This document shows positions 1 to 64,000 of a DNA stretch of 64,000 bases, piece after piece; within the stretch, counting starts at the first letter, position 1, and every line of letters starts with the position of its first letter. Origin of the DNA: Sphaerolaimus hirsutus (taxonomy: Eukaryota; Nematoda; Chromadorea; Monhysterida; Sphaerolaimidae); assembly GCA_964036195.1 (NCBI GenBank), contig OZ038459.1, positions 16,179,206-16,243,205 of the forward strand, written 5' to 3'. The notes below the pieces were generated by a model, which ran no database searches, had not been told where the DNA came from, and was given only the letters and a program-made list of their open reading frames with translations. A program made the position numbers and the translations under genes.

Positions 1-3000
1 TTTGTTGTATAAATGCTCCATAATTGGTCTAAGTACAGGTGCCATCACAAATTGGTATATTTCAGTAATGTTATAAAACTTGGTGTCATACTTGTTGGCT
101 AGTTCTTGCATCTCATCAGTGGTGAATAGTCGGGATTCAACAAAAAAACCTGCTACGTTGATAATGCGTTTTTTATTACCATCCATTAATTGGTATTTTT
201 GTACATAGTCTTGCATTCTAGGGCTCAGCATATCAAAAGTTATTTCTGCTTTTTTGACAATAGGCGGATAATCCTTGAATCGATCTTGGGATCTTTTGCG
301 AACGATAGCCGATGCAATAACAAAACCCTGAATTTCACCATCGAGAATAGCAGCCAAAATTTCTTTATGAGAATACATTTTTTCTGGGTTGAATGAAGGT
401 CCAATTGTGAAATAATTAACGATACTTTTTGCTAAGTCATTATGTGTTTCCATATAAAGCCATTCACAACCCCAAATCCACTTGAAGTTGTGCCCGTAAA
501 TTTGTTTTAAATTTTCGATTCTAATCATAGTATTTTCTCTATTTTGTTTCATTGTTAATCCATTGACAAATTTTGTTTCTGTATTCTGCCAATGTTTTTT
601 GTGGAGACAGTATTTTGTATAACAAATACCATGAGATCCCATACACTGCAAGAAATGAAATACAGTTGAAAGTATTTTACTATTCTTTAAAATATATATA
701 AATTCAATTACCTCCATGTATTCAACTACTATAGGAACTTGAATGCCGTTTTCCCACTTGATCCCATAGCCATCCAAAAAATACATTTGATCAATTCCAT
801 CTAAAAATATACTTATTTCACCTTTGTTAGCTAAAGTATTCATTTTAATAGCATTTTCTGATACGCGTATGTATTCAACGTAGCGTAATGGTTGTATTTT
901 ATGTCTTTTTATAAAATCAGCTTTGAAATTATCTTCAGCGCAGCGATAAAGAGGTGGTCCGACCATCATTTCTTGAATCTAAAATGTAAAATTTAATTTT
1001 CGGTAATTTTTGCATGAACCTCCTCAAAAATAAATTACTAAACAAACCATCATGCTAGGGTATTGACTATTAGCATCAAATGCAGCAATGCATTTTGCTA
1101 TTTTTGCTTTCCTTCCATATTTATATTCCCGAATCTTTGTGACACCCAATTCCACATGCTTTGTGACAACCAAAACCATTCCACCACAAATTGCATCACG
1201 TATTTGTGAGTACAGTTTTTCACCAGGAATATAAAACAGTTGTTCTGGTTGTTGTAGGACTTGTTTGTAACTTAAATAGAATGCAAATGAGCCAGGTATA
1301 TGGTATTAAACGGAGAGGTAAATTTTGTGCATTTGTGCATTTTGTGCATTTGTAATTGCAGTGCGCTGCAGTATTGAGCGACAGCGAAAGTAAGCGTGTT
1401 CTTTAAAATAGTATCTTGCCTCAAGAGGTTTACAGAAATAAACTTGTACACCTGTTCAATACTAATACTAATAAAGCTGTGCAAATATTGAGTTCCAATG
1501 ATGTAGTATGAGAGTATCCGTTTTTGCAAAAATTTTATCAGCGGACGGACATCTGCTACACAATAATCCCAAAGTATATCGCCTGTAAGAAATTTTCTTT
1601 TTGCTGCGACTTCTGTTAAGTCAATTGATAAACACTTACCAAAGTTCTTGAATTTACATTGCTCCCAGTACTCTTTTATTTCCGCATATTTTTCAGGTCC
1701 TGTTTTGGGTGGTACTTTTAGTTTCAAGTGTTTCAACGCTTCATCCGCAGTCATCCCATAGTTATTAATGCAGTACTCGTATTCCATATGCGGTATATTT
1801 AAAACATTGGTATAACACATATTATCTTCAAAATCAGTATATGTTGGAAACGGCAAATCAAAGCATGAATATCCATGTTGAAGAAATTTATATGGTAAGT
1901 GAAGTTTTCTAAGGCTATTATCACCAGGAAATGTCTGTTCCAAAACATCAGAAAGTTTCACAGCAGCGCCTTCAAAATTTAAGCAGTCCGTAAAAAGTAT
2001 GTGAGTACTTCTTAAAATCAAATACCTTTCCATTTTTTTAATTGTTGTTGGCATAACACGTTGCCCATCATCATTCAGATCGTATTCGTAAAGAGCTTCG
2101 ATGAGTCCAGCATTACATAAAATTTTTAAATCAAAACGACCGCTATTGTAACCAAAAACCGGCATGACATTAATGTGCTGTTGTAGCATTTTTTTCAGCA
2201 AAAGTGTTTTCTGACGATCAAAGCCATTTCTAGTAACCCTCAAACGTTCCTCAATTCTACTAATAATCGGCAGAAGTGCTCTTGTCTTTGAAATTGAAAA
2301 ACTTTCACATACTTCTAATAAATACAATACAAAATCTTTCAACACAGTTTGTACTTGGTCGTGAGCGCGTATAAAGAATCCTGTAACTTCTAAACTATCT
2401 GCACGTGCTACTGTAATTATAAGAGGTATATGTCTGCCAAGAAATCGCATTTTTTCAGTATCAACAGGTAAATTTGTACTTGGGGTTGTGGATTCTATAT
2501 CAAAAGTACAAAAGTATTCCATATTAAGTAGAGCTTTCAATATTGGAGGTATTGTTTTTATATCAACATTTTCATCACTGACTTGTGGAAGCGGATGATC
2601 TAAGAATTCAACGATACGATCAATTAAAGATGGCTTCATCCTCCACCTGCCTTCTTTAAATTCTTGGGTCACCACCCTTTTAACACCATTTTCAAACATT
2701 TCTAATACAATTTGATTCTTTTTTAATTGTTTTTGTTTATGGGTTGAAAGAAGGCATGTATATTGGTTGTGTTTGTAGTATGCATTTCGTGTTGTTAAAA
2801 TTTGATTGCACTTATTACATTGAAAAATGGAGCGAAAAATTTGGAAGTTTGTGATTAGTTTGCATTCCTTAGTTTGTCTTAAAAAGAGCAAGAAAATTAC
2901 ACAATCTTGGTTAAGAAGTGGATTAGATTCGAAGTAAATTTTTTCATCAAATCCTCCATCAAACACTTTAAGCATGCACTGAAATTTTTTTGCACACCAT

Positions 3001-3872
3001 TTCATATATTTTTTTGAAAATAACATATTCCCAGAGGACTTATAAATATTAATTAGTTCTTTTTTATTTGTTTTCTTTTGACATGCATGATGAATGGCTA
3101 GCAGTGAGGTAATTTCCAACTGAAGCTCTTTCTGAAATTTCATTCGAGTGAATGCTCGTAAAAACGATTTCACACCACCAAAAACAGTTGCAGCTGAAAA
3201 ATTGCACAACTATAAAACAAACCCAATATAACTCAATGTAAAAGGTATACTTTTGTAGGCCATGCCAGAACTAAACATATCATTAATATAAGTACAATAT
3301 GTCTCAATTTCACCATCAATTAAAGGTCCTATTTCAGCATTAAATTTGGTATAAAACATTGGGTTAACTACACCATCGAATACCTGGGTGTTAAAACTAG
3401 GGCGAAAAAATCGGTGATTATCGGGTTGATCAATTTCAATCAATAAAAAACTCAGTAATACTTTCATTCTATAAATTTTTGGAAATTCACATAGAAATTG
3501 TTGCATTTCAGTGTTAAGGAGCCCTCTTAGGTTGCTGCGCATAAATATGGGGAATCGATATTCAATTCTTGTGCCATTTCTATATATAAGGAGTTGAGGT
3601 TTATATTCCGTTTCATATAATTGTTTCAAATACATATCAGGACCTTTGTATAAATTTGGGTCTATCTTTTTTTTAACTACTTTAGCAGCAAAGGTTGGCG
3701 GCGGTAACCCATACCCTACTTTTTGTTCCATACGTTTAGGTAAAAGTAACTGACTTTCAATATCGCTTTCATTTGCATCTTCATTATCACTAGGATGATG
3801 TCGTTTTTTCCCTTTTTTTGCTGTTGCCCCCAGTCTACTGGAGATAGTTTCGGTATTTGATTCAACCGCCAT
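1..3872 (-). CDS. Protein-primed family B DNA polymerase, Polinton/adintovirus-like, partial
   Basis: Replicative polymerase with 3'-5' proofreading, of the protein-primed class used by Polintons, adintoviruses and related linear DNA elements. Reading leftwards from the ATG at 3872, a Lys/Ser/acidic N-terminus leads to a CxxC...C zinc-binding-like segment (about 2760-2830). Then come exonuclease motifs Exo I (FDIES, near 2500), Exo II (NSGRFD, near 2140) and Exo III (YCVAD, near 1550), and polymerase motif A (DANSQYPS, near 1060). Short introns are visible at 979-1047 (69 nt) and 646-711 (66 nt), both phase 0 with GT-AG ends; others lie near 3210-3240 and 1260-1440. Motif B and the DTDS motif would lie left of position 1, so the gene is cut by the window edge. 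Assignment rests on motif order and spacing. I cannot tell whether the full gene is intact. Confidence 0.85.
1316..1396. mobile_element. Fragment of a foldback MITE inside the polymerase gene
   Basis: This stretch matches one half of the foldback element at 23980-24276: the blocks TGTGCATTTGTAATTGCAG and CGGTATTGAGCGACAG recur with few changes. It interrupts the polymerase reading frame between the Exo III and motif A exons, so it probably sits in an intron. If it is exonic, the gene is broken here. Confidence 0.6.
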
Positions 3873-3922
3873 CTGGGTTGAATAAAAACTTAGTAAAATA
3901 ATGTAATGTCATGCAAGTAAAT

Positions 3923-4439
3923 TCAACAAACATTTGGTGTTGTTGAATCTGATGAGCTGAGCCCTCTGAAAATTTTTTCATCCAAACGATTTATCTGTTG
4001 AATAATTTCCTCTGCCTAAAACGCTACGGTGTTTTAGATTAAATATACAGAGTAAAAAACAAAAACTTGCCATTTTTTCAAGTGAATTAGTGCGTTCGAG
4101 TAATTCTTCAAGAACATAATTTGTGTCACTTTTTACTCCTTTTATTTCTTTTGGGTCATTTGGTTTCTGTAGATACAAACGATTTGGAAAATTCAAGTAT
4201 GGTACGTCTCCATTTGCAGGCAATGAGGACTGTAAATGCATTTTTTGCTTTTTTTATACATTTTTTAAGTGAAAACTTACCGGTTTATATTTAAAGATAT
4301 TAGGGTCGGTCTTATCACAGCTTATGTTATTTTTCTTTGTCTCATGTGTCCGATCCATGTGTCGATATATCATATTCAAAATATGAAATTTCTCTCCACA
4401 TACATCGCATAGATATACCACCATCCTGAAATCTTTCAA
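3923..4439 (-). CDS. Small C2H2 zinc-finger plus coiled-coil protein, three exons
   Basis: A predicted protein of about 136 residues of unknown role. Exon 1 (4281-4439) encodes a finger of the form CxxC-(12)-HxxxxH (YLCDVCGEKF, then HMDRTH). Exon 2 (4071-4229) and exon 3 (3923-4015) give a charged linker and a leucine heptad region. Splicing is phase 0 throughout. The first intron has a consensus GTAAGT donor and TTTACAG acceptor. The second fits best as a 55-nt GC-AG intron (donor GCAAGT), because that choice keeps the heptad pattern open to a TGA stop. The gene lies just upstream of the polymerase on the same strand, so a DNA- or RNA-binding role is possible but not shown. A second ATG five codons in is an alternative start. 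Confidence 0.65.
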
Positions 4440-4680
4440 TTATAACTCATTTATATTTCAATAAGAATTGTTGGTATTTAAAGGTGTTTTCAACCTTTTC
4501 ATCAAAATACAGTATGAATTGGGAATTGAACTAAAATGTTTATATGAATCAAAATATGGTGATATGAATATGGAACATGTAACCAAAACAATACCAAAAT
4601 GAGACATAAAACATAATCACAAAAAGGATAAGATATAATCACAAATAAGAATTAATAATCACTTTGGGAATAACATAAAA

Positions 4681-4894
4681 TCAGGTGTAGGAGGCAAAAT
4701 TATATTTTCCGCCAGAAAAACGAGATTGTTGGTATTTTTGCTGTTGTAAAAGTAATTTTTCTTCATAATTCTTCTTTTTAGTTTCAGCTTCTTTGAGTGC
4801 TTCAACAAAAACTGTCTCAAATTTCCCTTTAAACAATTCAAAGATGCGGCTATCGCCCAACGGTATCTGAAGTTTTCAAGTTTTAATCAATACC

Positions 4895-4930
<36 letters not shown>

Positions 4931-5327
4931 AAACCAAATATTACCTCTGCAACAGATTTGAATTGCGTGTTGGCATTTGCCCAAGGACTGGAACGGGATG
5001 GCCGAAAAGTTGTTGTGATCCTATCATATTCAAAACTTCCGATCTGAAACGTGTTTTGTGGGGAGCAATTACTTATGGGGTAAAAAAGTGAACAAGAGTG
5101 AAACATACTTGTAAATAAGGAAGAAAATCTTTGAAAATAATTCGAAACGCCTCAGATTGCGTAGTCTTTGATAACCAATACAGTTTGGAAGCAATCAAAT
5201 TGGTTGTAATTACTTCTTTTTGTGATATTTGTTTTTGTTCAAACTCTTGTTGATATTGAGTTTCAATATCCTGTTCTCTCACAGGATTTGTGTCTTCTTT
5301 AGGTTTTTCTTCTACATCAGTTTCCAT
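4681..5327 (-). CDS. Small acidic coiled-coil protein, three exons, unknown function
   Basis: A predicted protein of 167 residues. Exon 1 (5109-5327) starts with METDVEEKPKED and is Glu/Gln-rich. Exon 2 is 4945-5043. Exon 3 (4681-4866) ends in a Lys/Glu/Gln-rich helix with coiled-coil character. All junctions are phase 0 with good signals (GTATGT...TTTCAG and GTAATA...CTTCAG). The second intron contains a (TA)n microsatellite. A TATA box lies about 40 bp upstream of the ATG. I recognise no family. Its place in the same-strand series with the polymerase and zinc-finger gene suggests it belongs to the virus-like cluster. Confidence 0.7.
4895..4928. repeat. (TA)n microsatellite
   Basis: About 17 TA units within the second intron of the 167-residue coiled-coil gene. 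Confidence 0.9.
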
Positions 5328-5966
5328 AGTTTCGAGGTCTGAATATTATATAGGGTTTAGGCACTTTTATACTGCTCAACTATATATGTTGTCCATATGA
5401 CCCAGTAAATAACACCACTTTTATACCTGCCGTTATATTGGAGGGGTCGTGTTATTAGGGGGTGTGGGACAAAGGTTCTCAGGCTCTGCAATTCTGCTCA
5501 ACCGGGGCTTTCCTTGCCCACAAAAAATATAACGTGCAGCACCTAGCGTTCTACTGGAATCAGCAAGTATTCTATGGTATGCGGCGTTTTATTGGAATGA
5601 GATTTGTGTCTTCTTTAGGTTTTTCTTCTGCATCAGTTTCCATAGTTTCGAGGTCTGAACATTATGTATATTATTGTTATCAAAACAATTGTATACACAA
5701 ATACTTTTATTTCATACTTTTTAGATTAAGATAGGTTTGAGGCACTTTTTATACTGCTCGACTATATATTTTGTCCATATGACCCAGTAAATAACACCAC
5801 TTTTATACCTGCCATTATATTGGAGGGGTTGTGTTATTAGGGGGTGTTGGACAAAGGTTCTCAGGCTCTGCAATTCTGCTCAACCGGGGCTTACCTTGCC
5901 CACAAAAAATAAAACGTGCAGCACCTAGCGTTTCACTGGAACCAGCAACTATTCTATGGTATGCGA
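5292..5966. repeat. Imperfect tandem duplication of a promoter and 5' gene end
   Basis: 5292-5600 and 5603-5966 are two copies of the same block: first codons of the coiled-coil gene, its TATA region, and a segment containing GGTTCTCAGGCTCTGC. The second copy carries about 65 extra bases at 5666-5730. Copies differ at scattered bases, so the duplication is not brand new. Confidence 0.8.
5337..5371 (-). promoter_or_regulatory. TATA box and initiator-like site of the coiled-coil gene
   Basis: On the minus strand TATAAAAG at 5364-5371 is followed about 30 bp later by TTCAGACC, 10-15 bp before the ATG at 5327. This is the usual spacing of a metazoan TATA/Inr promoter. The whole promoter and the first codons are duplicated at 5603-5966. 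Confidence 0.55.
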
Positions 5967-6830
5967 CAGCAAGTATTCTATGGTATGCGGCAGCAAGTAT
6001 TCTATGGTATGCGGCAGCAAGTATTCTATGGTATGCGGCGTTTTATTGGAAGACGCTGTTCTATGAAAGGTAATGTTCTATTGGAAGCACTGTTTTATTG
6101 TAGACGTTGTTTTATTGGAGGTGTCGTTCTATTGGAGGTGTTGTTCTATTGGAGCTCCCGTTCTATTGGAGCTGTTGTTCTATAGGAGGTGACATTCTAT
6201 TGAAATACCTTCTGTTGGAATTAGCGTAGAGGCGACATTCTATTGGAGGCGACATTCATGTCGTTCTATTGGAGGTGTCGTTCTATTGGAGGTGTCGTTC
6301 TATTGGAGGCGACATTCATGTCATTCTATTGGAGGTGTCGTTCTATTGGAGCTGCCGTTCTATTGGAGCTGCTGTTCTATTGGAGCTATCGTTCTATTGG
6401 AGGGTGCTTTTATATCGGACGTATTATTCTATTGGAGAGGTCGTTCAATTGAAGTTGCAATTAAAAGGAGGTTTCCCATCTATTAGAGGCGTCGTTCTAT
6501 TGGAGGCGTCGTTCTATTGGAGGCGATGTTCTATTGGAGGTGAAGTTCTATTGGAGGTGAAGTTCTATTGGTGGTGGGGTTCTATTGGTGGTGGGTTTTT
6601 ATTGGAGGCGTCGTTCTAGTAGAGGCGGCATTCTAGTAGAGGCGGTGTTCTAGTAGACCGGCGTTCTAGTAGAGGCGTTTTACTAGAGGCAACGTTTTAG
6701 TAGAGCCAGCGTTTTACTAGAGGTGGCGTTCTACTGGAGGTGACGTTCTACTGGAGGTGACGTTCTACTGGAGGTGACGTTCTACTGGAGGTAATGTTCT
6801 ACTGGAGATGAGCGAAAGGTACGAATAAAG
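5570..6830. repeat. Drifting minisatellite, 17-bp unit
   Basis: About 1.25 kb of tandem units. It starts with four 24-bp units containing ATTCTATGGTATGCGGCAG (5948-6040), passes into units of the form TTCTATTGGAGGTGTCG, then into CTAGTAGAGG and CTACTGGAGG variants near the right end. Adjacent units resemble each other most, as expected for local slippage. Open frames across it are repeat artefacts. Confidence 0.9.
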
Positions 6831-7680
6831 GTTGAATATCAGGTTATCCCCCGGAAAAAATTCAAACCGTTCAGAGCGTTAAAACTCTCGCATTACGAAA
6901 TTCAGCTAAAACGGCAAATTTACACTAACTTTCTCTGAAAAGCACGCTTGCTAGGTATGTTTTGAGTTCTGATAACAAAATGAACGAACGAACGTGAAGT
7001 GCACTGCAAATAAAGGGCAAAATTCTTCCAACTGCGGCGTACAACTGTAGATTAGAGTTGTTAAAAGTGCAGAATAGTTTAAAAAGTGTATCCAAAAAGT
7101 TTTTACTTCTAATGCAAGTTCCCTGAAGTTTGACTGGTAAAACCAACAGAATTTCAAAAAATAAATGTAAATCAATTTTGTGTAATTGCTGCTATTTGCG
7201 ACTTTTTAACAACTTTAATGCATATTTATCGAAGGGAAGCGTATTTAAGTGTATGTGAATTAGGTAAGTTGGTGTACTTGTGTTATACAAATTCAGAATA
7301 TACAAAATACAGACCAATTGTTAATTTCTTTGCAAATGCGTAGAATTTTTGGAAATTATCCAACGGCAGTTCTGCAAATTGAGATCCGAGAACTGAAATG
7401 GCAAAATCCACTTAACTGCGAGAAGTGAAATATCAAGTCATTTTGCAGAAGTGGAGTAAAATATATACATTTTCCATAAATTTGTTGTTATAATTTTAGT
7501 TTACATTTCAATTCGCTTTTTTTCATTTCAGTTCTCACTTTTCAATTTTCATAACTGCCCCATGAATAAAATCCACAGACACGAAATTAAAACTTTTTAT
7601 TGGGAAAGCGGAAGCTCAAAGATGTGCATCAACCACTGCAGTTTTCAACACGAAATAACAACTCTGTCACTTTTTGGGCA
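6831..7680. other. No gene seen
   Basis: AT-rich sequence with no spliced coding signal that I can support. Confidence 0.6.
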
Positions 7681-8215
7681 CCAAAGAGGGTGTTTTTACC
7701 CAACTGTACTGAGGTAAACACCTCAGCGCCCTTATACCACAGTGCACCGCAATCATAAATGTGCACAAAATGCATGTCTGGCAGGTGTGGAAATGCACTT
7801 ATGCCTCAAGATAATAAAACTGTGTAAAATACACCGAAAAAACCAAAAACAATCCAGTTTCCTAAAAATCGCTTGGGCTGGTAGGATGAATTACTTATTT
7901 ACTTTTTGGCTTTTTATTTACTTTTTGGCTTTTTTCGGTGTATTTTACACAGTTTTATTATGTTGGACCATAAGTGCATTGCCACACCTGTCAGACACGC
8001 ATTTTGTGCAGAATATAAATTTAAATTTCTATTCTACACAGAATATAAATTTTTTTCGGTGTATTTTACACAGTTTTATTATGTTGGACCATAAGTGCAT
8101 TGCCACACCTGTCAGACACGCATTTTATTGATTGCGGTGCGCTGTGGTATTAGGGCGCTGAGGTGTTTACCTCAGCACAGGTGGGTAAAACTGGGGGTGC
8201 AAAACTCCCGTCGCT
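7681..8215. mobile_element. Composite foldback element
   Basis: A long imperfect inverted repeat. The outer arms carry the ACCCAACTGTACTGAGGTAA block and the inner arms the block TGTAAAATACACCGAAAAAA plus a GCACTTATG/CATAAGTGC pair. The right arm is partly duplicated (about 7920-8020 and 8050-8130). Both blocks recur elsewhere in the first 24 kb, so this element joins two repeat families into one palindrome. Confidence 0.75.
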
Positions 8216-8650
8216 TTCGACCTAGACACAAACAAGAGTGTTTTTACCCAACTGTAGTGAGGTAAAGATACATAAACACAGTTTTACGCGCTAGAGGGCG
8301 CTAGAGTGTTTACCTCAGTACAGTTGGGTAAAAACACCTAGCTAAAACACACGTTTTACACGCTAGAGGGCTCTAGCGGGTACTTTCAACCTACGCAGAA
8401 ACGAGGGTGTTTTTAGCCAACTGTACTGAGGTAAACACCCTAGCGCCCTCTAGCGTGTAAAACGTGTGTTTTAGCTAAGTGTTTTTACCCAACTGTACTG
8501 AGGTAAACACTCTAGCACCCTCAAGCGTGTAAACGTGTGTTTACGCTCTAGCGCCCTCTAGCGCGTACAACTGTGTTTATGTATGTTTACCTCAGTACAG
8601 CTGGGTAAAACACTCTTGTTTGTGTCTAGGTCGAAAGCGACGGGAGTCAC
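8200..8650. mobile_element. Foldback element made of repeated internal palindromes
   Basis: Terminal inverted repeats of about 50 bp (starting ACTCCCGTCGCTTTCGACCT) enclose several alternating copies of two units: TTTACCTCAGTACAGTTGGG and CTAGAGGGCGCTAG, the latter a perfect palindrome except for its centre. The same units recur at 11960-12060, 15060-15160 and 22965-23260, so this is the fullest copy of a dispersed non-coding family. It overlaps the 3' end of the gene starting at 8936. Confidence 0.8.
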
Positions 8651-8936
8651 CACTAGCTACGAGGTCTCTAATGCAGGTAAAATTCAAGAAACCACCTTCG
8701 TTAACATTCGCCTTCATTCGCTTGGGTTTTGGTATAGTAATATTATCCTTCTTAAGTTGCGTTTTGCGTGATTTTATTGCGATTGAGTTGTTTACTTGTG
8801 AGGGATTTACTTCATCTTCTACATCGTCAAGGTCAGAATCTGTTTTATACCCATCTTCGGGTTTCTCAGGGGTTGGTAAAGAGGATTGAATACGCCGAGT
8901 TTGGGTACTTATTGTTTTTTTCTTTAGTGCGTCCAT
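8592..8936 (-). CDS. Small charged protein exon, 3' part lies in a repeat
   Basis: An ORF of 114 codons beginning MDALKKKTISTQTRR, with an acidic stretch (DSDLDDVEDE) and Lys/Arg-rich clusters typical of nuclear proteins. A TATA box (TATAAAAG on the minus strand near 9035) stands about 100 bp upstream. The last 20 or so codons run into the foldback element at 8200-8650, so the true C-terminus has either been replaced by the insertion or is spliced elsewhere. No family recognised. Confidence 0.5.
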   Translation of the reverse strand: MDALKKKTISTQTRRIQSSLPTPEKPEDGYKTDSDLDDVEDEVNPSQVNNSIAIKSRKTQLKKDNITIPKPKRMKANVNEGGFLNFTCIRDLVASGDSRRFRPRHKQECFTQLY

Positions 8937-8939
8937 TTT

Positions 8940-9632
8940 AAAAAAATGTAAAATCGAAAGAATGTATTTACTGCCTTATATTTTGTATTCTCTGACTTTC
9001 CTTTAGTACGTTGAATAACAATTTTAGAAAATCGCTGCCCTTTTATACTCGGTATGCTTTCTAAAGTCATCAAATAGAATTTTCTAGAAGTCATTAAAAT
9101 AGAATGTTCTAGAAATCATCAAAACACACATAAATAAATATGAATCATCACCAAATCATCAAAAATTTCACGTGGTACACCGAGTACCATTTTAATTTAG
9201 CAGGGTGCTTAAATACAACCAATTTAAAAGTCGAATGTTCAAGTACAGCCTTTGGGGCTTTATTCGAGGTTGTATTTAAGCAGTACCACTATTTTTTTCG
9301 CCGCAATCACAGAAAACAAAACTTAAATATGAACCACCCCTAAACATCAAAAACACTTTATCAAAGCAACATGCTCGAATAAAATCAGTGGAAGCAAATT
9401 TCAACAACTTTTGGTGTCGCCAATCTGAAAAATTGACGCAATTTTCACTTTTTATCAAAATTCTATTAGCTGATTTTATTTGAGCTTGTATTTAAACCGG
9501 TTGTTTTATTTACTCTCAATGTATTTTCATCGAGAAATTTCTCTAGCGCGTCATCAAAATCAAACAGGTATAAAATGCGGTCCTGTAGAGAAGTCTAATC
9601 AATCTGTTACTGCACAGAAAAATTCCGCATTT
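8940..9632. other. No gene seen
   Basis: AT-rich spacer between the 8936 gene and the glycoprotein gene. It contains the 8936 promoter region and short direct repeats (AGAATTTTCTAGAAG-like near 9075-9115). I see no supported coding exon. Confidence 0.5.
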
Positions 9633-12600
9633 TTACAGAGAAATTTCATCCATGAGATTCACCCTTACTGGAGTTGAGTGAGTTGGATTTTGGGTTCCCC
9701 TAGTAGTTGGTAAAATAGGGGACAAATCCACAAACACATTCTCAACCAAAACGCTCCTAATAGGTGTCATTTCCTGGCTGATGTGTTCGGTTGGGGTGCG
9801 GCGGCGCTTTTTGCACAGGCAAAATAAGTTGACCGCCATCGCCATAATTTTCAGAATTGAAGCCGCCTGCGGAAATTTAATGTTTTGCATGTTATCCATT
9901 AATTTTACAGAACTCATCCAAATTTTGTATGATATTTTAAGATTTTGACTTTACATTTGAGACTTTACACTTTTCGATTTGTGTTTCCCATAAAAAGGTC
10001 CATTCGTTTTACAGAACTCATCTGAATTTTGTATGATAATTACTATTTTGTGTTTCCATATAAAAGGACAGGTAGATTAACGGCTCAACAGGTAGACAGG
10101 TAGATTAACGATTTGCACATCGAATTCTCAAAATCACTCACCAGTATTGTTGAAATCATATAGCTCAAATTCATTTCTGACACACTATGAATCGATCTTT
10201 GTAAAAATGACTGGTTCATAGTTGTCACTTGCAAACTTTGATCAATTGCTTTTGCAACTGGGTTGAAAACAAATGTCCCAATCACCCAACAACATCCAAT
10301 GATACGCGCCACTACACCTACAAAAATAATGGGGTTGTGTTCTCCTAAGATTTTTCAGGTTGCAAAAAATATAAAATACTGCATTTACTCGAATTAGTCC
10401 CCCTCAAAATACGTCCCCTTAAAATATACACTTTTGAAAAACCACACTTCTGAAAAACCATTCCCCGTTCCAATTGAAATACGCTCCCTTGAATTTACCC
10501 TTCTAAACAAATACAACGAGTTTAGAAACCACTCCCCCATCGAAATAAAACCCTCTCAAAAAACCCCACTAATTTCAAGTGTCTTTCCATTTATGTAGCA
10601 TATTCGAGGAAATACGGCATTAAAAATAATATACCTGGCACATTTTCCCATTTGAGGTCAACTTTGATTGCGCCAAGCCAAAACGATGTTTCTTCGTGCT
10701 GTGATGTTAATAAAATATATTTTTGAAAACTAAAGGCAACAAAAACACACCATGCTTGTTATATTGCATTCAAACTCAAATGAGGAAAAATTTAGTCTTT
10801 TATTTTCTTTTTCCAACGCTTGTGTAAAATTCATGTAAAATTCTTTTTGGTTCTGTAAACAGGCAACTCGATCTTTCAAATTTTCATTTTGTTTTTCAAC
10901 TGTAGATAGATAGAAGGTTAAATTTTGATGCAATATCTGATCTTGAAAGCGCCTAGTTTGGCAAATTTCCAATGATTTTTGATTTTCAGCCAAAACATCT
11001 CTGAAATATGTAGTTTCATTAGACCAGGTTGAATATGTGGTATGATTTTGTTTTAGGGAATGAATAAAATTGGTTGTGGTAGTGGTTAGATTTCGAACAC
11101 AAAGAATTAAGTTATTGTTAATTAGGGTTTTTTCAGTCAAGCAGTCATGAATTTCAAATGAATGTAGATTTTTTAGATTTGTTAGATGTGCACCTTGGTC
11201 ATTCAATTTATTTTCGATTTTCTCTATTTTACTCTCGCAGTGGGATAGATTGAAGCGCAATGTAGCGACCGATGCCAAAATAAATTTATAGTGTGGATAA
11301 AATTGGGACAAATTCGTTGCCAATTCCATTTCTGTATCAGTGCAATGTGACAAATCGCTTTTTAGAGCCAAATTTTGAGCTTCTGCAGAAAGCAGTCGTT
11401 CTTGACAAAAATTTTCCAATTTTTTTAGTTCTCCATAGTCTGGAAAAAATAATAAATAAAATGCCAAAAATATATAGTTGAGCATTTTACAGAGAAACTT
11501 CACCTTCTTCGGAACGGTTCCATTTTTTCCAATAATTTGTCACATTGCTTTGTAAAAATTGAGCACTTTTTTCGCATTTGAGAATGGTGTGATTTAAGGT
11601 TGCGCAAGCGGTTTTCAAGACATCCATTTTCTGATAGCAGTTATTTAAATTATCCAACAAAGCAGGGTTCGGGGTAGCAAGAATACTTTGAATCACTGTG
11701 CCAACAGCATGAACTTCCGCATGAAGTTTTGATGGCGTGGAAGGGACAATCTATGTAAAATTAATCAGCATGCGGATTTGTAGCTACAAGTGAAAGTATT
11801 TGATCATAAAACTTTGCCTTTGCCCAAACATATCTGGTTTTTAAAAATTTGTTGAATTCGTGTTTTCGTTTTCGGTTTTACTGATTTTTACCGTTTTCTT
11901 AGCCAAATACACTAATTGCAACCAGGTAGCGCAATTTAGTCACTAATCACTTCAAAAAATGTTAGCGGTAGAGGGCTCTAGGGTGTTTTTACCCTAGGGT
12001 ACGCTAGAGGGCGCTAGGGTGTTTACCTCAATACACTTGGGTAAAAACACCCTTGTAAAAAAGCGATCTTACCACTCATTTTACAACAATTAACGTCGCT
12101 CAATGGTTGCTATCAATACGTTGGAAAATTTTCGAACTGCCAACTTTTAATTAACCGAAAATCACAAAAAACAATTCAACATTTTTTTAAAATGGAACTC
12201 TTGATAGGTTTTGCTCTTTAAATAGAAAAATTGACAGTCATAGTCTTGAAAATAGATTTCCTCGCAGAATTGCAGATGCCTGATACTGGGGATAAGCTGT
12301 AATTTGGGTACTGCATTTTGCTACTTTTTGATAAAAAACCTAAAATAATTTCATCTAAGAATTTGAACTGACCACCCCATTAGCTCCGTCACCCAATATT
12401 TCTCTCGGTAAATCAGTAATTACCGAATAAACTTTGAGAAACTGTTCTTTCACCTGTGATGGGTCATTCTGGGCTGGGTTCTGAGTTGCATCGCTTGGAC
12501 GCAGCCTAGGAGGTGAAGTCGACGGTGTTGGCGAAGGCCTCCATTCCGTTGTTGGCTGGGCCAAAGTAGTTGTTGGAGGTGCCAATGTAGTTGTCGACGG

Positions 12601-13557
12601 GGGTAAAAAGGTCGTATGAGCCTAAAAAAGTAAATATGTAAATATGTAAAAATTAATAAGGGGGTAAAAAACGTCGTATGAAACTAAAATAGGTAAAATC
12701 TGGGTTAAATTATGTAAAAAATTTCATTTTACATTTGGAATTGAAATCTTTTTGGTGTCCTTCAAATATTTTGGTTATAACTTCAAGCCTACCTTCAAAA
12801 TGAAGACTTACATTTCGACCTCATTGCAGAAAAATACAAATATCCAATAAAATTCACCCAACGAACATTCAGTTCACCACCCTCAGCAGCTTCCAAGCAA
12901 AGCGGGAGATCCACTTTATCTTTATTCAGCCGCGGGTTCATGGCAACAACATCCGTAATAAACTTTTCCCCAGACGCAGGAGGCACACACCCATCCACAG
13001 CAATCTTCAAAAACACCAAATTTTGCTCAAGTTGCCTCAAATTGATGGGTAATTCATGGCAATATCCAATCCTGAAAAATTTCAAATTATTAAAACGCTG
13101 TAATATACCCTATTCTCTATACCCACGTATCCCGAAACCGAAAAAACACTATTTCAAATGCTAGAGCTTATAAAAATATTAGCTTAAATTTTGTAACATC
13201 AATTTTAGATCATTTGCTCAACCCCCTATTTCGAAATATACCCATATTTCCTCGAAATACCCCAGGGGTTTTACTTTTACAGAGTGGAAATTTTGAGAGA
13301 AAACATAACCGCCATTTAAAAGTTTTTTACAGCCTTATATAAAGATGTAGATCGTATAAACGATCTTCTAACGTAATTCAGTAATTTTTTGAAGATCCGC
13401 AAGTACGAGGGGGTATTTCGAAGAAATACGGTAAAAACAAAAACACAAAATCCGCTACTCACAATCCCCTGTGCTCTTCACTCCAAAAAACAAGACAATC
13501 CTCTGAGGAATGTGCAGGCCCAGCCAACAGCACAAGCACACACAAAAACCACTTCAT
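9633..13557 (-). CDS. Type I membrane glycoprotein, mucin-like and coiled-coil, eight exons
   Basis: A predicted cell-surface or envelope-type protein of roughly 670 residues. Exons: 13463-13557 (signal peptide MKWFLCVLVLLAGPAHS), 12812-13071, 12373-12621 (Pro/Thr-rich mucin-like), 11504-11750, 10751-11439 (long coiled coil with about ten NxS/T sites), 10635-10698, 10142-10318 (begins with a hydrophobic Gly/Val/Ile run) and 9633-9866 (membrane segment ASILKIMAMAVNLFCLC, then KKRRR and a cytoplasmic tail). Seven exons join in matching phase with GT-AG signals; only the 12812/12621 junction is unresolved. The order of mucin-like head, heptad repeats, internal hydrophobic stretch, transmembrane anchor and short tail resembles class I fusion glycoproteins, but I recognise no family and fusion is only an inference. 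The intron at 11751-12372 carries a palindromic element. Confidence 0.7.
11960..12060. repeat. Copy of the CTAGAGGGCGCTAG palindromic family
   Basis: Contains CTAGAGGGCGCTAG and GTTTACCTCAATACACTTGG, the two units of the 8200-8650 element. It lies inside an intron of the glycoprotein gene. Confidence 0.8.
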
Positions 13558-13994
13558 TTCTCTCCCAGGACAAAATCTGACAAATCTGATCTGGTACTTT
13601 ATTAATGCGAAAAAATCGCGTGAGGACCATTATATAAATGCGACAAATAGGAAGCAAGAAGTGTTTGAAATGAGCAGTTGTTTCCATACCTAAAGTTGCT
13701 AAAACAGTTGCTGCAAGATGGAAATAGTTGCTAAAACAGTTGTTGCAAGATGGAAATAGTTGCAAATGCATGAATAAAAACGTTACACATCACAATTCAA
13801 TGGAATTCAGTCAAAGTCCAATTGAAAGTCCGAAGTAAGCATCGAGAAGCGCACTCTCAGTTTCTGAAAGTATAGCTACATCAACACTTAGTGAAAAATA
13901 ACCACCAAACTAAAAATACTTACATTCGTTTCCCACAGTCGCTGGGTCTGACATTTCACCGGAAAAGTTTGGATTTTCAATGGAATCCAGTTCG
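13558..13994. other. Spacer between the two glycoprotein genes
   Basis: Carries a TATA-like site (TATATAA on the minus strand near 13632) upstream of the longer glycoprotein and a short direct repeat (GTTGCAAGATGGAAATAGTTG-like, twice within 13690-13765). No exon supported. Confidence 0.5.
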
Positions 13995-14799
13995 TTAGCG
14001 CCATTTTGCACAGATAAATGGTGCTCGATTAGACGCCACCTTCGTAAATCCAAATGTTGTCTCATTATGCGCAGCCTGATAACTCAATTGGAAAGGTGCC
14101 ATGTCAATAAATGTAAACTTTTCAAAAACAAACTTTTTCCACATCCAAATCACTCCCACAAAAGCACAAACGCCAAAGCCGATGCCAAATATGCCAAAAA
14201 CAAAGCCGAAAACGCCCCACAAATTTTTACTTTCAATATCCCCAGACTTCGAATGCGGGGGGGCCAATGTAACAGCTGAAAATATCACTAATTTTGGAAC
14301 AATGAAAAGACGTAAATAAAACGTTTTGAGTAATGGAGTCAAGACAGACCGCAAAAATTGACTCCTTCAGCAGCCAATCCGGGGAAACAGTGCTCAATAC
14401 AATCGCAATCCGATTTAATAAAGTTCAAAAGATCGACCTTTTCAAATCTTTTCATTAGCCCGGTGCAGTTCAGTGAAACACAACCTTAAAATTCACAATC
14501 TAAGTCATAAATAAAATATTCGAAATACATTTGAGATACATTCAGAAAAATAACCAGAAAAATCCACAATTTGCAACACCGAGCTTGAATAGGTAGTATT
14601 ATCAGGCCAAATTTTTTGATTTCCGTCGCAGTAACCTACATGTTGCTCAAACTATTTTCAACATTTCAAAAATTTCAAAAATTTCAAAAATTAAAAAACC
14701 TTCAGTTGGGTTATGCTTTTCGAAACAACAGTATTTCCCAAACCGATCGCAAAATCCATTTGCCAAAGCCCAAATCAAACAAAATCTAATTATTTTCAT
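13995..14799 (-). CDS. Short cysteine-rich type I membrane protein, four exons
   Basis: A predicted protein of about 198 residues. Exon 1 (14700-14799) encodes a signal peptide (MKIIRFCLIWALANGF) and a Cys pair. Exons 2 (14555-14635) and 3 (14350-14484) are Cys-rich with NTT and NCT glycosylation sites. Exon 4 (13995-14275) has a membrane span (GVFGFVFGIFGIGFG and following) and a tail of about 45 residues. All junctions join in the same phase with GT-AG ends. It follows the same plan as the larger glycoprotein just downstream on the same strand, so the two may be a surface pair. No family recognised. Confidence 0.7.
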
Positions 14800-14913
14800 T
14801 TTTCAAAACTTGAGCTTTTTATTATTATTAATTCAAGTGAATAAAAGTAAAGTTAGGCAACAAAATAAAAATAATGCATTATCAAAAGTTGTTCAAAAAG
14901 TCAGTGGACATCA

Positions 14914-15567
14914 TCAAAAATCATTTTCTGTTTCCAAATCATTAAACAAATTAGGACGGTACGCAAGAGCAATTCGCGACACATCCCTAGGGAAGTCCCA
15001 AATCCATAAAATGTAAACGAAAATAGCAAAACAAGTCAAATGCAAAGTCACCAGCAATCGCGCTAGAGGGCGCTAGGGTGTTTACCTCAACCAGAGCGCT
15101 AGGGTGTTTTTACCCAATGGTTGAGGTAAACACCCTAGCGCCCTCTAGCGCGATTGCTGGTGACTTTGCATTTGACTTGTTTTGCTATTTTCGTTTACAT
15201 TTTACAGAGTTGGGACTGACACCTGGATGTATATGGGTTCAACACATACGTTCCAGTTAATGAGTTTACCTGAAATGACAAGTAAAAAATTATAATTTGC
15301 TAAAAAGCAAGAAATGAATAAATTACCACTGGGATAGCTCTTGCTTTTTGAAAGCCAAAAAGCTCATACACCACAGCCCCACTCTTTAGGTCTCGATTTT
15401 CAGTAATTGGATGTGTGCTGGCCGCAAATTGTTCCACAATTTCACTAAAATAAGGGGCACAATTACACAAAATTAATCAAATTTCAACTCCCTAGAAACC
15501 TCAACAATACCTTAAAGCATCTACAGAAATTTTTGCTCTTTTGAGTTCCTGTAGATTATGACTTTGC
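14914..15567 (-). CDS. Small spliced protein, 5' end unresolved
   Basis: Four exons join in phase: 15511-15567 (QSHNLQELKRAKISVDAL), 15327-15444, 15223-15269 and 14914-14986 (ending NDLETENDF and a stop). The middle exons look like a small globular domain (SGAVVYELFGFQKARAIPV). The last intron, 14987-15222, is itself an inverted-repeat element. I could not find the first exon. Function unknown. Confidence 0.55.
14987..15222 (-). mobile_element. Introner-like element forming an entire intron
   Basis: A 236-nt foldback with arms of about 90 bp whose ends coincide with the splice sites: donor side GTGTCAGTCCCAAC, acceptor side TTTGGGACTTCCCTAG. Its loop region carries the CTAGAGGGCGCTAG and TTTACCTCAACC units of the 8200-8650 family. 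Removing it leaves an open frame (phase 2). Confidence 0.7.
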
Positions 15568-15600
15568 CTAAAAATTATCCATTTTTTAGAAATTGACAGT

Positions 15601-16256
15601 TTGAAAAAATTGTATGAATCAATTTACCAAATAAATGGGGCTACTATAGTTGCTCTATTTGGAAAGAATGGCTTTGGGATCAAAATGTCATTCCCATGTA
15701 TAAGATATTGTTTCACTAAATTTTCACTTTCTGTTATATCAGGTGACATTTTAATCATTTTTTTTCCTGAAGCCATGTTAAAAATTGAGTACTTCTTGAA
15801 TGTATTGCTAACTTTTATACGCTTGAAAAAGATGACTCTTGCTGTTCTAGAATTTACTAGAGTTTTCTTAATTCCTATTGACTTTTGCCCCCCATCACTT
15901 GATTATACACAAAAATTGTCAGGTGACATTGTCCACATACTTTTGGATAAACAATAACATTTTGTGTGTTAAACGCGCAGTCATTGTTATCAGGTGTGCC
16001 CATCTCCAATAGGGTGGTCTACACTGCGCTTCTGTTTTATAAAATAGGTAACTTAGAGCATGTGAGAACCCGCCATCCACCTGGTGCTGAAAAATATATC
16101 GGTGCTAGGTGGATAGATGGCACCAACAGCCCACAATTTTCGGTGTTGGTAAAACCTCCTGAACTTAGTCATTTTCATATAAACAAAAAACTCAAAAATA
16201 GTTCATGGGGGCACCAGACCAGACAATCTAAAAAATGGGAAAGCAGTAAACAGTAA
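15601..16256 (+). CDS. Possible plus-strand gene, exon structure unclear
   Basis: Two open stretches (15601-15957 and 15994-16256) have protein-like composition. The second encodes about 85 residues with RVVYTALLFYKIGNLEHVR and ends in a Lys/Gln/Ser-rich tail. A TTATCAG acceptor precedes it at 15993. No start, family or full splicing pattern could be fixed. Confidence 0.3.
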
Positions 16257-16268
16257 GCATTGTAATAG

Positions 16269-16277
16269 TATATAAAG
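16269..16277 (+). promoter_or_regulatory. TATA box
   Basis: TATATAAAG about 240 bp upstream of the ATG at 16511, the most likely core promoter for that gene. Confidence 0.4.
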
Positions 16278-16510
16278 CTCGCAATTCAATGAATTCGGTA
16301 CCCAAAAATAAATTCAATAGCTAACGCCCTGAAGCAAGGAAGAAGCGTTTCCCTGAAAAAGTAATTTTTGCTGCAAATTTAAAAAAGATCGAACCCCATA
16401 TTTTTTGAATAATTTGAGAAAAATTTCAAATACTGAAATAAACTTTTTTGAATTTGCAGTACTTTTCCTCACTTTTTATTCCACTTTTAGGTTCTGTGAA
16501 GCATTTTACC

Positions 16511-17553
16511 ATGGCCGAAGTTGAAATGAAAAATGCAGCAACTCAAACAAACTCCGACTTTGATAAAGCACAAAGTAACCTCTTTTTATTCACATTCTAT
16601 TTATGACTTTCTTTTCGATGTAAATTTTCAGCTTTTGCCCGCCTGAAAGTTCATTTTGACAAAATCAAAAGAAAATCTGTGCGGGCATATCAAAAGAATT
16701 CTCGCAATGAAAAAATCACCGCAAGAAAGGCTAGGAAAGCTGGCAGAAAAGCTGAAAAAGCTTTTGAGATTTACAAGGGGGCTCATATGGCATTATCGAT
16801 GCTTGAAAAAAGCGTAACTGGGACCCCCCTTACTTCTGGAGAAAGAGCCTTTTGCATTGCGCATAACTTGGGTGAAGTACTAGAGGCGGAACAAATTTTG
16901 AACATCGAATCGGCGGCGGCTAATGGGGACCCCCAAGGGATTAGATCCAATGGCCAAGTAAGAAAAAATGGCACATGCTTAGGTTTTAAACATACAAAAC
17001 AATTTCTATACCCCCATGCAGAATAAACCACCTCAAAATTCAAACTCTGAAGACATGCAAGGCAACAATATTGATGGTGAAATGGGCATAACAAACGAAG
17101 GTATTTTTCCTTTATCCACAGCATCATGAAACTCCCACTGACTGCACTGCACTGCGGTATTAAGCAATAGTGAAATACCGCAGCCGGTCACATTGCAATC
17201 ACAAATAAGCAAAATTCAATTTGTTACACATCGTAATGTAGATTCAAGTGAACAAAACCCTTGGCCGCGGCGCCCCTTGGTCAATTCTGCGGACAATATG
17301 ACACGCAAAAACGTCATAACCAAACTGAGGAAAAAACGAGGTTAGATTATACACTTCCAGGTTAATTTTATTTGTGACTTAATCAACCGCTGCAGAATCC
17401 AACCGCCAACAAATGAACTGGGCCTCACCTCAAAAAAATGTATCGAGCACCAAAGAGACAGTGGATACCGATGAAGAGGGGGAGCAAATTGTTGATTTAC
17501 AGAAAATTGGGGGTAGAATTAAGGTGCTAAACAAATTTTTTCATCAATTCTAA
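16511..17553 (+). CDS. Five-exon basic/acidic protein, unknown function
   Basis: A predicted protein of 241 residues. Exons: 16511-16574, 16632-16957, 17022-17100, 17242-17340 and 17396-17553, all joined in phase with GT-AG ends. The N-terminal third is a Lys/Arg-rich helix (ITARKARKAGRKAEKAFEIY), the centre is Asn/Gln-rich, a second basic patch follows (KNVITKLRKKR), and the C-terminus is acidic (ETVDTDEEGEQ) then basic. This charge pattern suits a nucleic-acid-binding or nuclear protein. Intron 3 (17101-17241) consists largely of a foldback fragment. No family recognised. It opens the plus-strand gene series of the cluster. Confidence 0.7.
17135..17216. mobile_element. Foldback MITE fragment within intron 3
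   Basis: Contains CTGCGGTATT...AATACCGCAG, the centre of the 23980-24276 element, and sits wholly within intron 3 of the 16511 gene. Confidence 0.65.
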
Positions 17554-17685
17554 AAAATGAAAGTGCAAAACAACCCATTTGACTTTGCTTTCGGCACTAT
17601 ATTTGCCCTTTCTAACTAATTTATCATTTGCGCTTTCATTTTTCTACGTGAAGGAGCTTTACATTTTTATTTCAAAAGTTCAAAC

Positions 17686-18797
17686 ATGAAGGCTGAAGAT
17701 TCGATGGATGTGGACGAACCCCCACAAAACACGACACAAGGATCTCCGCAAATCAATTCAGAGTGTGGGGATACCGAAAGGTATTCATCAACGGGCAACG
17801 CCACAACGCCACCAGCACTCCAGCCTGGAGAAGTCGACCACACCCTAAACGCAGGGGCGGCTGAAGCAGAGTCCAACCCAATTGTGTTTTCCGTGACAAC
17901 TCAAAGGGGGCAACTGAACAACCCCCACGGAGTACATGAACGTGTTGATTTTATACCGTTTCTTCCGAATGGTTTTCCTGGCGTAACCACCAGAGTGAAC
18001 CCCACTGGTCTGCAAAATTTTAAATAGTATTTGTTAATTTGTATTTGACGAAAGATTTTACAGACGGACTGGAACTTCTTCAATGGAACATCAAAATTGG
18101 GCGGCGCTGTGGAATCGAAACTGGATACGAGCCGATGCAAGAAATGCCCTTGCTATGCATAGAGCATAGAAAGCAAACACTTTTACCACCACCGTCTCCA
18201 CCAGGTTGTTCACACACACACCGAGATACGCGCATACACTAACACACAAGCACTTGACAAACAGATTATTCGACTACAACAACAGTGAACTCAAGGTCAA
18301 CTGTTCTGGGCACACCACCTGAGACAGAAGCTCACCTTTTTCAATTTGGGTCAATGGGCGCCAATTTGACTCATGGTTGCGAGAGGTGCTTTTTTTCCAC
18401 TGAAAACAATGCACACTTGCTAAAAGCGAAGCACATAGTGAGCCATTCTGAACTAAATGGCGGAGAAATCCAGAACCGCATTAGAGTTGCTTGTGACCTC
18501 CAAGGCGTACGAGAGAAAATTGAGGATTTGGAAAATGAAGCCATCATGAACGGTAAAGGCTGCATATTTTACCCCGAACTTTTTAAAATACCCTAAAACA
18601 CCCTTAAACATTTTGTACGTTCAATACATTCTCGCTCAGATCGTGTGCCAGATGGGAGATTTGTGCATTTTCACACATCAATCGAAAATGCGGCTACATG
18701 TTCTAAAATTGGGGAAAGGTGTCGCTCTGCAATTCATCAACAGAAAATCCAAGTGGTCTACCCACCATCCAATGGAAAAACGTTTTTTCTGAGGTAA
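17686..18797 (+). CDS. C2H2-type zinc-finger protein, multi-exon
   Basis: Exon 1 (17686-18007) encodes a low-complexity acidic/Pro/Thr N-terminus. Exon 2 is about 18064-18204. Exon 3, ending at 18552, carries a finger-like CERC...HLLKAKH followed by a second His. The last exon (18640-18797) joins in phase and ends VYPPSNGKTFFLR. The donor sites at 18007, 18204 and 18552 and the acceptor at 18639 are clear; the start of exon 3 is not. It could be a transcription factor or nucleocapsid-type protein; I cannot tell which. Confidence 0.5.
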
Positions 18798-18799
18798 AT

Positions 18800-19300
18800 T
18801 ACCATTACAAGAGGAATAAGCACTCAACCACTAGTTGAGACACATAACATATCTCACATATGATTTCAATTTTCGGTTTTCGGTTTGGTGAAAAATGTGA
18901 GTTCATCAAAAAATAGAACTTTAAACAATACATTTAACTCAACTAGTGCCTGGGATGCCAAACTCTCAATTGTAAGACTAATAAACGCATCGCTATAGGT
19001 GCCACGGACGCTGCCATGGCATGAGAGCACACATTTTGGTGATTCAATGTCTGGCCTGTGCTCATGCAGTGAATTGCAGAATTCCGCCCGAATCACTTCA
19101 AAACACAAAGCTTATCACTGGAAAATTTTTGATCTAAAAAATTTTTTTGTTCAAGAAATGTTGATTTAGAAAGGGTATATAGGCGAGGGGACAGTTTTGA
19201 TTTTTAGATGGAAAATACTCTCTCTATTTATACTTTCTGTCTTTGATTTTGAAGGTACTTGATTTTTACTTATCAACACAATCGATCACTAATTATTTAT
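18800..19300. other. No gene seen
   Basis: AT-rich stretch between two plus-strand genes. No splice-supported coding exon found. Confidence 0.5.
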
Positions 19301-19524
19301 TCGTTTTAATGTCTGTAGTCCAAGCAACACATAAAACCCCATTATCAAAATCTAGTTATCACTTATTATCACTATGCTATGTAATTAAACGATTCCCAGA
19401 GCATATATTTTGACTAAGTTTGAGCATACATTCAAAGTTGAAAAACAAAAACCAAAAATGACAAAAAGTTTGTTTTTTTGTTTTCTAGCTCATTTTCACA
19501 ACTATAGCATGCTTTCACATCAGA

Positions 19525-19964
19525 TAAACTGACACCGAATACTGGGTTGCATATATATAATGGAGTTCTGGGAAAAAGTTCAATTACATTGAAAATTTTG
19601 TTTGGAAATGTGACTATACTCGACAATGTCAATTTGGAAGTTCAATTTGATACGGTAATTTTTTTCTAAATAGTTGAACTAAATTTTTAAATTTTACGCA
19701 TGTTTTACGCAGATGCACAATCATTTTGGTGTGGTAATTGCAAATATTTACTCACCTTCTAATATTCCAATATCTGGTCATGTTTCAAGGTTCAGCAAAA
19801 AAGTAAAAAGCGGTGAAGGGTTTACTCGTCATTTGGCCAAAATTGGTGTTTTAAATGTTGCTTGGAGATTAACTAATAATGACACTGAGGATATCAATAT
19901 ATCTATTGTAGAAAACACAGTGGAAAATGAAAACATTCAAATCATAGTGATCTTAAAATCGTAA
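19525..19964 (+). CDS. Small beta-rich protein, 5' end unresolved; relative of the paralogue family
   Basis: Two exons join in phase: about 19525-19654 (ending LEVQFDT) and 19713-19964. The second has NIPISGHVSRF and then RLTNNDTEDINISIVEN. The pattern, a short first domain, a phase-0 intron, then a hydrophobic strand and a polar/GHV segment, matches the small gene in the LTR element at 54793-55362 and, more loosely, the three minus-strand paralogues at 20-22.5 kb. A first exon may lie near 19308. Function unknown. Confidence 0.5.
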
Positions 19965-20054
19965 ATCACACATTAAACAATATTTATTCGCTATGTCATT
20001 TGTCAGATGATAAAATATTCTTTATAAAAATTCTAGCAGTTCATGACCAATAAA

Positions 20055-20721
20055 CTACTTTTTAAGTACTTTTTGAGGCATACCGACTTTCAAGGGCTTT
20101 TCGGGGCTTGAAACATGCATCGGTGTAATTGACAAAGTGTGTATCAACATTCCAAATTCGGATGGTTTTGTTTTGGCAACCAACTTAATTGGGTATTTTG
20201 GCACTCCAATCATAACAATAATTTTAGATCCTCCAATATCACCAATACAATAACAGGAAGGTACTTTAGCCGTCACTTCGCCCTCAAACATGAACTTCCC
20301 AGCAAAAATTCGACCTGGAGTGTAATCACAACAGTCGTAGATACCCAGCATAGTCAGCCCACTAGGTGCCTTGAAAAATTTTAGCATCCGGCAAAAGTAA
20401 ATTAATTTTGCAAACAAAAAGCAAACTCACTACGACCAATGAAGCATGAAACTTCTTATGTGGATTATCCCGGGGATATCCGGGTTGCCCTTTTACACGA
20501 ATATTAACTGGGCACCCCGCCGCAACGCCATCAAATTTCCATCCATCAGAATCAAACGCATAATGTGCAATACGTTTTATACCGGATTTTTAATTTTTTT
20601 GAAAATGCGCAAAATACTTCATGCATTGGAATCTTCACCAATACAACCAGCAAGCAATTAATAGCCATTTTTCAAAAAAATAAAAAATACCTGGTGCATA
20701 GGCCCTCAATAAATTAGACAT
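20055..20721 (-). CDS. Small beta-rich protein, paralogue C
   Basis: The start exon is 20691-20721 (MSNLLRAYAP, phase 1). A middle region (about 20430-20590) encodes DSDGWKFDGVAAG...IRVKGQPG, and the last exon, ending at 20055, encodes LGIYDCCDYTPGR...CYCIGDIGG...IGVPKYPIKL. The GxWxFxG...VKxxP and CxxxGxI motifs align with paralogues A and B. I could not find a clean acceptor for the middle exon, so the gene may be damaged or spliced in a way I missed. Function unknown. Confidence 0.5.
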
Positions 20722-20828
20722 CTTGAAATTAAAATTTAATTAAATCAATCAAATAGAACACAGAAAAACCTATTTATGTATTGCTTACTGATAAGGTCCG
20801 CTATGCTACTTATCAAAATGGCAAAAAA

Positions 20829-21527
20829 CTAAGTTGCTGTTTCAGCAGATGGCTTTTCATCCCGTTTCTTAAATGCAACGTTTTCATCTTCTGAATCAGA
20901 GGTCAATGTTAGTCGCCTCCTCAGCAATTCCGGGATGGCTACAGATGGACCAATTTCCATCATCAAACAAAGATATTTGGAATCAGGGCGATCGCTGACC
21001 CCCTTGAATTCAATCTCTTGCTTTGGCTCCAAAGACTCTATCAAAACCACCACAACTCGATGATCGATGCGCCCCAATGTAAATGCACATGGGGTATGGG
21101 TTGTCAACCTGCGACAACCCTAACCCCTATAAAATCCAAGCAGAAGCAATAAATTTCATTTAAATTTTTAATTTAAATGATATTTTTTACATTTTACTTG
21201 ATAATTTACCAAGGTTGGAATTGTCACCTGGTTGTCACCGAAATGGAAGAATTGACAACAGGTCTATCCTCAGGTTGATATCGCCCAACTCCCAGCAAAT
21301 ACAGCTCACCCATCTATAAGATCACAGAGATAAAGAAACACGTCAAACTACTTCACTTCAAAACACACATGAGTAATTCTGCCAACAAGGCGCCTGGTTG
21401 AATCCCCCGCAGGTGGAACAGCTTTCACCAAAATATGCATCTCCTTGGAATTTATTTTACCAAAAAAATGCCACTCTCCACTAAAACGATTGAACAATTC
21501 CCTGTAAACTTCTTTGACTTTGGACAT
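20829..21527 (-). CDS. Small beta-rich protein, paralogue A
   Basis: Three exons in phase: 21369-21527 (SGEWHFFGKINSKEMHILVK), 21228-21313 (MGELYLLGVGRYQPEDRP) and 20829-21108 (TPCAFTLGRIDHRVVVVLIE, then an acidic/basic tail). About 174 residues. Short alternating hydrophobic strands suggest a compact beta fold with a charged C-terminal tail. It is followed by paralogue C and preceded by B, all on the minus strand, so the family grew by tandem duplication. The second intron is an inverted-repeat element. No known family recognised. Confidence 0.7.
21109..21227 (-). mobile_element. Introner-like intron of paralogue A
   Basis: A 119-nt intron whose donor end GTGACAATTCCAACC is nearly the reverse complement of its acceptor end GGGGTTAGGGTTGTCGCAG. 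The donor end also matches those of introns 21934-22144 and 14987-15222, although the host positions differ. Confidence 0.6.
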
Positions 21528-21735
21528 TTTGTCAATTGTCAATTTTAAAGAATGATTAGGAAAATAGAAAAGCCGGTATAACAAATTCTTATCAATATTT
21601 TGAAAGAAAAGACATCTGCTACTTTCTCATTTAGCTCCCGTTTTTTGCCATACCCTAGATGCTGAACGGACATAGTCGAGAATATAAAAAACAAAAACAG
21701 AACAACCACTACTGATAAGACATTAAAATAAAAAA

Positions 21736-22555
21736 TTAAAACGAGCTGGATGCAGACGCATTTTCGCATTTTTTCTCAACTGTTTTCCCTGGGTCGCTAC
21801 TAACTCGTTTACTCCTGTTTGGCTTAGTCGGTTCACCCTCCTTAGGTACCATAACTGGTACATCACCCACTTCCATCTTCAGGCATAAATATTTGAAATT
21901 TGGTTGATTGCTGGTCCCCTTGAAATTCACCACCTGGGGGCAATCCCAACCACTAGTGTGTAAAGTAAAGTGTCAAATGTAAAAGCAAATAGAAAGTTAA
22001 GTGAGAAACAAAGCAAAAAAGAAATTTACATGACAATTGCCACTTTACTTGAAATTTGACTTTAGAATTAGCACTTTTTCTTTGGATTTGACTTTTTTAC
22101 ATTTGTCACTTTACTTTATACTTTACAGAGATTGGGATTGCCACCTGACTGTAAGACAATGGCTCAATCATCACCACAATGGAACGATGGTCAATACGCC
22201 CCAATGAAAATGCACATGGCATTTGCGTTGTCAACTTACACTCCACATTCAATGCAAGATGAGCCACATCACGATCCTCGTGGGGTGTGCGACCAATGCC
22301 AAGCAAAAACTGGTCGTCGATCTTTAACACAATTAAAACCACAAATAGTCAACCTTCATTTCAACGCCAAATTTCAAAACGACAAACTTGCGTAATACGC
22401 CCAACCAGCTGCTGGTTGAACCCTGTCATTGGTGGCACAGCTTTCACCATAATGTGCATGTATTTTCCATTCAAATCACCAACAAAATGCCATTCTCCAG
22501 TACTTCTATGGAATAAGGATTTATGGACTTCTCTAATTTCAGTTTTATCAGCCAT
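21736..22555 (-). CDS. Small beta-rich protein, paralogue B
   Basis: Exons: 22388-22555 (STGEWHFVGDLNGKYMHIMVK), 22145 to about 22324 (FLLGIGRTPHEDRD...PCAFSLGRIDHRSIVVMIE) and 21736-21933 (NFKGTSNQPNFKYLCLKMEV, then a Ser/Lys tail). It is clearly the sister of paralogue A, but its second exon equals A's second and third exons fused, and its last intron lies further downstream. The tails are unrelated in sequence but similarly charged. Function unknown. Confidence 0.7.
21934..22144 (-). mobile_element. Introner-like intron of paralogue B
   Basis: A 211-nt intron with terminal inverted repeats at its splice sites: GTGGCAATCCCAA at the donor and TTGGGATTGCCCCCAG at the acceptor. Inner arms pair AAAGTGACAAATGTAAAA with its near complement. 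Paralogue A has no intron at this position. Confidence 0.7.
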
Positions 22556-22599
22556 TTTTAAAAAGTTTTCACGCACAAATGACAGTTTGTATAGTACCT

Positions 22600-22960
22600 A
22601 GCTGAACTTTCCGAACCAATAAAACGATATCAAATAAAAGTGATGGGAAAAGACATCTGGTGTTTGCATATGTGTCTTATGGTAGAAAATAAAACCTTGA
22701 CCCACCCCTAGCCGCAACTATCAAATACACCCATGGAAAATGATTTCTCTTAGGTCGATAGAAAATGTAAGAGGAGGGTCTCGGTCACTGTGAAACAAGA
22801 GATATTCACAGTGTGCAGCTCGGACCACGGGCAGGTCCCCTCCTATCCCGAGCCATTGTATAATATTCAATTTAAATATAACACATGTAAAATACACCAA
22901 AAAACTGAAAACAATCTAACTCCCACAAAAAATTTGCTTTCAATTGCGGCACCAGCAAGG
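22600..22960. other. No gene seen
   Basis: Includes a GC-richer patch (22770-22850) with a possible hairpin (TTCACAGTG/CACTGTGAA), which I could not match to a known RNA, and part of the ACAATC foldback family near 22890. Confidence 0.4.
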
Positions 22961-22964
22961 AGTT

Positions 22965-23260
22965 TTTACCCGCCCTCTAGCCTGTAAACCGCACTTTTAT
23001 ACGCTAGAGATCGCTAGAGTATTTACCTCAATACAGTTGGGTAAAACACCCTTGTAAAAAGCTAGGTGTTTTTACCCAACTGTACTAAGGTAAACACTCT
23101 AGCGCCCTCTAGCATGTAAACCCAAGTGTTTTTACCCAACTGTACTGAGGTAAACACTCTAGCGCCCTCTAGCGCGTAAAACCGCTTTTATACGCTAGAG
23201 GGCGCTAGGGTGTTTACCTCAATACATTTGGGTGAAAACACTCTTCTAAAAGCTATCTAT
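22965..23260. repeat. Copies of the CTAGAGGGCGCTAG palindromic family
   Basis: Three to four alternating units of CTAGCGCCCTCTAGC-type and ACCCAACTGTACTGAGGTAA in both orientations, as in the 8200-8650 element. Confidence 0.8.
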
Positions 23261-23265
23261 TTTCG

Positions 23266-23940
23266 GCAAACCCGCACAGTTTATGTTTCAGGTGATTTCG
23301 ACACCCCTCAAAAAATACACCACCGCTAGATTTGTACAGTCTGTACAGTATTTATTTTACCCCAGAAGGGAACAAGGCAACAAAACAGCCTCGGCTCTGA
23401 AGGCCACCCTTCAGTAGACGGGGCATATCTTTTAGAGGGGGTTTCCTAATTGGAAACCCCTGCTTCTTAATAAGAACTCAATGCAACTGCAAAATGCTAC
23501 TCAATCCAACAAATGTTCTCCTAGTGAGCAACAACAATATTTGATTGGGTGGTATTTAACATATACCACCCCGCATTCTGGCTAAAACAACCCTTAAAGC
23601 TCAGCTCTCTTCTTTTGAACTTTAGGTTACCATTTTCGGTAACCGGAGAGAAATTAAATTCGTTTACACCTGAAACGAGTCAAAAAGAGGAAACGTGCAG
23701 GAAGACTGCACTGGTTGCATGGAGAGAGCTGCTATTAAGAAGCAGGGGTTTTCAATTAGAAAACCCCCTCTAAAAGATATCCCCCGACTAAGAAGGGTGG
23801 CCTTCAGAGCCGAGGCTGGTCGCTTTACCTTCTGGGGTAAAATAAATACTGTACAGACTGTACAAATCTGGCGGTGGTGATTTTTTGAGGGGTGCCGACA
23901 GTGCCCGAAACATGAAGTTTGCGGGTTCGTGTTTCGCTGT
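23266..23940. mobile_element. Foldback element with about 200-bp arms
   Basis: The left arm (23266-23475) and right arm (23735-23940) are inverted copies sharing GTACAGTCTGTACAGTATTT, the pair AGGGTGGCC/GGCCACCCT, and GAAACCCC-type ends. The spacer of about 260 bp has no supported gene. Confidence 0.8.
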
Positions 23941-23979
23941 GCAACAGCATACTCCAGCAACTTTTATAACGTTTTCTGG

Positions 23980-24276
23980 GGAGCTGGATTGTTTTTCTGG
24001 CTTTTTTTCAGTTTATTTTACACAGTTTTATTATGCTGAGGGCATGTGCATTTGACACAGCCGCCAGCCACGCTTTTTTGTGTTTTGTGCAATTTATGAT
24101 TGCAGTGCGCTGCGGTATTGAGCGACAGCGAAATACCGCAGCTCAAAGCACTGCAATCATAAATTGCACAAAACACAAAAAAGCGTGGCTGGCGGCTGTG
24201 TCAAATGCACATGCCCTCAGCATAATAAAACTGTGTAAAATAAACTGAAAAAAAGCCAGAAAAACAATCCAGCTCC
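23980..24276. mobile_element. Near-perfect foldback MITE
   Basis: Arms of about 135 bp from GAGCTGGATTGTTTTTCTGG inward to a centre of CTGCGGTATT...AATACCGCAG. Fragments of it occur in the polymerase gene (1316-1396) and in intron 3 of the 16511 gene. It has no coding capacity. Confidence 0.85.
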
Positions 24277-24444
24277 CACTACTGAAGTGGACAATGTGTA
24301 GTAGAAATTTCATTTGTTTTCTGCATGAGTACTGAACTGAATACACCACACCTTATAATATATTAACTCAAAAAAATCACGTCATAGAACGGGCAACTAA
24401 AACCACACCCAATAAAAACCCCAAAAACTCGACCACAAACAAAC

Positions 24445-24552
24445 CTTGACCTGATCAATGAGCATCTGCAAGTAACGATCAGCCTCGTGGATGTGCCTGT
24501 CAAACTGACGCACTGCGGCGCCCGCTTCACTGGCTGCCGCCGCGCGCAGTCG
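24445..24552 (-). CDS. OSBPL9: OSBPL9/ORP9 exon 4
   Basis: This 36-codon exon (phase 0 at both ends) encodes QFDRHIHEADRYLQMLIDQV. It corresponds to the helix just after the PH domain of vertebrate ORP9 (there [20 protein letters not shown]). ORP9 is a lipid-transfer protein acting at ER-Golgi contacts. The acceptor is TTTGTGCAG and the donor AAG|GTTTGT. Later exons, including the lipid-transfer domain, would lie left of this point or outside the window. Confidence 0.85.
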
Positions 24553-24794
24553 CTGCACAAACGTGAAGTGTTAAAAGGAGATGTACAGATTAGAGGTGTG
24601 GAAAAATGTGGAAAAATTTCATTTTTTGAAGGAAAAATAGATAAAATGATGCTCGTGCTAGGATGTTCTTGCCTTGGTTCACTGCAGGATTTTGTTTACA
24701 TAGTGAATCAGCTATTTTGAACCGTGTATTGAATACAAAGGTCTGCACAGCTAATTCAACTTGATGTTCAGCCAATGTCTCAGGGGTCTTATAG

Positions 24795-24820
24795 ATATGA
24801 ACCCCCGCGGGGGTTCATAT
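24795..24820. repeat. 26-bp perfect palindrome
   Basis: A GC-rich palindrome centred on CCCCCGCGGGGG with no loop. It lies in OSBPL9 intron sequence beside GATAGATAG repeats. Confidence 0.8.
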
Positions 24821-24979
24821 AGATAGCAAATCGCTCCTCCGGAGGGATAGATAGCTGAAAAAATTTGGGGGGTTGGGGGGGGTTCGCGGGGGTTCAATAA
24901 ATAGGGTTTTCCTAGGTATAGAAGGAAGAAAAGGGGAAAAATCGCTAAAAGTAGGTGAAAAATGGCTAAGAATAAGTGA

Positions 24980-25852
24980 GGCATCTAGTTCCGAATGTCG
25001 GTAAAGACCAAAGTGTAAAAAAATGAGTTAAGTGTGGATCTGTGATCAGTGCACTGATTTCTTCATGATAGCAAAAGAATTTTTTCAATATCTTATACCG
25101 TTCCCGAGATATATATATGCCGATTTTTAGAGAAAAAAAACAAAAAAAATCATCCGAAACAGGGTATCTCCACCCTCAAATTGGAAAAAATTCACTCGAA
25201 ACGGGGTATCTCCAAAAAGAGCCACCAAAAATTTCACTCGAAACAGGGTATCTCCACCAACGGAAAAAATTATCCGAATTACGGTATAGATTTGAAGCAA
25301 ACAGTCCAAATTCCCATACAAAACAGAAAAAATCATCCGAATTACGGTATAGAATTCCAAACCAGTTTTTGAAAAAAATCATCCGAAACAGGGTATCTCC
25401 AAAAAAATCTTTGTCGGAAACAGGGTATCTCCAAAAAGTCTTTGTCCGAAACAGGGTATCTCCACTGCTCTCAGGTAAGAAATTTGCTCTCAAGTGGGGC
25501 CAGCAGAATGGCTCCAGCAGAACGGCAGCACAACCGCGCCCATTGATCCCATGGACTAAGTGGAGATACCCTGTTTCGAGTGATTTTTTTGAAAAAAATC
25601 ACTCGAAACAGGGTATCTCCACTGAATCTGCTGACCTATCTATCGAATCATCATAACTCTAGCTATATACGCCGGCCGCAGGGTTTAAAATATGGAAAAT
25701 GTAGACAATTTCATAAGCTTTTCAAAAAGTCTTGGGCAAGACTTGTCACTTTAAAGTTGCACGCTCGGGCCAACTTTGAATTTTCAAATGCAATTTTGGA
25801 AAAACCTAAAATGATGGAGATACCGACATTCGGAACTAGATGCCTCAAGTAT
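24980..25852. mobile_element. Inverted-repeat element with internal GGTATCTCCA repeats
   Basis: Terminal inverted repeats GAGGCATCTAGTTCCGAATG start at about 24981 and end at about 25852. Inside are eight or more copies of CGAAACAGGGTATCTCCAC or its CCGAATTACGGTATAG variant, plus a palindromic pair at 25558-25624. No transposase. Confidence 0.75.
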
Positions 25853-26135
25853 ATAAGCACATATATAGCCAAAATATGCGATAATGAACATGGACTAGCG
25901 ATTTTGGAGGCGAAAAACTATAAAAATGTACGAAAATTAGCGATTTTGAGCGAAAATTGGCCAAAAAATTTCAAAACTCGCTCCAGATAGATAGATAGCT
26001 GGACGATTTTTTTTTTTTTGGGGGGGGTTTAGGGGATAGTAGCCAACAAATTTGCCTCCGGGATAGATAGATAAATATCTGAGCGGGCCTCCGGGATAGA
26101 TAGATAGCTGGCGGATTTGGGGGGGGGGGGTAACC
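25853..26135. other. GATAGATAG and poly-G rich spacer
   Basis: Simple repeats (GATAGATAGCTGG and runs of G) that recur at 24835-24885 and, inverted, near 59970. No gene. Confidence 0.6.
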
Positions 26136-27154
26136 TAGGGTGTCAAAAAAAATTTTAACGGAAAACGGAAAAAATTATCGGCCGGAAAACGGAAAGGGTA
26201 AAATTTTTCATCTGCCGGAAAATGGAAAGGGTAAAAAAATTTATTGACCGGAAAACGGAAAGCGAAATTTGCACGGAAACGGAAAAAGTTAACAAAATTT
26301 TGCTAGAAAAATTGACATGAAACACCTGCATGCAGGTTTGCCTGTTTAGCTATGATTGTGGTAGCTGTATAGTTTTGTACTGAGCAGAGTTTTGTACATT
26401 TGTACCTTTACTTGTACTGAGCATCTGGACTGAATCAGCAAAAATCATTACAAAAGGATCAAAGCAACAACAATACTTGGAATTTAGCAAAATGGTGATG
26501 TACCATCAAAGTAAAAAAGTATAAGAGTACATTCAGCAGACTGCAATGTATGCAACCAAAATGTCAGGGCTGAGTTGGATACAAGTGATGAATGTTTCAT
26601 GGAGATGGTATAATTATGGCGCATTTTCTTCTGAAAAATGCATGGCATGCAGTCTGCAGAGTATATGAGACAATATAATGCCACATAGTGCCATAAAATA
26701 TCACTGCATCAAAATAAAATGGTGTAACAATAACATAATCAACTTCTCAATAGTTTCAGCCTTCAAATTGCTACAAAGAAAGTGGGACTTAAAAATGCCA
26801 GTGGAAAACGATAAAATACAGAGCAGAAAAATAATGGGAAAATTTTAGAAAACTGACTGAAAATCTAGCTGGAAAACAGAAAAATGGTCTGGAAAAATGG
26901 AAATGGATCTAGCCGGAAAACAGAACAATCGTCCGGAAAAACGGAAATGGATCACGCCGGAAAACGGAAAAATGGTCCGGAAAAACGGTAACGGAAAGGT
27001 TAAAAATTTTTAGCTTCGGGAAAAACTGAAAACGGAAAGGGTAAAAATTCTCAGCTGCCGGAAAACGGAAAGGGTAAAAATTTTTCAGCGGCCGGAAAAC
27101 GAAAAACGGAAAGGGAAAAAATTTTCCTCCGAAAAACGGAAAGTGTACACCCTA
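26136..27154. mobile_element. hAT-like inverted-repeat element with CGGAAAACGGAAA arrays
   Basis: Ends are TAGGGTGT...ACACCCTA. Both subterminal regions are arrays of GCCGGAAAACGGAAAGGGT-type units. Flanks GGGTAACC and TGGTAAAC match at 6 of 8 positions, compatible with a decayed 8-bp target duplication. Middle sequence has no transposase. Confidence 0.6.
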
Positions 27155-27818
27155 TGGTAAACCCCCCCCCCCCTACTAAACCCCTGCAATGTCTGTCGTA
27201 TACATGATTATAAAGATCGGGGCAGCGCAGACTTTCACTAAGCATACAAAAATTCCCATGAAACTCATACAAAAATTCCCATGCGTATCGGATTAAATTT
27301 GCCCGCAGAAAAACTACCCAATACGCGTGCAAAGCACGTATAAACGAATTGACTAGGTATTTTCGTTTACTTTTCGAGTCGCGAGGAACCGAATAGCTGC
27401 ATGAACTTTCTTCTACGTGCACTTGTACACTCGGACGCAAAAACTGCAGAATGAGTGTGTCTCTCTATCTCTAAAAACTCTTTACCTCTAGTAAGCGGCC
27501 TACCTCTAGAAATGACCGCTCTAACCCTAAGCTCTCTACCTCCAAATATGCACATGCGGCATGGGAGGGGGGCGAGCGCACGCGCACTTGCCGCGAGGCT
27601 GGGATAATCGGTGGCGGCATATGCATTGCCGCGCCGCGACGGGGGGGGGGGCGGTGTTGCGAATTTGCTTATGCCGACGTCACCGCCGTCTGGCGCTGGT
27701 ATAGTGATGGGCGGCAATTACCCCTTGTGTTGCGGTGTTTCCAAGATAATGGCACCTGGTCAACTGGTTCCGATTCTAATTCAAAACTTGCTGCCGAGTA
27801 ACACTACGAAGTTTATTC
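27155..27818. other. No gene seen
   Basis: OSBPL9 intron sequence, partly GC-rich (27540-27650), with no exon that I could match. Confidence 0.5.
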
Positions 27819-27826
27819 ACTTCATG

Positions 27827-28263
27827 CAGGGCCGTATCCAGGGGGGGGGCGGGGGGGGCTGCAGCCCCCCCCCCTCCCGGGGCGAGATCAAAAAGTGACC
27901 GGAAAATGCGACTTTTAGAACGTCAGCGTAAAAAATTTTGCGCGCAAGCGCGCATTCTTCACCAGACATAAGGTATTATCATCGGATTTGCTCCATGTGG
28001 CCACAAATCGTTATAAATACACTCGATGTTGTGTTTTTTGCTGTTTTGTATGTATATTTACATACATATACAGCATTCCATGGCGCTGACGCCAACGCCA
28101 ATTGCGCCATGGCGTGGCGCCTACTAATGGCGCCAGCGCCATGGCGCCATTCTGCATCTATGTAGCTGAAATTTTAGAGGGGGGGGGGCTGAGCCCCCCC
28201 CCCCCTTGCCGGCCTCCGTAAACAAGCAGCCCCCCCCGCTCAAAAATCCTGGATACGTCCCTG
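27827..28263. mobile_element. hAT-type MITE, 437 bp
   Basis: Inverted ends CAGGGCCGTATCCAGG and CCTGGATACGTCCCTG are flanked by a perfect 8-bp direct repeat ACTTCATG (27819-27826 and 28264-28271), the hAT signature. Poly-G/poly-C tracts lie next to both ends. Confidence 0.9.
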
Positions 28264-28377
28264 ACTTCATGCCTGCCTTTTACCTGTCACAAACCGCAAA
28301 AAAATGATACAGCTTCATTTGAAACACGATTCAACACTTTTCAACCTAAACCGAAATGTTGTAAAAGTGAGACGAAC

Positions 28378-28466
28378 CGAAGGTCTAGGTTTGTAGTAGC
28401 CAGACAGTTTGTGCACGACGATCTCTAGCGCGCGGATCCAACGCTCGCGCTCCTCAGAATCACGAG
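28378..28466 (-). CDS. OSBPL9: OSBPL9/ORP9 exon 3
   Basis: This 89-nt exon encodes ARDSEERERWIRALE, the C-terminal helix of the PH domain with its conserved Trp (human ARDADEREKWIHALE), then HKLSGYYKPRPS. Acceptor TCGCAG, donor TCG|GTTCGT. It completes the phase-1 codon left by exon 2 and ends in phase 0, matching exon 4. Confidence 0.9.
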
Positions 28467-28836
28467 CTGCGATTGGGGGGGGGGGGTAAATAGAAATTTC
28501 AAACTCTTTGGAGTTTGAGAATTTTTATTTCACCCCCAGAAAAAACACTTTAAATGTTGTTGTTTTCCAGAAAAATTCAAAAATGCAAAAATTTGTCGAT
28601 TTGGAGATTCGAAAACTATTTTTGGAAAAAATTCGAAACGTCATTTCAGAAGAAAAAAACACTAAAAAATTAATATTTTTCCCAGAGGGAATTTCCCATA
28701 TATCATCGTTAGCCATCGTGTTTAGACAACAAAAGACAACACATTGTCCAGATTTATATCTCCCCCACAGCTTAAAAAAATCACTTTAAAAGAACCTTAC
28801 ACAAAACCTTGCACATCAACTAAAAACAAAAAAAAC

Positions 28837-28966
28837 CTTGAAAATGGAATGTTTTATGATCAACTGTGATAGTGAAGCTGGCATCGTCCTCATCCTCGAA
28901 ACCAATGGCGGCGTCTTTTAATCGGACGCAGCCGCGACGCTCGCCGCGCACCATTTTCTCTTTTGA
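28837..28966 (-). CDS. OSBPL9: OSBPL9/ORP9 exon 2
   Basis: This 130-nt exon encodes [20 protein letters not shown] and [13 protein letters not shown], the central strands of the ORP9 PH domain (human SKDKMMRGSRRGCVRLRGAV and FTITVDQKTFHFQ). Acceptor CCGCAG, donor CAAG|GTTTTT. The 32-kb gap to exon 1 is mostly the LTR element. Confidence 0.93.
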
Positions 28967-29402
28967 CTGCGGAAAGGAAATGGAGAGTGAAGTGGGTTAA
29001 TGGGCCCACAGACGCTAGTTGACATCGCAAATTTGTGTCAACTCAATGTCAACTAAAAAAATTTAAAGCATCACACTTAACAGAAGGAATAAGAATTGTG
29101 TCATGTCATGCAAAAGTAAATATTTTCTGTCAGATAGGAAATTGAAATCACAGAATTCACTAAAATTCAGTTGACATCCAGCGTGTGTGGCGCCGATGGC
29201 GTTGCGCACACTAGTTTACTAACACCAGAACATTCAAAATTGAGTACGCATAAATCAGCTTTGCGCGCATTTGTGTTTGACTCAGGTAAACCTCAGTCAA
29301 CAGGATACTAGAAATCAAGCTCAATATTAAACTCAAATACGCTTACCCAAAGCTGCTTTATGAGTATTGAATTTTGAGTATACTGGAATGAGTAAACAAG
29401 AG
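28967..29402. other. OSBPL9 intron 1, left end
   Basis: No further exon or repeat structure recognised before the MITE at 29403. Confidence 0.5.
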
Positions 29403-29959
29403 TAGGGTTGGGACGATATATCGTATCGAATATCGAATATCGGATATCGACTATTTTTTCATATCGAATATCGATATCGAAAATTTTGGAAAAATATCGA
29501 ATATCGATATCGAATATCGACCATTTTTTCGATATTTTCGATATTCTATACTCCCTGGGCCTGACTTCAAATAAGCCAGGAATGGCACTATACGAGGGTG
29601 ATTTCATGAGCAATTTGACCAAATTTTGCGCGCAAGCGCGCACTTTGTTCTCACATGAAAGGTATTTTTGTTTCAGCACTTGCGGCAGCATCAAATCTTG
29701 TGCAAATGCTCTCTCAGATGTTCACATAAGAGTATATGTATGTTTAATAACTACTTACACCATGGAAACATCAATGGCACCATGGCATGGCACCTATAAT
29801 GATGCTGGCACCTTTTCCTTACCACATCTGTCACATTTTAAAATCATTTTCTCATTTTGATCATTGTGTGCCATTTAAATTTGTATAATCTACTTTTCAG
29901 TAGAGATGATCTGTTGGGTTTATGATCAAATGGAAATGCAATATGCCAAATGAGATATG
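29403..29959. mobile_element. hAT-type MITE, left part, split by the LTR element
   Basis: Starts TAGGGTTGGGACGATAT, followed by ATATCG-type repeats. Its other end is at 59821. The 8-bp direct repeat AACAAGAG flanks the outer ends (29395-29402 and 59822-59829), so both parts were one element of about 720 bp before the retroelement landed in it. Confidence 0.9.
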
Positions 29960-29973
29960 TGTAATGCGAGAAC

Positions 29974-30030
29974 TGACGGCGGGCCACCAAAGTGCCAGAC
30001 CTATGTCTCTGGGACGGTGACCCAGCGTCA
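29974..30030 (+). other. RNA hairpin motif, copy 1 (LTR)
   Basis: Outer stem TGACG/CGTCA with CACC/GGTG, inner stem CCAGA/TCTGG, loop CCTATG, a one-base variant of the usual CCTACG. Confidence 0.85.
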
Positions 30031-30047
30031 ATATGTAATGCGAGAAC

Positions 30048-30104
30048 TGACGGCGGGCCACCAAAGTGCCAGACCTATGTCTCTGGGACGGTGACCCAGC
30101 GTCA
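30048..30104 (+). other. RNA hairpin motif, copy 2 (LTR)
   Basis: Same sequence as copy 1, in the second 74-bp tandem unit at the LTR start. Confidence 0.85.
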
Positions 30105-30247
30105 ATTAACGCATACAAGCCCTAATTATGGCGCTTTAGCCGCCGGAAATGCCATACGGGCCATCTTTAGACCCAAGTGACGTCATCACGACGTCGCCCC
30201 ATACGAAACCTAATTTATAGGAAACTTACGGCGCAATGGACGCCAAC

Positions 30248-30322
30248 TATGGTAATTGGCGCCAGGTCACCAAAGTGCCAGACCTACGCCTCTGGGACGG
30301 TGATTCAGCGCGAATTACCATA
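30248..30322 (+). other. RNA hairpin motif, copy 3 (LTR), longest stem
   Basis: Outer stem TATGGTAATT/AATTACCATA (10 bp), then GCGC/GCGC and GGTCAC/GTGATT, inner CCAGA/TCTGG, loop CCTACG. Confidence 0.9.
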
Positions 30323-30889
30323 GAACGGTAAATCGATGGCGCTATGCCGCCGGCCCTAATTAGCAAAACGGCTTAATTAGCCGCTTCTAGTTGTGAAAAG
30401 GCCGGGTGACGTCATTCGACATCCCCGGGAATGGAACCTAAATTTTGTGAAACTTACGGCGCTTTTATTAAAAAGAAAAGCAGCGCCGAGTGAAAACTGT
30501 GTTTCCGAGTGTGGCGATCAAACGAGCCCCGGCGAACGACTTCGACAGCCGCGACAGCGCCGCGCCGCCGCCATTCGACACCCGCTGACCGCCGGAACCC
30601 GGGAGAGGGGGATTTTGGTGTTTTGGGGATTTTTGTGAATCTGTCGAATCGGTCACTTTTGGCCGAGTGCCAACTCTCTGAAAACGGCACCTAGTGTATT
30701 TTCGAGGGGGGTTAAGCACTGTCGCCGTATTTGGGCGACAGTTTATCGCTCAAAACTCGTAAATTCACCCCCTACCCAGTTCCCGCGAGCGTCGATAGCG
30801 TTGGCCGCCGGGAACGTCCGCGGAGCGACAGACCTCGGCCGCTCAGAGTTCTTGGTGGGAGTGGCCACCGGAAGGGAGGGCCCCGATAG

Positions 30890-30914
30890 CTCCAGAAGCC
30901 TACGTCCTTCGGAG
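30890..30914 (+). other. RNA hairpin motif, copy 4 (LTR), short variant
   Basis: CTCC-GAAG/CTTC-GGAG stem with one bulged A and the same CCTACGTC loop. Lacks the AAAGT internal loop. Confidence 0.6.
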
Positions 30915-31734
30915 TAGAGACGGGTCAACCCTTCTGGAGGGATATGTGCCTTAGGTTAAAAATTAGTAAAGGAAATTGGAAGAGTGCCAAAAGGGCCGTT
31001 TTTGTGTGTAACTTGGCACATATCCCACAGCCATTGCTGCCACAGGGAGGAGTTTTGTGATTTTGTAGGGTGTAGGAGTAGGTTTAGGGAGTAGGTTCGC
31101 GGTAGGTGCCGCGGTATGTGATTTATGGCGCGTATATTTGTGTTTATTTGTATTTAATTACCCACCTAACCCCCTTAGTTTGTGATAATTGCATGTGTTT
31201 GTGATTGTATTTCTACGTTTGCACTTATTTCTGTGTTTCGCACGTATTTCTGTGTTTGCACTTTTGCAGGTTGTGTTTACTTCGCGTCAGTCGATTGGTA
31301 CGCTGGTTGGACGAGCTCACGTTTGAGCGAACACGGTTGTTTTTGTGTTTTGGTCCTTTTGCACTTGTTTGCAGTGTTCGAGTAGCTGTGGATTTACTTG
31401 GCACGTTCCCAATGGTATCACGTTTAGTTTTGGAGAGTTTCGCTCAGTTGAGTCATTTTTAGCTGTTAGTTGTGCGTTTACATTTGGTAGGTTACTGTAG
31501 GTGGTTATTTCCTAGTTTGGCACAGTTCCAAGTTTGGTTTCATTAGCTGGCTGAGTGCCAGAAGAAAGGTGTTCCTGAATGTCAAGTCACCATCCCCTTG
31601 TTCCATTAAAAAGTAACCCTTGTGGTACTTGGCTTGGTTCAGCTGAAGTCACTTATTTTCGGTACACTTTCGAATGCACTTTCGTGATTGGTTGGCTCCG
31701 CCCAGCTGCAAACCGGTTTTGGGCACTTCAAACC

Positions 31735-31772
31735 TATAAAAGAGAGCCCCAATCTTGTGTTTGTCATCAGTC
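31735..31772 (+). promoter_or_regulatory. LTR core promoter, TATA box plus initiator
   Basis: TATAAAAG (31735-31742) lies 34 to 27 bp before the A of TCAGTC (31767-31772), the canonical distance, and TCAGTC fits the arthropod-type initiator. A CCAAT-type box (ATTGG) and a CCGCCC box lie within 50 bp upstream. Predicted start is about 31769, which would define the beginning of R. Confidence 0.7.
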
Positions 31773-32447
31773 TATTCAATTCAAATTCTAATTACTAAGT
31801 CAGTGATTTACCAGCTGAAATGAGCCTACCCTTGGTTATTCATTCTCTGCTAACTCTGGCATAGGCCTTCTCTTCCCTCTGCACGGTGACATTTAGGTTC
31901 ACAGGGGCAGGAGTGGCCACACGGAGCTGCCGGTATAGCTAAGATAGGGTGTTGTATGGGGAGAACCCACCATCTGTGATGCTTACTGTACGTCTGGACC
32001 TCTGTGGACTTGTTTTAGGCGTAGTATAAGCTGAAGTAGGCTGTACACCTATTGACTCGCTCTAGGCTTTCGTAAGGGCCCAAACAGTTGTGCTACGTCG
32101 TTGTAGATTACTTTTGATAGTGGTGCTGTGCCAAGCTAGGACTTAAGTACCTGGACTTGTGTGGTCTCTTACCAGTGTACCGTATTGCTATCCTCACCTG
32201 TCTGGTTTAGCTTATATGACCCTGAGTGTTATTTAGTCATTTTTATGTTAATGTTTTGATTTGGGAAGTGGAAAGGTAAATTGGAAATATTCAAATACTT
32301 TGGAAACTCTATTTTTTTTGCAAACGTGATTCGAGAAACCCAATTAGTGTAATTCAAGCTTACTCTGGTGCAACTAATTCTCTACTCAATCTATTGGCTC
32401 ATTCCAGCTAGTGGATCTAATTATTTCTAATTCTGATTGGTGAAATC

Positions 32448-35400
32448 ATGATGGAAGTTGCTTTTATCTGCTTGCATTCGAGTGATGTTCAATTGTCGGT
32501 TTTCGAAGCGTGGGCGAACCTTGTTTCTGTTTCTGAAAGTGCGCCGAGTTCTGAAGGTTTCTGGGAGGTTGAGGATTTGGAAATGGGCCCCGTTTTTGAT
32601 AGTTTTGAACCCGTGTCGGAAATGTTTCAAATTCAGCGAAGGGCCACGTACGCGGAAAAGGTTCAGGGCGCCGGTGATTTTGTTGTTGATTCTGTCTTGC
32701 CCAATGGCGAAGTGGTTTGCGATGCTTCTCAGCAGTGGTTGCTTGATCACTTGATCATAGAGCCGACTTTTATTGAGCCCGGAATTTGTGGTGTTTCTGA
32801 GAAAACTGCTGAGAGGCTGAAGAAAACTGTGCAGCCTAGAAACCTTTGGTATTTGGTGGGTAAGAGAGGGAAATTACAGCCGCACGTCATTCGCCGCAAG
32901 CTTTTGCAATTTGCGCGACCGGACTTTGTTAGCTGTGGCAACCAAGTAGACCGAAAAGCTCAGAAGCCTACGTCCTTCGGAGTAGCTAGGTCGAAAGGCA
33001 CCAAGCTGGTGAAGTTTGGCAGACAGGGTTCCCGCGCACGCGGCAAGCGTAGGGCTTGTAGGGCAATTGTTGATCGTCCGGTGGACATTATGCCGTTCGT
33101 TGAATTATCGGAATTGTGCGATTATTTGGTTGGCGTGTTGCCATCGTTTGTCGTTCCACGGGTGCAGAAGGCAGTTAAGTCCCCTGTTAGGTGCTGTACA
33201 TTTGGCGTAATTAGGCAGGATGGACTGCATGAGCGCATCGTTGAAAGTTCTGACGGAAGTGGACATTGTCCAAGGTGTTGCTATTTGGCCCACAATGGGA
33301 TCAGAAGTGAAGTTGCAGTACCCGGGGGTCCGCTATATTATATTGGAGGTCCCACCTCGGGTCACGGCACCGTGTTGCACCCCCCTTTTACCCCCCCTTC
33401 ACACCGCACACATAGCCACCCTCCACGCGTACAGGGCGTAGTGTTTCAGCTTAGCCCTATGCTACCGTGCACATACTGGAACCACAAATGTTGGCTTTTG
33501 CGTAAGCATTTTGAACGTTTGAAATGTGTATCACGCGCTTATTACCGTTTGATCTCTTGGCATACTGCCCCATCCATGTTGCAACAGAGCCAAATTTCTA
33601 AATTTGAGGGATTACGATACACCATGCCCTGGCGACGATTTTTGATACGAATTTTGAAATTTCCGAAAAATTTTTCATGTCCCGCGTCAGTCAATTGTCA
33701 ATTCAAAACTTTCGAAACTGTTGATGGCGAGCCAGAGCTATGTCAATCATGTGAAAAATACGTGACCACTGACTACTCTTATGACTCGTTTGATTATCAA
33801 TACTTATATTTGTCAGTTGACGATGGTGCACCATGGTCCTTTGATGATTTGGAGCAATCAACCGTACTAAGCTCGTCACCATGTGCTTCAATTGATACTG
33901 ATTCACTAAAATGCCAGACCTACGTCTCTGGGATTGTGGGCCAGTGTCAATTCGAGCATGATGTGGATTTGGCAGCCGGCCAGTATTCGTATTTGCCAGC
34001 TGATGATGGTGTATCAGGGTCTTCTGATGACTTTGAGTTTTCAACTGAATGGAGCTTGTCATCGCATGCTTCAATTGACAGTGACTCACTAAAATGCCAG
34101 ACCGACGTCTCTGGGATTGTGGGCCACGGTCAATTCGAGCACAGTGTTGACTTGGCAGCTAGCCAGCCTAGTACTCTAGACGACTCTACTTGTGACACGG
34201 ATGTGGCTTTGGAACATGTGTGCTCCACTACCTTGTCTGCAGCCCAATCGTTTCAAACAGTGTTTATTGAGGACTCACTCAATTCTTTTGAAATTATTGA
34301 CGATTATATGGCTGACCCCGCTGCACTGAGTGGAGCACACACGACGCCAGATGCCAATGATAATTACATGGTTCATGCCGCGGATATTAATATGTTGCAG
34401 TATAATTCATCCCTGGGTGTGGTTACTCGCCGCCGCGGCAATTCTAACCAGCAAAGCTTCTTTGAGCTAGACGGTAGGGAACGCGCGCGCCCTGTCGGTC
34501 AATGGGCCAGTACTAGCCGCCACGGTGTTACGTGTAGTGATGTTGGTGATTCTGTGGGTTCTCAGGGCCGGATGTCTGACCTAGCCACCCCAGCATATAC
34601 CGCTGAGCCAGGGATGTCATATGTCAATGAGTCTCGGGATACAGTGTTAAGACGACCGCACGAAGAATTCCCTCACGCTACTAGTTCCCCGTGTCTGAGC
34701 ATTCAATCTCCTAGTAGACCCCCCACCTCTGTCTGTGATCTAAGTACCCCCGTGAAACCACCACCTTCCAACCCCGTTAATAGCCCTCAACCCCAACCCT
34801 TCACTGGGCTGGTAAGACAACATCGAGAATTACTGACGAATAACCAATCAGAGATTGATACTATGATTTCCCCCTTGCAACAAGCATGTGAACCTACTAA
34901 ATTATGGGATCACCTGAAACCCTCAGATCAGTGCATTGGGGATGTGTTACAACCCTTTGAAAAACTTCTAAGCGAACTTGATCCCGAGATAAATAAGTTA
35001 GACCAGCTATTGTTTGACCTTGCCACTGTGACATCTTCTGACCCATCCCAGCAAACCACTCTGGATAATGTTACCTCGGCCCTGATGACCCTCCGAACGT
35101 GGTCACAGGCAATGTTGCCATTCCGTGGATCCCTGCAAGACTCCATTGACCGTACTCTAAGTGTTCACTTGAAACCCCGGGTTGACTCCCTAGCGGGTGA
35201 TTTACAGTCCCTACTGAGTAACTTTTGTGCTGATGCGAATGCCCTAACTAAGCCCCCCGCGGATGTGTCCACGCTGGCTCAGAGACAAGCGAACCAGCAA
35301 GTACTGGCAGCGTCAGACCCTGGCCCCGCGCGCCCACAGTCACGCGCCTACCCCGTTCAGTGTGCACTTGCGTTTGTGCAATCCGTTTTGCTCGTTTCTG

Positions 35401-38400
35401 CACAGTCAGCAAGGGATTGGACTACCCTTCGTTCTCAGATTCAGTCGAAATCAACGGCTGGCGTTTTTGGCCTAGAAAATAAGGGAGTATCCCAAACAGT
35501 GCGCGCTGCAGCTCTGCGTAGTTTGACAGAAGCCTGGGTTTACCTCGATGTGCACCGAACCGGATTTAGCACGTACATGCCATTGCTTGGCACCTTGCCA
35601 GAAACAGCTCGGTATGCTATGGCACAATTTCATGGATGCATAGCTGAGGGCATTCGCCTCAACCATGCGTTTGCGGATATATTACCTGAAATTAAGCGCC
35701 AAGTTAACGGTTCTATCGCTCGTAAGACAAGGAAAGAATTATTGGCACATCTTGGTAATACCCTGGACTCTGCCCGGGACCTTTTGTGTCGCTTAGAGAA
35801 TTTGGACTTTGCGCAGTACAATGCCCTATGTGCAGTGCATATCGGTCGGGTCTCAGACAGGTGTACCCCCCAGAAATGTCGGTTGGTGTGCCAGAATTTG
35901 CTGAATAATATCGGCTTTGGATTAGACTGGCTACACCAGTTGCGTGGAAAAACACCTGTTTCGACACCCAAACCGCAACCTTCGCGAGTACTTGAGCCAC
36001 ACCAGAGTACGCATCAACCATCCATGTATACCACTCCGTTGAACCGTAGCATTTCAACTTTACCCCCCGCCTGGAATAATGTCTTAGTAGCCCATCTAAT
36101 GAGCCCCGATCCTATGCGGCGCTTGGCGACACATCAGTGGCCGCCTGATCCTTCTATCAAAGTGCAAACTGACCCGCCGCGCATTGTACTGACTGACTTA
36201 TCCATGCACGCTTGGGTAGAACCTGTAGGGCCGGAGTTCTCTGTTGGCCCAGTGGCTGAGCTGGATGTCAAAACCACTTGGGTCGGTCGTATTCTGCCTA
36301 CAGTCGGTATTATGGACACACCCTGGGCCATCATTGATCCACGGAACACCGATCTCGTGCGCGCGTATTCTAAGTTGTTGATCGCCGCGTATTTTGAGTC
36401 TGAATACATTTTTCAACTCGTGTTTCGTTATGGCTGGTTCCCAGATAGCTTACTCACTGCATTTCAGCGCTGCGCCTTCCTTGTGCAAAAGCTTGTTGAC
36501 ACGCTTGATCGCTCTATTAAGCATGGTGAAACGGTAGGCATAACAGACACCTATCCGCTACCCGAACAGTACCATATTAATGGCCGCTTTTTGTATAAGT
36601 TGGCTAGTGATGCCCGTCGCGATTACACACAAGTTGGGGCTAACTACAATAAGTTGGCACGACGATACGGGGCGGTGCCTGTGCACACTACTCCGATGCT
36701 TCCAATTGACCGAAATAATCGCTTCGAGCATTCTCGCCGCCGCTTACAGTTGCCTACCGCTCAAAACGCTCACTCACAGATGGTCCGGGTAACGAATAGT
36801 GGCAGCTATGATGCTAACGTAGATATGATTCAGCCGGATGATGTAGGAACGCGGGACAACCAATACGACTTTCTGTTGTCGCACCAGGGTTATCAGCAGC
36901 CTGATTCGGCTGGTGGAGCCCCTGTACCCGCCGCTGTGCAGGCGCCCCAGCGATTATATCATATGGGACACCAGCACACCGGTAGGCTCTCGGTTCCACC
37001 AGCACACCCCAGCTCTTCTGTAGCACCCACTTCGGCTCTAGATCAACTTAAGTCAGAAATGGACCAAAAATATGCTAATATGCGTGACCAGATGGAGGCT
37101 ATGAACGCTAACATGCGAGCCCTATTAGACCAAAGACGTGCTCAATCACGAGCTCAGCCTCAAGTTTCGCAACCGAATGTATCAAATGACCCGCCTAGCA
37201 CCACAACCAGTTCAGATGAGGATTTGGCTAAGCGTATTAAGAAGCTTAAGATGCTTGGTTGTCCCATGTTCTCGGGTAAAACGTCTGTTGATGTCAGCCA
37301 GTGGCTAGCACAGTTCACCGCGAAATGTAAAATTTGCAAAATAGCCTCTGACGAAGAAATGGCCTTGACTCTGGCCGCTGTGTTGGAACATGATGCAGCG
37401 ACCCTGTGTTATGGTCAACCACAGGAAGTCCAGACCTCTTTTTCGAAATTGGAGTCAGCTCTTAAAGCTCATTTTGGTCAGGCGAAACATGTGCTAGCTA
37501 CATGCCGAGCGATCACACTTATGAACTGGAAACCCAATGATACGATCGATACTGTGCGACGCCGTTTGATGACCGAATCGGCACAGTTAAAAAATGTGAA
37601 TCATAGCGAGCGCGAATTGCGTATGATTGAGGGATTTTTGCACGCTTTGGGTCAGCATAACTCGGAGTTGCGTCAACTAGTTGAGTTAAACTCTGCTGCA
37701 CTTGAGTCTTTCGATAAGCTGATCCAGCATGCCAAAGTCGCTCAACAGTCCTTGGAAAACCGTAAGCTTGAGCAAGATCGCTCAGCTAAGGATACTGAGT
37801 TTAAGCGCATGCGCGATGAACTCTCGCAACTGCGGCAGCAAATGTCTAGCGCACGCATGGGCGATAACCGTCAGCAGTTGGGTGGCGGTATGCTAGCTGG
37901 CCAACGGCCAATGTTTCGACCACCGATGGATATGCGCCAAAACCCGCGATTTGCTTTCCCTGCGCCACAAGCGCAGCCTAGTGCTCAACCCCCGTTCAAT
38001 GCACAGCGCATGCCGTTTAGACCGCAACGGGATATCCCGCCTATGCGTCTACCTCCTGCCGTACAAGGCCCGCGCTTTGCCCCGCGTCCAACAGTTGATG
38101 TAGGGCCACCCGTGGTAGCTATTGATAAGCCCGGTCGACAGCCTCCCAATGCTTACAAGAGCTATTTTTGCGACAAATGTAAAATGCCCGGCCATACCAC
38201 CGAAGAGTGTGGTCGTCGTGCAACCGGTCCTACCTCATCTGGCCCTGCACCAGCCCAAACGCCGCGTGAGCCACTTAAGTGTTTTAAGTGCAATAAGCCT
38301 GGCCATTTCTCGCGTGAGTGTCCCGAAAACACGCCTGCGCAGAATGTCAATGAACTGTACGCACAGTATGATATCATACCCGACGATCAAATTGGTTACA

Positions 38401-41400
38401 CTGATTTGCAAGATGATTTAGTTGATGGGGTAGCAGACCCTAACGACTTGCAAGGCTATTATAACGAATACCCTTCGGAAACCATGCATCAGTACCAATA
38501 TGATTACTCGGATATGGTACCACCAGAGACAGACGCATTAGCCGAAGAGGAGAACGACGTGCGTGTAAACTTTCTGGGTTCCTGTCCAGAACTTTATAAC
38601 CATTCTGACTCAACTCCAATAAGTTATTTTGACGTTTGCGTTACGCAGTGGGTGGACACGTCTACCACTGAGCCAAAGGGCGCCGCGCCAAAGTGCCAGG
38701 CCTACGTCCCTGGGACGGCACGCGCGCTCAGCGACTCAGTGACTGGTAGGAGACCCACTGTAAGCTTCTGTAAAACCTTGACTGGTGTTCCCCAGGTCGA
38801 TCATGTTTGCGATTCGATTCCACACCCAAGTATTCCGGAAATTCGCATTCAATCTTGCGAACCTGACCAGACCTCAGCCCTCGCGGTAACCACGCAAAAG
38901 TCCCAAGCCTACGCCCCTGGGATTCGTGATATCGCGAGCACTGATGACCTGGAGCATGTAGTACTGAGTAGTCCAAAAGGTGCGCAAGTACAAACACAAA
39001 CGTCTACCTGGACACCATCTATTAATATGTTTCGCCCTATCAACCCCGCGACACACACGTCTGTAGTTGCCGCCCTAGATCTCAGCACTTCGGATGCTGG
39101 CCGAGAAACTTGTCGTGACCGTAGGAAATACTATTGGGAACAACTCTCCCCGGATTTAGGTGTTAAGCGCATGGAATACCAATGTAATGCCGCACAAGTG
39201 GTAGTAACCGAACCATTGGGTGCTCGCTTGCAAAGTGGCAAAATGACGCGTCCAAAGCACACTGTGCGCGATTTAATTACACCTAGTATTTACCACCGCG
39301 CCGTAATCCAAGGTGTAGGACCCTATTTAGTATTAGCTGATACTGGCGCAGAATTAAGTGCCATTCCCGTGTCTTTATTAGAGCAAATTGAGAGCCTTTC
39401 AGGGAAATGTTTAGACCGTCGAATCTTTCAATTGGAAAAACCCCTTGTTTGTAAAGGCTATACAGGACATAAACATACGTTACTGTACTCGATCCAATTG
39501 ACAGTCTCGATCGGTACGGAAACACGACGCATAAACTTCGCAATTTCCTTTGAAGGCACTCAGTGCATTATAGGTATTGGTGATTATGCTAAATTTTGGT
39601 TCCTACCTATTTGTCCTGGCGCTTGTATGACTCGACCGGTTATGCACAGCAATAAACGGTATCTCATCCCGGGCGATGAACCTTGTTTGCTCTATGAAGG
39701 GGAAATCCCCTACGTAGACACCGGGTTACGTACAGGCGCCATTGCAAAATCAGGTGAAAATATCCCAGAAGCAATTGAACGAGTTCAATCTAGCAATATT
39801 TACACTGTAGGATCACTTTTAGAGCCGTATTTGACACCGAAAACAGATGTAAATAGGCTTTGCTCTTCGTCACCGGTTCCCTATTTTTCGCCAAGTAAGG
39901 GCACCGGTGCGGTTGGGGTTGTTGCAACGGAAAACTGGGTATGCCCACCGCGCTCTGTGTCTTATGTGCCCGCTGAGTTGACAGGTGATCCCCAGGAGAT
40001 ACTCACCACGGTTCTTTTCAGCCCACATGCACACTTTTCCGAAAATTTCGAAAACACCTTGCTACCATTAGAGAACGGGAATGAGCTCTTTGTCCCCTTC
40101 GCAAATCATTCGGATAAGGAGATGGTCTTATTTGCCTGCCAGTCTCTTGGCTGGGCCGAAGAGGTAGTGGTTGAACCGACTAATGACTTCCATATGAACG
40201 AACTCGCAGTTGAATTTGCCGATGTGTGGTGGCAAACAGTGCAGACACCTCTGTGTAAGGCTCTCTGTGAAGCCAACTTGGCTTCCACGCATGTAGAACC
40301 CCCTGAGGACCCTGTAATTACCGCCCAGTCACCCCCTGAGACTCGATTACATCAACTTGGAAAAATTCTAGACGAAGGAGTACTTAGTCACCTCCCCTTG
40401 GAAAAGCAACAGGTGTTGCGTGACTGGCTATTAGAACGCCACCACATCTTTTCACTGTCCGATTTTGATATGGGAGACACAGGCGATATAATTTACCACC
40501 CTATCGAAACTGGAAACTCCCCCCCGATCCAACAGAAAGTCCGTAGATTAGCTATCGGGTTACGTAAGGAAGTTGAACGTCAAGTGCAGCTGTGGCTGAA
40601 ATTAGGGATAATTGAGCCGTCAGTGTCCCCTTGGGCATCCCCGATTGTCCCGGTGCGTAAGAAAAATGGCGCGCTGCGATTATGCGTCGATTACCGTCGC
40701 GTGAACCTAGTGACTAAGCGTGATTGTTTTGCACTGCCAAACTGTGCTGACCTGATTGACATGGCTGGACTTGTACATCCCCAGTATTTTTCATCACTTG
40801 ATTTAGCGTCTGGCTACTTGCAGATGCGCATTGACCCTCGGGATATTCCAAAAACTGCATTTACTAGCCATGTCGGTTTGTTTCAGTATAAATTCATGCC
40901 GTTTGGCCTAGTTAACGCGCCAGCCTCATTTAGTCGGCTCATTGCCAATGTACTTGCGGGATTAGACCCAGACCGCGTGCATTTTTACTTGGACGACGTT
41001 TTGGTTTGTGCCGAAACTGAGGAACGTATGTACTCACTTTTGGACGACGTCTTTGCTCGTTTCGATCGATACACTCTCAAAGTCGGCATTAAGAAATGTG
41101 AATTTTTCAAAGAACGCGTTAACTTTCTGGGTTGCGTCCTAACGAGGGAAGGCATCGAAATGCAACAGTCAAAAATCACCACTATCCAAAATTACCCAGT
41201 TCCAGTAACCACTAAGGAAATCCGTCGATTCCTGGGCATGTGTTCCTTTTACCGTCGCTGGGTTGAGGGCTTTTCCTTTATTACACGACCGTTGCATTTA
41301 AAGATCCAGGGTGCTAAGACTACGTGGGATGACGAATGTCAGGCGGCCTTCGAAGAACTTAAGAAGCGTTTAGTAGAAGGCCCAATTTTAGCCTACCCTA

Positions 41401-43658
41401 AAGAGGGTCGCCCATTTATTTTGCACACGGACGCTTCGCGCAGTGGCTTGGGTGCGGTTTTGAGTCAAATGGACGATGCGGGCCGCCATCGCGTGGTCGC
41501 TTATGGTAGTTGCGCATTAAAAGGTGCGGAGAAACGTTACAATACCACGGAATTGGAATGTTTAGCTATTGTCTGGTCGTTGAAATACTGGAAACATTAT
41601 TTAACACAGCAAGAAGTGATTATTGTAACGGATCATCGTACGCTTACATGGGCACTGGAAAACCGTTCTGAGAACCCTCGTTTAGACAAGTGGTATGTGT
41701 TTTTAATGGCTTACCAACCTAAGATCATTTTTAAGCGTGGTAGTGAGAATAGTGTGGCGGATGCGTTGTCGCGTATTGCCGAGTCGGTTAATTTCCATAA
41801 GTGGACTGAGGATCATTTACAAGGTAAATTCGACCCCGAAGAGGTACCCGCCGGTATCTGCCCCCTGTCCACTTTTACTGATAAGTGGCAAGCGCACCCG
41901 TTGAACCAACCTGAGCCCGATTTGTCTGAATATTCTGCCGTTGAGATTACGAAAATTTCTGACAAAATTCACTACGAATGGTACCCCCCGCTCGGTGTAG
42001 GCCATATCCAATCCTTGGATAATATACCTCACCCAGCTAATCAAGATAGAACACCGAAAGCGAACACCCCCTCAATTTTCGAAGCTAAGTCCACCCCCAT
42101 CGAACGATTTAACATGACCGGTAAGGATGTCGATGTAATCCGCGATGCAGGTCTCGCGATAGACGGTATCGTGGGTTCTACGCTAGAATCTGTCGCTGAG
42201 GAAACCCAAAAATTTTGGCAACGGATTATAAAAGGTCAGGAAGATGACCCCGATACTCAGTCCATTAAGTTATTTTTGACCACTAGGCAATACACAAAAC
42301 ATGCGCGCTTCAATACTTGGTTAGATCGCAATTATACTGGGTTTTGTGTGGCGCATGATGTATTGTGGTTTATGGGAAATGCTAGTCGTCGTGCGTGTTT
42401 GGTGGTTCCAATAGAAATTACTTCAGAACTTTGCGAAAGGTTTCATTCCTGGGGACACCCAGCTGGTCTCAAGTTGTCCATGTGGCTAAGAATTTACTTT
42501 TGGTGGTTCACACTGACCATGGACGCTCATCGTGCTGTGGATAAATGTCTGGAGTGCGCCACTAGGACAGGGCAGGGTCGTAAACGTCTCAACCCGCTCA
42601 CTCCTATTTCAGTGGTGGCAGAACCATTTTTCCGTATCCATATGGACGTCCTAAAAATGCCAATGTCGCAAAATGGTTTTCAGTACGTATTGGTCTTGCA
42701 AGATGCTTTTACGAAATACCCTTGTGCGTACGCTCTTCGATTAAAAGACGCGGAAACGGTGGCGTACCATTTTATGCAATTTGTTTCAGATCATGGTGTC
42801 CCACGAGTACTTGTAACTGACAACGGTTCGGAATTTTGCAATGCAATTTTACATGGGTTGACACAATTTTGGGGAACAGACCATCGCAAGACCACTGTGT
42901 ACCGTCCACAAGCGAATGCTTTAGTAGAGCGTTTCAATCGTACTTTGTTAGATATGCTGGCAAAAATGTGCACTCTGCGCCCTACTGACTGGGATGAGTG
43001 GCTTGCCCCTGCCCTGTACTGGTATAGAGCCATACCTCATGCAAGTACTGGTGAATCTCCGCACTTTTTGGCAACGGGTCGCGACATGCCGCTTCCGGGC
43101 GACACGTCGTTTTTGGAAACGTCACAACTCGTGTATAATGAACATCCAAAATACCATGAGCGGATTGTCCAGTATACGCGCGAGGCTTGGAAAATTGCCA
43201 AAGAGTTGATCGATTTGGCGCAAGCACACCAAAAAGTGCAGTATGATAAGAAATGTAAGCCTCTGACTTTTGAAGTAGGGCAGCGTGTGTGGTACTTAGC
43301 AGAAGGTGTCGTGACTGGTCCTGCGTATAAACTTGCCCGTCCGTACATCGGTCCTTATCGCATTTTAGAGCTAAAAGGGAAGACAGCCAAAATTAAACGC
43401 ATCGACCAATGCGATGCGGCAGCAATTCGTGTTAATCTGGATAAGCTGCTTCCGGTAAAGGATTCGGTAGCTTCTGGTGCGATTTGGACCGGTCGCGCAC
43501 TGCGCAAGGTGCGTGAGGTCCCCTTGGAGAGCGAACTGCCGACACATGATGCTTCTGGTGAAAAAGCTGACACTGGTGTGACGCCTGGCGACAAGCCACT
43601 GTCAGATGATGGCATGGTACTCAGAAGTGGTAATCGTGTGCGCGCTAATTCAAAATAA
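32448..43658 (+). CDS. Gag-Pol polyprotein of the giant retroelement, 3,736 codons
   Basis: A single open frame. Residues 1-298 lie in the LTR and are Cys/Arg-rich and novel. Residues about 299-1600 are a long, unrecognised N-terminal extension with low-complexity parts. A heptad region (near 1530-1570) precedes a retrotransposon capsid-like domain (about 1600-1760) and two zinc knuckles, CDKCKMPGHTTEEC and CFKCNKPGHFSREC (about 1908-1957). Aspartic protease LADTGAELSAIP (about 2294). RT with LCVDYRRVN (2743) and YLDD (2847). RNase H with HTDAS (2991). Integrase with an HxxxH...CxxC finger (about 3333), catalytic D, D, E at HMDVL, TDNGSEF and VERFNRT, and a GPY/F module (GPYRILE). The order PR-RT-RH-IN defines Ty3/Gypsy. 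Gag and Pol share one frame, so no frameshift is needed. The ATG follows 680 nt of predicted leader. All catalytic motifs look intact. Confidence 0.95.
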   Translation: MMEVAFICLHSSDVQLSVFEAWANLVSVSESAPSSEGFWEVEDLEMGPVFDSFEPVSEMFQIQRRATYAEKVQGAGDFVVDSVLPNGEVVCDASQQWLLDHLIIEPTFIEPGICGVSEKTAERLKKTVQPRNLWYLVGKRGKLQPHVIRRKLLQFARPDFVSCGNQVDRKAQKPTSFGVARSKGTKLVKFGRQGSRARGKRRACRAIVDRPVDIMPFVELSELCDYLVGVLPSFVVPRVQKAVKSPVRCCTFGVIRQDGLHERIVESSDGSGHCPRCCYLAHNGIRSEVAVPGGPLYYIGGPTSGHGTVLHPPFTPPSHRTHSHPPRVQGVVFQLSPMLPCTYWNHKCWLLRKHFERLKCVSRAYYRLISWHTAPSMLQQSQISKFEGLRYTMPWRRFLIRILKFPKNFSCPASVNCQFKTFETVDGEPELCQSCEKYVTTDYSYDSFDYQYLYLSVDDGAPWSFDDLEQSTVLSSSPCASIDTDSLKCQTYVSGIVGQCQFEHDVDLAAGQYSYLPADDGVSGSSDDFEFSTEWSLSSHASIDSDSLKCQTDVSGIVGHGQFEHSVDLAASQPSTLDDSTCDTDVALEHVCSTTLSAAQSFQTVFIEDSLNSFEIIDDYMADPAALSGAHTTPDANDNYMVHAADINMLQYNSSLGVVTRRRGNSNQQSFFELDGRERARPVGQWASTSRHGVTCSDVGDSVGSQGRMSDLATPAYTAEPGMSYVNESRDTVLRRPHEEFPHATSSPCLSIQSPSRPPTSVCDLSTPVKPPPSNPVNSPQPQPFTGLVRQHRELLTNNQSEIDTMISPLQQACEPTKLWDHLKPSDQCIGDVLQPFEKLLSELDPEINKLDQLLFDLATVTSSDPSQQTTLDNVTSALMTLRTWSQAMLPFRGSLQDSIDRTLSVHLKPRVDSLAGDLQSLLSNFCADANALTKPPADVSTLAQRQANQQVLAASDPGPARPQSRAYPVQCALAFVQSVLLVSAQSARDWTTLRSQIQSKSTAGVFGLENKGVSQTVRAAALRSLTEAWVYLDVHRTGFSTYMPLLGTLPETARYAMAQFHGCIAEGIRLNHAFADILPEIKRQVNGSIARKTRKELLAHLGNTLDSARDLLCRLENLDFAQYNALCAVHIGRVSDRCTPQKCRLVCQNLLNNIGFGLDWLHQLRGKTPVSTPKPQPSRVLEPHQSTHQPSMYTTPLNRSISTLPPAWNNVLVAHLMSPDPMRRLATHQWPPDPSIKVQTDPPRIVLTDLSMHAWVEPVGPEFSVGPVAELDVKTTWVGRILPTVGIMDTPWAIIDPRNTDLVRAYSKLLIAAYFESEYIFQLVFRYGWFPDSLLTAFQRCAFLVQKLVDTLDRSIKHGETVGITDTYPLPEQYHINGRFLYKLASDARRDYTQVGANYNKLARRYGAVPVHTTPMLPIDRNNRFEHSRRRLQLPTAQNAHSQMVRVTNSGSYDANVDMIQPDDVGTRDNQYDFLLSHQGYQQPDSAGGAPVPAAVQAPQRLYHMGHQHTGRLSVPPAHPSSSVAPTSALDQLKSEMDQKYANMRDQMEAMNANMRALLDQRRAQSRAQPQVSQPNVSNDPPSTTTSSDEDLAKRIKKLKMLGCPMFSGKTSVDVSQWLAQFTAKCKICKIASDEEMALTLAAVLEHDAATLCYGQPQEVQTSFSKLESALKAHFGQAKHVLATCRAITLMNWKPNDTIDTVRRRLMTESAQLKNVNHSERELRMIEGFLHALGQHNSELRQLVELNSAALESFDKLIQHAKVAQQSLENRKLEQDRSAKDTEFKRMRDELSQLRQQMSSARMGDNRQQLGGGMLAGQRPMFRPPMDMRQNPRFAFPAPQAQPSAQPPFNAQRMPFRPQRDIPPMRLPPAVQGPRFAPRPTVDVGPPVVAIDKPGRQPPNAYKSYFCDKCKMPGHTTEECGRRATGPTSSGPAPAQTPREPLKCFKCNKPGHFSRECPENTPAQNVNELYAQYDIIPDDQIGYTDLQDDLVDGVADPNDLQGYYNEYPSETMHQYQYDYSDMVPPETDALAEEENDVRVNFLGSCPELYNHSDSTPISYFDVCVTQWVDTSTTEPKGAAPKCQAYVPGTARALSDSVTGRRPTVSFCKTLTGVPQVDHVCDSIPHPSIPEIRIQSCEPDQTSALAVTTQKSQAYAPGIRDIASTDDLEHVVLSSPKGAQVQTQTSTWTPSINMFRPINPATHTSVVAALDLSTSDAGRETCRDRRKYYWEQLSPDLGVKRMEYQCNAAQVVVTEPLGARLQSGKMTRPKHTVRDLITPSIYHRAVIQGVGPYLVLADTGAELSAIPVSLLEQIESLSGKCLDRRIFQLEKPLVCKGYTGHKHTLLYSIQLTVSIGTETRRINFAISFEGTQCIIGIGDYAKFWFLPICPGACMTRPVMHSNKRYLIPGDEPCLLYEGEIPYVDTGLRTGAIAKSGENIPEAIERVQSSNIYTVGSLLEPYLTPKTDVNRLCSSSPVPYFSPSKGTGAVGVVATENWVCPPRSVSYVPAELTGDPQEILTTVLFSPHAHFSENFENTLLPLENGNELFVPFANHSDKEMVLFACQSLGWAEEVVVEPTNDFHMNELAVEFADVWWQTVQTPLCKALCEANLASTHVEPPEDPVITAQSPPETRLHQLGKILDEGVLSHLPLEKQQVLRDWLLERHHIFSLSDFDMGDTGDIIYHPIETGNSPPIQQKVRRLAIGLRKEVERQVQLWLKLGIIEPSVSPWASPIVPVRKKNGALRLCVDYRRVNLVTKRDCFALPNCADLIDMAGLVHPQYFSSLDLASGYLQMRIDPRDIPKTAFTSHVGLFQYKFMPFGLVNAPASFSRLIANVLAGLDPDRVHFYLDDVLVCAETEERMYSLLDDVFARFDRYTLKVGIKKCEFFKERVNFLGCVLTREGIEMQQSKITTIQNYPVPVTTKEIRRFLGMCSFYRRWVEGFSFITRPLHLKIQGAKTTWDDECQAAFEELKKRLVEGPILAYPKEGRPFILHTDASRSGLGAVLSQMDDAGRHRVVAYGSCALKGAEKRYNTTELECLAIVWSLKYWKHYLTQQEVIIVTDHRTLTWALENRSENPRLDKWYVFLMAYQPKIIFKRGSENSVADALSRIAESVNFHKWTEDHLQGKFDPEEVPAGICPLSTFTDKWQAHPLNQPEPDLSEYSAVEITKISDKIHYEWYPPLGVGHIQSLDNIPHPANQDRTPKANTPSIFEAKSTPIERFNMTGKDVDVIRDAGLAIDGIVGSTLESVAEETQKFWQRIIKGQEDDPDTQSIKLFLTTRQYTKHARFNTWLDRNYTGFCVAHDVLWFMGNASRRACLVVPIEITSELCERFHSWGHPAGLKLSMWLRIYFWWFTLTMDAHRAVDKCLECATRTGQGRKRLNPLTPISVVAEPFFRIHMDVLKMPMSQNGFQYVLVLQDAFTKYPCAYALRLKDAETVAYHFMQFVSDHGVPRVLVTDNGSEFCNAILHGLTQFWGTDHRKTTVYRPQANALVERFNRTLLDMLAKMCTLRPTDWDEWLAPALYWYRAIPHASTGESPHFLATGRDMPLPGDTSFLETSQLVYNEHPKYHERIVQYTREAWKIAKELIDLAQAHQKVQYDKKCKPLTFEVGQRVWYLAEGVVTGPAYKLARPYIGPYRILELKGKTAKIKRIDQCDAAAIRVNLDKLLPVKDSVASGAIWTGRALRKVREVPLESELPTHDASGEKADTGVTPGDKPLSDDGMVLRSGNRVRANSK
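32958..32986 (+). other. RNA hairpin motif, copy 5 (LTR, in gag), short variant
   Basis: CTC-GAAG/CTTC-GAG stem, loop CCTACGTC, within the LTR-encoded part of gag. Confidence 0.6.
33344..33356 (+). other. Primer-binding site, tRNA-Gln type
   Basis: TGGAGGTCCCACC immediately after the 5' LTR is complementary to the 3' end expected for an invertebrate tRNA-Gln (…GGTGGGACCT plus CCA). Complementarity stops after 13 nt. It lies inside the gag reading frame and is translated. Confidence 0.7.
33891..33951 (+). other. RNA hairpin motif, copy 6 (in gag)
   Basis: Outer ATTGA/TCAAT, ACTG/CAGT and CAC/GTG; inner CCAGA/TCTGG. Translated as KCQTYVSGIVG. Confidence 0.85.
34073..34135 (+). other. RNA hairpin motif, copy 7 (in gag)
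   Basis: Outer AATTGAC/GTCAATT and CAC/GTG; loop CCGACG, one base from consensus. Probably a local duplicate of copy 6. Confidence 0.85.
38667..38740 (+). other. RNA hairpin motif, copy 8 (in gag)
   Basis: Outer ACTGAG/CTCAGT, GCGC/GCGC and GCC/GGC; inner CCAGG/CCTGG. Lies after the zinc knuckles. Confidence 0.8.
38880..38938 (+). other. RNA hairpin motif, copy 9 (in gag)
   Basis: Outer CTCGCG/CGCGAG and CACG/CGTG; inner CCCA/TGGG; loop region CCTACG. Confidence 0.9.
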
Positions 43659-43774
43659 GACACCCTGGAAGTTATAATTTTAAGTAACAAGTAACATATG
43701 TGAGACCGTAGTTTAAGTTTCTCTCTTGTCTAAGTTTCGTTTTAGTTTTCAAACAACCTGTGGTTAGACCACGC

Positions 43775-43830
43775 AAGGGGGGAGGAGTGTGATGCCAGAG
43801 GTCCGGTATAGTATGTAATCTTTTATATGT
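43775..43830 (+). other. Internal polypurine tract with LTR-border-like sequence
   Basis: AAGGGGGGAGGAG, then TGTGATGCC and GGTATAGTATGTAAT. The same three blocks stand at 56205-56274, where they span the real start of the 3' LTR. It directly follows pol, where the 3' LTR of a normal Ty3/Gypsy element would begin. Confidence 0.75.
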
Positions 43831-45677
43831 AGTAACTTTTTTTATGTAACTTTCCTTTTATGTAATTTTTCACGGAATTGTTATACGTAATCTTTTTATG
43901 CAACTTCTTTATGTAATTCCTCTTAACGCCTTTCAAAAAAAAAATTTTGATATCTTCTCTTGGATTTGTATGATACCATTGGCATCATAACCCAACCATT
44001 GAGCATGTTGCTAACACCTCTGTATGAACATGTCTCTATAAATCTTTAATAGTCAGGTTGGAAGTAACGTGTCCTAGGTGTCGACCACAGGCACCGGGAA
44101 ACGTCTTGCTACTGCATCTTTATACATTTTACTTCGTTCATGTGGGTTATCTTGTTGCGTGATATAGGACACCTTGTAGATTATTACGGGTGAGTAAAGA
44201 AAAGTTGCACCTCCTCAAAAGATCGTGAGGCCCAGCTAAAAAGATTGTCGCTTCCACATCTAGGCTGTGTGAGTGGTATACTTAAGTTGTTGGGAACACG
44301 GTAGTGATGCAAAAGGTGAGAGCATATTTTTGTGAGGTCGCTTGGGTGCTGCGGTGTCCTCAATGCGCGAGAGACACGTGCTTGCTCGTGTCTCTTGCCC
44401 ATCGAGGACAGACGTTGTCATCGGCAGTTTGAGAAGTGGCCGTCTGAGTGAGACTCTCCATGCATGTTGATTGTCCGTACCCACGGCTATTATTTACCAC
44501 TGTCCGTTCATTGTCTGAAAGCGCTCAGCTGGTAGTGCATTAACACCACCCTACTCACTCTTGTGATTCCTGTGTCCTCTTAACCATTGTCCAACTCGCA
44601 TGTGATTATAACCTTGTCTTTTAAACAGTATGAAGACGTGCCGTGTGGGGCGCGCGTTATAAGTTGCTGATGACCCTAAAGTCCCAAGCCTACGTCCCTG
44701 GGATTGGGTCTATCAGCCACTCTTGCGCCTCTTGTGAATTATGATTCTAACTTGCGCTCTGGGTAAAAAAAATATTCACCCACGTTACGGAGAAAAGATC
44801 ATCTCCGTCTTGATTGAGCCCCACCACGTTCTTATTACCCCGTTCGCCTTAGACCGCGCCCCATAGGTCTCCACCGCGGACTCGTTAGACAACCTGACAC
44901 CCAATTTTTGTATTTAAAGTTGTAACCTCCCCAAGCGCGGTAGTTTGCTTTGGCCCGCTGCACTTAGTGAGATAAGCGCTGCTTCCCTGCTACCTTTTGC
45001 ACCTTTTTTATTGCATACAACTTCTGACAAAAACCCCTCTCAACACAGACTTGGGTACAAAACTTTCCCGCCCTTGCACCCGGCCCGTAATCCTATTTTT
45101 TTCGGAGGGCGACTTCGCCCGCTACCAGCTTCCCCCCGCTTTATTGTACTTCGTGGCCATTTGGGCGTGCTAGTCGCTGTCTTTTGCCTTTTTGGTGAGT
45201 GGACACGATTACCCTTGTGAAGACCTGTCATGTTGGGAGGTGTATCGATGTTAGCCCTTTGATCACAGATTGTGTCGGCAGTGGCTCGCTGAGCGCCTTC
45301 CATTTTGCTGCCTCCAGTTCTGTTGTTAAGGTGACTTATTTACTGTTGTCGTGCAATAATTCAGTGCGATGTAGCCGGTAGTGGGAATAGTGTGAACCAT
45401 CAGTTTTGAACACCGCAGTGTCTTCTCGATCGTGCAACGCGCGCACGTTTGCGATCGACGCGCGGCTCGTTTTCGCCGTGCTCCGGTCAGGTTGGGACCA
45501 CTGGTTGTGTGCCCCTGGAAGTCGTGGTGTGATTATAATTGTTATGTGTTTTTGTTGAAATTTAATTCTTCTGCACATTCCCTGTTTTTTTTCTTCGCGT
45601 GAGTTTTAATGTTGTAAACGTTTGTTGAAAGTTTTGATCCTGGTAGAAAACTTGTTTTGTTTTGAGGGCGCGTTAGA
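43831..45677 (+). other. Cargo region, non-coding leader
   Basis: Begins with degenerate TATGTAATY repeats (43813-43920), contains one hairpin motif (44666-44717) and a separate AGAGACACG/CGTGTCTCT hairpin near 44370-44400. No ORF with coding character before 45678. Confidence 0.6.
44666..44717 (+). other. RNA hairpin motif, copy 10
   Basis: Outer GCTGAT/ATCAGC and ACCC/GGGT, inner CCCA/TGGG, loop region CCTACG. One of the cleanest copies. Confidence 0.92.
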
Positions 45678-48600
45678 ATGGCACAAGCGCACGCTTCTAC
45701 TTCTGTATATAACGACGACGGTGTGTTGTGGGACGTACTTCACAGAGACGGCGTAATTTGCCGCAGTCTGAGCACGTTGGATAGTCCCGACTCGGTAAGC
45801 GTGTCGTCGACGGTGTTCGAGTTGGGGGATCATATCGCCAACTTTTCACCGACCGCGTTCGAAGAGACCTTGAACAGTGGCAACCACCGGTTACTAGACC
45901 AGGCCCTGCTTAAAGACGCCAATGCGTTCCTCCGCACCTGCAATTTGCCCACTCTTAGCGACGTGCCAAACCGCCTCTGTGAAGTGCTGACCTTTAGTGC
46001 CGCTAGGGGTTTGCCTCCGAAATTGTTTGTGACACCGCGGCGCAGCAATGACTGGCGCCTAGCTGGCGTGGACGTGACGGGGCGCCAATTAGCCGAGCAG
46101 ATGTTGACCGCCGTGCGGAACCATGCGTCAACCATCAGAAGCGCCAAAAGAGAGGTCGTGGCGGCAGTCGCGACCTTTATACCGGAAATGTTTCTGTACC
46201 CCGTAAATGAACCGGGTAGACAGCGGTTCGGATTCCGGAGCCTCTTGGATTACACACCGGAGGATCCTTTTGATGGTTGGATGCATACGCGTTCCGCGTT
46301 TGTGCGGAAATTCAAACAGATTTGGGCGTGTCATCCTGGCGATCCCATCGTGCAAGTTTTCATTCAGAATGCCAGACAACTGGAGAACCTGGGTGATTAT
46401 TTGCCCACAGTGGGACAGGACCAGCCCAAAGCTATTTCAATTTCGCTCGGCTATAAGAGGCCCCGTGACAGTCGCGATAAAAATCCGTTTTTGGTGTCAT
46501 TGTGCTTTCCGAACCGCGTCGTGGTTCACGTTCCGATCGCCTTGTTGCGCTCCACCACGAATAATTGGACCCCTTTGGGTGGGAAATTGTTGTTTGCGTG
46601 GGGTGACCCCCGGGCTGTCCGGTTGTACGCGTCCGAGGCGGAGCGGGAAACCTTGATTGGAATGTCCGGTACACCGCCTCCTCCTTGTAACACCACCGGA
46701 ACCACCACAACCACCACACAGTGGTTGAGCTGTATTCCGGTGTTAGAAAAACTGTTGTTGACCACCGATGAACTTCGCGTGGAGCATAAAGACGATTGTA
46801 CCGACATTTCAGTTGAAGTGCTCGTTGCCGCCGCGTGGCAACTATTTTCCGGACAGACACTCAAATGCCCCATTGGTTCGAAACACACCCCAATCGATAC
46901 CGTGGAGGTCCAGGTGAACGACGCGTGGTTCGCAAACGCTTCGAGCCCCGCCCCTAGGGACCTCCCGGCTATCTTGGAGATCCAAGGGTATCGCGCGCAA
47001 ACAATTTTGGACCTGTTTATTTTCGCATGCTGGAATTCCATTCGATCCCCGGTGGCCCGGCCCATTGAGGCGGTCGACCACTTTCGTTCGATTAGCGACG
47101 ATGGGGGTACCGGGTTCATGCCGACACACCAACTGGATGTAGTCGGGCACAGACTCTCTCACAGACACCCGCCCAAACAGTTGCGCCGGTCGTCGAACGC
47201 CTTTTGCGAACGTAATCAGTGACCGGCGCCTTCGGATCTTCACCTGAACTGGCTGGAGGATCTGGTCATAACTTACCTGGGGAGAGTTCTGTACTGACTG
47301 TTGACAGATAGGTCACTGACGACGTGGACTTGGGCCCAGCGTGGTGGGATGCCCACGACTGGCCCTCAGTGGTGCAGGTGGTTGCAGGAGCTAAGGGATG
47401 TCTGGAGTTTTTCTGACGCGGCAGTCCGCATTTTGCAGCGCTTACGCGAAATTGTGCCGTGCGTATTGACCTCCATGTTGGCAAGTTATTTGGCCGCGGG
47501 GAGCCGGGCGACCCCAAAAATGCTGATTGTGCTCCTCCCGCAAATTTTTCAGTATGTCAACTGGTTCTTTTTAATGCTGATTAGAAGCGATGAGCCTTCT
47601 ATGGAAACTATGATGAGCGTGCACATCCGCGCCTTGTGGGGCGAATTGAAAATAGCCAGGTCGGTGACCCCGACTGATGGTGGCCCCCCTACTTTGGTGG
47701 TGGCGTTGGATTTGGAGCAGGATCGCGTTTTCGGGTCGACCGATGCCCCCATGAGCGCGCTTCGGTGGAAGTTAGCGGCGCCGCTATCGCCTGCCCTCAA
47801 AAGTTACACGCACTGCTTTCTGGAGTGGATGAATTACGCGCGCTTTCAACAACACCCAGACATCGCGTATAAGCCACAACCACACCCACTGCTGCCGGCC
47901 GACGCATATGCGCGCGCCACGTTTTTACTGTGGCAAGGCCCCGCCCCTTACCGCTATGATGAGCCGGAGTTGGAGTTCGATGAGGATTTGCCGAATCACC
48001 AGCTTCGTGGGTTACCGCGTATAGATCACGCGGCGGTGTATGGCGACGTTCGCGGCCGCCTTGAAGCGGTAGGTGAGGGTAGGCTCTATGACACCACCCC
48101 GTTAGCGACCGTGTTGGACTTTTCAGCAAGGACCAAATCATGCGGGCCAGTGCCGATGGCCAGTATCCACAACGCGAGTACCCACCCCCTTTTGCGTTGG
48201 CAAGTGCCCACCGTTCCCTGGGCTAGTCCGCGGTCGGACTTTGGGCGAATGCACGTTGGAGTGCCGCCCCTGCGAACTTTGAATAGCAGGTCGTGGTCGT
48301 TTTTGAACCACGGCCGCGGCGCTTGGGACACAGTTGCCGCCTCGGAAGGGGTGTTCTATTTGATGCCGCTGTGCGCCGGTACACTTTCGCCGCTACTCGC
48401 TTGCATGCACATTCTGCGACAAACGCACGCTCCGTCCGCAGACTTTCCGGCCCGCCTGTTAGCCACGGCGTGCGCAATGGCAAATGTGGAGTGGCTGGAT
48501 GTCGTCACGGGTAGAGCCGAGGTGCCTCGACGGTGCTGGCTCAGCACTCTGGCGATACATTATGGCATTCCGACCGTGTTGCTATACTCAGAAAACAGCA

Positions 48601-51600
48601 CGCCTCCGAACGCTTTTGGTGTTTACGGCCAGGGCACCCAGACCGCTCTGCATTGCCAGTGCGCTGTAGTCGTGGTGGTGGGCAACGATTGGTTTGTGCA
48701 TGACATTGAATTCGGGCAAGTGCGCTGCGTTTTCCCGCGCGGCCGCTGCACCGACTTGATCGAGACGCACATTCTCGACGAGGCGAATTTGCCCGAGGCG
48801 GACACCGCTCGTGTCAGCCGGAATTATGGCGACATCGCAGCCTATAATGGCGAGCCGCCTCAGGCGGACACTGTCGAGTGGAAGACGTGGGTGCTGGTGT
48901 GTCAACTGAACGGGATCTACTATGGGTGGGCAACGCCCCCAGTTGGCAAACTACTGCCCACGCTGGCCGCCGACATGTGCCCCCTTGAGAAAGCCCTGTT
49001 TGACCTGCAAGTCCAAGGGGCGCGGCTGGACGAAGTTGAGGCGCTAAACTACTTCCACGCCGTGATCATGCATGTCGGTCTGGTGGGAACACGCCTTGCG
49101 CGGCCGGAACAGCCGGCGGACATTGGTGCAACGCCGCTCGCCTCGCCATTCTGTTATTTTTACGATGAAACGAGCCGACTGGCGGTGCACATCATCTGCG
49201 GCTGGTGCCCGCGTGAGTGGACATCCCGCGCGATCGAACGGAACATGCGTATTTTTCAGCCATACAGCGAGCGCCCGCTACCCCCTGGTATTCCGGCCAA
49301 GTCGACCCTCGATAGGATCATAGCCGGCCAACAACTGGCGTACGAGCTGCGCGAGCAGTACTTCGCGGTGTTGCTAGGGGCACCCGCTTGTGAGCCCCAG
49401 GGGCGTGTCCAATTTGGTGCCTCCTTGCCCTACCAGCTAGCTCGCACACAACCAGCGCTGTCGTTCAATCAGATTCTGCAGGTTTTGCACTCTGTGAGAA
49501 GCCAAATTGCCCCACCGGAGCCGCAGGAGCCCTTACGGTTTGATGTCATCCACAATGCGGAGCATTCCCTCATGCGACGGGCTGACAATCAGGATCCCTC
49601 TGCAGACCCAATTGAGGAGGTTCGCACGAGCGGGACTCCTGACGGCAACCCCGTTCATACTTGGTTGACTAAGGTTTACCCGCATCACGGCTGCTTTGAC
49701 GACGGACGCCCCGTGGAGGACGTCGCGGGATTCCAGGGGGCGCAATATAGGTCGGCGCCTAACCGCCTGGTCAATTTCTTTTTCGACCCGCACAAGCGCC
49801 CCTTCACCCAGCTAGCTTCTGGCGTGCGCACGTGGGATGTCGGCCTGGTAGAGCCTCGTGCCTTGCCAGTCCCCGATGACCCCCGCCGGCGCATTTTGAA
49901 CCCTGACGAGTCGGCAGATGAAGGGATGTCCTCAGCCGCCCCTAGCGTAGTGGGACAGCTGGAAATTGTAGTCCCAATGGAGGTCGCGGCCGGCGAGGAG
50001 CAGTCCGATGCGGGTGTCTCGGCTGACCACGTTCCGGATAGCTGGTCCCAAGAGGTGGAAGCAGCGAACCGGGCCGAGGGCACCTACAGACTCCGCATCG
50101 TACCTCTTCAACCGGTGCGAAACCAGCTCGCTAAAGAAGTGTTTGAAAGCGCAACCGATGACAGAATTCGCGCTGTGGCGAGGGCGTTGCTTGGTCACGA
50201 CGACTCAGGGAACAAAGAGAGACTGGACGCGCTGGGTTTTTCTAAAACAGCGGTGTGGTCGTCGTTTGGCTTGGTTGATCCCTTAGAACCGGCAGCGTAT
50301 TTGGTGCCGGAACTGGGAGACGACCCCTTTGACGGTTTTGGACCGATCCCACTCCGCGACGCCTACGTGCCACCGGCTGCACTTATTCAGCCAGACGGTG
50401 ATGTCCAAGTGGCCCCGGTTAACCCGGCCGTGAATAGTTTTCACACTCACGAGCAGGGCCGGCGGTTCTTCCGCGAGCAAAATGTCCCGTACATTACGCT
50501 CGAAACAGGGTTGATTCTGGGTATTATGAACAGCACCCCGTATTTCTACTATGAGGTCCCTATTGAGGGCCGTATGATCGACGTTTGGCGCCGGGAGGCC
50601 TGGCTACCCATGACGCAGTACTGGGATGAGCTGCTTCCAGACCACATCACGCAGTTGTTTACCATTTTTCGCCAATATTACGCGGCGACAATGCAAGGGG
50701 AAGACGTTCGACCGTTCTTCAACTTGGGGACTAAACAACTGCAGTTAGTGCGGAATGCAGGGCTCCCACCTGCGGCGTCAGGGGAGGCCGAGTCGAATCA
50801 CTGGTTGACAAACGCGTTTGGGCCGGCTGAACGCGCGCGCTTAGTGGCCGTCGCGAGGACCAGAGGGCATTATAACCCTGATTGGTCCCCGCGACACCCG
50901 TTGAGGAGGGCCATGAGCGAGTGGCTCCAGCCGGAGCAAACGTACGCACCCGGTTGGGAGAGGTTACACGTCGAAAGCGTGCCCCTCCCACTCCGCCCCC
51001 TTTATGCTGAGATGCTTATGAGCCTCAGCTTGGACGAGTCTCGGTACACCTCTAATGCGGGACGCGCCTTGCCGTTCTTCCTTGACAGTTTTAGCGACAA
51101 ACCGCCCTTGACCTTGGAAGTGCCTGTGCCGCCCAATGTCTTCGCCGATTCGGAAGAAGTACTGCCTACCTTGCCAATAGGGCACCGCTATTTCGGTGGC
51201 GGTACGAACGTGTCACTGACTAGGTGCATCTTGAATTGGTTGTCGTTTTGGCGCAAACAGCGGGAACTCCTACACGTGTTGGTGCTGTCAAACGAACAGT
51301 GGGCGGCATACTGCGTGCGTTTCCCCGAAGCGCCACGAACTTGGGTCAGGTGGCAAGACCGACTTAGGCAGGCAAACCCGGACCAGCTGCGGGCTATGCT
51401 TGATGAGACTCAGGACGAGTTTACGGCCTTCTTGTTGCGCGCGAAGATCGTGTGTGCGACTGTTAAGAGACCCTCCGACCTTGTCTTGCAACCCGTGCTG
51501 AACACGTCTTTAGGTCGTTGGCTCGACTTTCGGTTGTATATCCTCCGGCTGCTGGCACTGGATGGGAGTCCCGGTTTGGGAAGACCGGACGTGCACGCAG

Positions 51601-52490
51601 GCGTGGGTACGATATCGATTGGCGACTACCACACGTATCTATTCTTCTCCGGAGATAGTCCGCTGGGGAACTTTTTTAGGGCCCCTATTCCACTAATGGG
51701 CGATCTGTACGTGCCGTCATCTGAGCACTTGTATCACGTTCTGCAGTTGATCTTTAGCGGGGATCACGATTTGATTGTGCCCCTGCTCAGACACTCGGAG
51801 CCTAGTCGCTGCAAGTCTCAGATGACGTCCTGGCGTAGGGAGGGTAGAATCGCCGGCTGGAAACAGAAACAGCAGGAGTGGCACAACTGCGGTCTTGCCG
51901 TTGCAGCCATGCACGCTGTTTTGCGACTCAAGCTGGCGACCTGCCCGGCCTACCGGAACGCCCTCGCTAACAACCCCGACTCGATTTTTATCGAGGCGAG
52001 CCCACACGACCCGTTCTGGGGTATTAAACAAGGCATGAACGACCGGACTCTTTGGACAAGCGTAGAGACGTGGGGTGACAACTGGCTGGGCCGGCTGCAT
52101 ATGACAATGGCGGAGCAACTAGCACGTGAACCCGCACCGCGTCCGTGGCCTGTTCTGAGCCTGAATGAATTGGCGATGTCCACCCTTGCGAAATGCAGAG
52201 GCGCCGTCCAACGGCCACGACCGCTTCAACCGCTGTCCACTGCACTCGTGGATAGAATTGCACGGTGCAGGGCGGTGCGGCGGTATGCCCCCAGTGAAAT
52301 TCCGCCAACTATCACGACCGTGCAGTTTGTCCAAGGCCAAGATCCGGCCATTGCGATCGGACAGCAGGTGGAATTGGGCCAGCGCCCCATCCCGCAACTT
52401 GCAGTGATTGAACGCGAGCACAACCTGCCGCGAGGGGCAAATAAGGCCGCTCGTAGGGTACACCGCCTGCGTCAGGTCCGCACTAAGTAG
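45678..52490 (+). CDS. Long cargo protein with C-terminal NADAR domain
   Basis: Two long open stretches in the same frame (45678-47222 and 47298-52490) are separated only by TGA codons at 47220 and 47295. An intron at 47212-47307 (96 nt; donor GTAATC, branch-like TACTGAC, acceptor TTGACAG) removes both and keeps frame, giving about 2,240 residues. Most of the protein matches nothing I know. The C-terminal part (about 51610-52110) is a NADAR domain: FFSGDSPLGNFF, the SSEH motif, then a Trp-rich insert and FIEASPHDPFWGI followed by GDNWLGRLHM. Known NADAR proteins bind ADP-ribose-related ligands, and several remove ADP-ribose from guanine in DNA. Here it could counter ADP-ribosylation by the host, which is inference. 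The region is GC-rich compared with the flanks. Confidence 0.8.
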
Positions 52491-52521
52491 CTTGTACCAG
52501 GCAATAGAGGAGTGCGGTGTG

Positions 52522-52584
52522 TGGGTGTCGGGACTAAAATGCCAAGCCTACGCCCTTGGGATTGTCCCGGCGCAAATACACCCA
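52522..52584 (+). other. RNA hairpin motif, copy 11
   Basis: Outer TGGGTGT/ACACCCA and CGGGAC/GTCCCG; inner CCAAG/CTTGG. Confidence 0.9.
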
Positions 52585-52654
52585 ACTCCTTGATGTCTGA
52601 TCGATTTTATTTTGACAATTGTGTGATGGCTATACTTTTATATGAGCTAATTAG

Positions 52655-52701
52655 CCGGAGGATTAAAGTCCCAAGCCTACGCCCCTGGGATTATCCAACG
52701 G
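52655..52701 (+). other. RNA hairpin motif, copy 12
   Basis: Outer CCG/CGG and GGAT/ATCC; inner CCCA/TGGG. Confidence 0.85.
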
Positions 52702-52757
52702 TGATGTCAGAATTATCGAAATTTATTTATACGGTTATCCTTGCCATGACGGCGCAA

Positions 52758-52816
52758 TGCGGTGTTGGGGTCTAAAGTGCCAGACCTACGTCTCTGGGAT
52801 TGCCCCCAGCACTGCG
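52758..52816 (+). other. RNA hairpin motif, copy 13
   Basis: Outer GTG-TTGGGG paired with CCCCCAG-CAC; inner CCAGA/TCTGG. Confidence 0.88.
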
Positions 52817-52928
52817 TGGCGACGTACTGACGAGGTATTGTTATAATGCCTCACACAGTTGTGCAACGATTTCAAAATGCTACTTATGTTTCGAAATAAA
52901 AGGGGTCTTTTTCTGCAGTACACGTGCG

Positions 52929-53000
52929 CTATGATGACTGACTGATGAATTAAAGTCCCAAGCCTACGCCCCTGGGATTATTCTGACGCCAGCCGCATAG
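52929..53000 (+). other. RNA hairpin motif, copy 14
   Basis: Outer CTATG/CATAG, CTG/CAG and GAAT/ATTC; inner CCCA/TGGG. Confidence 0.85.
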
Positions 53001-53043
53001 TCGCCAGAATTTCATGCCCTGATTGACAGTTTTATCATGTAAT

Positions 53044-53107
53044 GTGCCGTCGGTGGCTAAAGTGCCAAGCCTATGTCCCTGGGACTGCCACTGGTGACAC
53101 ACGGCAT
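53044..53107 (+). other. RNA hairpin motif, copy 15
   Basis: Outer TGCCGT/ACGGCA and GTGGC/GCCAC; inner CCA/TGG; loop CCTATG. Confidence 0.88.
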
Positions 53108-53235
53108 GGTATTGCTGGTCTTCCCAAATCGACAATCACTTGTCTCGCCCTTTAACCTCATCGAATTTCGCAATTCATCCAAATATCTGGAAACCAACAA
53201 CTGTAATTATTTGTTTTTCGGAAACAGTGTCACTT

Positions 53236-53306
53236 CGCAATGCGGTCTGGTGCCTAAAATGCCAAGCCTACGCCCTTGGGATTGTCACCAGCCGTGTAGC
53301 GTTGTG
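53236..53306 (+). other. RNA hairpin motif, copy 16
   Basis: Outer CTGGTG/CACCAG plus a GCAATGC/GCGTTGT-type stem with wobble; inner CCAAG/CTTGG. Confidence 0.88.
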
Positions 53307-53491
53307 GTACGTAAATGAGTTCAAATAACCTCAGGAAACAAACTAATTGGTCTCAAGATTTAATAGTCACGCCGCCTGCTTCGTTTGCGATTTTTATTCT
53401 TCATTTTTTTGCGCAGTTTTCGTCATTCCCCTCGCATTTTTGGGACTTTTTCCCTTATTCTTGTCACTTTTGAGTTGCCACAGTGTCACTT

Positions 53492-53562
53492 CGCAACGCG
53501 GTCTGGTGCCTAAAATGCCAAGCCTACGCCCTTGGGATTGTCACCAGCCGTGTAGCGTTGTG
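53492..53562 (+). other. RNA hairpin motif, copy 17
   Basis: Like copy 16, but the outer stem reads CAACGC/GCGTTG: the T to C change in the 5' arm turns a wobble or mismatch into a Watson-Crick pair. Confidence 0.9.
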
Positions 53563-53749
53563 GTGCGTAAAATGGGTACAAATATTTTTAGGGAATAAAA
53601 TTTAATGGTCTCAAGATTTAATAGTCACGCCGCCTGCTTCGTTTGCGATTTTTATTCTTCATTTTTTTGCGCAGTTTTCGTCATTCCCCTCGCATTTTTG
53701 GGACTTTTTCCCTTATTCTTGTCACTTTTGAGTTGCCACAGTGTCACTT

Positions 53750-53820
53750 CGCAACGCGGTCTGGTGCCTAAAATGCCAAGCCTACGCCCTTGGGATTGTC
53801 ACCAGCCGTGTAGCGTTGTG
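53750..53820 (+). other. RNA hairpin motif, copy 18
   Basis: Same as copy 17 in the second tandem unit. Confidence 0.9.
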
Positions 53821-54032
53821 GTGCGTAAAATGGGTACAAATATTTTTAGGGAATAAAATTTAATGGTCTCAGGATTAATAGTTATGCCGTCCGCCGCATT
53901 TGCGATTTTATATCCTTCATTTTTGCGCATTTTTCTGCCATTTTTCTCGCACTTTGGGACTTTTTCCCTATTCTTGTCATTTTGAGCTGCCATTGTTATT
54001 TTTGTGCGATGAGTAGTAATTTATAAGGGCGC

Positions 54033-54101
54033 GGTGTGTGCGCGTTGGAACCTAAAGCGCCAAGCCTACGTCCTTGGGGTTGGTATCAGCACACACACAC
54101 C
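54033..54101 (+). other. RNA hairpin motif, copy 19
   Basis: Outer GGTGTGTGC/GCACACACACC and ACC/GGT; inner CCAAG/CTTGG. Confidence 0.85.
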
Positions 54102-54174
54102 TAACTCTCTCTTTTAAATGAAAGGAAATTTTCCATTTTTGATTGCAACCTTGTATACATTTGTGGTATCACGT

Positions 54175-54248
54175 CTCTGAGGGCCAGGTTGAGGGGTTAA
54201 AGTGCCAAGCCTACGTCCCTGGGACTACCCCATGGCCTGGACCCAGAG
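54175..54248 (+). other. RNA hairpin motif, copy 20
   Basis: Outer CTCTG/CAGAG, CCAGG/CCTGG and GGGGT/ACCCC; inner CCA/TGG. Confidence 0.92.
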
Positions 54249-54792
54249 GCAAGGTAAAAATTTGTGTTTCTTCACGCCGCGCAATTTTGAGTTGTTTTAA
54301 ATAGTTATACCTCGACCATACTGAGCATCGCTGTAAATAATTATTCTTAGCTTCCTACGCCGCTTTTGTATTTTACCTGTATTTAACAAAACCGCGTGGT
54401 CACATTGAAGAGGGCCCCTGGCTTTACATGTGTATTTAGAAATATCAGGACGGCCCCGGTCATTGTGTAATTATTTGGGACTGGACTCATGGAATTTTGT
54501 GCACACAGTTTTTCCTTTAAAACTCCAGTGACCTTGAACACTTTCTTTTAAACAGCCACCTGGATAAAGACTTTTTGCTTCCCACATTTAAAGTAATCAC
54601 CAATAATTTTTGCTGGTTATGGCTGGGAACAAATTTTTGCAGCCACACAGTGGCCATATTAGTGGAAAACAGTTTAGTTCAGTTTCACTTCAATCTTCAT
54701 GTTTTTTCCAAAAATTTTCTCATGTTTTCCTTGAAACTTTAACGGAATATTTTTGCACAGGAAACACTTTTCTGCATCTATCCTTCTTGACT

Positions 54793-55362
54793 ATGGATCA
54801 AAATCAAAATGCTGGCCACACTCATTGCTTGACAATGTCTGTCATGACTGGTTCACCAAATATAAATTTCCATGAATTTATGTACCAAGGAGACAATGAA
54901 ATTGTCATGCGTGTGACCGCTGGAGAAATGCGGCTCACACAGCCACTTCAACGTGAGCTTGATTGGCAAGATCCCCGTCGCGAAAAGTGAGAATTTTCAT
55001 GGGTTCAGCGTGAAAAAAAACTGTGTATAATGACCAAAATTTCTTTCAGCTTGAGTGAATCTGTCCTTCTGTGGGGAAACACGGCTTTTGGAAATGACCA
55101 GCCACTGTTGGCAATAACTGGCCATGTGGCACCGATTCAACAATGTCAAATCCATGGCACTGGCACCCCAATGCAAGTACCGGCCCACTGTCTACCGAAT
55201 AGGGAGTCGTCGATTTCACCAACTGATTTCACTTATGACCCGCATCTTTCTGTCGGGCCCCCCATGCATGTGACCACGCGAGTTATTAATTCACATAGTT
55301 TTCCTATCAATATCACCCTGGAACAGATTGGCAATTTCGTAGATATCAAATTGCAATTTTAA
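54793..55362 (+). CDS. Small spliced cargo protein, relative of the 19-22 kb family
   Basis: Exon 1 (54793 to about 54987) starts MDQNQNAGHTHC. Donor GAAAA|GTGAGA, acceptor TTTCTTTCAG at about 55049, then an exon to the stop at 55362. Phases match (2+1). About 167 residues, rich in short strands. The second exon begins SESVLLWGNTAFGNDQPLL and has AITGHV, then VINSHSFPINITLEQ. Intron place and these patterns align with the plus-strand gene at 19525-19964 and loosely with paralogues A-C. Having an intron in the sense strand of an LTR element is unusual, since reverse transcription of spliced RNA would remove it. Function unknown. Confidence 0.6.
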
Positions 55363-56204
55363 TGGCTTCGATCCTGCGTTGAGTATTATTTCCTTTCCGC
55401 TTTGAGGTAAACGTAGTAATTCCAACAACAACATTTGCCAAATTTATTTGTGTACCCGCTATTATCTCTTTTTACTATGGTGCAGGTGAACCACGACGCG
55501 TACTGATTCAGTTTCTAGTGTGAGTTGGGTGCAGCGGTCTAAAGTGCCAAGCCTACGTCCCTGGGACTGACCAAAGCACCCATTGTGTATGTTTTGATAT
55601 CGCTTTTCTGAAATTTTCTCTTAGTAAGCGCAGTCACTTAGTTGCACGCGGTGATTTTTTGGTAATTGCGGGAGGTAAACCGCCTGAGCCATGAGCTTGT
55701 GAAGTTAGCCGCGAATTTGATTAGTAGCTGCGTTTGTGCCACCAAGATTAGATGCCATTGTTTTTGTGCTGCGAGAATTGTTAGCTGAATGTTTTCTACC
55801 GGGATCCCTTTTGTGAATTGTTGTATTTCGTGCTGTTGTGAATATTTTCTAGCCCTCGTAGTTGGTTTTGTTTAGTCGCGTTTAGTTTATATTTTTAGTG
55901 GCATTCCACTTGTCTTCCGGTCTCACTTACGGTTCTCACGATTCTGCCTTTAAAATTTTTCTTGCCATAATCTTAGATTCGGTTTCGACGCTTTATTAGG
56001 GTGCTTCCAGTGCACATGTTGGCGTACTTTCCAGGGTTCCACTTGCGGTCTAGTAGCAATTTTAACGTACCTCAAATATCTACCTGCAATACACCGCAAC
56101 GCTTTAAATACATGAAAAATATCAACATCAGTCTCGACAGTTCCTTGTAAATAGTATATAACACCCTCTTCGCTGCTGTTACGCTGACTAACCCGCGCTT
56201 TTAG
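55363..56204 (+). other. Cargo 3' non-coding segment
   Basis: Contains one hairpin (55526-55582). Otherwise T-rich sequence with no ORF of note. Confidence 0.6.
55526..55582 (+). other. RN hairpin motif, copy 21
   Basis: An RNA hairpin of the same family: outer TGGGTGC/GCACCCA and GGTC/GACC; inner CCA/TGG; loop CCTACG. Confidence 0.92.
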
Positions 56205-56220
56205 AAAAGGGGGGAGGAAG
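56205..56220 (+). other. 3' polypurine tract
   Basis: AAAAGGGGGGAGGAAG, 48 bp upstream of the 3' LTR start as defined by the target duplication. TGTGATGCC directly follows it, so the original LTR may have begun at 56221. Confidence 0.75.
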
Positions 56221-56268
56221 TGTGATGCCTGTTCGCGCTGGGCCAGCGCTCAAAAGGTCGGTATAGTA

Positions 56269-59200
56269 TGTAATGCGAGAACTGACGGCGGGCCACCAAA
56301 GTGCCAGACCTATGTCTCTGGGACGGTGACCCAGCGTCAATATGTAATGCGAGAACTGACGGCGGGCCACCAAAGTGCCAGACCTATGTCTCTGGGACGG
56401 TGACCCAGCGTCAATTAACGCATACAAGCCCTAATTATGGCGCTTTAGCCGCCGGAAATGCCATACGGGCCATCTTTAGACCCAAGTGACGTCATCACGA
56501 CGTCGCCCCATACGAAACCTAATTTATAGGAAACTTACGGCGCAATGGACGCCAACTATGGTAATTGGCGCCAGGTCACCAAAGTGCCAGACCTACGCCT
56601 CTGGGACGGTGATTCAGCGCGAATTACCATAGAACGGTAAATCGATGGCGCTATGCCGCCGGCCCTAATTAGCAAAACGGCTTAATTAGCCGCTTCTAGT
56701 TGTGAAAAGGCCGGGTGACGTCATTCGACATCCCCGGGAATGGAACCTAAATTTTGTGAAACTTACGGCGCTTTTATTAAAAAGAAAAGCAGCGCCGAGT
56801 GAAAACTGTGTTTCCGAGTGTGGCGATCAAACGAGCCCCGGCGAACGACTTCGACAGCCGCGACAGCGCCGCGCCGCCGCCATTCGACACCCGCTGACCG
56901 CCGGAACCCGGGAGAGGGGGATTTTGGTGTTTTGGGGATTTTTGTGAATCTGTCGAATCGGTCACTTTTGGCCGAGTGCCAACTCTCTGAAAACGGCACC
57001 TAGTGTATTTTCGAGGGGGGTTAAGCACTGTCGCCGTATTTGGGCGACAGTTTATCGCTCAAAACTCGTAAATTCACCCCCTACCCAGTTCCCGCGAGCG
57101 TCGATAGCGTTGGCCGCCGGGAACGTCCGCGGAGCGACAGACCTCGGCCGCTCAGAGTTCTTGGTGGGAGTGGCCACCGGAAGGGAGGGCCCCGATAGCT
57201 CCAGAAGCCTACGTCCTTCGGAGTAGAGACGGGTCAACCCTTCTGGAGGGATATGTGCCTTAGGTTAAAAATTAGTAAAGGAAATTGGAAGAGTGCCAAA
57301 AGGGCCGTTTTTGTGTGTAACTTGGCACATATCCCGCAGCCATTGCTGCCACAGGGAGGAGTTTTGTGATTTTGTAGGGTGTAGGAGTAGGTTTAGGGAG
57401 TAGGTTCGCGGTAGGTGCCGCGGTATGTGATTTATGGCGCGTATATTTGTGTTTATTTGTATTTAATTACCCACCTAACCCCCTTAGTTTGTGATAATTG
57501 CATGTGTTTGTGATTGTATTTCTACGTTTGCACTTATTTCTGTGTTTCGCACGTATTTCTGTGTTTGCACTTTTGCAGTTTGTGTTTACTTCGCGTCAGT
57601 CGATTGGTACGCTGGTTGGACGAGCTCACGTTTGAGCGAACACGGTTGTTTTTGTGTTTTGGTCCTTTTGCACTTGTTTGCAGTGTTCGAGTAGCTGTGG
57701 ATTTACTTGGCACGTTCCCAATGGTATCACGTTTAGTTTTGGAGAGTTTCGCTCAGTTGAGTCATTTTTAGCTGTTAGTTGTGCGTTTACATTTGGTAGG
57801 TTACTGTAGGTGGTTATTTCCTAGTTTGGCACAGTTCCAAGTTTGGTTTCATTAGCTGGCTGAGTGCCAGAAGAAAGGTGTTCCTGAATGTCAAGTCACC
57901 ATCCCCTTGTTCCATTAAAAAGTAACCCTTGTGGTACTTGGCTTGGTTCAGCTGAAGTCACTTATTTTCGGTACACTTTCGAATGCACTTTCGTGATTGG
58001 TTGGCTCCGCCCAGCTGCAAACCGGTTTTGGGCACTTCAAACCTATAAAAGAGAGCCCCAATCTTGTGTTTGTCATCAGTCTATTCAATTCAAATTCTAA
58101 TTACTAAGTCAGTGATTTACCAGCTGAAATGAGCCTACCCTTGGTTATTCATTCTCTGCTAACTCTGGCATAGGCCTTCTCTTCCCTCTGCACGGTGACA
58201 TTTAGGTTCACAGGGGCAGGAGTGGCCACACGGAGCTGCCGGTATAGCTAAGATAGGGTGTTGTATGGGGAGAACCCACCATCTGTGATGCTTACTGTAC
58301 GTCTGGACCTCTGTGGACTTGTTTTAGGCGTAGTATAAGCTGAAGTAGGCTGTACACCTATTGACTCGCTCTAGGCTTTCGTAAGGGCCCAAACAGTTGT
58401 GCTACGTCGTTGTAGATTACTTTTGATAGTGGTGCTGTGCCAAGCTAGGACTTAAGTACCTGGACTTGTGTGGTCTCTTACCAGTGTACCGTATTGCTAT
58501 CCTCACCTGTCTGGTTTAGCTTATATGACCCTGAGTGTTATTTAGTCATTTTTATGTTAATGTTTTGATTTGGGAAGTGGAAAGGTAAATTGGAAATATT
58601 CAAATACTTTGGAAACTCTATTTTTTTTGCAAACGTGATTCGAGAAACCCAATTAGTGTAATTCAAGCTTACTCTGGTGCAACTAATTCTCTACTCAATC
58701 TATTGGCTCATTCCAGCTAGTGGATCTAATTATTTCTAATTCTGATTGGTGAAATCATGATGGAAGTTGCTTTTATCTGCTTGCATTCGAGTGATGTTCA
58801 ATTGTCGGTTTTCGAAGCGTGGGCGAACCTTGTTTCTGTTTCTGAAAGTGCGCCGAGTTCTGAAGGTTTCTGGGAGGTTGAGGATTTGGAAATGGGCCCC
58901 GTTTTTGATAGTTTTGAACCCGTGTCGGAAATGTTTCAAATTCAGCGAAGGGCCACGTACGCGGAAAAGGTTCAGGGCGCCGGTGATTTTGTTGTTGATT
59001 CTGTCTTGCCCAATGGCGAAGTGGTTTGCGATGCTTCTCAGCAGTGGTTGCTTGATCACTTGATCATAGAGCCGACTTTTATTGAGCCCGGAATTTGTGG
59101 TGTTTCTGAGAAAACTGCTGAGAGGCTGAAGAAAACTGTGCAGCCTAGAAACCTTTGGTATTTGGTGGGTAAGAGAGGGAAATTACAGCCGCACGTCATT

Positions 59201-59650
59201 CGCCGCAAGCTTTTGCAATTTGCGCGACCGGACTTTGTTAGCTGTGGCAACCAAGTAGACCGAAAAGCTCAGAAGCCTACGTCCTTCGGAGTAGCTAGGT
59301 CGAAAGGCACCAAGCTGGTGAAGTTTGGCAGACAGGGTTCCCGCGCACGCGGCAAGCGTAGGGCTTGTAGGGCAATTGTTGATCGTCCGGTGGACATTAT
59401 GCCGTTCGTTGAATTATCGGAATTGTGCGATTATTTGGTTGGCGTGTTGCCATCGTTTGTCGTTCCACGGGTGCAGAAGGCAGTTAAGTCCCCTGTTAGG
59501 TGCTGTACATTTGGCGTAATTAGGCAGGATGGACTGCATGAGCGCATCGTTGAAAGTTCTGACGGAAGTGGACATTGTCCAAGGTGTTGCTATTTGGCCC
59601 ACAATGGGATCAGAAGTGAAGTTGCAGTACCCGGGGGTCCGCTATATTAT
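56269..59650 (+). repeat. 3' LTR
   Basis: Copy of 29960-33341 with two differences seen. It carries hairpin copies at 56283-56339, 56357-56413, 56557-56631, 57199-57223 and 59267-59295, and the promoter at 58044-58081. The gag start at 58757 is also present; from it the frame runs out of the LTR into the MITE and stops at 59911 (384 codons, an artefact of the LTR copy unless transcribed from here). Confidence 0.95.
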
Positions 59651-59821
59651 ATATGCCCTGCTATACCAAAAGCAAAATATCGAAATATCGAAAATATCGA
59701 AATATCGATATCGAATATCGAATATCGATATCGAGGGTCCATATCGTATCGATATCGAATATCGAGTTTCAGAAAAAAATATCGAATATCGATATCGAAA
59801 AGTCATATCGTCCCAACCCTA
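59651..59821. mobile_element. hAT-type MITE, right part
   Basis: ATATCG repeats followed by ATATCGTCCCAACCCTA, the inverse of the left end at 29403, and the second AACAAGAG target duplication at 59822-59829. Confidence 0.9.
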
Positions 59822-59830
59822 AACAAGAGT

Positions 59831-61175
59831 GTACCGAGTGGCGCACGTCAGGCACACGTGCCGTTTCAATGGCTAGGGCCCATTCCGCATCAAAGCCCAT
59901 TCCGCATGTAGACCCATTATAGACACATTATGCCTGCAGGGGTAAGAAAAGGGGGTGGATAACACCACCCCAAACCGCCCAGCTATCTATCTATCCCTGG
60001 CGCAAATTTTGTTGGTTACATTCCCTTGAAAACCCCCACACCCGCAAATTGCCTAGCTATCTAGCTATTTGGAGCGCTTTTGAGCAATTTTACCCTTATT
60101 TTCACCAAAATTCCCTAATTTTCCTACATCTTATAGATTTTCACCTTCAAAATAAATAGGTGATGTGTTTTATTACCTATTTTCAACATGGCTGGTATAA
60201 TTAAATGTGTTCCGGGTCAACATGCGGGATGGGTTTAGATGCGGAATGGTACACTGCCGTTTCAATTGGCTCTCAACGCGTCAATTTTGAATGAAAACTG
60301 CTCAAATTTGCTATGGGAGTAGATACATGTCCCCCATTTGTTGTGTTAAATGCATAATTTCATATCGCAAACTTTCATGTCGGAACGTGAAGGACAGTTC
60401 CATGTGTGTGAACATGTCACATTGTGTTTGGATGCGCTGCGGTGCAAATGGTTGAACAGCAACAGCAAAATGCTGTACTTTCAAGATGCGGTCAAGCTGA
60501 CAAATTAACATATAAAGTGGGGTGCATTTATCTACTTCCATGCCAAATTTAGACTATCTTTATGAAGAATTGGTGCTTTGGTAGCTGATTTAAACTGTGC
60601 ACCACGTTCAAACACGTATGAAACTGCCTCACGATTAGGGTTCAAACGGGATTGACTTTTCGGGATCGGGATTGGTTTTTTGAGATTTCGGGATCGGGAT
60701 TGGCTTTTTTTCGGGATCGGGATTGGGGTCTTGGGATAGAGATTTTGGCCAATGTTTTGGCATCCACAGTTGTTCATAAAGGTCTAAAAACACTGTTGGA
60801 TGCCAGAAACGTGGCATAAAATGAACGCTGGGGGTTTGCGTTCACATTTTTGCATGAAAAACGTCGTTGTTTCACGTTTCATAATTACTACTAATTTTTC
60901 CGGGATCGGGATCCCGGACTTTGGAGTTTCTCGGGATCGGGATTTGAAAAGTTTCGGGATCGGGATCGGGACTGCTAAATCCCGGAATTTCACGGGATCC
61001 GGGATCGGGATCCCGTTTGAACCCTACTCACGATATCAAATTATTCACTTAACACAACAAATGGGGGACATTTATCTACTCCCACACCAAATTTGAGCAG
61101 TTTTCATTCAAAATTGACGTGTTGGGAGCAAATTGAAGCAGTGCGCCTGACGTGGGCCACCCGGTACATCGACCA
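59831..61175. mobile_element. Older inverted-repeat element, twice interrupted
   Basis: Left end GTACCGAGTGGCGCACGTCA and right end rc GTACCGGGTGGCCCACGTCA, with inner arms sharing TCAATTTTGAATGAAAACTG and ATGTCCCCCATTTGTTGTGT. A block at 59878-60262 with TIR-like ends (CCATTCCGCATC) interrupts the left arm, and a hAT MITE (60636-61026) sits in the middle. No coding capacity. Confidence 0.7.
60636..61026. mobile_element. hAT-type MITE, 391 bp, CGGGATCGGGATTGG arrays
   Basis: TIRs TAGGGTTCAAACGGGAT and ATCCCGTTTGAACCCTA, with perfect 8-bp flanking duplications CTCACGAT (60628-60635 and 61027-61034). Subterminal arrays of GGGATCGGGATT units on both sides. Confidence 0.93.
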
Positions 61176-61258
61176 GCCATTGTATTTATAGCTTAGGGCT
61201 GGTATCCCAAATCTCGATCGTGTACCCGCGCACATCCCCCCCAAACCCCTCAACCAAC

Positions 61259-61357
61259 CGTATAGTAGCTTAGCAGGCCGGCGGCGCTGTCGAGCACGAA
61301 CCACCTGTACTGCCAGCCCTGCATCACGTTCGTCCACTTGCTCAGCGGGCCCTCCAT
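61259..61357 (-). CDS. OSBPL9: OSBPL9/ORP9 exon 1
   Basis: Encodes [20 protein letters not shown] and LLSYYT, the start of the ORP9 PH domain (human [20 protein letters not shown]). Donor ACG|GTTGGT, phase 0, and exon 2 resumes at SKEKM exactly as in the vertebrate gene. The ATG at 61357 is chosen by homology; the frame is open a little further upstream. Residues that bind the membrane lipid head group in PH domains (basic KW...R) are present. Confidence 0.93.
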
Positions 61358-62548
61358 CGAGCAACTATGATTCTGTCTCTGTCAGTGATGGTTGTAATGT
61401 GGCTGGCGATATGGATTGAAGGGAAGGTGTGTGGATAGTATACTGACGGCACACTTTACAGTGAAGTCTACCATATTCCGTCTGAATAAATAGACAATTT
61501 TTTTCTTTAACACATCAAATTTTTCCCACTTTTGGTTAATTTGGTGCACAATTTTTGCACCTTATGCATCAAATATGGTATCATTTCATTGTATAGCATT
61601 CTTTCTGTCTAGAATAATTTTAGAGAAATAAATCACAGACGGATTGACTGTAATTAGCCATCGACATTTTTTGTAGTTATGCGTGCATTTTACGTGGCAA
61701 GAGACCAATATATTGTTTCTATCTATTAATCTTCATTTCAAAAAGGCACACCACCAGGTGAAAATTTCAAACTTGAACGTAAATGAAATCAACTGTGAGT
61801 ACATAAATAAAATAAGTGTGTAATTTTAAAAATAGATATAAACAAAATTAATATAAGTAAAAGTATACGAATTCTGTAGAAAAAAAACATCTCAAAAGTA
61901 AGTAGGTTCCTGACTGAATGCAAATATTTACTTCAAGGAATGCTTAGCTAGATTTCCTAGAATCGTAAATCCAGACACCAGACACAATAAACATAATATT
62001 ACAGTAAAAGAAATTTAAACTGATCCGGAATTAGTCGAACAGTTAGATGATGCATACATTCTAGATATAAATATAAATACACGTACATTTCATATCTCTT
62101 TAGATGAATTCGAAAAGATTGAACATGACTGCGTAAAATGCATCAATTAACTATTCATAGTAATTAGTTTGATCACAGCAATAATCGTTAAATCGTTTTT
62201 AGAGATAATACAATATCAAATAATATTTACCTACCTAAAACCGTATCCCCTCTAATAGCCCCCCCCCCCACACACAAAAACGAGTGAAGCTGAGGCCAGA
62301 CTATGCTGGTTTGTCAAATATAAATTGAAATGCAATTATTGAAATGCAGTGAGAAAATGATTCCCTCGAATAACCCGCTTAAAGTATACTGGGATAAATA
62401 ATCCTCCCGGGGGCTATTTAGAGCAAATACGGTAATCCGCATAAAAGCCTAAAACGCGCCGCGCACTGCGAAATCAACTAAACGCGCGGCAGCAACTCAA
62501 AAATGCTGCTGCCCCATGCCATAGCACAAATTGGCCGCCCTAGTATAC
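61358..62548. other. Region between OSBPL9 exon 1 and the NPEPL1-like exons
   Basis: AT-rich, no exon recognised. It should hold the OSBPL9 promoter and possibly the last NPEPL1 exon, which I did not find. Confidence 0.5.
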
Positions 62549-62709
62549 CTGCCGAGCAGCGACACCAACAGGGCGACGCCGTAGCCGGTGGCCCGGTCCG
62601 TGTCCTTGCACTTTGCGGGCGCGGCCATGTCCACGTGCAGCCAGCTGAGCGACGCGTCCGGCTCCAGCTGCGAGTGGATGAACTCGGCCGCGATGCAAGT
62701 TAGGGGCGC
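62549..62709 (-). CDS. NPEPL1: NPEPL1-like M17 aminopeptidase, exon B
   Basis: Encodes LSWLHVDMAAPAKCKDTDRA and TGYGVALLVSLLGR, the C-terminal end of the M17 leucyl-aminopeptidase fold (human NPEPL1 has WVHLDIAAP and ATGFGVALLLALFGR). Acceptor TTTCAG, donor GGCAG|GTATAC. The frame continues 18 codons past the donor to a stop, so this could also be the terminal exon. Confidence 0.85.
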
Positions 62710-63280
62710 CTGAAAGGGGTGAGGGGGGTAAAAGGGTTGGGAAGAAATCGATTTTTTAAAGATGACCGATTTCTCTAAATCGCTGGAGTTAAAAATCTCC
62801 TATTTTCCTTTAAAATGGCCTCTGGGGGAATATAAATTATATAAAAGCCATATAAATTGATAGCCAATGCACTTATGCTTTCTGTGGTAATTTAATTAAT
62901 GTAGAGCTTTGGGTAAGCTTGAAAGTAGGTTATTTTCAATTTTAAAAGTAATAAATTTGTTAAGTCTGCTGGGTGAATCAAATTTCATCGATCGTTTCCA
63001 ATTTTGTTCGCAGAAATTGAATGTTATTGCTGAGAACAAGATAAATATAAATCATCTTACGATCATCACAACAAACTACCATATTTGGATATTAAAACCC
63101 GATTTTAAAGTCGTTTCTTATTTAAAAACTGGATCATTAACAAGTATCTATCGTTTTTCCATCCCTAAAGTTAATACACAGCAAGTTATGAACGCCGGTC
63201 ATAAAATTAGTAGACTTTCGCACAAAAATCCAGCATCAAGTTCTACACCAACAGTAACACCACCTCAAAACCCGACCCAC
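62710..63280 (-). other. Intron of the NPEPL1-like gene
   Basis: About 570 nt, AT-rich, no other feature recognised. An open plus-strand frame across it has no coding support. Confidence 0.6.
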
Positions 63281-63511
63281 CCTAGTCTTTCCCATATTAG
63301 CATTCTTCATATCAGCCACAGCGCTCTTCAAGTCGCCCATGCAAATGTCGGGAATGTAAACCAGGGGGTGGCACAAATCGCCCGCGTGTTTGCCCGCCGC
63401 CACGCAAGCCCGTTCCCAATTTTCCCGATTGCAAACCACCGCGGCATGAATTGCGCCGGTGGCGGTCGCTTGAGCCCCCGTTAGGGTTGCTAGGTCGATT
63501 ATCACTTCTGC
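63281..63511 (-). CDS. NPEPL1: NPEPL1-like M17 aminopeptidase, exon A
   Basis: 77 codons encoding AEVIIDLATLTGAQATATG and LKSAVADMKNANMG. The IDLATLTGA motif holds a conserved metal/substrate region of M17 peptidases, which cleave N-terminal residues from peptides using two metal ions. It matches NPEPL1 (DMATLTGAQGIATG, SAVADMKN) better than cytosolic LAP. Acceptor CCTCAG, donor AGG|GTGGGT, phase 0 into exon B. Confidence 0.88.
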
Positions 63512-64000
63512 CTGAGGGGTTGGGGGTGGGTGGGGGGGGGTTGAGAGTAGAGGGGCACATCAAGAGGGTGTAATATGTCAAACGTCATGAAAAGTGTTGT
63601 CAGTCAGAAGGATGTAAAACGTCATGAAAAATGTCAAACCAGTGAAAAATAGTCAATCATTAGATTTGTCATTTTACATGACTTTTGACACTTTTCATGA
63701 TATTTTACATTTTCGCATACTCGGCATTTTAAATACAGGGTGTGGGAATATTTAATGAACAAAAAATGCGGCAGGCAAGTGCTCCTTCGAGGGGTTTAAT
63801 GCGGGGAGAGCTAAAAAAGAGCACCCAAAAAGGGGTTGTACGGAGGACAAAACGGGTTACGTAGGATGGAAAATTGCTAATCGTTGGGCTAATCGCAAAA
63901 ACAGTGGTATTTGAGGTCATCGAAGTATTGCTGAAGCACCACTTGCTGTTATTTAGGGTATTCATGTAAAAATGGTTCATATTCTATGAGTTTTTACATC
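63512..64000. other. Upstream NPEPL1-like intron, inverted repeat at 63560-63720
   Basis: Contains an imperfect foldback built of ATGTAAAACGTCATGAAAA-type blocks and their complements, and an unrecognised stretch at 63735-63980. No exon supported. Confidence 0.5.

Follow-up and report, generated by a model that had tools for sequence, protein, structure and literature searches.

A recurrent hairpin under selection in a giant Ty3/Gypsy retroelement of Sphaerolaimus hirsutus, a candidate multivalent protein-docking signal

Why does one hairpin recur about 20 times within a single retroelement, with a nearly constant head on stems that differ between copies, and what might act on it? The question is raised by a stretch of the genome of the nematode Sphaerolaimus hirsutus (the window, all 64 kb of DNA that was analysed), which holds a 29.7-kb Ty3/Gypsy LTR element at 29960-59650, recognised by its LTRs, PBS, TSD and the order of RT-RNase H before integrase. 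The TSD of 5 bp, ATATG, is present on both flanks. The open frame of ORF1 begins within the 5' LTR and contains a zinc knuckle, RT, RNase H and integrase (Pfam), and no domain was recognised in ORF2. The main parts of the element are as follows.

29960..33341, + strand, 5' LTR with five hairpins inside; 99.94% identical to the 3' LTR (self-BLAST)
33344..33361, + strand, likely PBS, TGGAGGTCCCACCTCGGG, 2 nt 3' of the 5' LTR; assigned from its position and TGG start
32421..43658, + strand, ORF1, Gag-Pol open frame, 3745 aa stop to stop
45666..47222, + strand, ORF2, open frame, 518 aa stop to stop
47298..52490, + strand, ORF3, open frame, 1730 aa stop to stop, carrying a NADAR domain (1470-1608)
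56269..59650, + strand, 3' LTR; 99.94% identical to the 5' LTR (self-BLAST)

The element family looks recently active, judging from at least 25 near-full copies of ORF3 in one genome and the 99.94% identity of the LTRs in the window. In its giant size and extra ORFs it resembles Burro of planarians and Ogre of plants, Gypsy-type elements of 16-30 kb (PMC6431247). The MATH, BIR, ankyrin and BCL2 domains of Burro (PMC6431247) are absent from the Pfam matches here, where NADAR is present instead, and the available portion of PMC6431247 does not mention a repeated hairpin in either element.

The hairpin is ~74 nt long. A consensus scan placed it at exactly 21 distinct places, five of them again in the second LTR, giving 26 copies, all on the + strand. 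A covariance model (R1), built from 18 of the 21 copies, was run over the 64 kb in both orientations; at E up to 5 it found the same 26 places and no others, so that both the count in the earlier note and its statement that no copy lies outside the element hold within the window. Its further statement that no known RNA family matches agrees with Rfam 15, whose families gave no match at the gathering score in the 64 kb and none at E<=5 in 52400-56000. The copies, with their R1 scores, are listed below.

29966..30039, + strand, hairpin 1 (5' LTR), 58.9 bits
30040..30113, + strand, hairpin 2 (5' LTR; repeats hairpin 1 in tandem, unit 74 bp), 57.5 bits
30249..30322, + strand, hairpin 3 (5' LTR), 60.7 bits
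30865..30938, + strand, hairpin 4 (5' LTR; divergent type), 45.5 bits
32933..33006, + strand, hairpin 5 (5' LTR, within ORF1; divergent type), 44.4 bits
33885..33958, + strand, hairpin 6 (ORF1), 63.6 bits; kept in 5 other copies
34068..34141, + strand, hairpin 7 (ORF1), 62.9 bits; kept in 5 other copies
38667..38740, + strand, hairpin 8 (ORF1, between zinc knuckle and RT), 58.3 bits; kept in 5 other copies
38874..38947, + strand, hairpin 9 (ORF1), 49.0 bits; kept in 5 other copies, one partial at sequence end
44655..44728, + strand, hairpin 10 (ORF1-ORF2 interval), 58.6 bits
52513..52586, + strand, hairpin 11 (3' noncoding), 61.7 bits; orthologs in 8 copies
52642..52715, + strand, hairpin 12 (3' noncoding), 57.6 bits; orthologs in 8 copies
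52751..52824, + strand, hairpin 13 (3' noncoding), 61.2 bits; orthologs in 8 copies
52929..53002, + strand, hairpin 14 (3' noncoding), 57.9 bits; orthologs in 8 copies
53036..53109, + strand, hairpin 15 (3' noncoding), 60.4 bits; orthologs in 8 copies
53233..53306, + strand, hairpin 16 (3' noncoding; 256-bp tandem unit), 63.4 bits
53489..53562, + strand, hairpin 17 (3' noncoding; 256-bp tandem unit), 62.1 bits
53747..53820, + strand, hairpin 18 (3' noncoding; 256-bp tandem unit), 62.1 bits
54031..54104, + strand, hairpin 19 (3' noncoding), 60.7 bits; orthologs in 8 copies
54176..54249, + strand, hairpin 20 (3' noncoding), 64.7 bits; orthologs in 8 copies
55518..55591, + strand, hairpin 21 (3' noncoding), 68.4 bits; orthologs in 8 copies
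56275..56348, + strand, repeat of hairpin 1 (3' LTR), 58.9 bits
56349..56422, + strand, repeat of hairpin 2 (3' LTR), 57.5 bits
56558..56631, + strand, repeat of hairpin 3 (3' LTR), 60.7 bits
57174..57247, + strand, repeat of hairpin 4 (3' LTR), 45.5 bits
59242..59315, + strand, repeat of hairpin 5 (3' LTR), 44.4 bits

The loop, first described as an almost fixed CCTACG, has exactly that sequence in 17 of the 21 distinct copies, with CCTATG in three and CCGACG in one. What had been taken for an internal loop is mostly paired (positions 5-12 with 21-28), the position pair 7.26 being G-G in 15/21 copies and C-G in 6/21. What stays constantly unpaired is an A-rich 5' side, with A at positions 2, 3 and 4 in 21/21, 20/21 and 19/21 copies respectively; it forms a 3-nt bulge in most individual folds and lies in a larger internal loop in those at 52773, 53255, 53511, 53769, 30887 and 32955. 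The stem pairs quoted earlier were found in the sequence as listed. Several copies sit in repeats, namely a 74-bp repeat (30062, of 29988), a common 183-bp repeat (34090 and 33907), a 256-bp repeat (53255, 53511 and 53769) and a ~90-bp stretch shared at 80% identity by 30271 and 30062, and the independent lineages therefore number at most about 17; 30887 and 32955 are of a divergent type. Since duplication of the 256-bp unit, 1/79 columns have varied within the hairpin vs 48/181 outside it.

Among 17 representatives, pairing of each 5' arm with its own 3' arm averaged -23.7 kcal/mol vs -13.0 (SD 1.1) for permuted arms, a value reached in 0 of 100,000 permutations, and 11 of the 17 ranked their own 3' arm first, the other six being 29988, 32955, 52664, 52951, 54053 and 55540. 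Within the alignment 85% of cells are paired, against 27-51% with partners slid. Changes on both sides were seen in 10 of 12 stem pairs (7.0 expected; 3/500 shuffles) and in 45 cells vs 18.0 (SD 3.3) in shuffles (0/500), with no excess of further pair types (21 vs 19.7; 162/500). In a tree-aware covariation test that we implemented ourselves along the lines of R-scape, the top five of all column pairs were stem pairs. The covariation claimed in the earlier note was borne out for six of the 12 stem pairs at E<0.05 when only those 12 were tested, but for none over all column pairs, where the best E was 0.165.

Other genomic copies of the element keep the stems, contrary to the refuting condition named in the earlier note, both in eight diverged 3' regions, with 100 sense-strand hairpin matches and one antisense match at E=0.84, and in five of six ORF1 regions, with 20 matches (the sixth gave no alignment). 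Across nine element copies 9-12 hairpins precede the 3' LTR, as expected if their number, not their exact position, matters. Divergence over the eight other copies was 64/2400 (2.7%) in the core, 262/3234 (8.1%) in the arms and 2228/18984 (11.7%) outside; by site, 26/300 core sites were variable vs 865/2561 (p=2e-22). Within ORF1, fourfold sites varied at 0/19 in the core vs 230/727 outside (p=0.0015), and third positions in coding copies at 2/40 vs 485/1735 (p=0.0005). Between orthologous hairpins there is a modest excess of double compensations (7 cells vs a shuffle mean of 1.7, maximum 6 in 1000), with neither a deficit of broken cells (75; shuffles about 76) nor an excess of pair-keeping single changes (113; shuffles 114). 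Because covariation, arm pairing, low core divergence and invariant core fourfold sites all point the same way, selection on the hairpin as a nucleic-acid fold is supported. The earlier note had spoken of selection on an RNA fold; the fold is upheld by the covariation, the ortholog compensations and the core and fourfold constraint, and the acting molecule is likely, though not proved, to be sense RNA and neither its antisense nor single-stranded DNA. Mean folding energy, which counts against a sense-RNA reading, hardly differs between sense (-30.9) and antisense (-29.1), sense being lower in 12/21 copies with one tie.

We suggest that the hairpins probably form a multivalent cis-acting protein-docking signal in the sense transcript of this giant Ty3/Gypsy element. 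A docking protein, encoded by the element or the host, would read the head of each hairpin, with its unpaired A's, inner stem and loop of the CCUACG type, while the long outer stem would merely present this head and could have any sequence. The zinc knuckle in ORF1 counts in favour of such docking, and such docking may serve to manage an unspliced RNA of very great length. Noncoding sequence makes up 26% of the internal region and holds 12 of the 16 internal hairpins (p=5e-5), or 10 of 13 with tandem copies collapsed (p=1.6e-4). We put nuclear export first, as a tentative choice, because most hairpins are found from the last ORF to the 3' LTR and at the LTR start, a region that would be common to unspliced transcripts and any spliced ones. 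Selective packaging or compaction, put second because hairpins also occur in ORF1 and the ORF1-ORF2 interval, is a weaker prospect, and the sequence cannot separate the two.

Viruses offer partial parallels. The constitutive transport element of MPMV has a 3' position; such elements bind NXF1-NXT1 and export unspliced RNA. Hairpins of the RRE/TAR type, with a bulge and a loop on a stem, are read by a retroviral protein, and dispersed packaging signals, to which Gag binds and on which encapsidation depends, carry a common motif on variable stems. The hairpin here is like RRE/TAR in its bulge plus loop on a stem; an element-encoded reader is putative here, and no Rev or Tat homolog occurs among the Pfam matches. 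Transport elements (the MPMV/SRV CTE, MLV, the RSV direct repeats) are likewise cis-acting structured RNAs with internal loops held by stems (PMC7551171), but number one or a few per RNA, against about 21 hairpins here. The five dispersed export elements scattered over MLV RNA have, in the portion of PMC7551171 available, a conserved AAGACA that differs from the core of this hairpin (PMC7551171). RNA viruses can carry many dispersed copies of a small stem-loop packaging signal per RNA (PMC6281560, in the part available), as here, although the present hairpins lie mostly near the 3' end.

A host RNA-binding or processing factor might instead be exploited (for localisation, translation, stability or as a decoy for the dsRNA pathway) with no part in export or packaging, which we think rather unlikely. 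Clustering in the 3' noncoding region would suit such a factor, and dense long hairpins could draw double-stranded-RNA factors, yet a decoy requires stems, not a fixed 30-nt core. Only slightly less probable is a fold that works in single-stranded DNA, as attC sites and single-strand transposon ends do, for example in cDNA during reverse transcription, marking points of pausing, jumping or recombination. Strong selection on a sense-RNA fold should favour G-U, so a G-U excess short of significance counts against sense RNA. In favour of DNA, arm mismatches in the window and eight copies are nearly equal (32 G-T vs 27 A-C; singletons 19:20), and there is a hairpin in each of the tandem units (256, 183 and 74 bp). 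On the other side, shared variants lean to G-U over A-C in every count from which window-fold bias was removed (9:4, 15:10, 28:17, 13:6), albeit not significantly; the single orientation of all 26 copies is compatible with DNA without demanding it; and the retroelement integrase is the only recombinase among the Pfam matches of the window's ORFs.

It is improbable that the stems are kept by mutation, with template switching at quasi-palindromes copying arm onto arm and no selection on the fold. Such a process is blind to G-U vs A-C, matching the even singletons, and broken cells between orthologs are indeed not rarer than in shuffles; it would, however, erase the unpaired A's and the G-G pair, both of which persist, and leaves the 4.4-fold lower core divergence and the fixed fourfold sites unexplained. 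It is thus contradicted for the core and could hold for the outer arms only. Catalytic RNA, one of the options first listed, is more doubtful still. Small ribozymes typically combine fixed loops with variable stems, as is seen here. Terminons and retrozymes carry hammerheads, also structured RNA motifs within retroelements (PMC6431247, PMC9695139, both in part). Unlike those, this hairpin has many internal copies and matches no Rfam family, even within the 3' cluster with E allowed up to 5; about 21 cleavage sites, some within ORF1, would fragment the 30-kb genomic RNA, and loop position 15 varies among coding copies. A conserved protein motif (K-C-Q-A-Y-V-P-G like) is suggested by the one frame common to four ORF1 hairpins and is refuted by the different frame of the fifth (32955), the noncoding location of 12 of the 16 internal copies and the invariance of the 19 core fourfold sites.

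The docking signal, then, may be read by the element's own dedicated protein, a speculative extension in which the copy number of the tag, some 20 private hairpins in an element three times the usual size, and not a single site for packaging or export, would allow export, condensation and packaging of a 30-kb RNA; no description of multivalent tagging of retroelement RNA was found in the literature searched. The hairpin is a well-supported structured element that matches nothing in Rfam and occurs about 21 times per retroelement. Its natural variation (9-12 tags in the 3' region, loop variants and two types of core) forms a structure-function series, and should its reader be found, the hairpin could be used to tag RNA. 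It may also offer a testable handle on how an RNA three times as long as usual is exported and packaged by retroelements of 20-30 kb.

Scanning with the 30-nt core, the middle part of the ~74-nt hairpin, finds it at 21 distinct places, five of them repeated in the 3′ LTR of the retroelement and all on the + strand. With E up to 5, the covariance model R1 returns the same 26 places and nothing more from the window, in agreement with the count of the earlier note. R1 and its alignment (A1) were built from 18 of the 21 hairpins (named here by window position; 30062, 53511 and 53769 were left out), and the fold was derived from individual folds together with the pair table. The outer stem is variable in sequence, carries small bulges and comprises at least 15 bp in many copies. 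Pair 0-30 of the core is formed in 18 of 21 hairpins, position 1.29 is U.U in 15, C-G in 4 and A-U in 2, and A2-A4 are unpaired. The inner stem is made up of pairs 5-28, 6-27, 8-25, 9-24, 10-23 and 12-21, with G.G in 15/21 and C-G in 6/21 at position 7.26, and G-C, A-U and A.C in seven hairpins each at 11.22; the loop, positions 13-20, has 8 nt (CCUACGYC). The 21 hairpin 74-mers have a mean folding energy of -30.9, and 427 74-mers from elsewhere in the element one of -16.0 (SD 5.8). In the ORF1 hairpins of five other genomic copies (L039, L040, L042, L043 and L044), loop position 15 varies (CCGACG, CCAACG, CCAATG) while A16 and G18 are constant, so position 15 may not be read. A kissing partner for the loop was rejected, its complement CGTAGG having just five + strand occurrences across the element, an LTR repeat included.

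Self-comparison of the window gives direct repeats at 29960-33343 and 56269-59652 that are 99.94% identical over 3384 bp. ATATG stands at both outer flanks of the repeat pair, and TGGAGGTCCCACCTCGGG follows the 5′ LTR with AT in between, so the LTRs are read as 29960-33341 and 56269-59650; the flanks and TGGAGGTCCCACCTCGGG are best read as a 5-bp target duplication and the primer-binding site of the element. Two of its open reading frames carry recognisable domains:

32421-43658, + strand, ORF1: 3745 aa, with zinc knuckle, RT, RNase H and integrase in Ty3/Gypsy order
51705-52121, NADAR domain of ORF3 (1730 aa): residues 1470-1608, E 5.9e-13

The ORF1 frame starts within the 5′ LTR and passes through the primer-binding site (window 32421-33343); in the 3′ LTR the same start opens a 393-aa frame that continues into flanking DNA (58730-59911). 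A clean purine tract, AGAAAAGGGGGGAGGAAG (window 56203-56220), lies 48 nt 5′ of the 3′ LTR, not adjoining it, and is an unclear candidate for the plus-strand primer site. Outside both element ends there is a ~100-bp repeat, 81% identical (29414-29514 and 59698-59799). In the window copy (45666-52490), ORF2 and ORF3 are two distinct frames of 518 and 1730 aa, whereas of the 28 ORF3 match rows 18 fall within a 2274-aa open frame and 3 within a 2291-aa one; judged from these frame lengths ORF2/3 of the window copy seems to be broken. With about 8000 candidates scored for each, no homologs of ORF2 or ORF3 passed the chosen thresholds, and neither has a sequence match in PDB; the predicted structure of ORF2 (mean pLDDT 34) is not usable. 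NADAR is the one domain recognised in ORF3. NADAR proteins are linked to ADP-ribose removal, and the domain would therefore suggest that ORF3 counters a host ADP-ribosylation defence. Elsewhere in the window, at 1272-3908 on the minus strand, there are two long frames of 645 and 232 aa, the longer of which has no Pfam match and may be a Polinton-like element's protein-primed family B DNA polymerase.

The element has many copies in its own genome (348.5 Mb, 762 contigs). The ORF3 search, in which 27 of 78 candidates were scored, gave 28 match rows, and in 25 of them (counting that of the window itself) the match spans 1663 or more of the 1730 residues with 86-100% identity; pol gave 40 scored matches at 99-100% identity among 2346 candidates. 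At C1:15209972 and C7:8165880, pol is 99% and the neighbouring ORF3 93% identical to the window copy; either ORF3 evolves much faster than pol, or these copies are mosaic. Among the pol relatives listed, the best 120 show 35-45% identity, and wherever a species is named the protein is from an animal. No relative of pol was found in the viral contigs searched.

The two arms of a copy pair with a mean energy of -23.7 kcal/mol vs -13.0 (SD 1.1) for permuted partners, with none of 100,000 permutations as low, which bears out the claim that the outer stems differ and yet remain complementary. This permutation used 17 of the 21 hairpins (30062, 53511, 53769 and 34090 left out), and the own partner ranked first in 11 of the 17 representatives and not in 6. 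The proportion of paired cells in the alignment of 18 sequences is 85.2%, vs 66.0 in shuffles and 27-51 when slid; both sides have changed in 10 of 12 stem pairs vs 7.0 expected (3/500 shuffles) and in 45 cells vs 18.0 expected (0/500 shuffles), and further pair types are no more numerous than in shuffles (162/500). A tree-aware null was then applied in our own R-scape-style implementation, with substitutions redistributed over a FastTree tree. Among all column pairs at least 4 apart, the five top-scoring ones are stem pairs. The covariation claimed earlier is supported in a test restricted to the 12 stem pairs, six of which reach E<0.05; none falls below 0.05 over all column pairs (best 0.165). 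Between orthologous hairpins most changes are single, and compensation takes the form of eight variant pair states (the last hairpin of L042, cut by the sequence end, left out of this count). Over 11 of the 14 window hairpins of the 3′ region, double-compensated cells number 7 vs 1.7 expected (maximum 6 in 1000 shuffles), and broken cells are not rarer than in shuffles (75 vs about 76).

Constraint on the core is seen between tandem units and between copies. Within the 256-bp tandem triplet (53224-53992), 1/79 hairpin columns vary vs 48/181 outside (p=7e-8), and in the 183-bp tandem pair 10/79 vs 31/104 (p=0.007). Eight copies picked for divergent or partial ORF3 (L031-L038) served for the comparison of the LTR start and 3′ noncoding region, and six stretches of other copies (L039-L044) for that of ORF1. 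Every non-tandem window hairpin position of the 3′ region has its best-matching ortholog in 8/8 copies, and four ORF1 hairpins are retained in 5/6 stretches, so the hairpins are kept in these related copies, and the refuting outcome named in the earlier note did not arise there; L041, with no alignment >100 bp to the expected stretch, was dropped from the ORF1 comparisons. Ahead of the LTR there are 9 to 12 hairpins per copy, the count varying with the tandem units and, in L034, with further duplicates. L031, L036, L037 and L045 (an isolated genome match) have two divergent LTR hairpins of the 30887 type ~100 bp apart, the second scoring 21.7-30.8 bits, where the window has one.

Relative to L031-L038 the cores diverge by 2.7%, the arms by 8.1% and the sequence outside them by 11.7%, or by 15.3% where it lies in the LTR start. 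Counted by site (sites present in at least 6/8 copies, those gapped in all other copies excluded), 26/300 core sites are variable vs 865/2561 outside (p=2e-22), with the arms at 102/406 (p=5e-4); counts over copies are not independent, given shared ancestry, an effect that site-level counting reduces and does not remove. Neither comparison includes the tandem triplet zone. In ORF1, 0/19 fourfold sites of the core are variable vs 230/727 outside (p=0.0015), and 2/40 third positions vs 485/1735 (p=0.0005); the arms vary at 15/56 third positions, as outside, and at 3/25 fourfold sites. A conserved protein motif is ruled out by reading frame and core fourfold sites. The constancy of the core and of its fourfold and third positions, with freer arms, thus places the constraint on nucleic acid, not protein, and chiefly on core sequence and pairing, less on arm sequence.

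If the fold acts in sense RNA, G-U should be better tolerated in it than A-C. Within the window, 16 G-U and 9 A-C occur between the arms as single mismatches with a Watson-Crick pair on either side; with other copies added the counts are 32 and 27. Taking changes private to single copies as neutral (19 G-U, 20 A-C) and shared ones as showing selection, the unbiased counts of shared variants are 9:4, 15:10, 28:17 and 13:6, which all lean to sense RNA, none significantly; a count of 22:4 was discarded, as pairs taken from the window's sense fold had biased it. Given the retroelement context and the uniform + orientation, sense RNA is favoured as the acting molecule, not proved. The selection on an RNA fold put forward earlier is supported at the level of the nucleic acid, with sense RNA the likely molecule.

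No known RNA family was found to match, as had been said before: Rfam 15 has no match in the window at gathering score and, for the 3′ cluster, none with E up to 5. Viral and prokaryotic contig collections, in which this host is not to be expected, do not contain the exact core pattern. The own genome has 671 exact matches to the 19-letter core pattern (334 forward, 337 reverse) and none to the pattern written backwards; the first places listed are mostly clusters spaced as in the element, and the isolated L045 (C1:4106232) is a fragment of the same element family. Among the titles and abstract starts listed by searches of open-licence papers, none describes a repeated hairpin of this kind in a retroelement.

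The hairpins are concentrated in noncoding sequence, 12 of 16 internal ones lying in the noncoding 26% of the internal region (p=5e-5; 10 of 13 with tandem copies collapsed, p=1.6e-4). Eleven of these 12 stand in the stretch from ORF3 to the 3′ LTR, with further ones at the LTR start. U3 is usually at the LTR start; if it is here, these hairpins would be gathered in a single cluster close to the 3′ end of genomic and any spliced RNA. The fixed unpaired A's, inner-stem positions and loop sit on an exchangeable stem, as would be expected of a protein-binding hairpin. Among the possible roles export comes first, if tentatively. The 3′ cluster is similar to the transport elements of retroviruses: MLV has five dispersed ones, and in RSV they are direct repeats (PMC7551171). 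Packaging or compaction is somewhat less probable; a genome-specific role, of which packaging is an example, is also consistent with the hairpins in ORF1 and between ORF1 and ORF2. Dispersed packaging signals have been proposed for RNA viruses (PMC6281560). The rest of the probability is shared among other RNA roles and DNA-level roles. Within the one element family and one genome covered here, we call the hairpin a putative cis-acting retroelement RNA signal, with a sequence and fold unmatched in Rfam and an unusual multiplicity.
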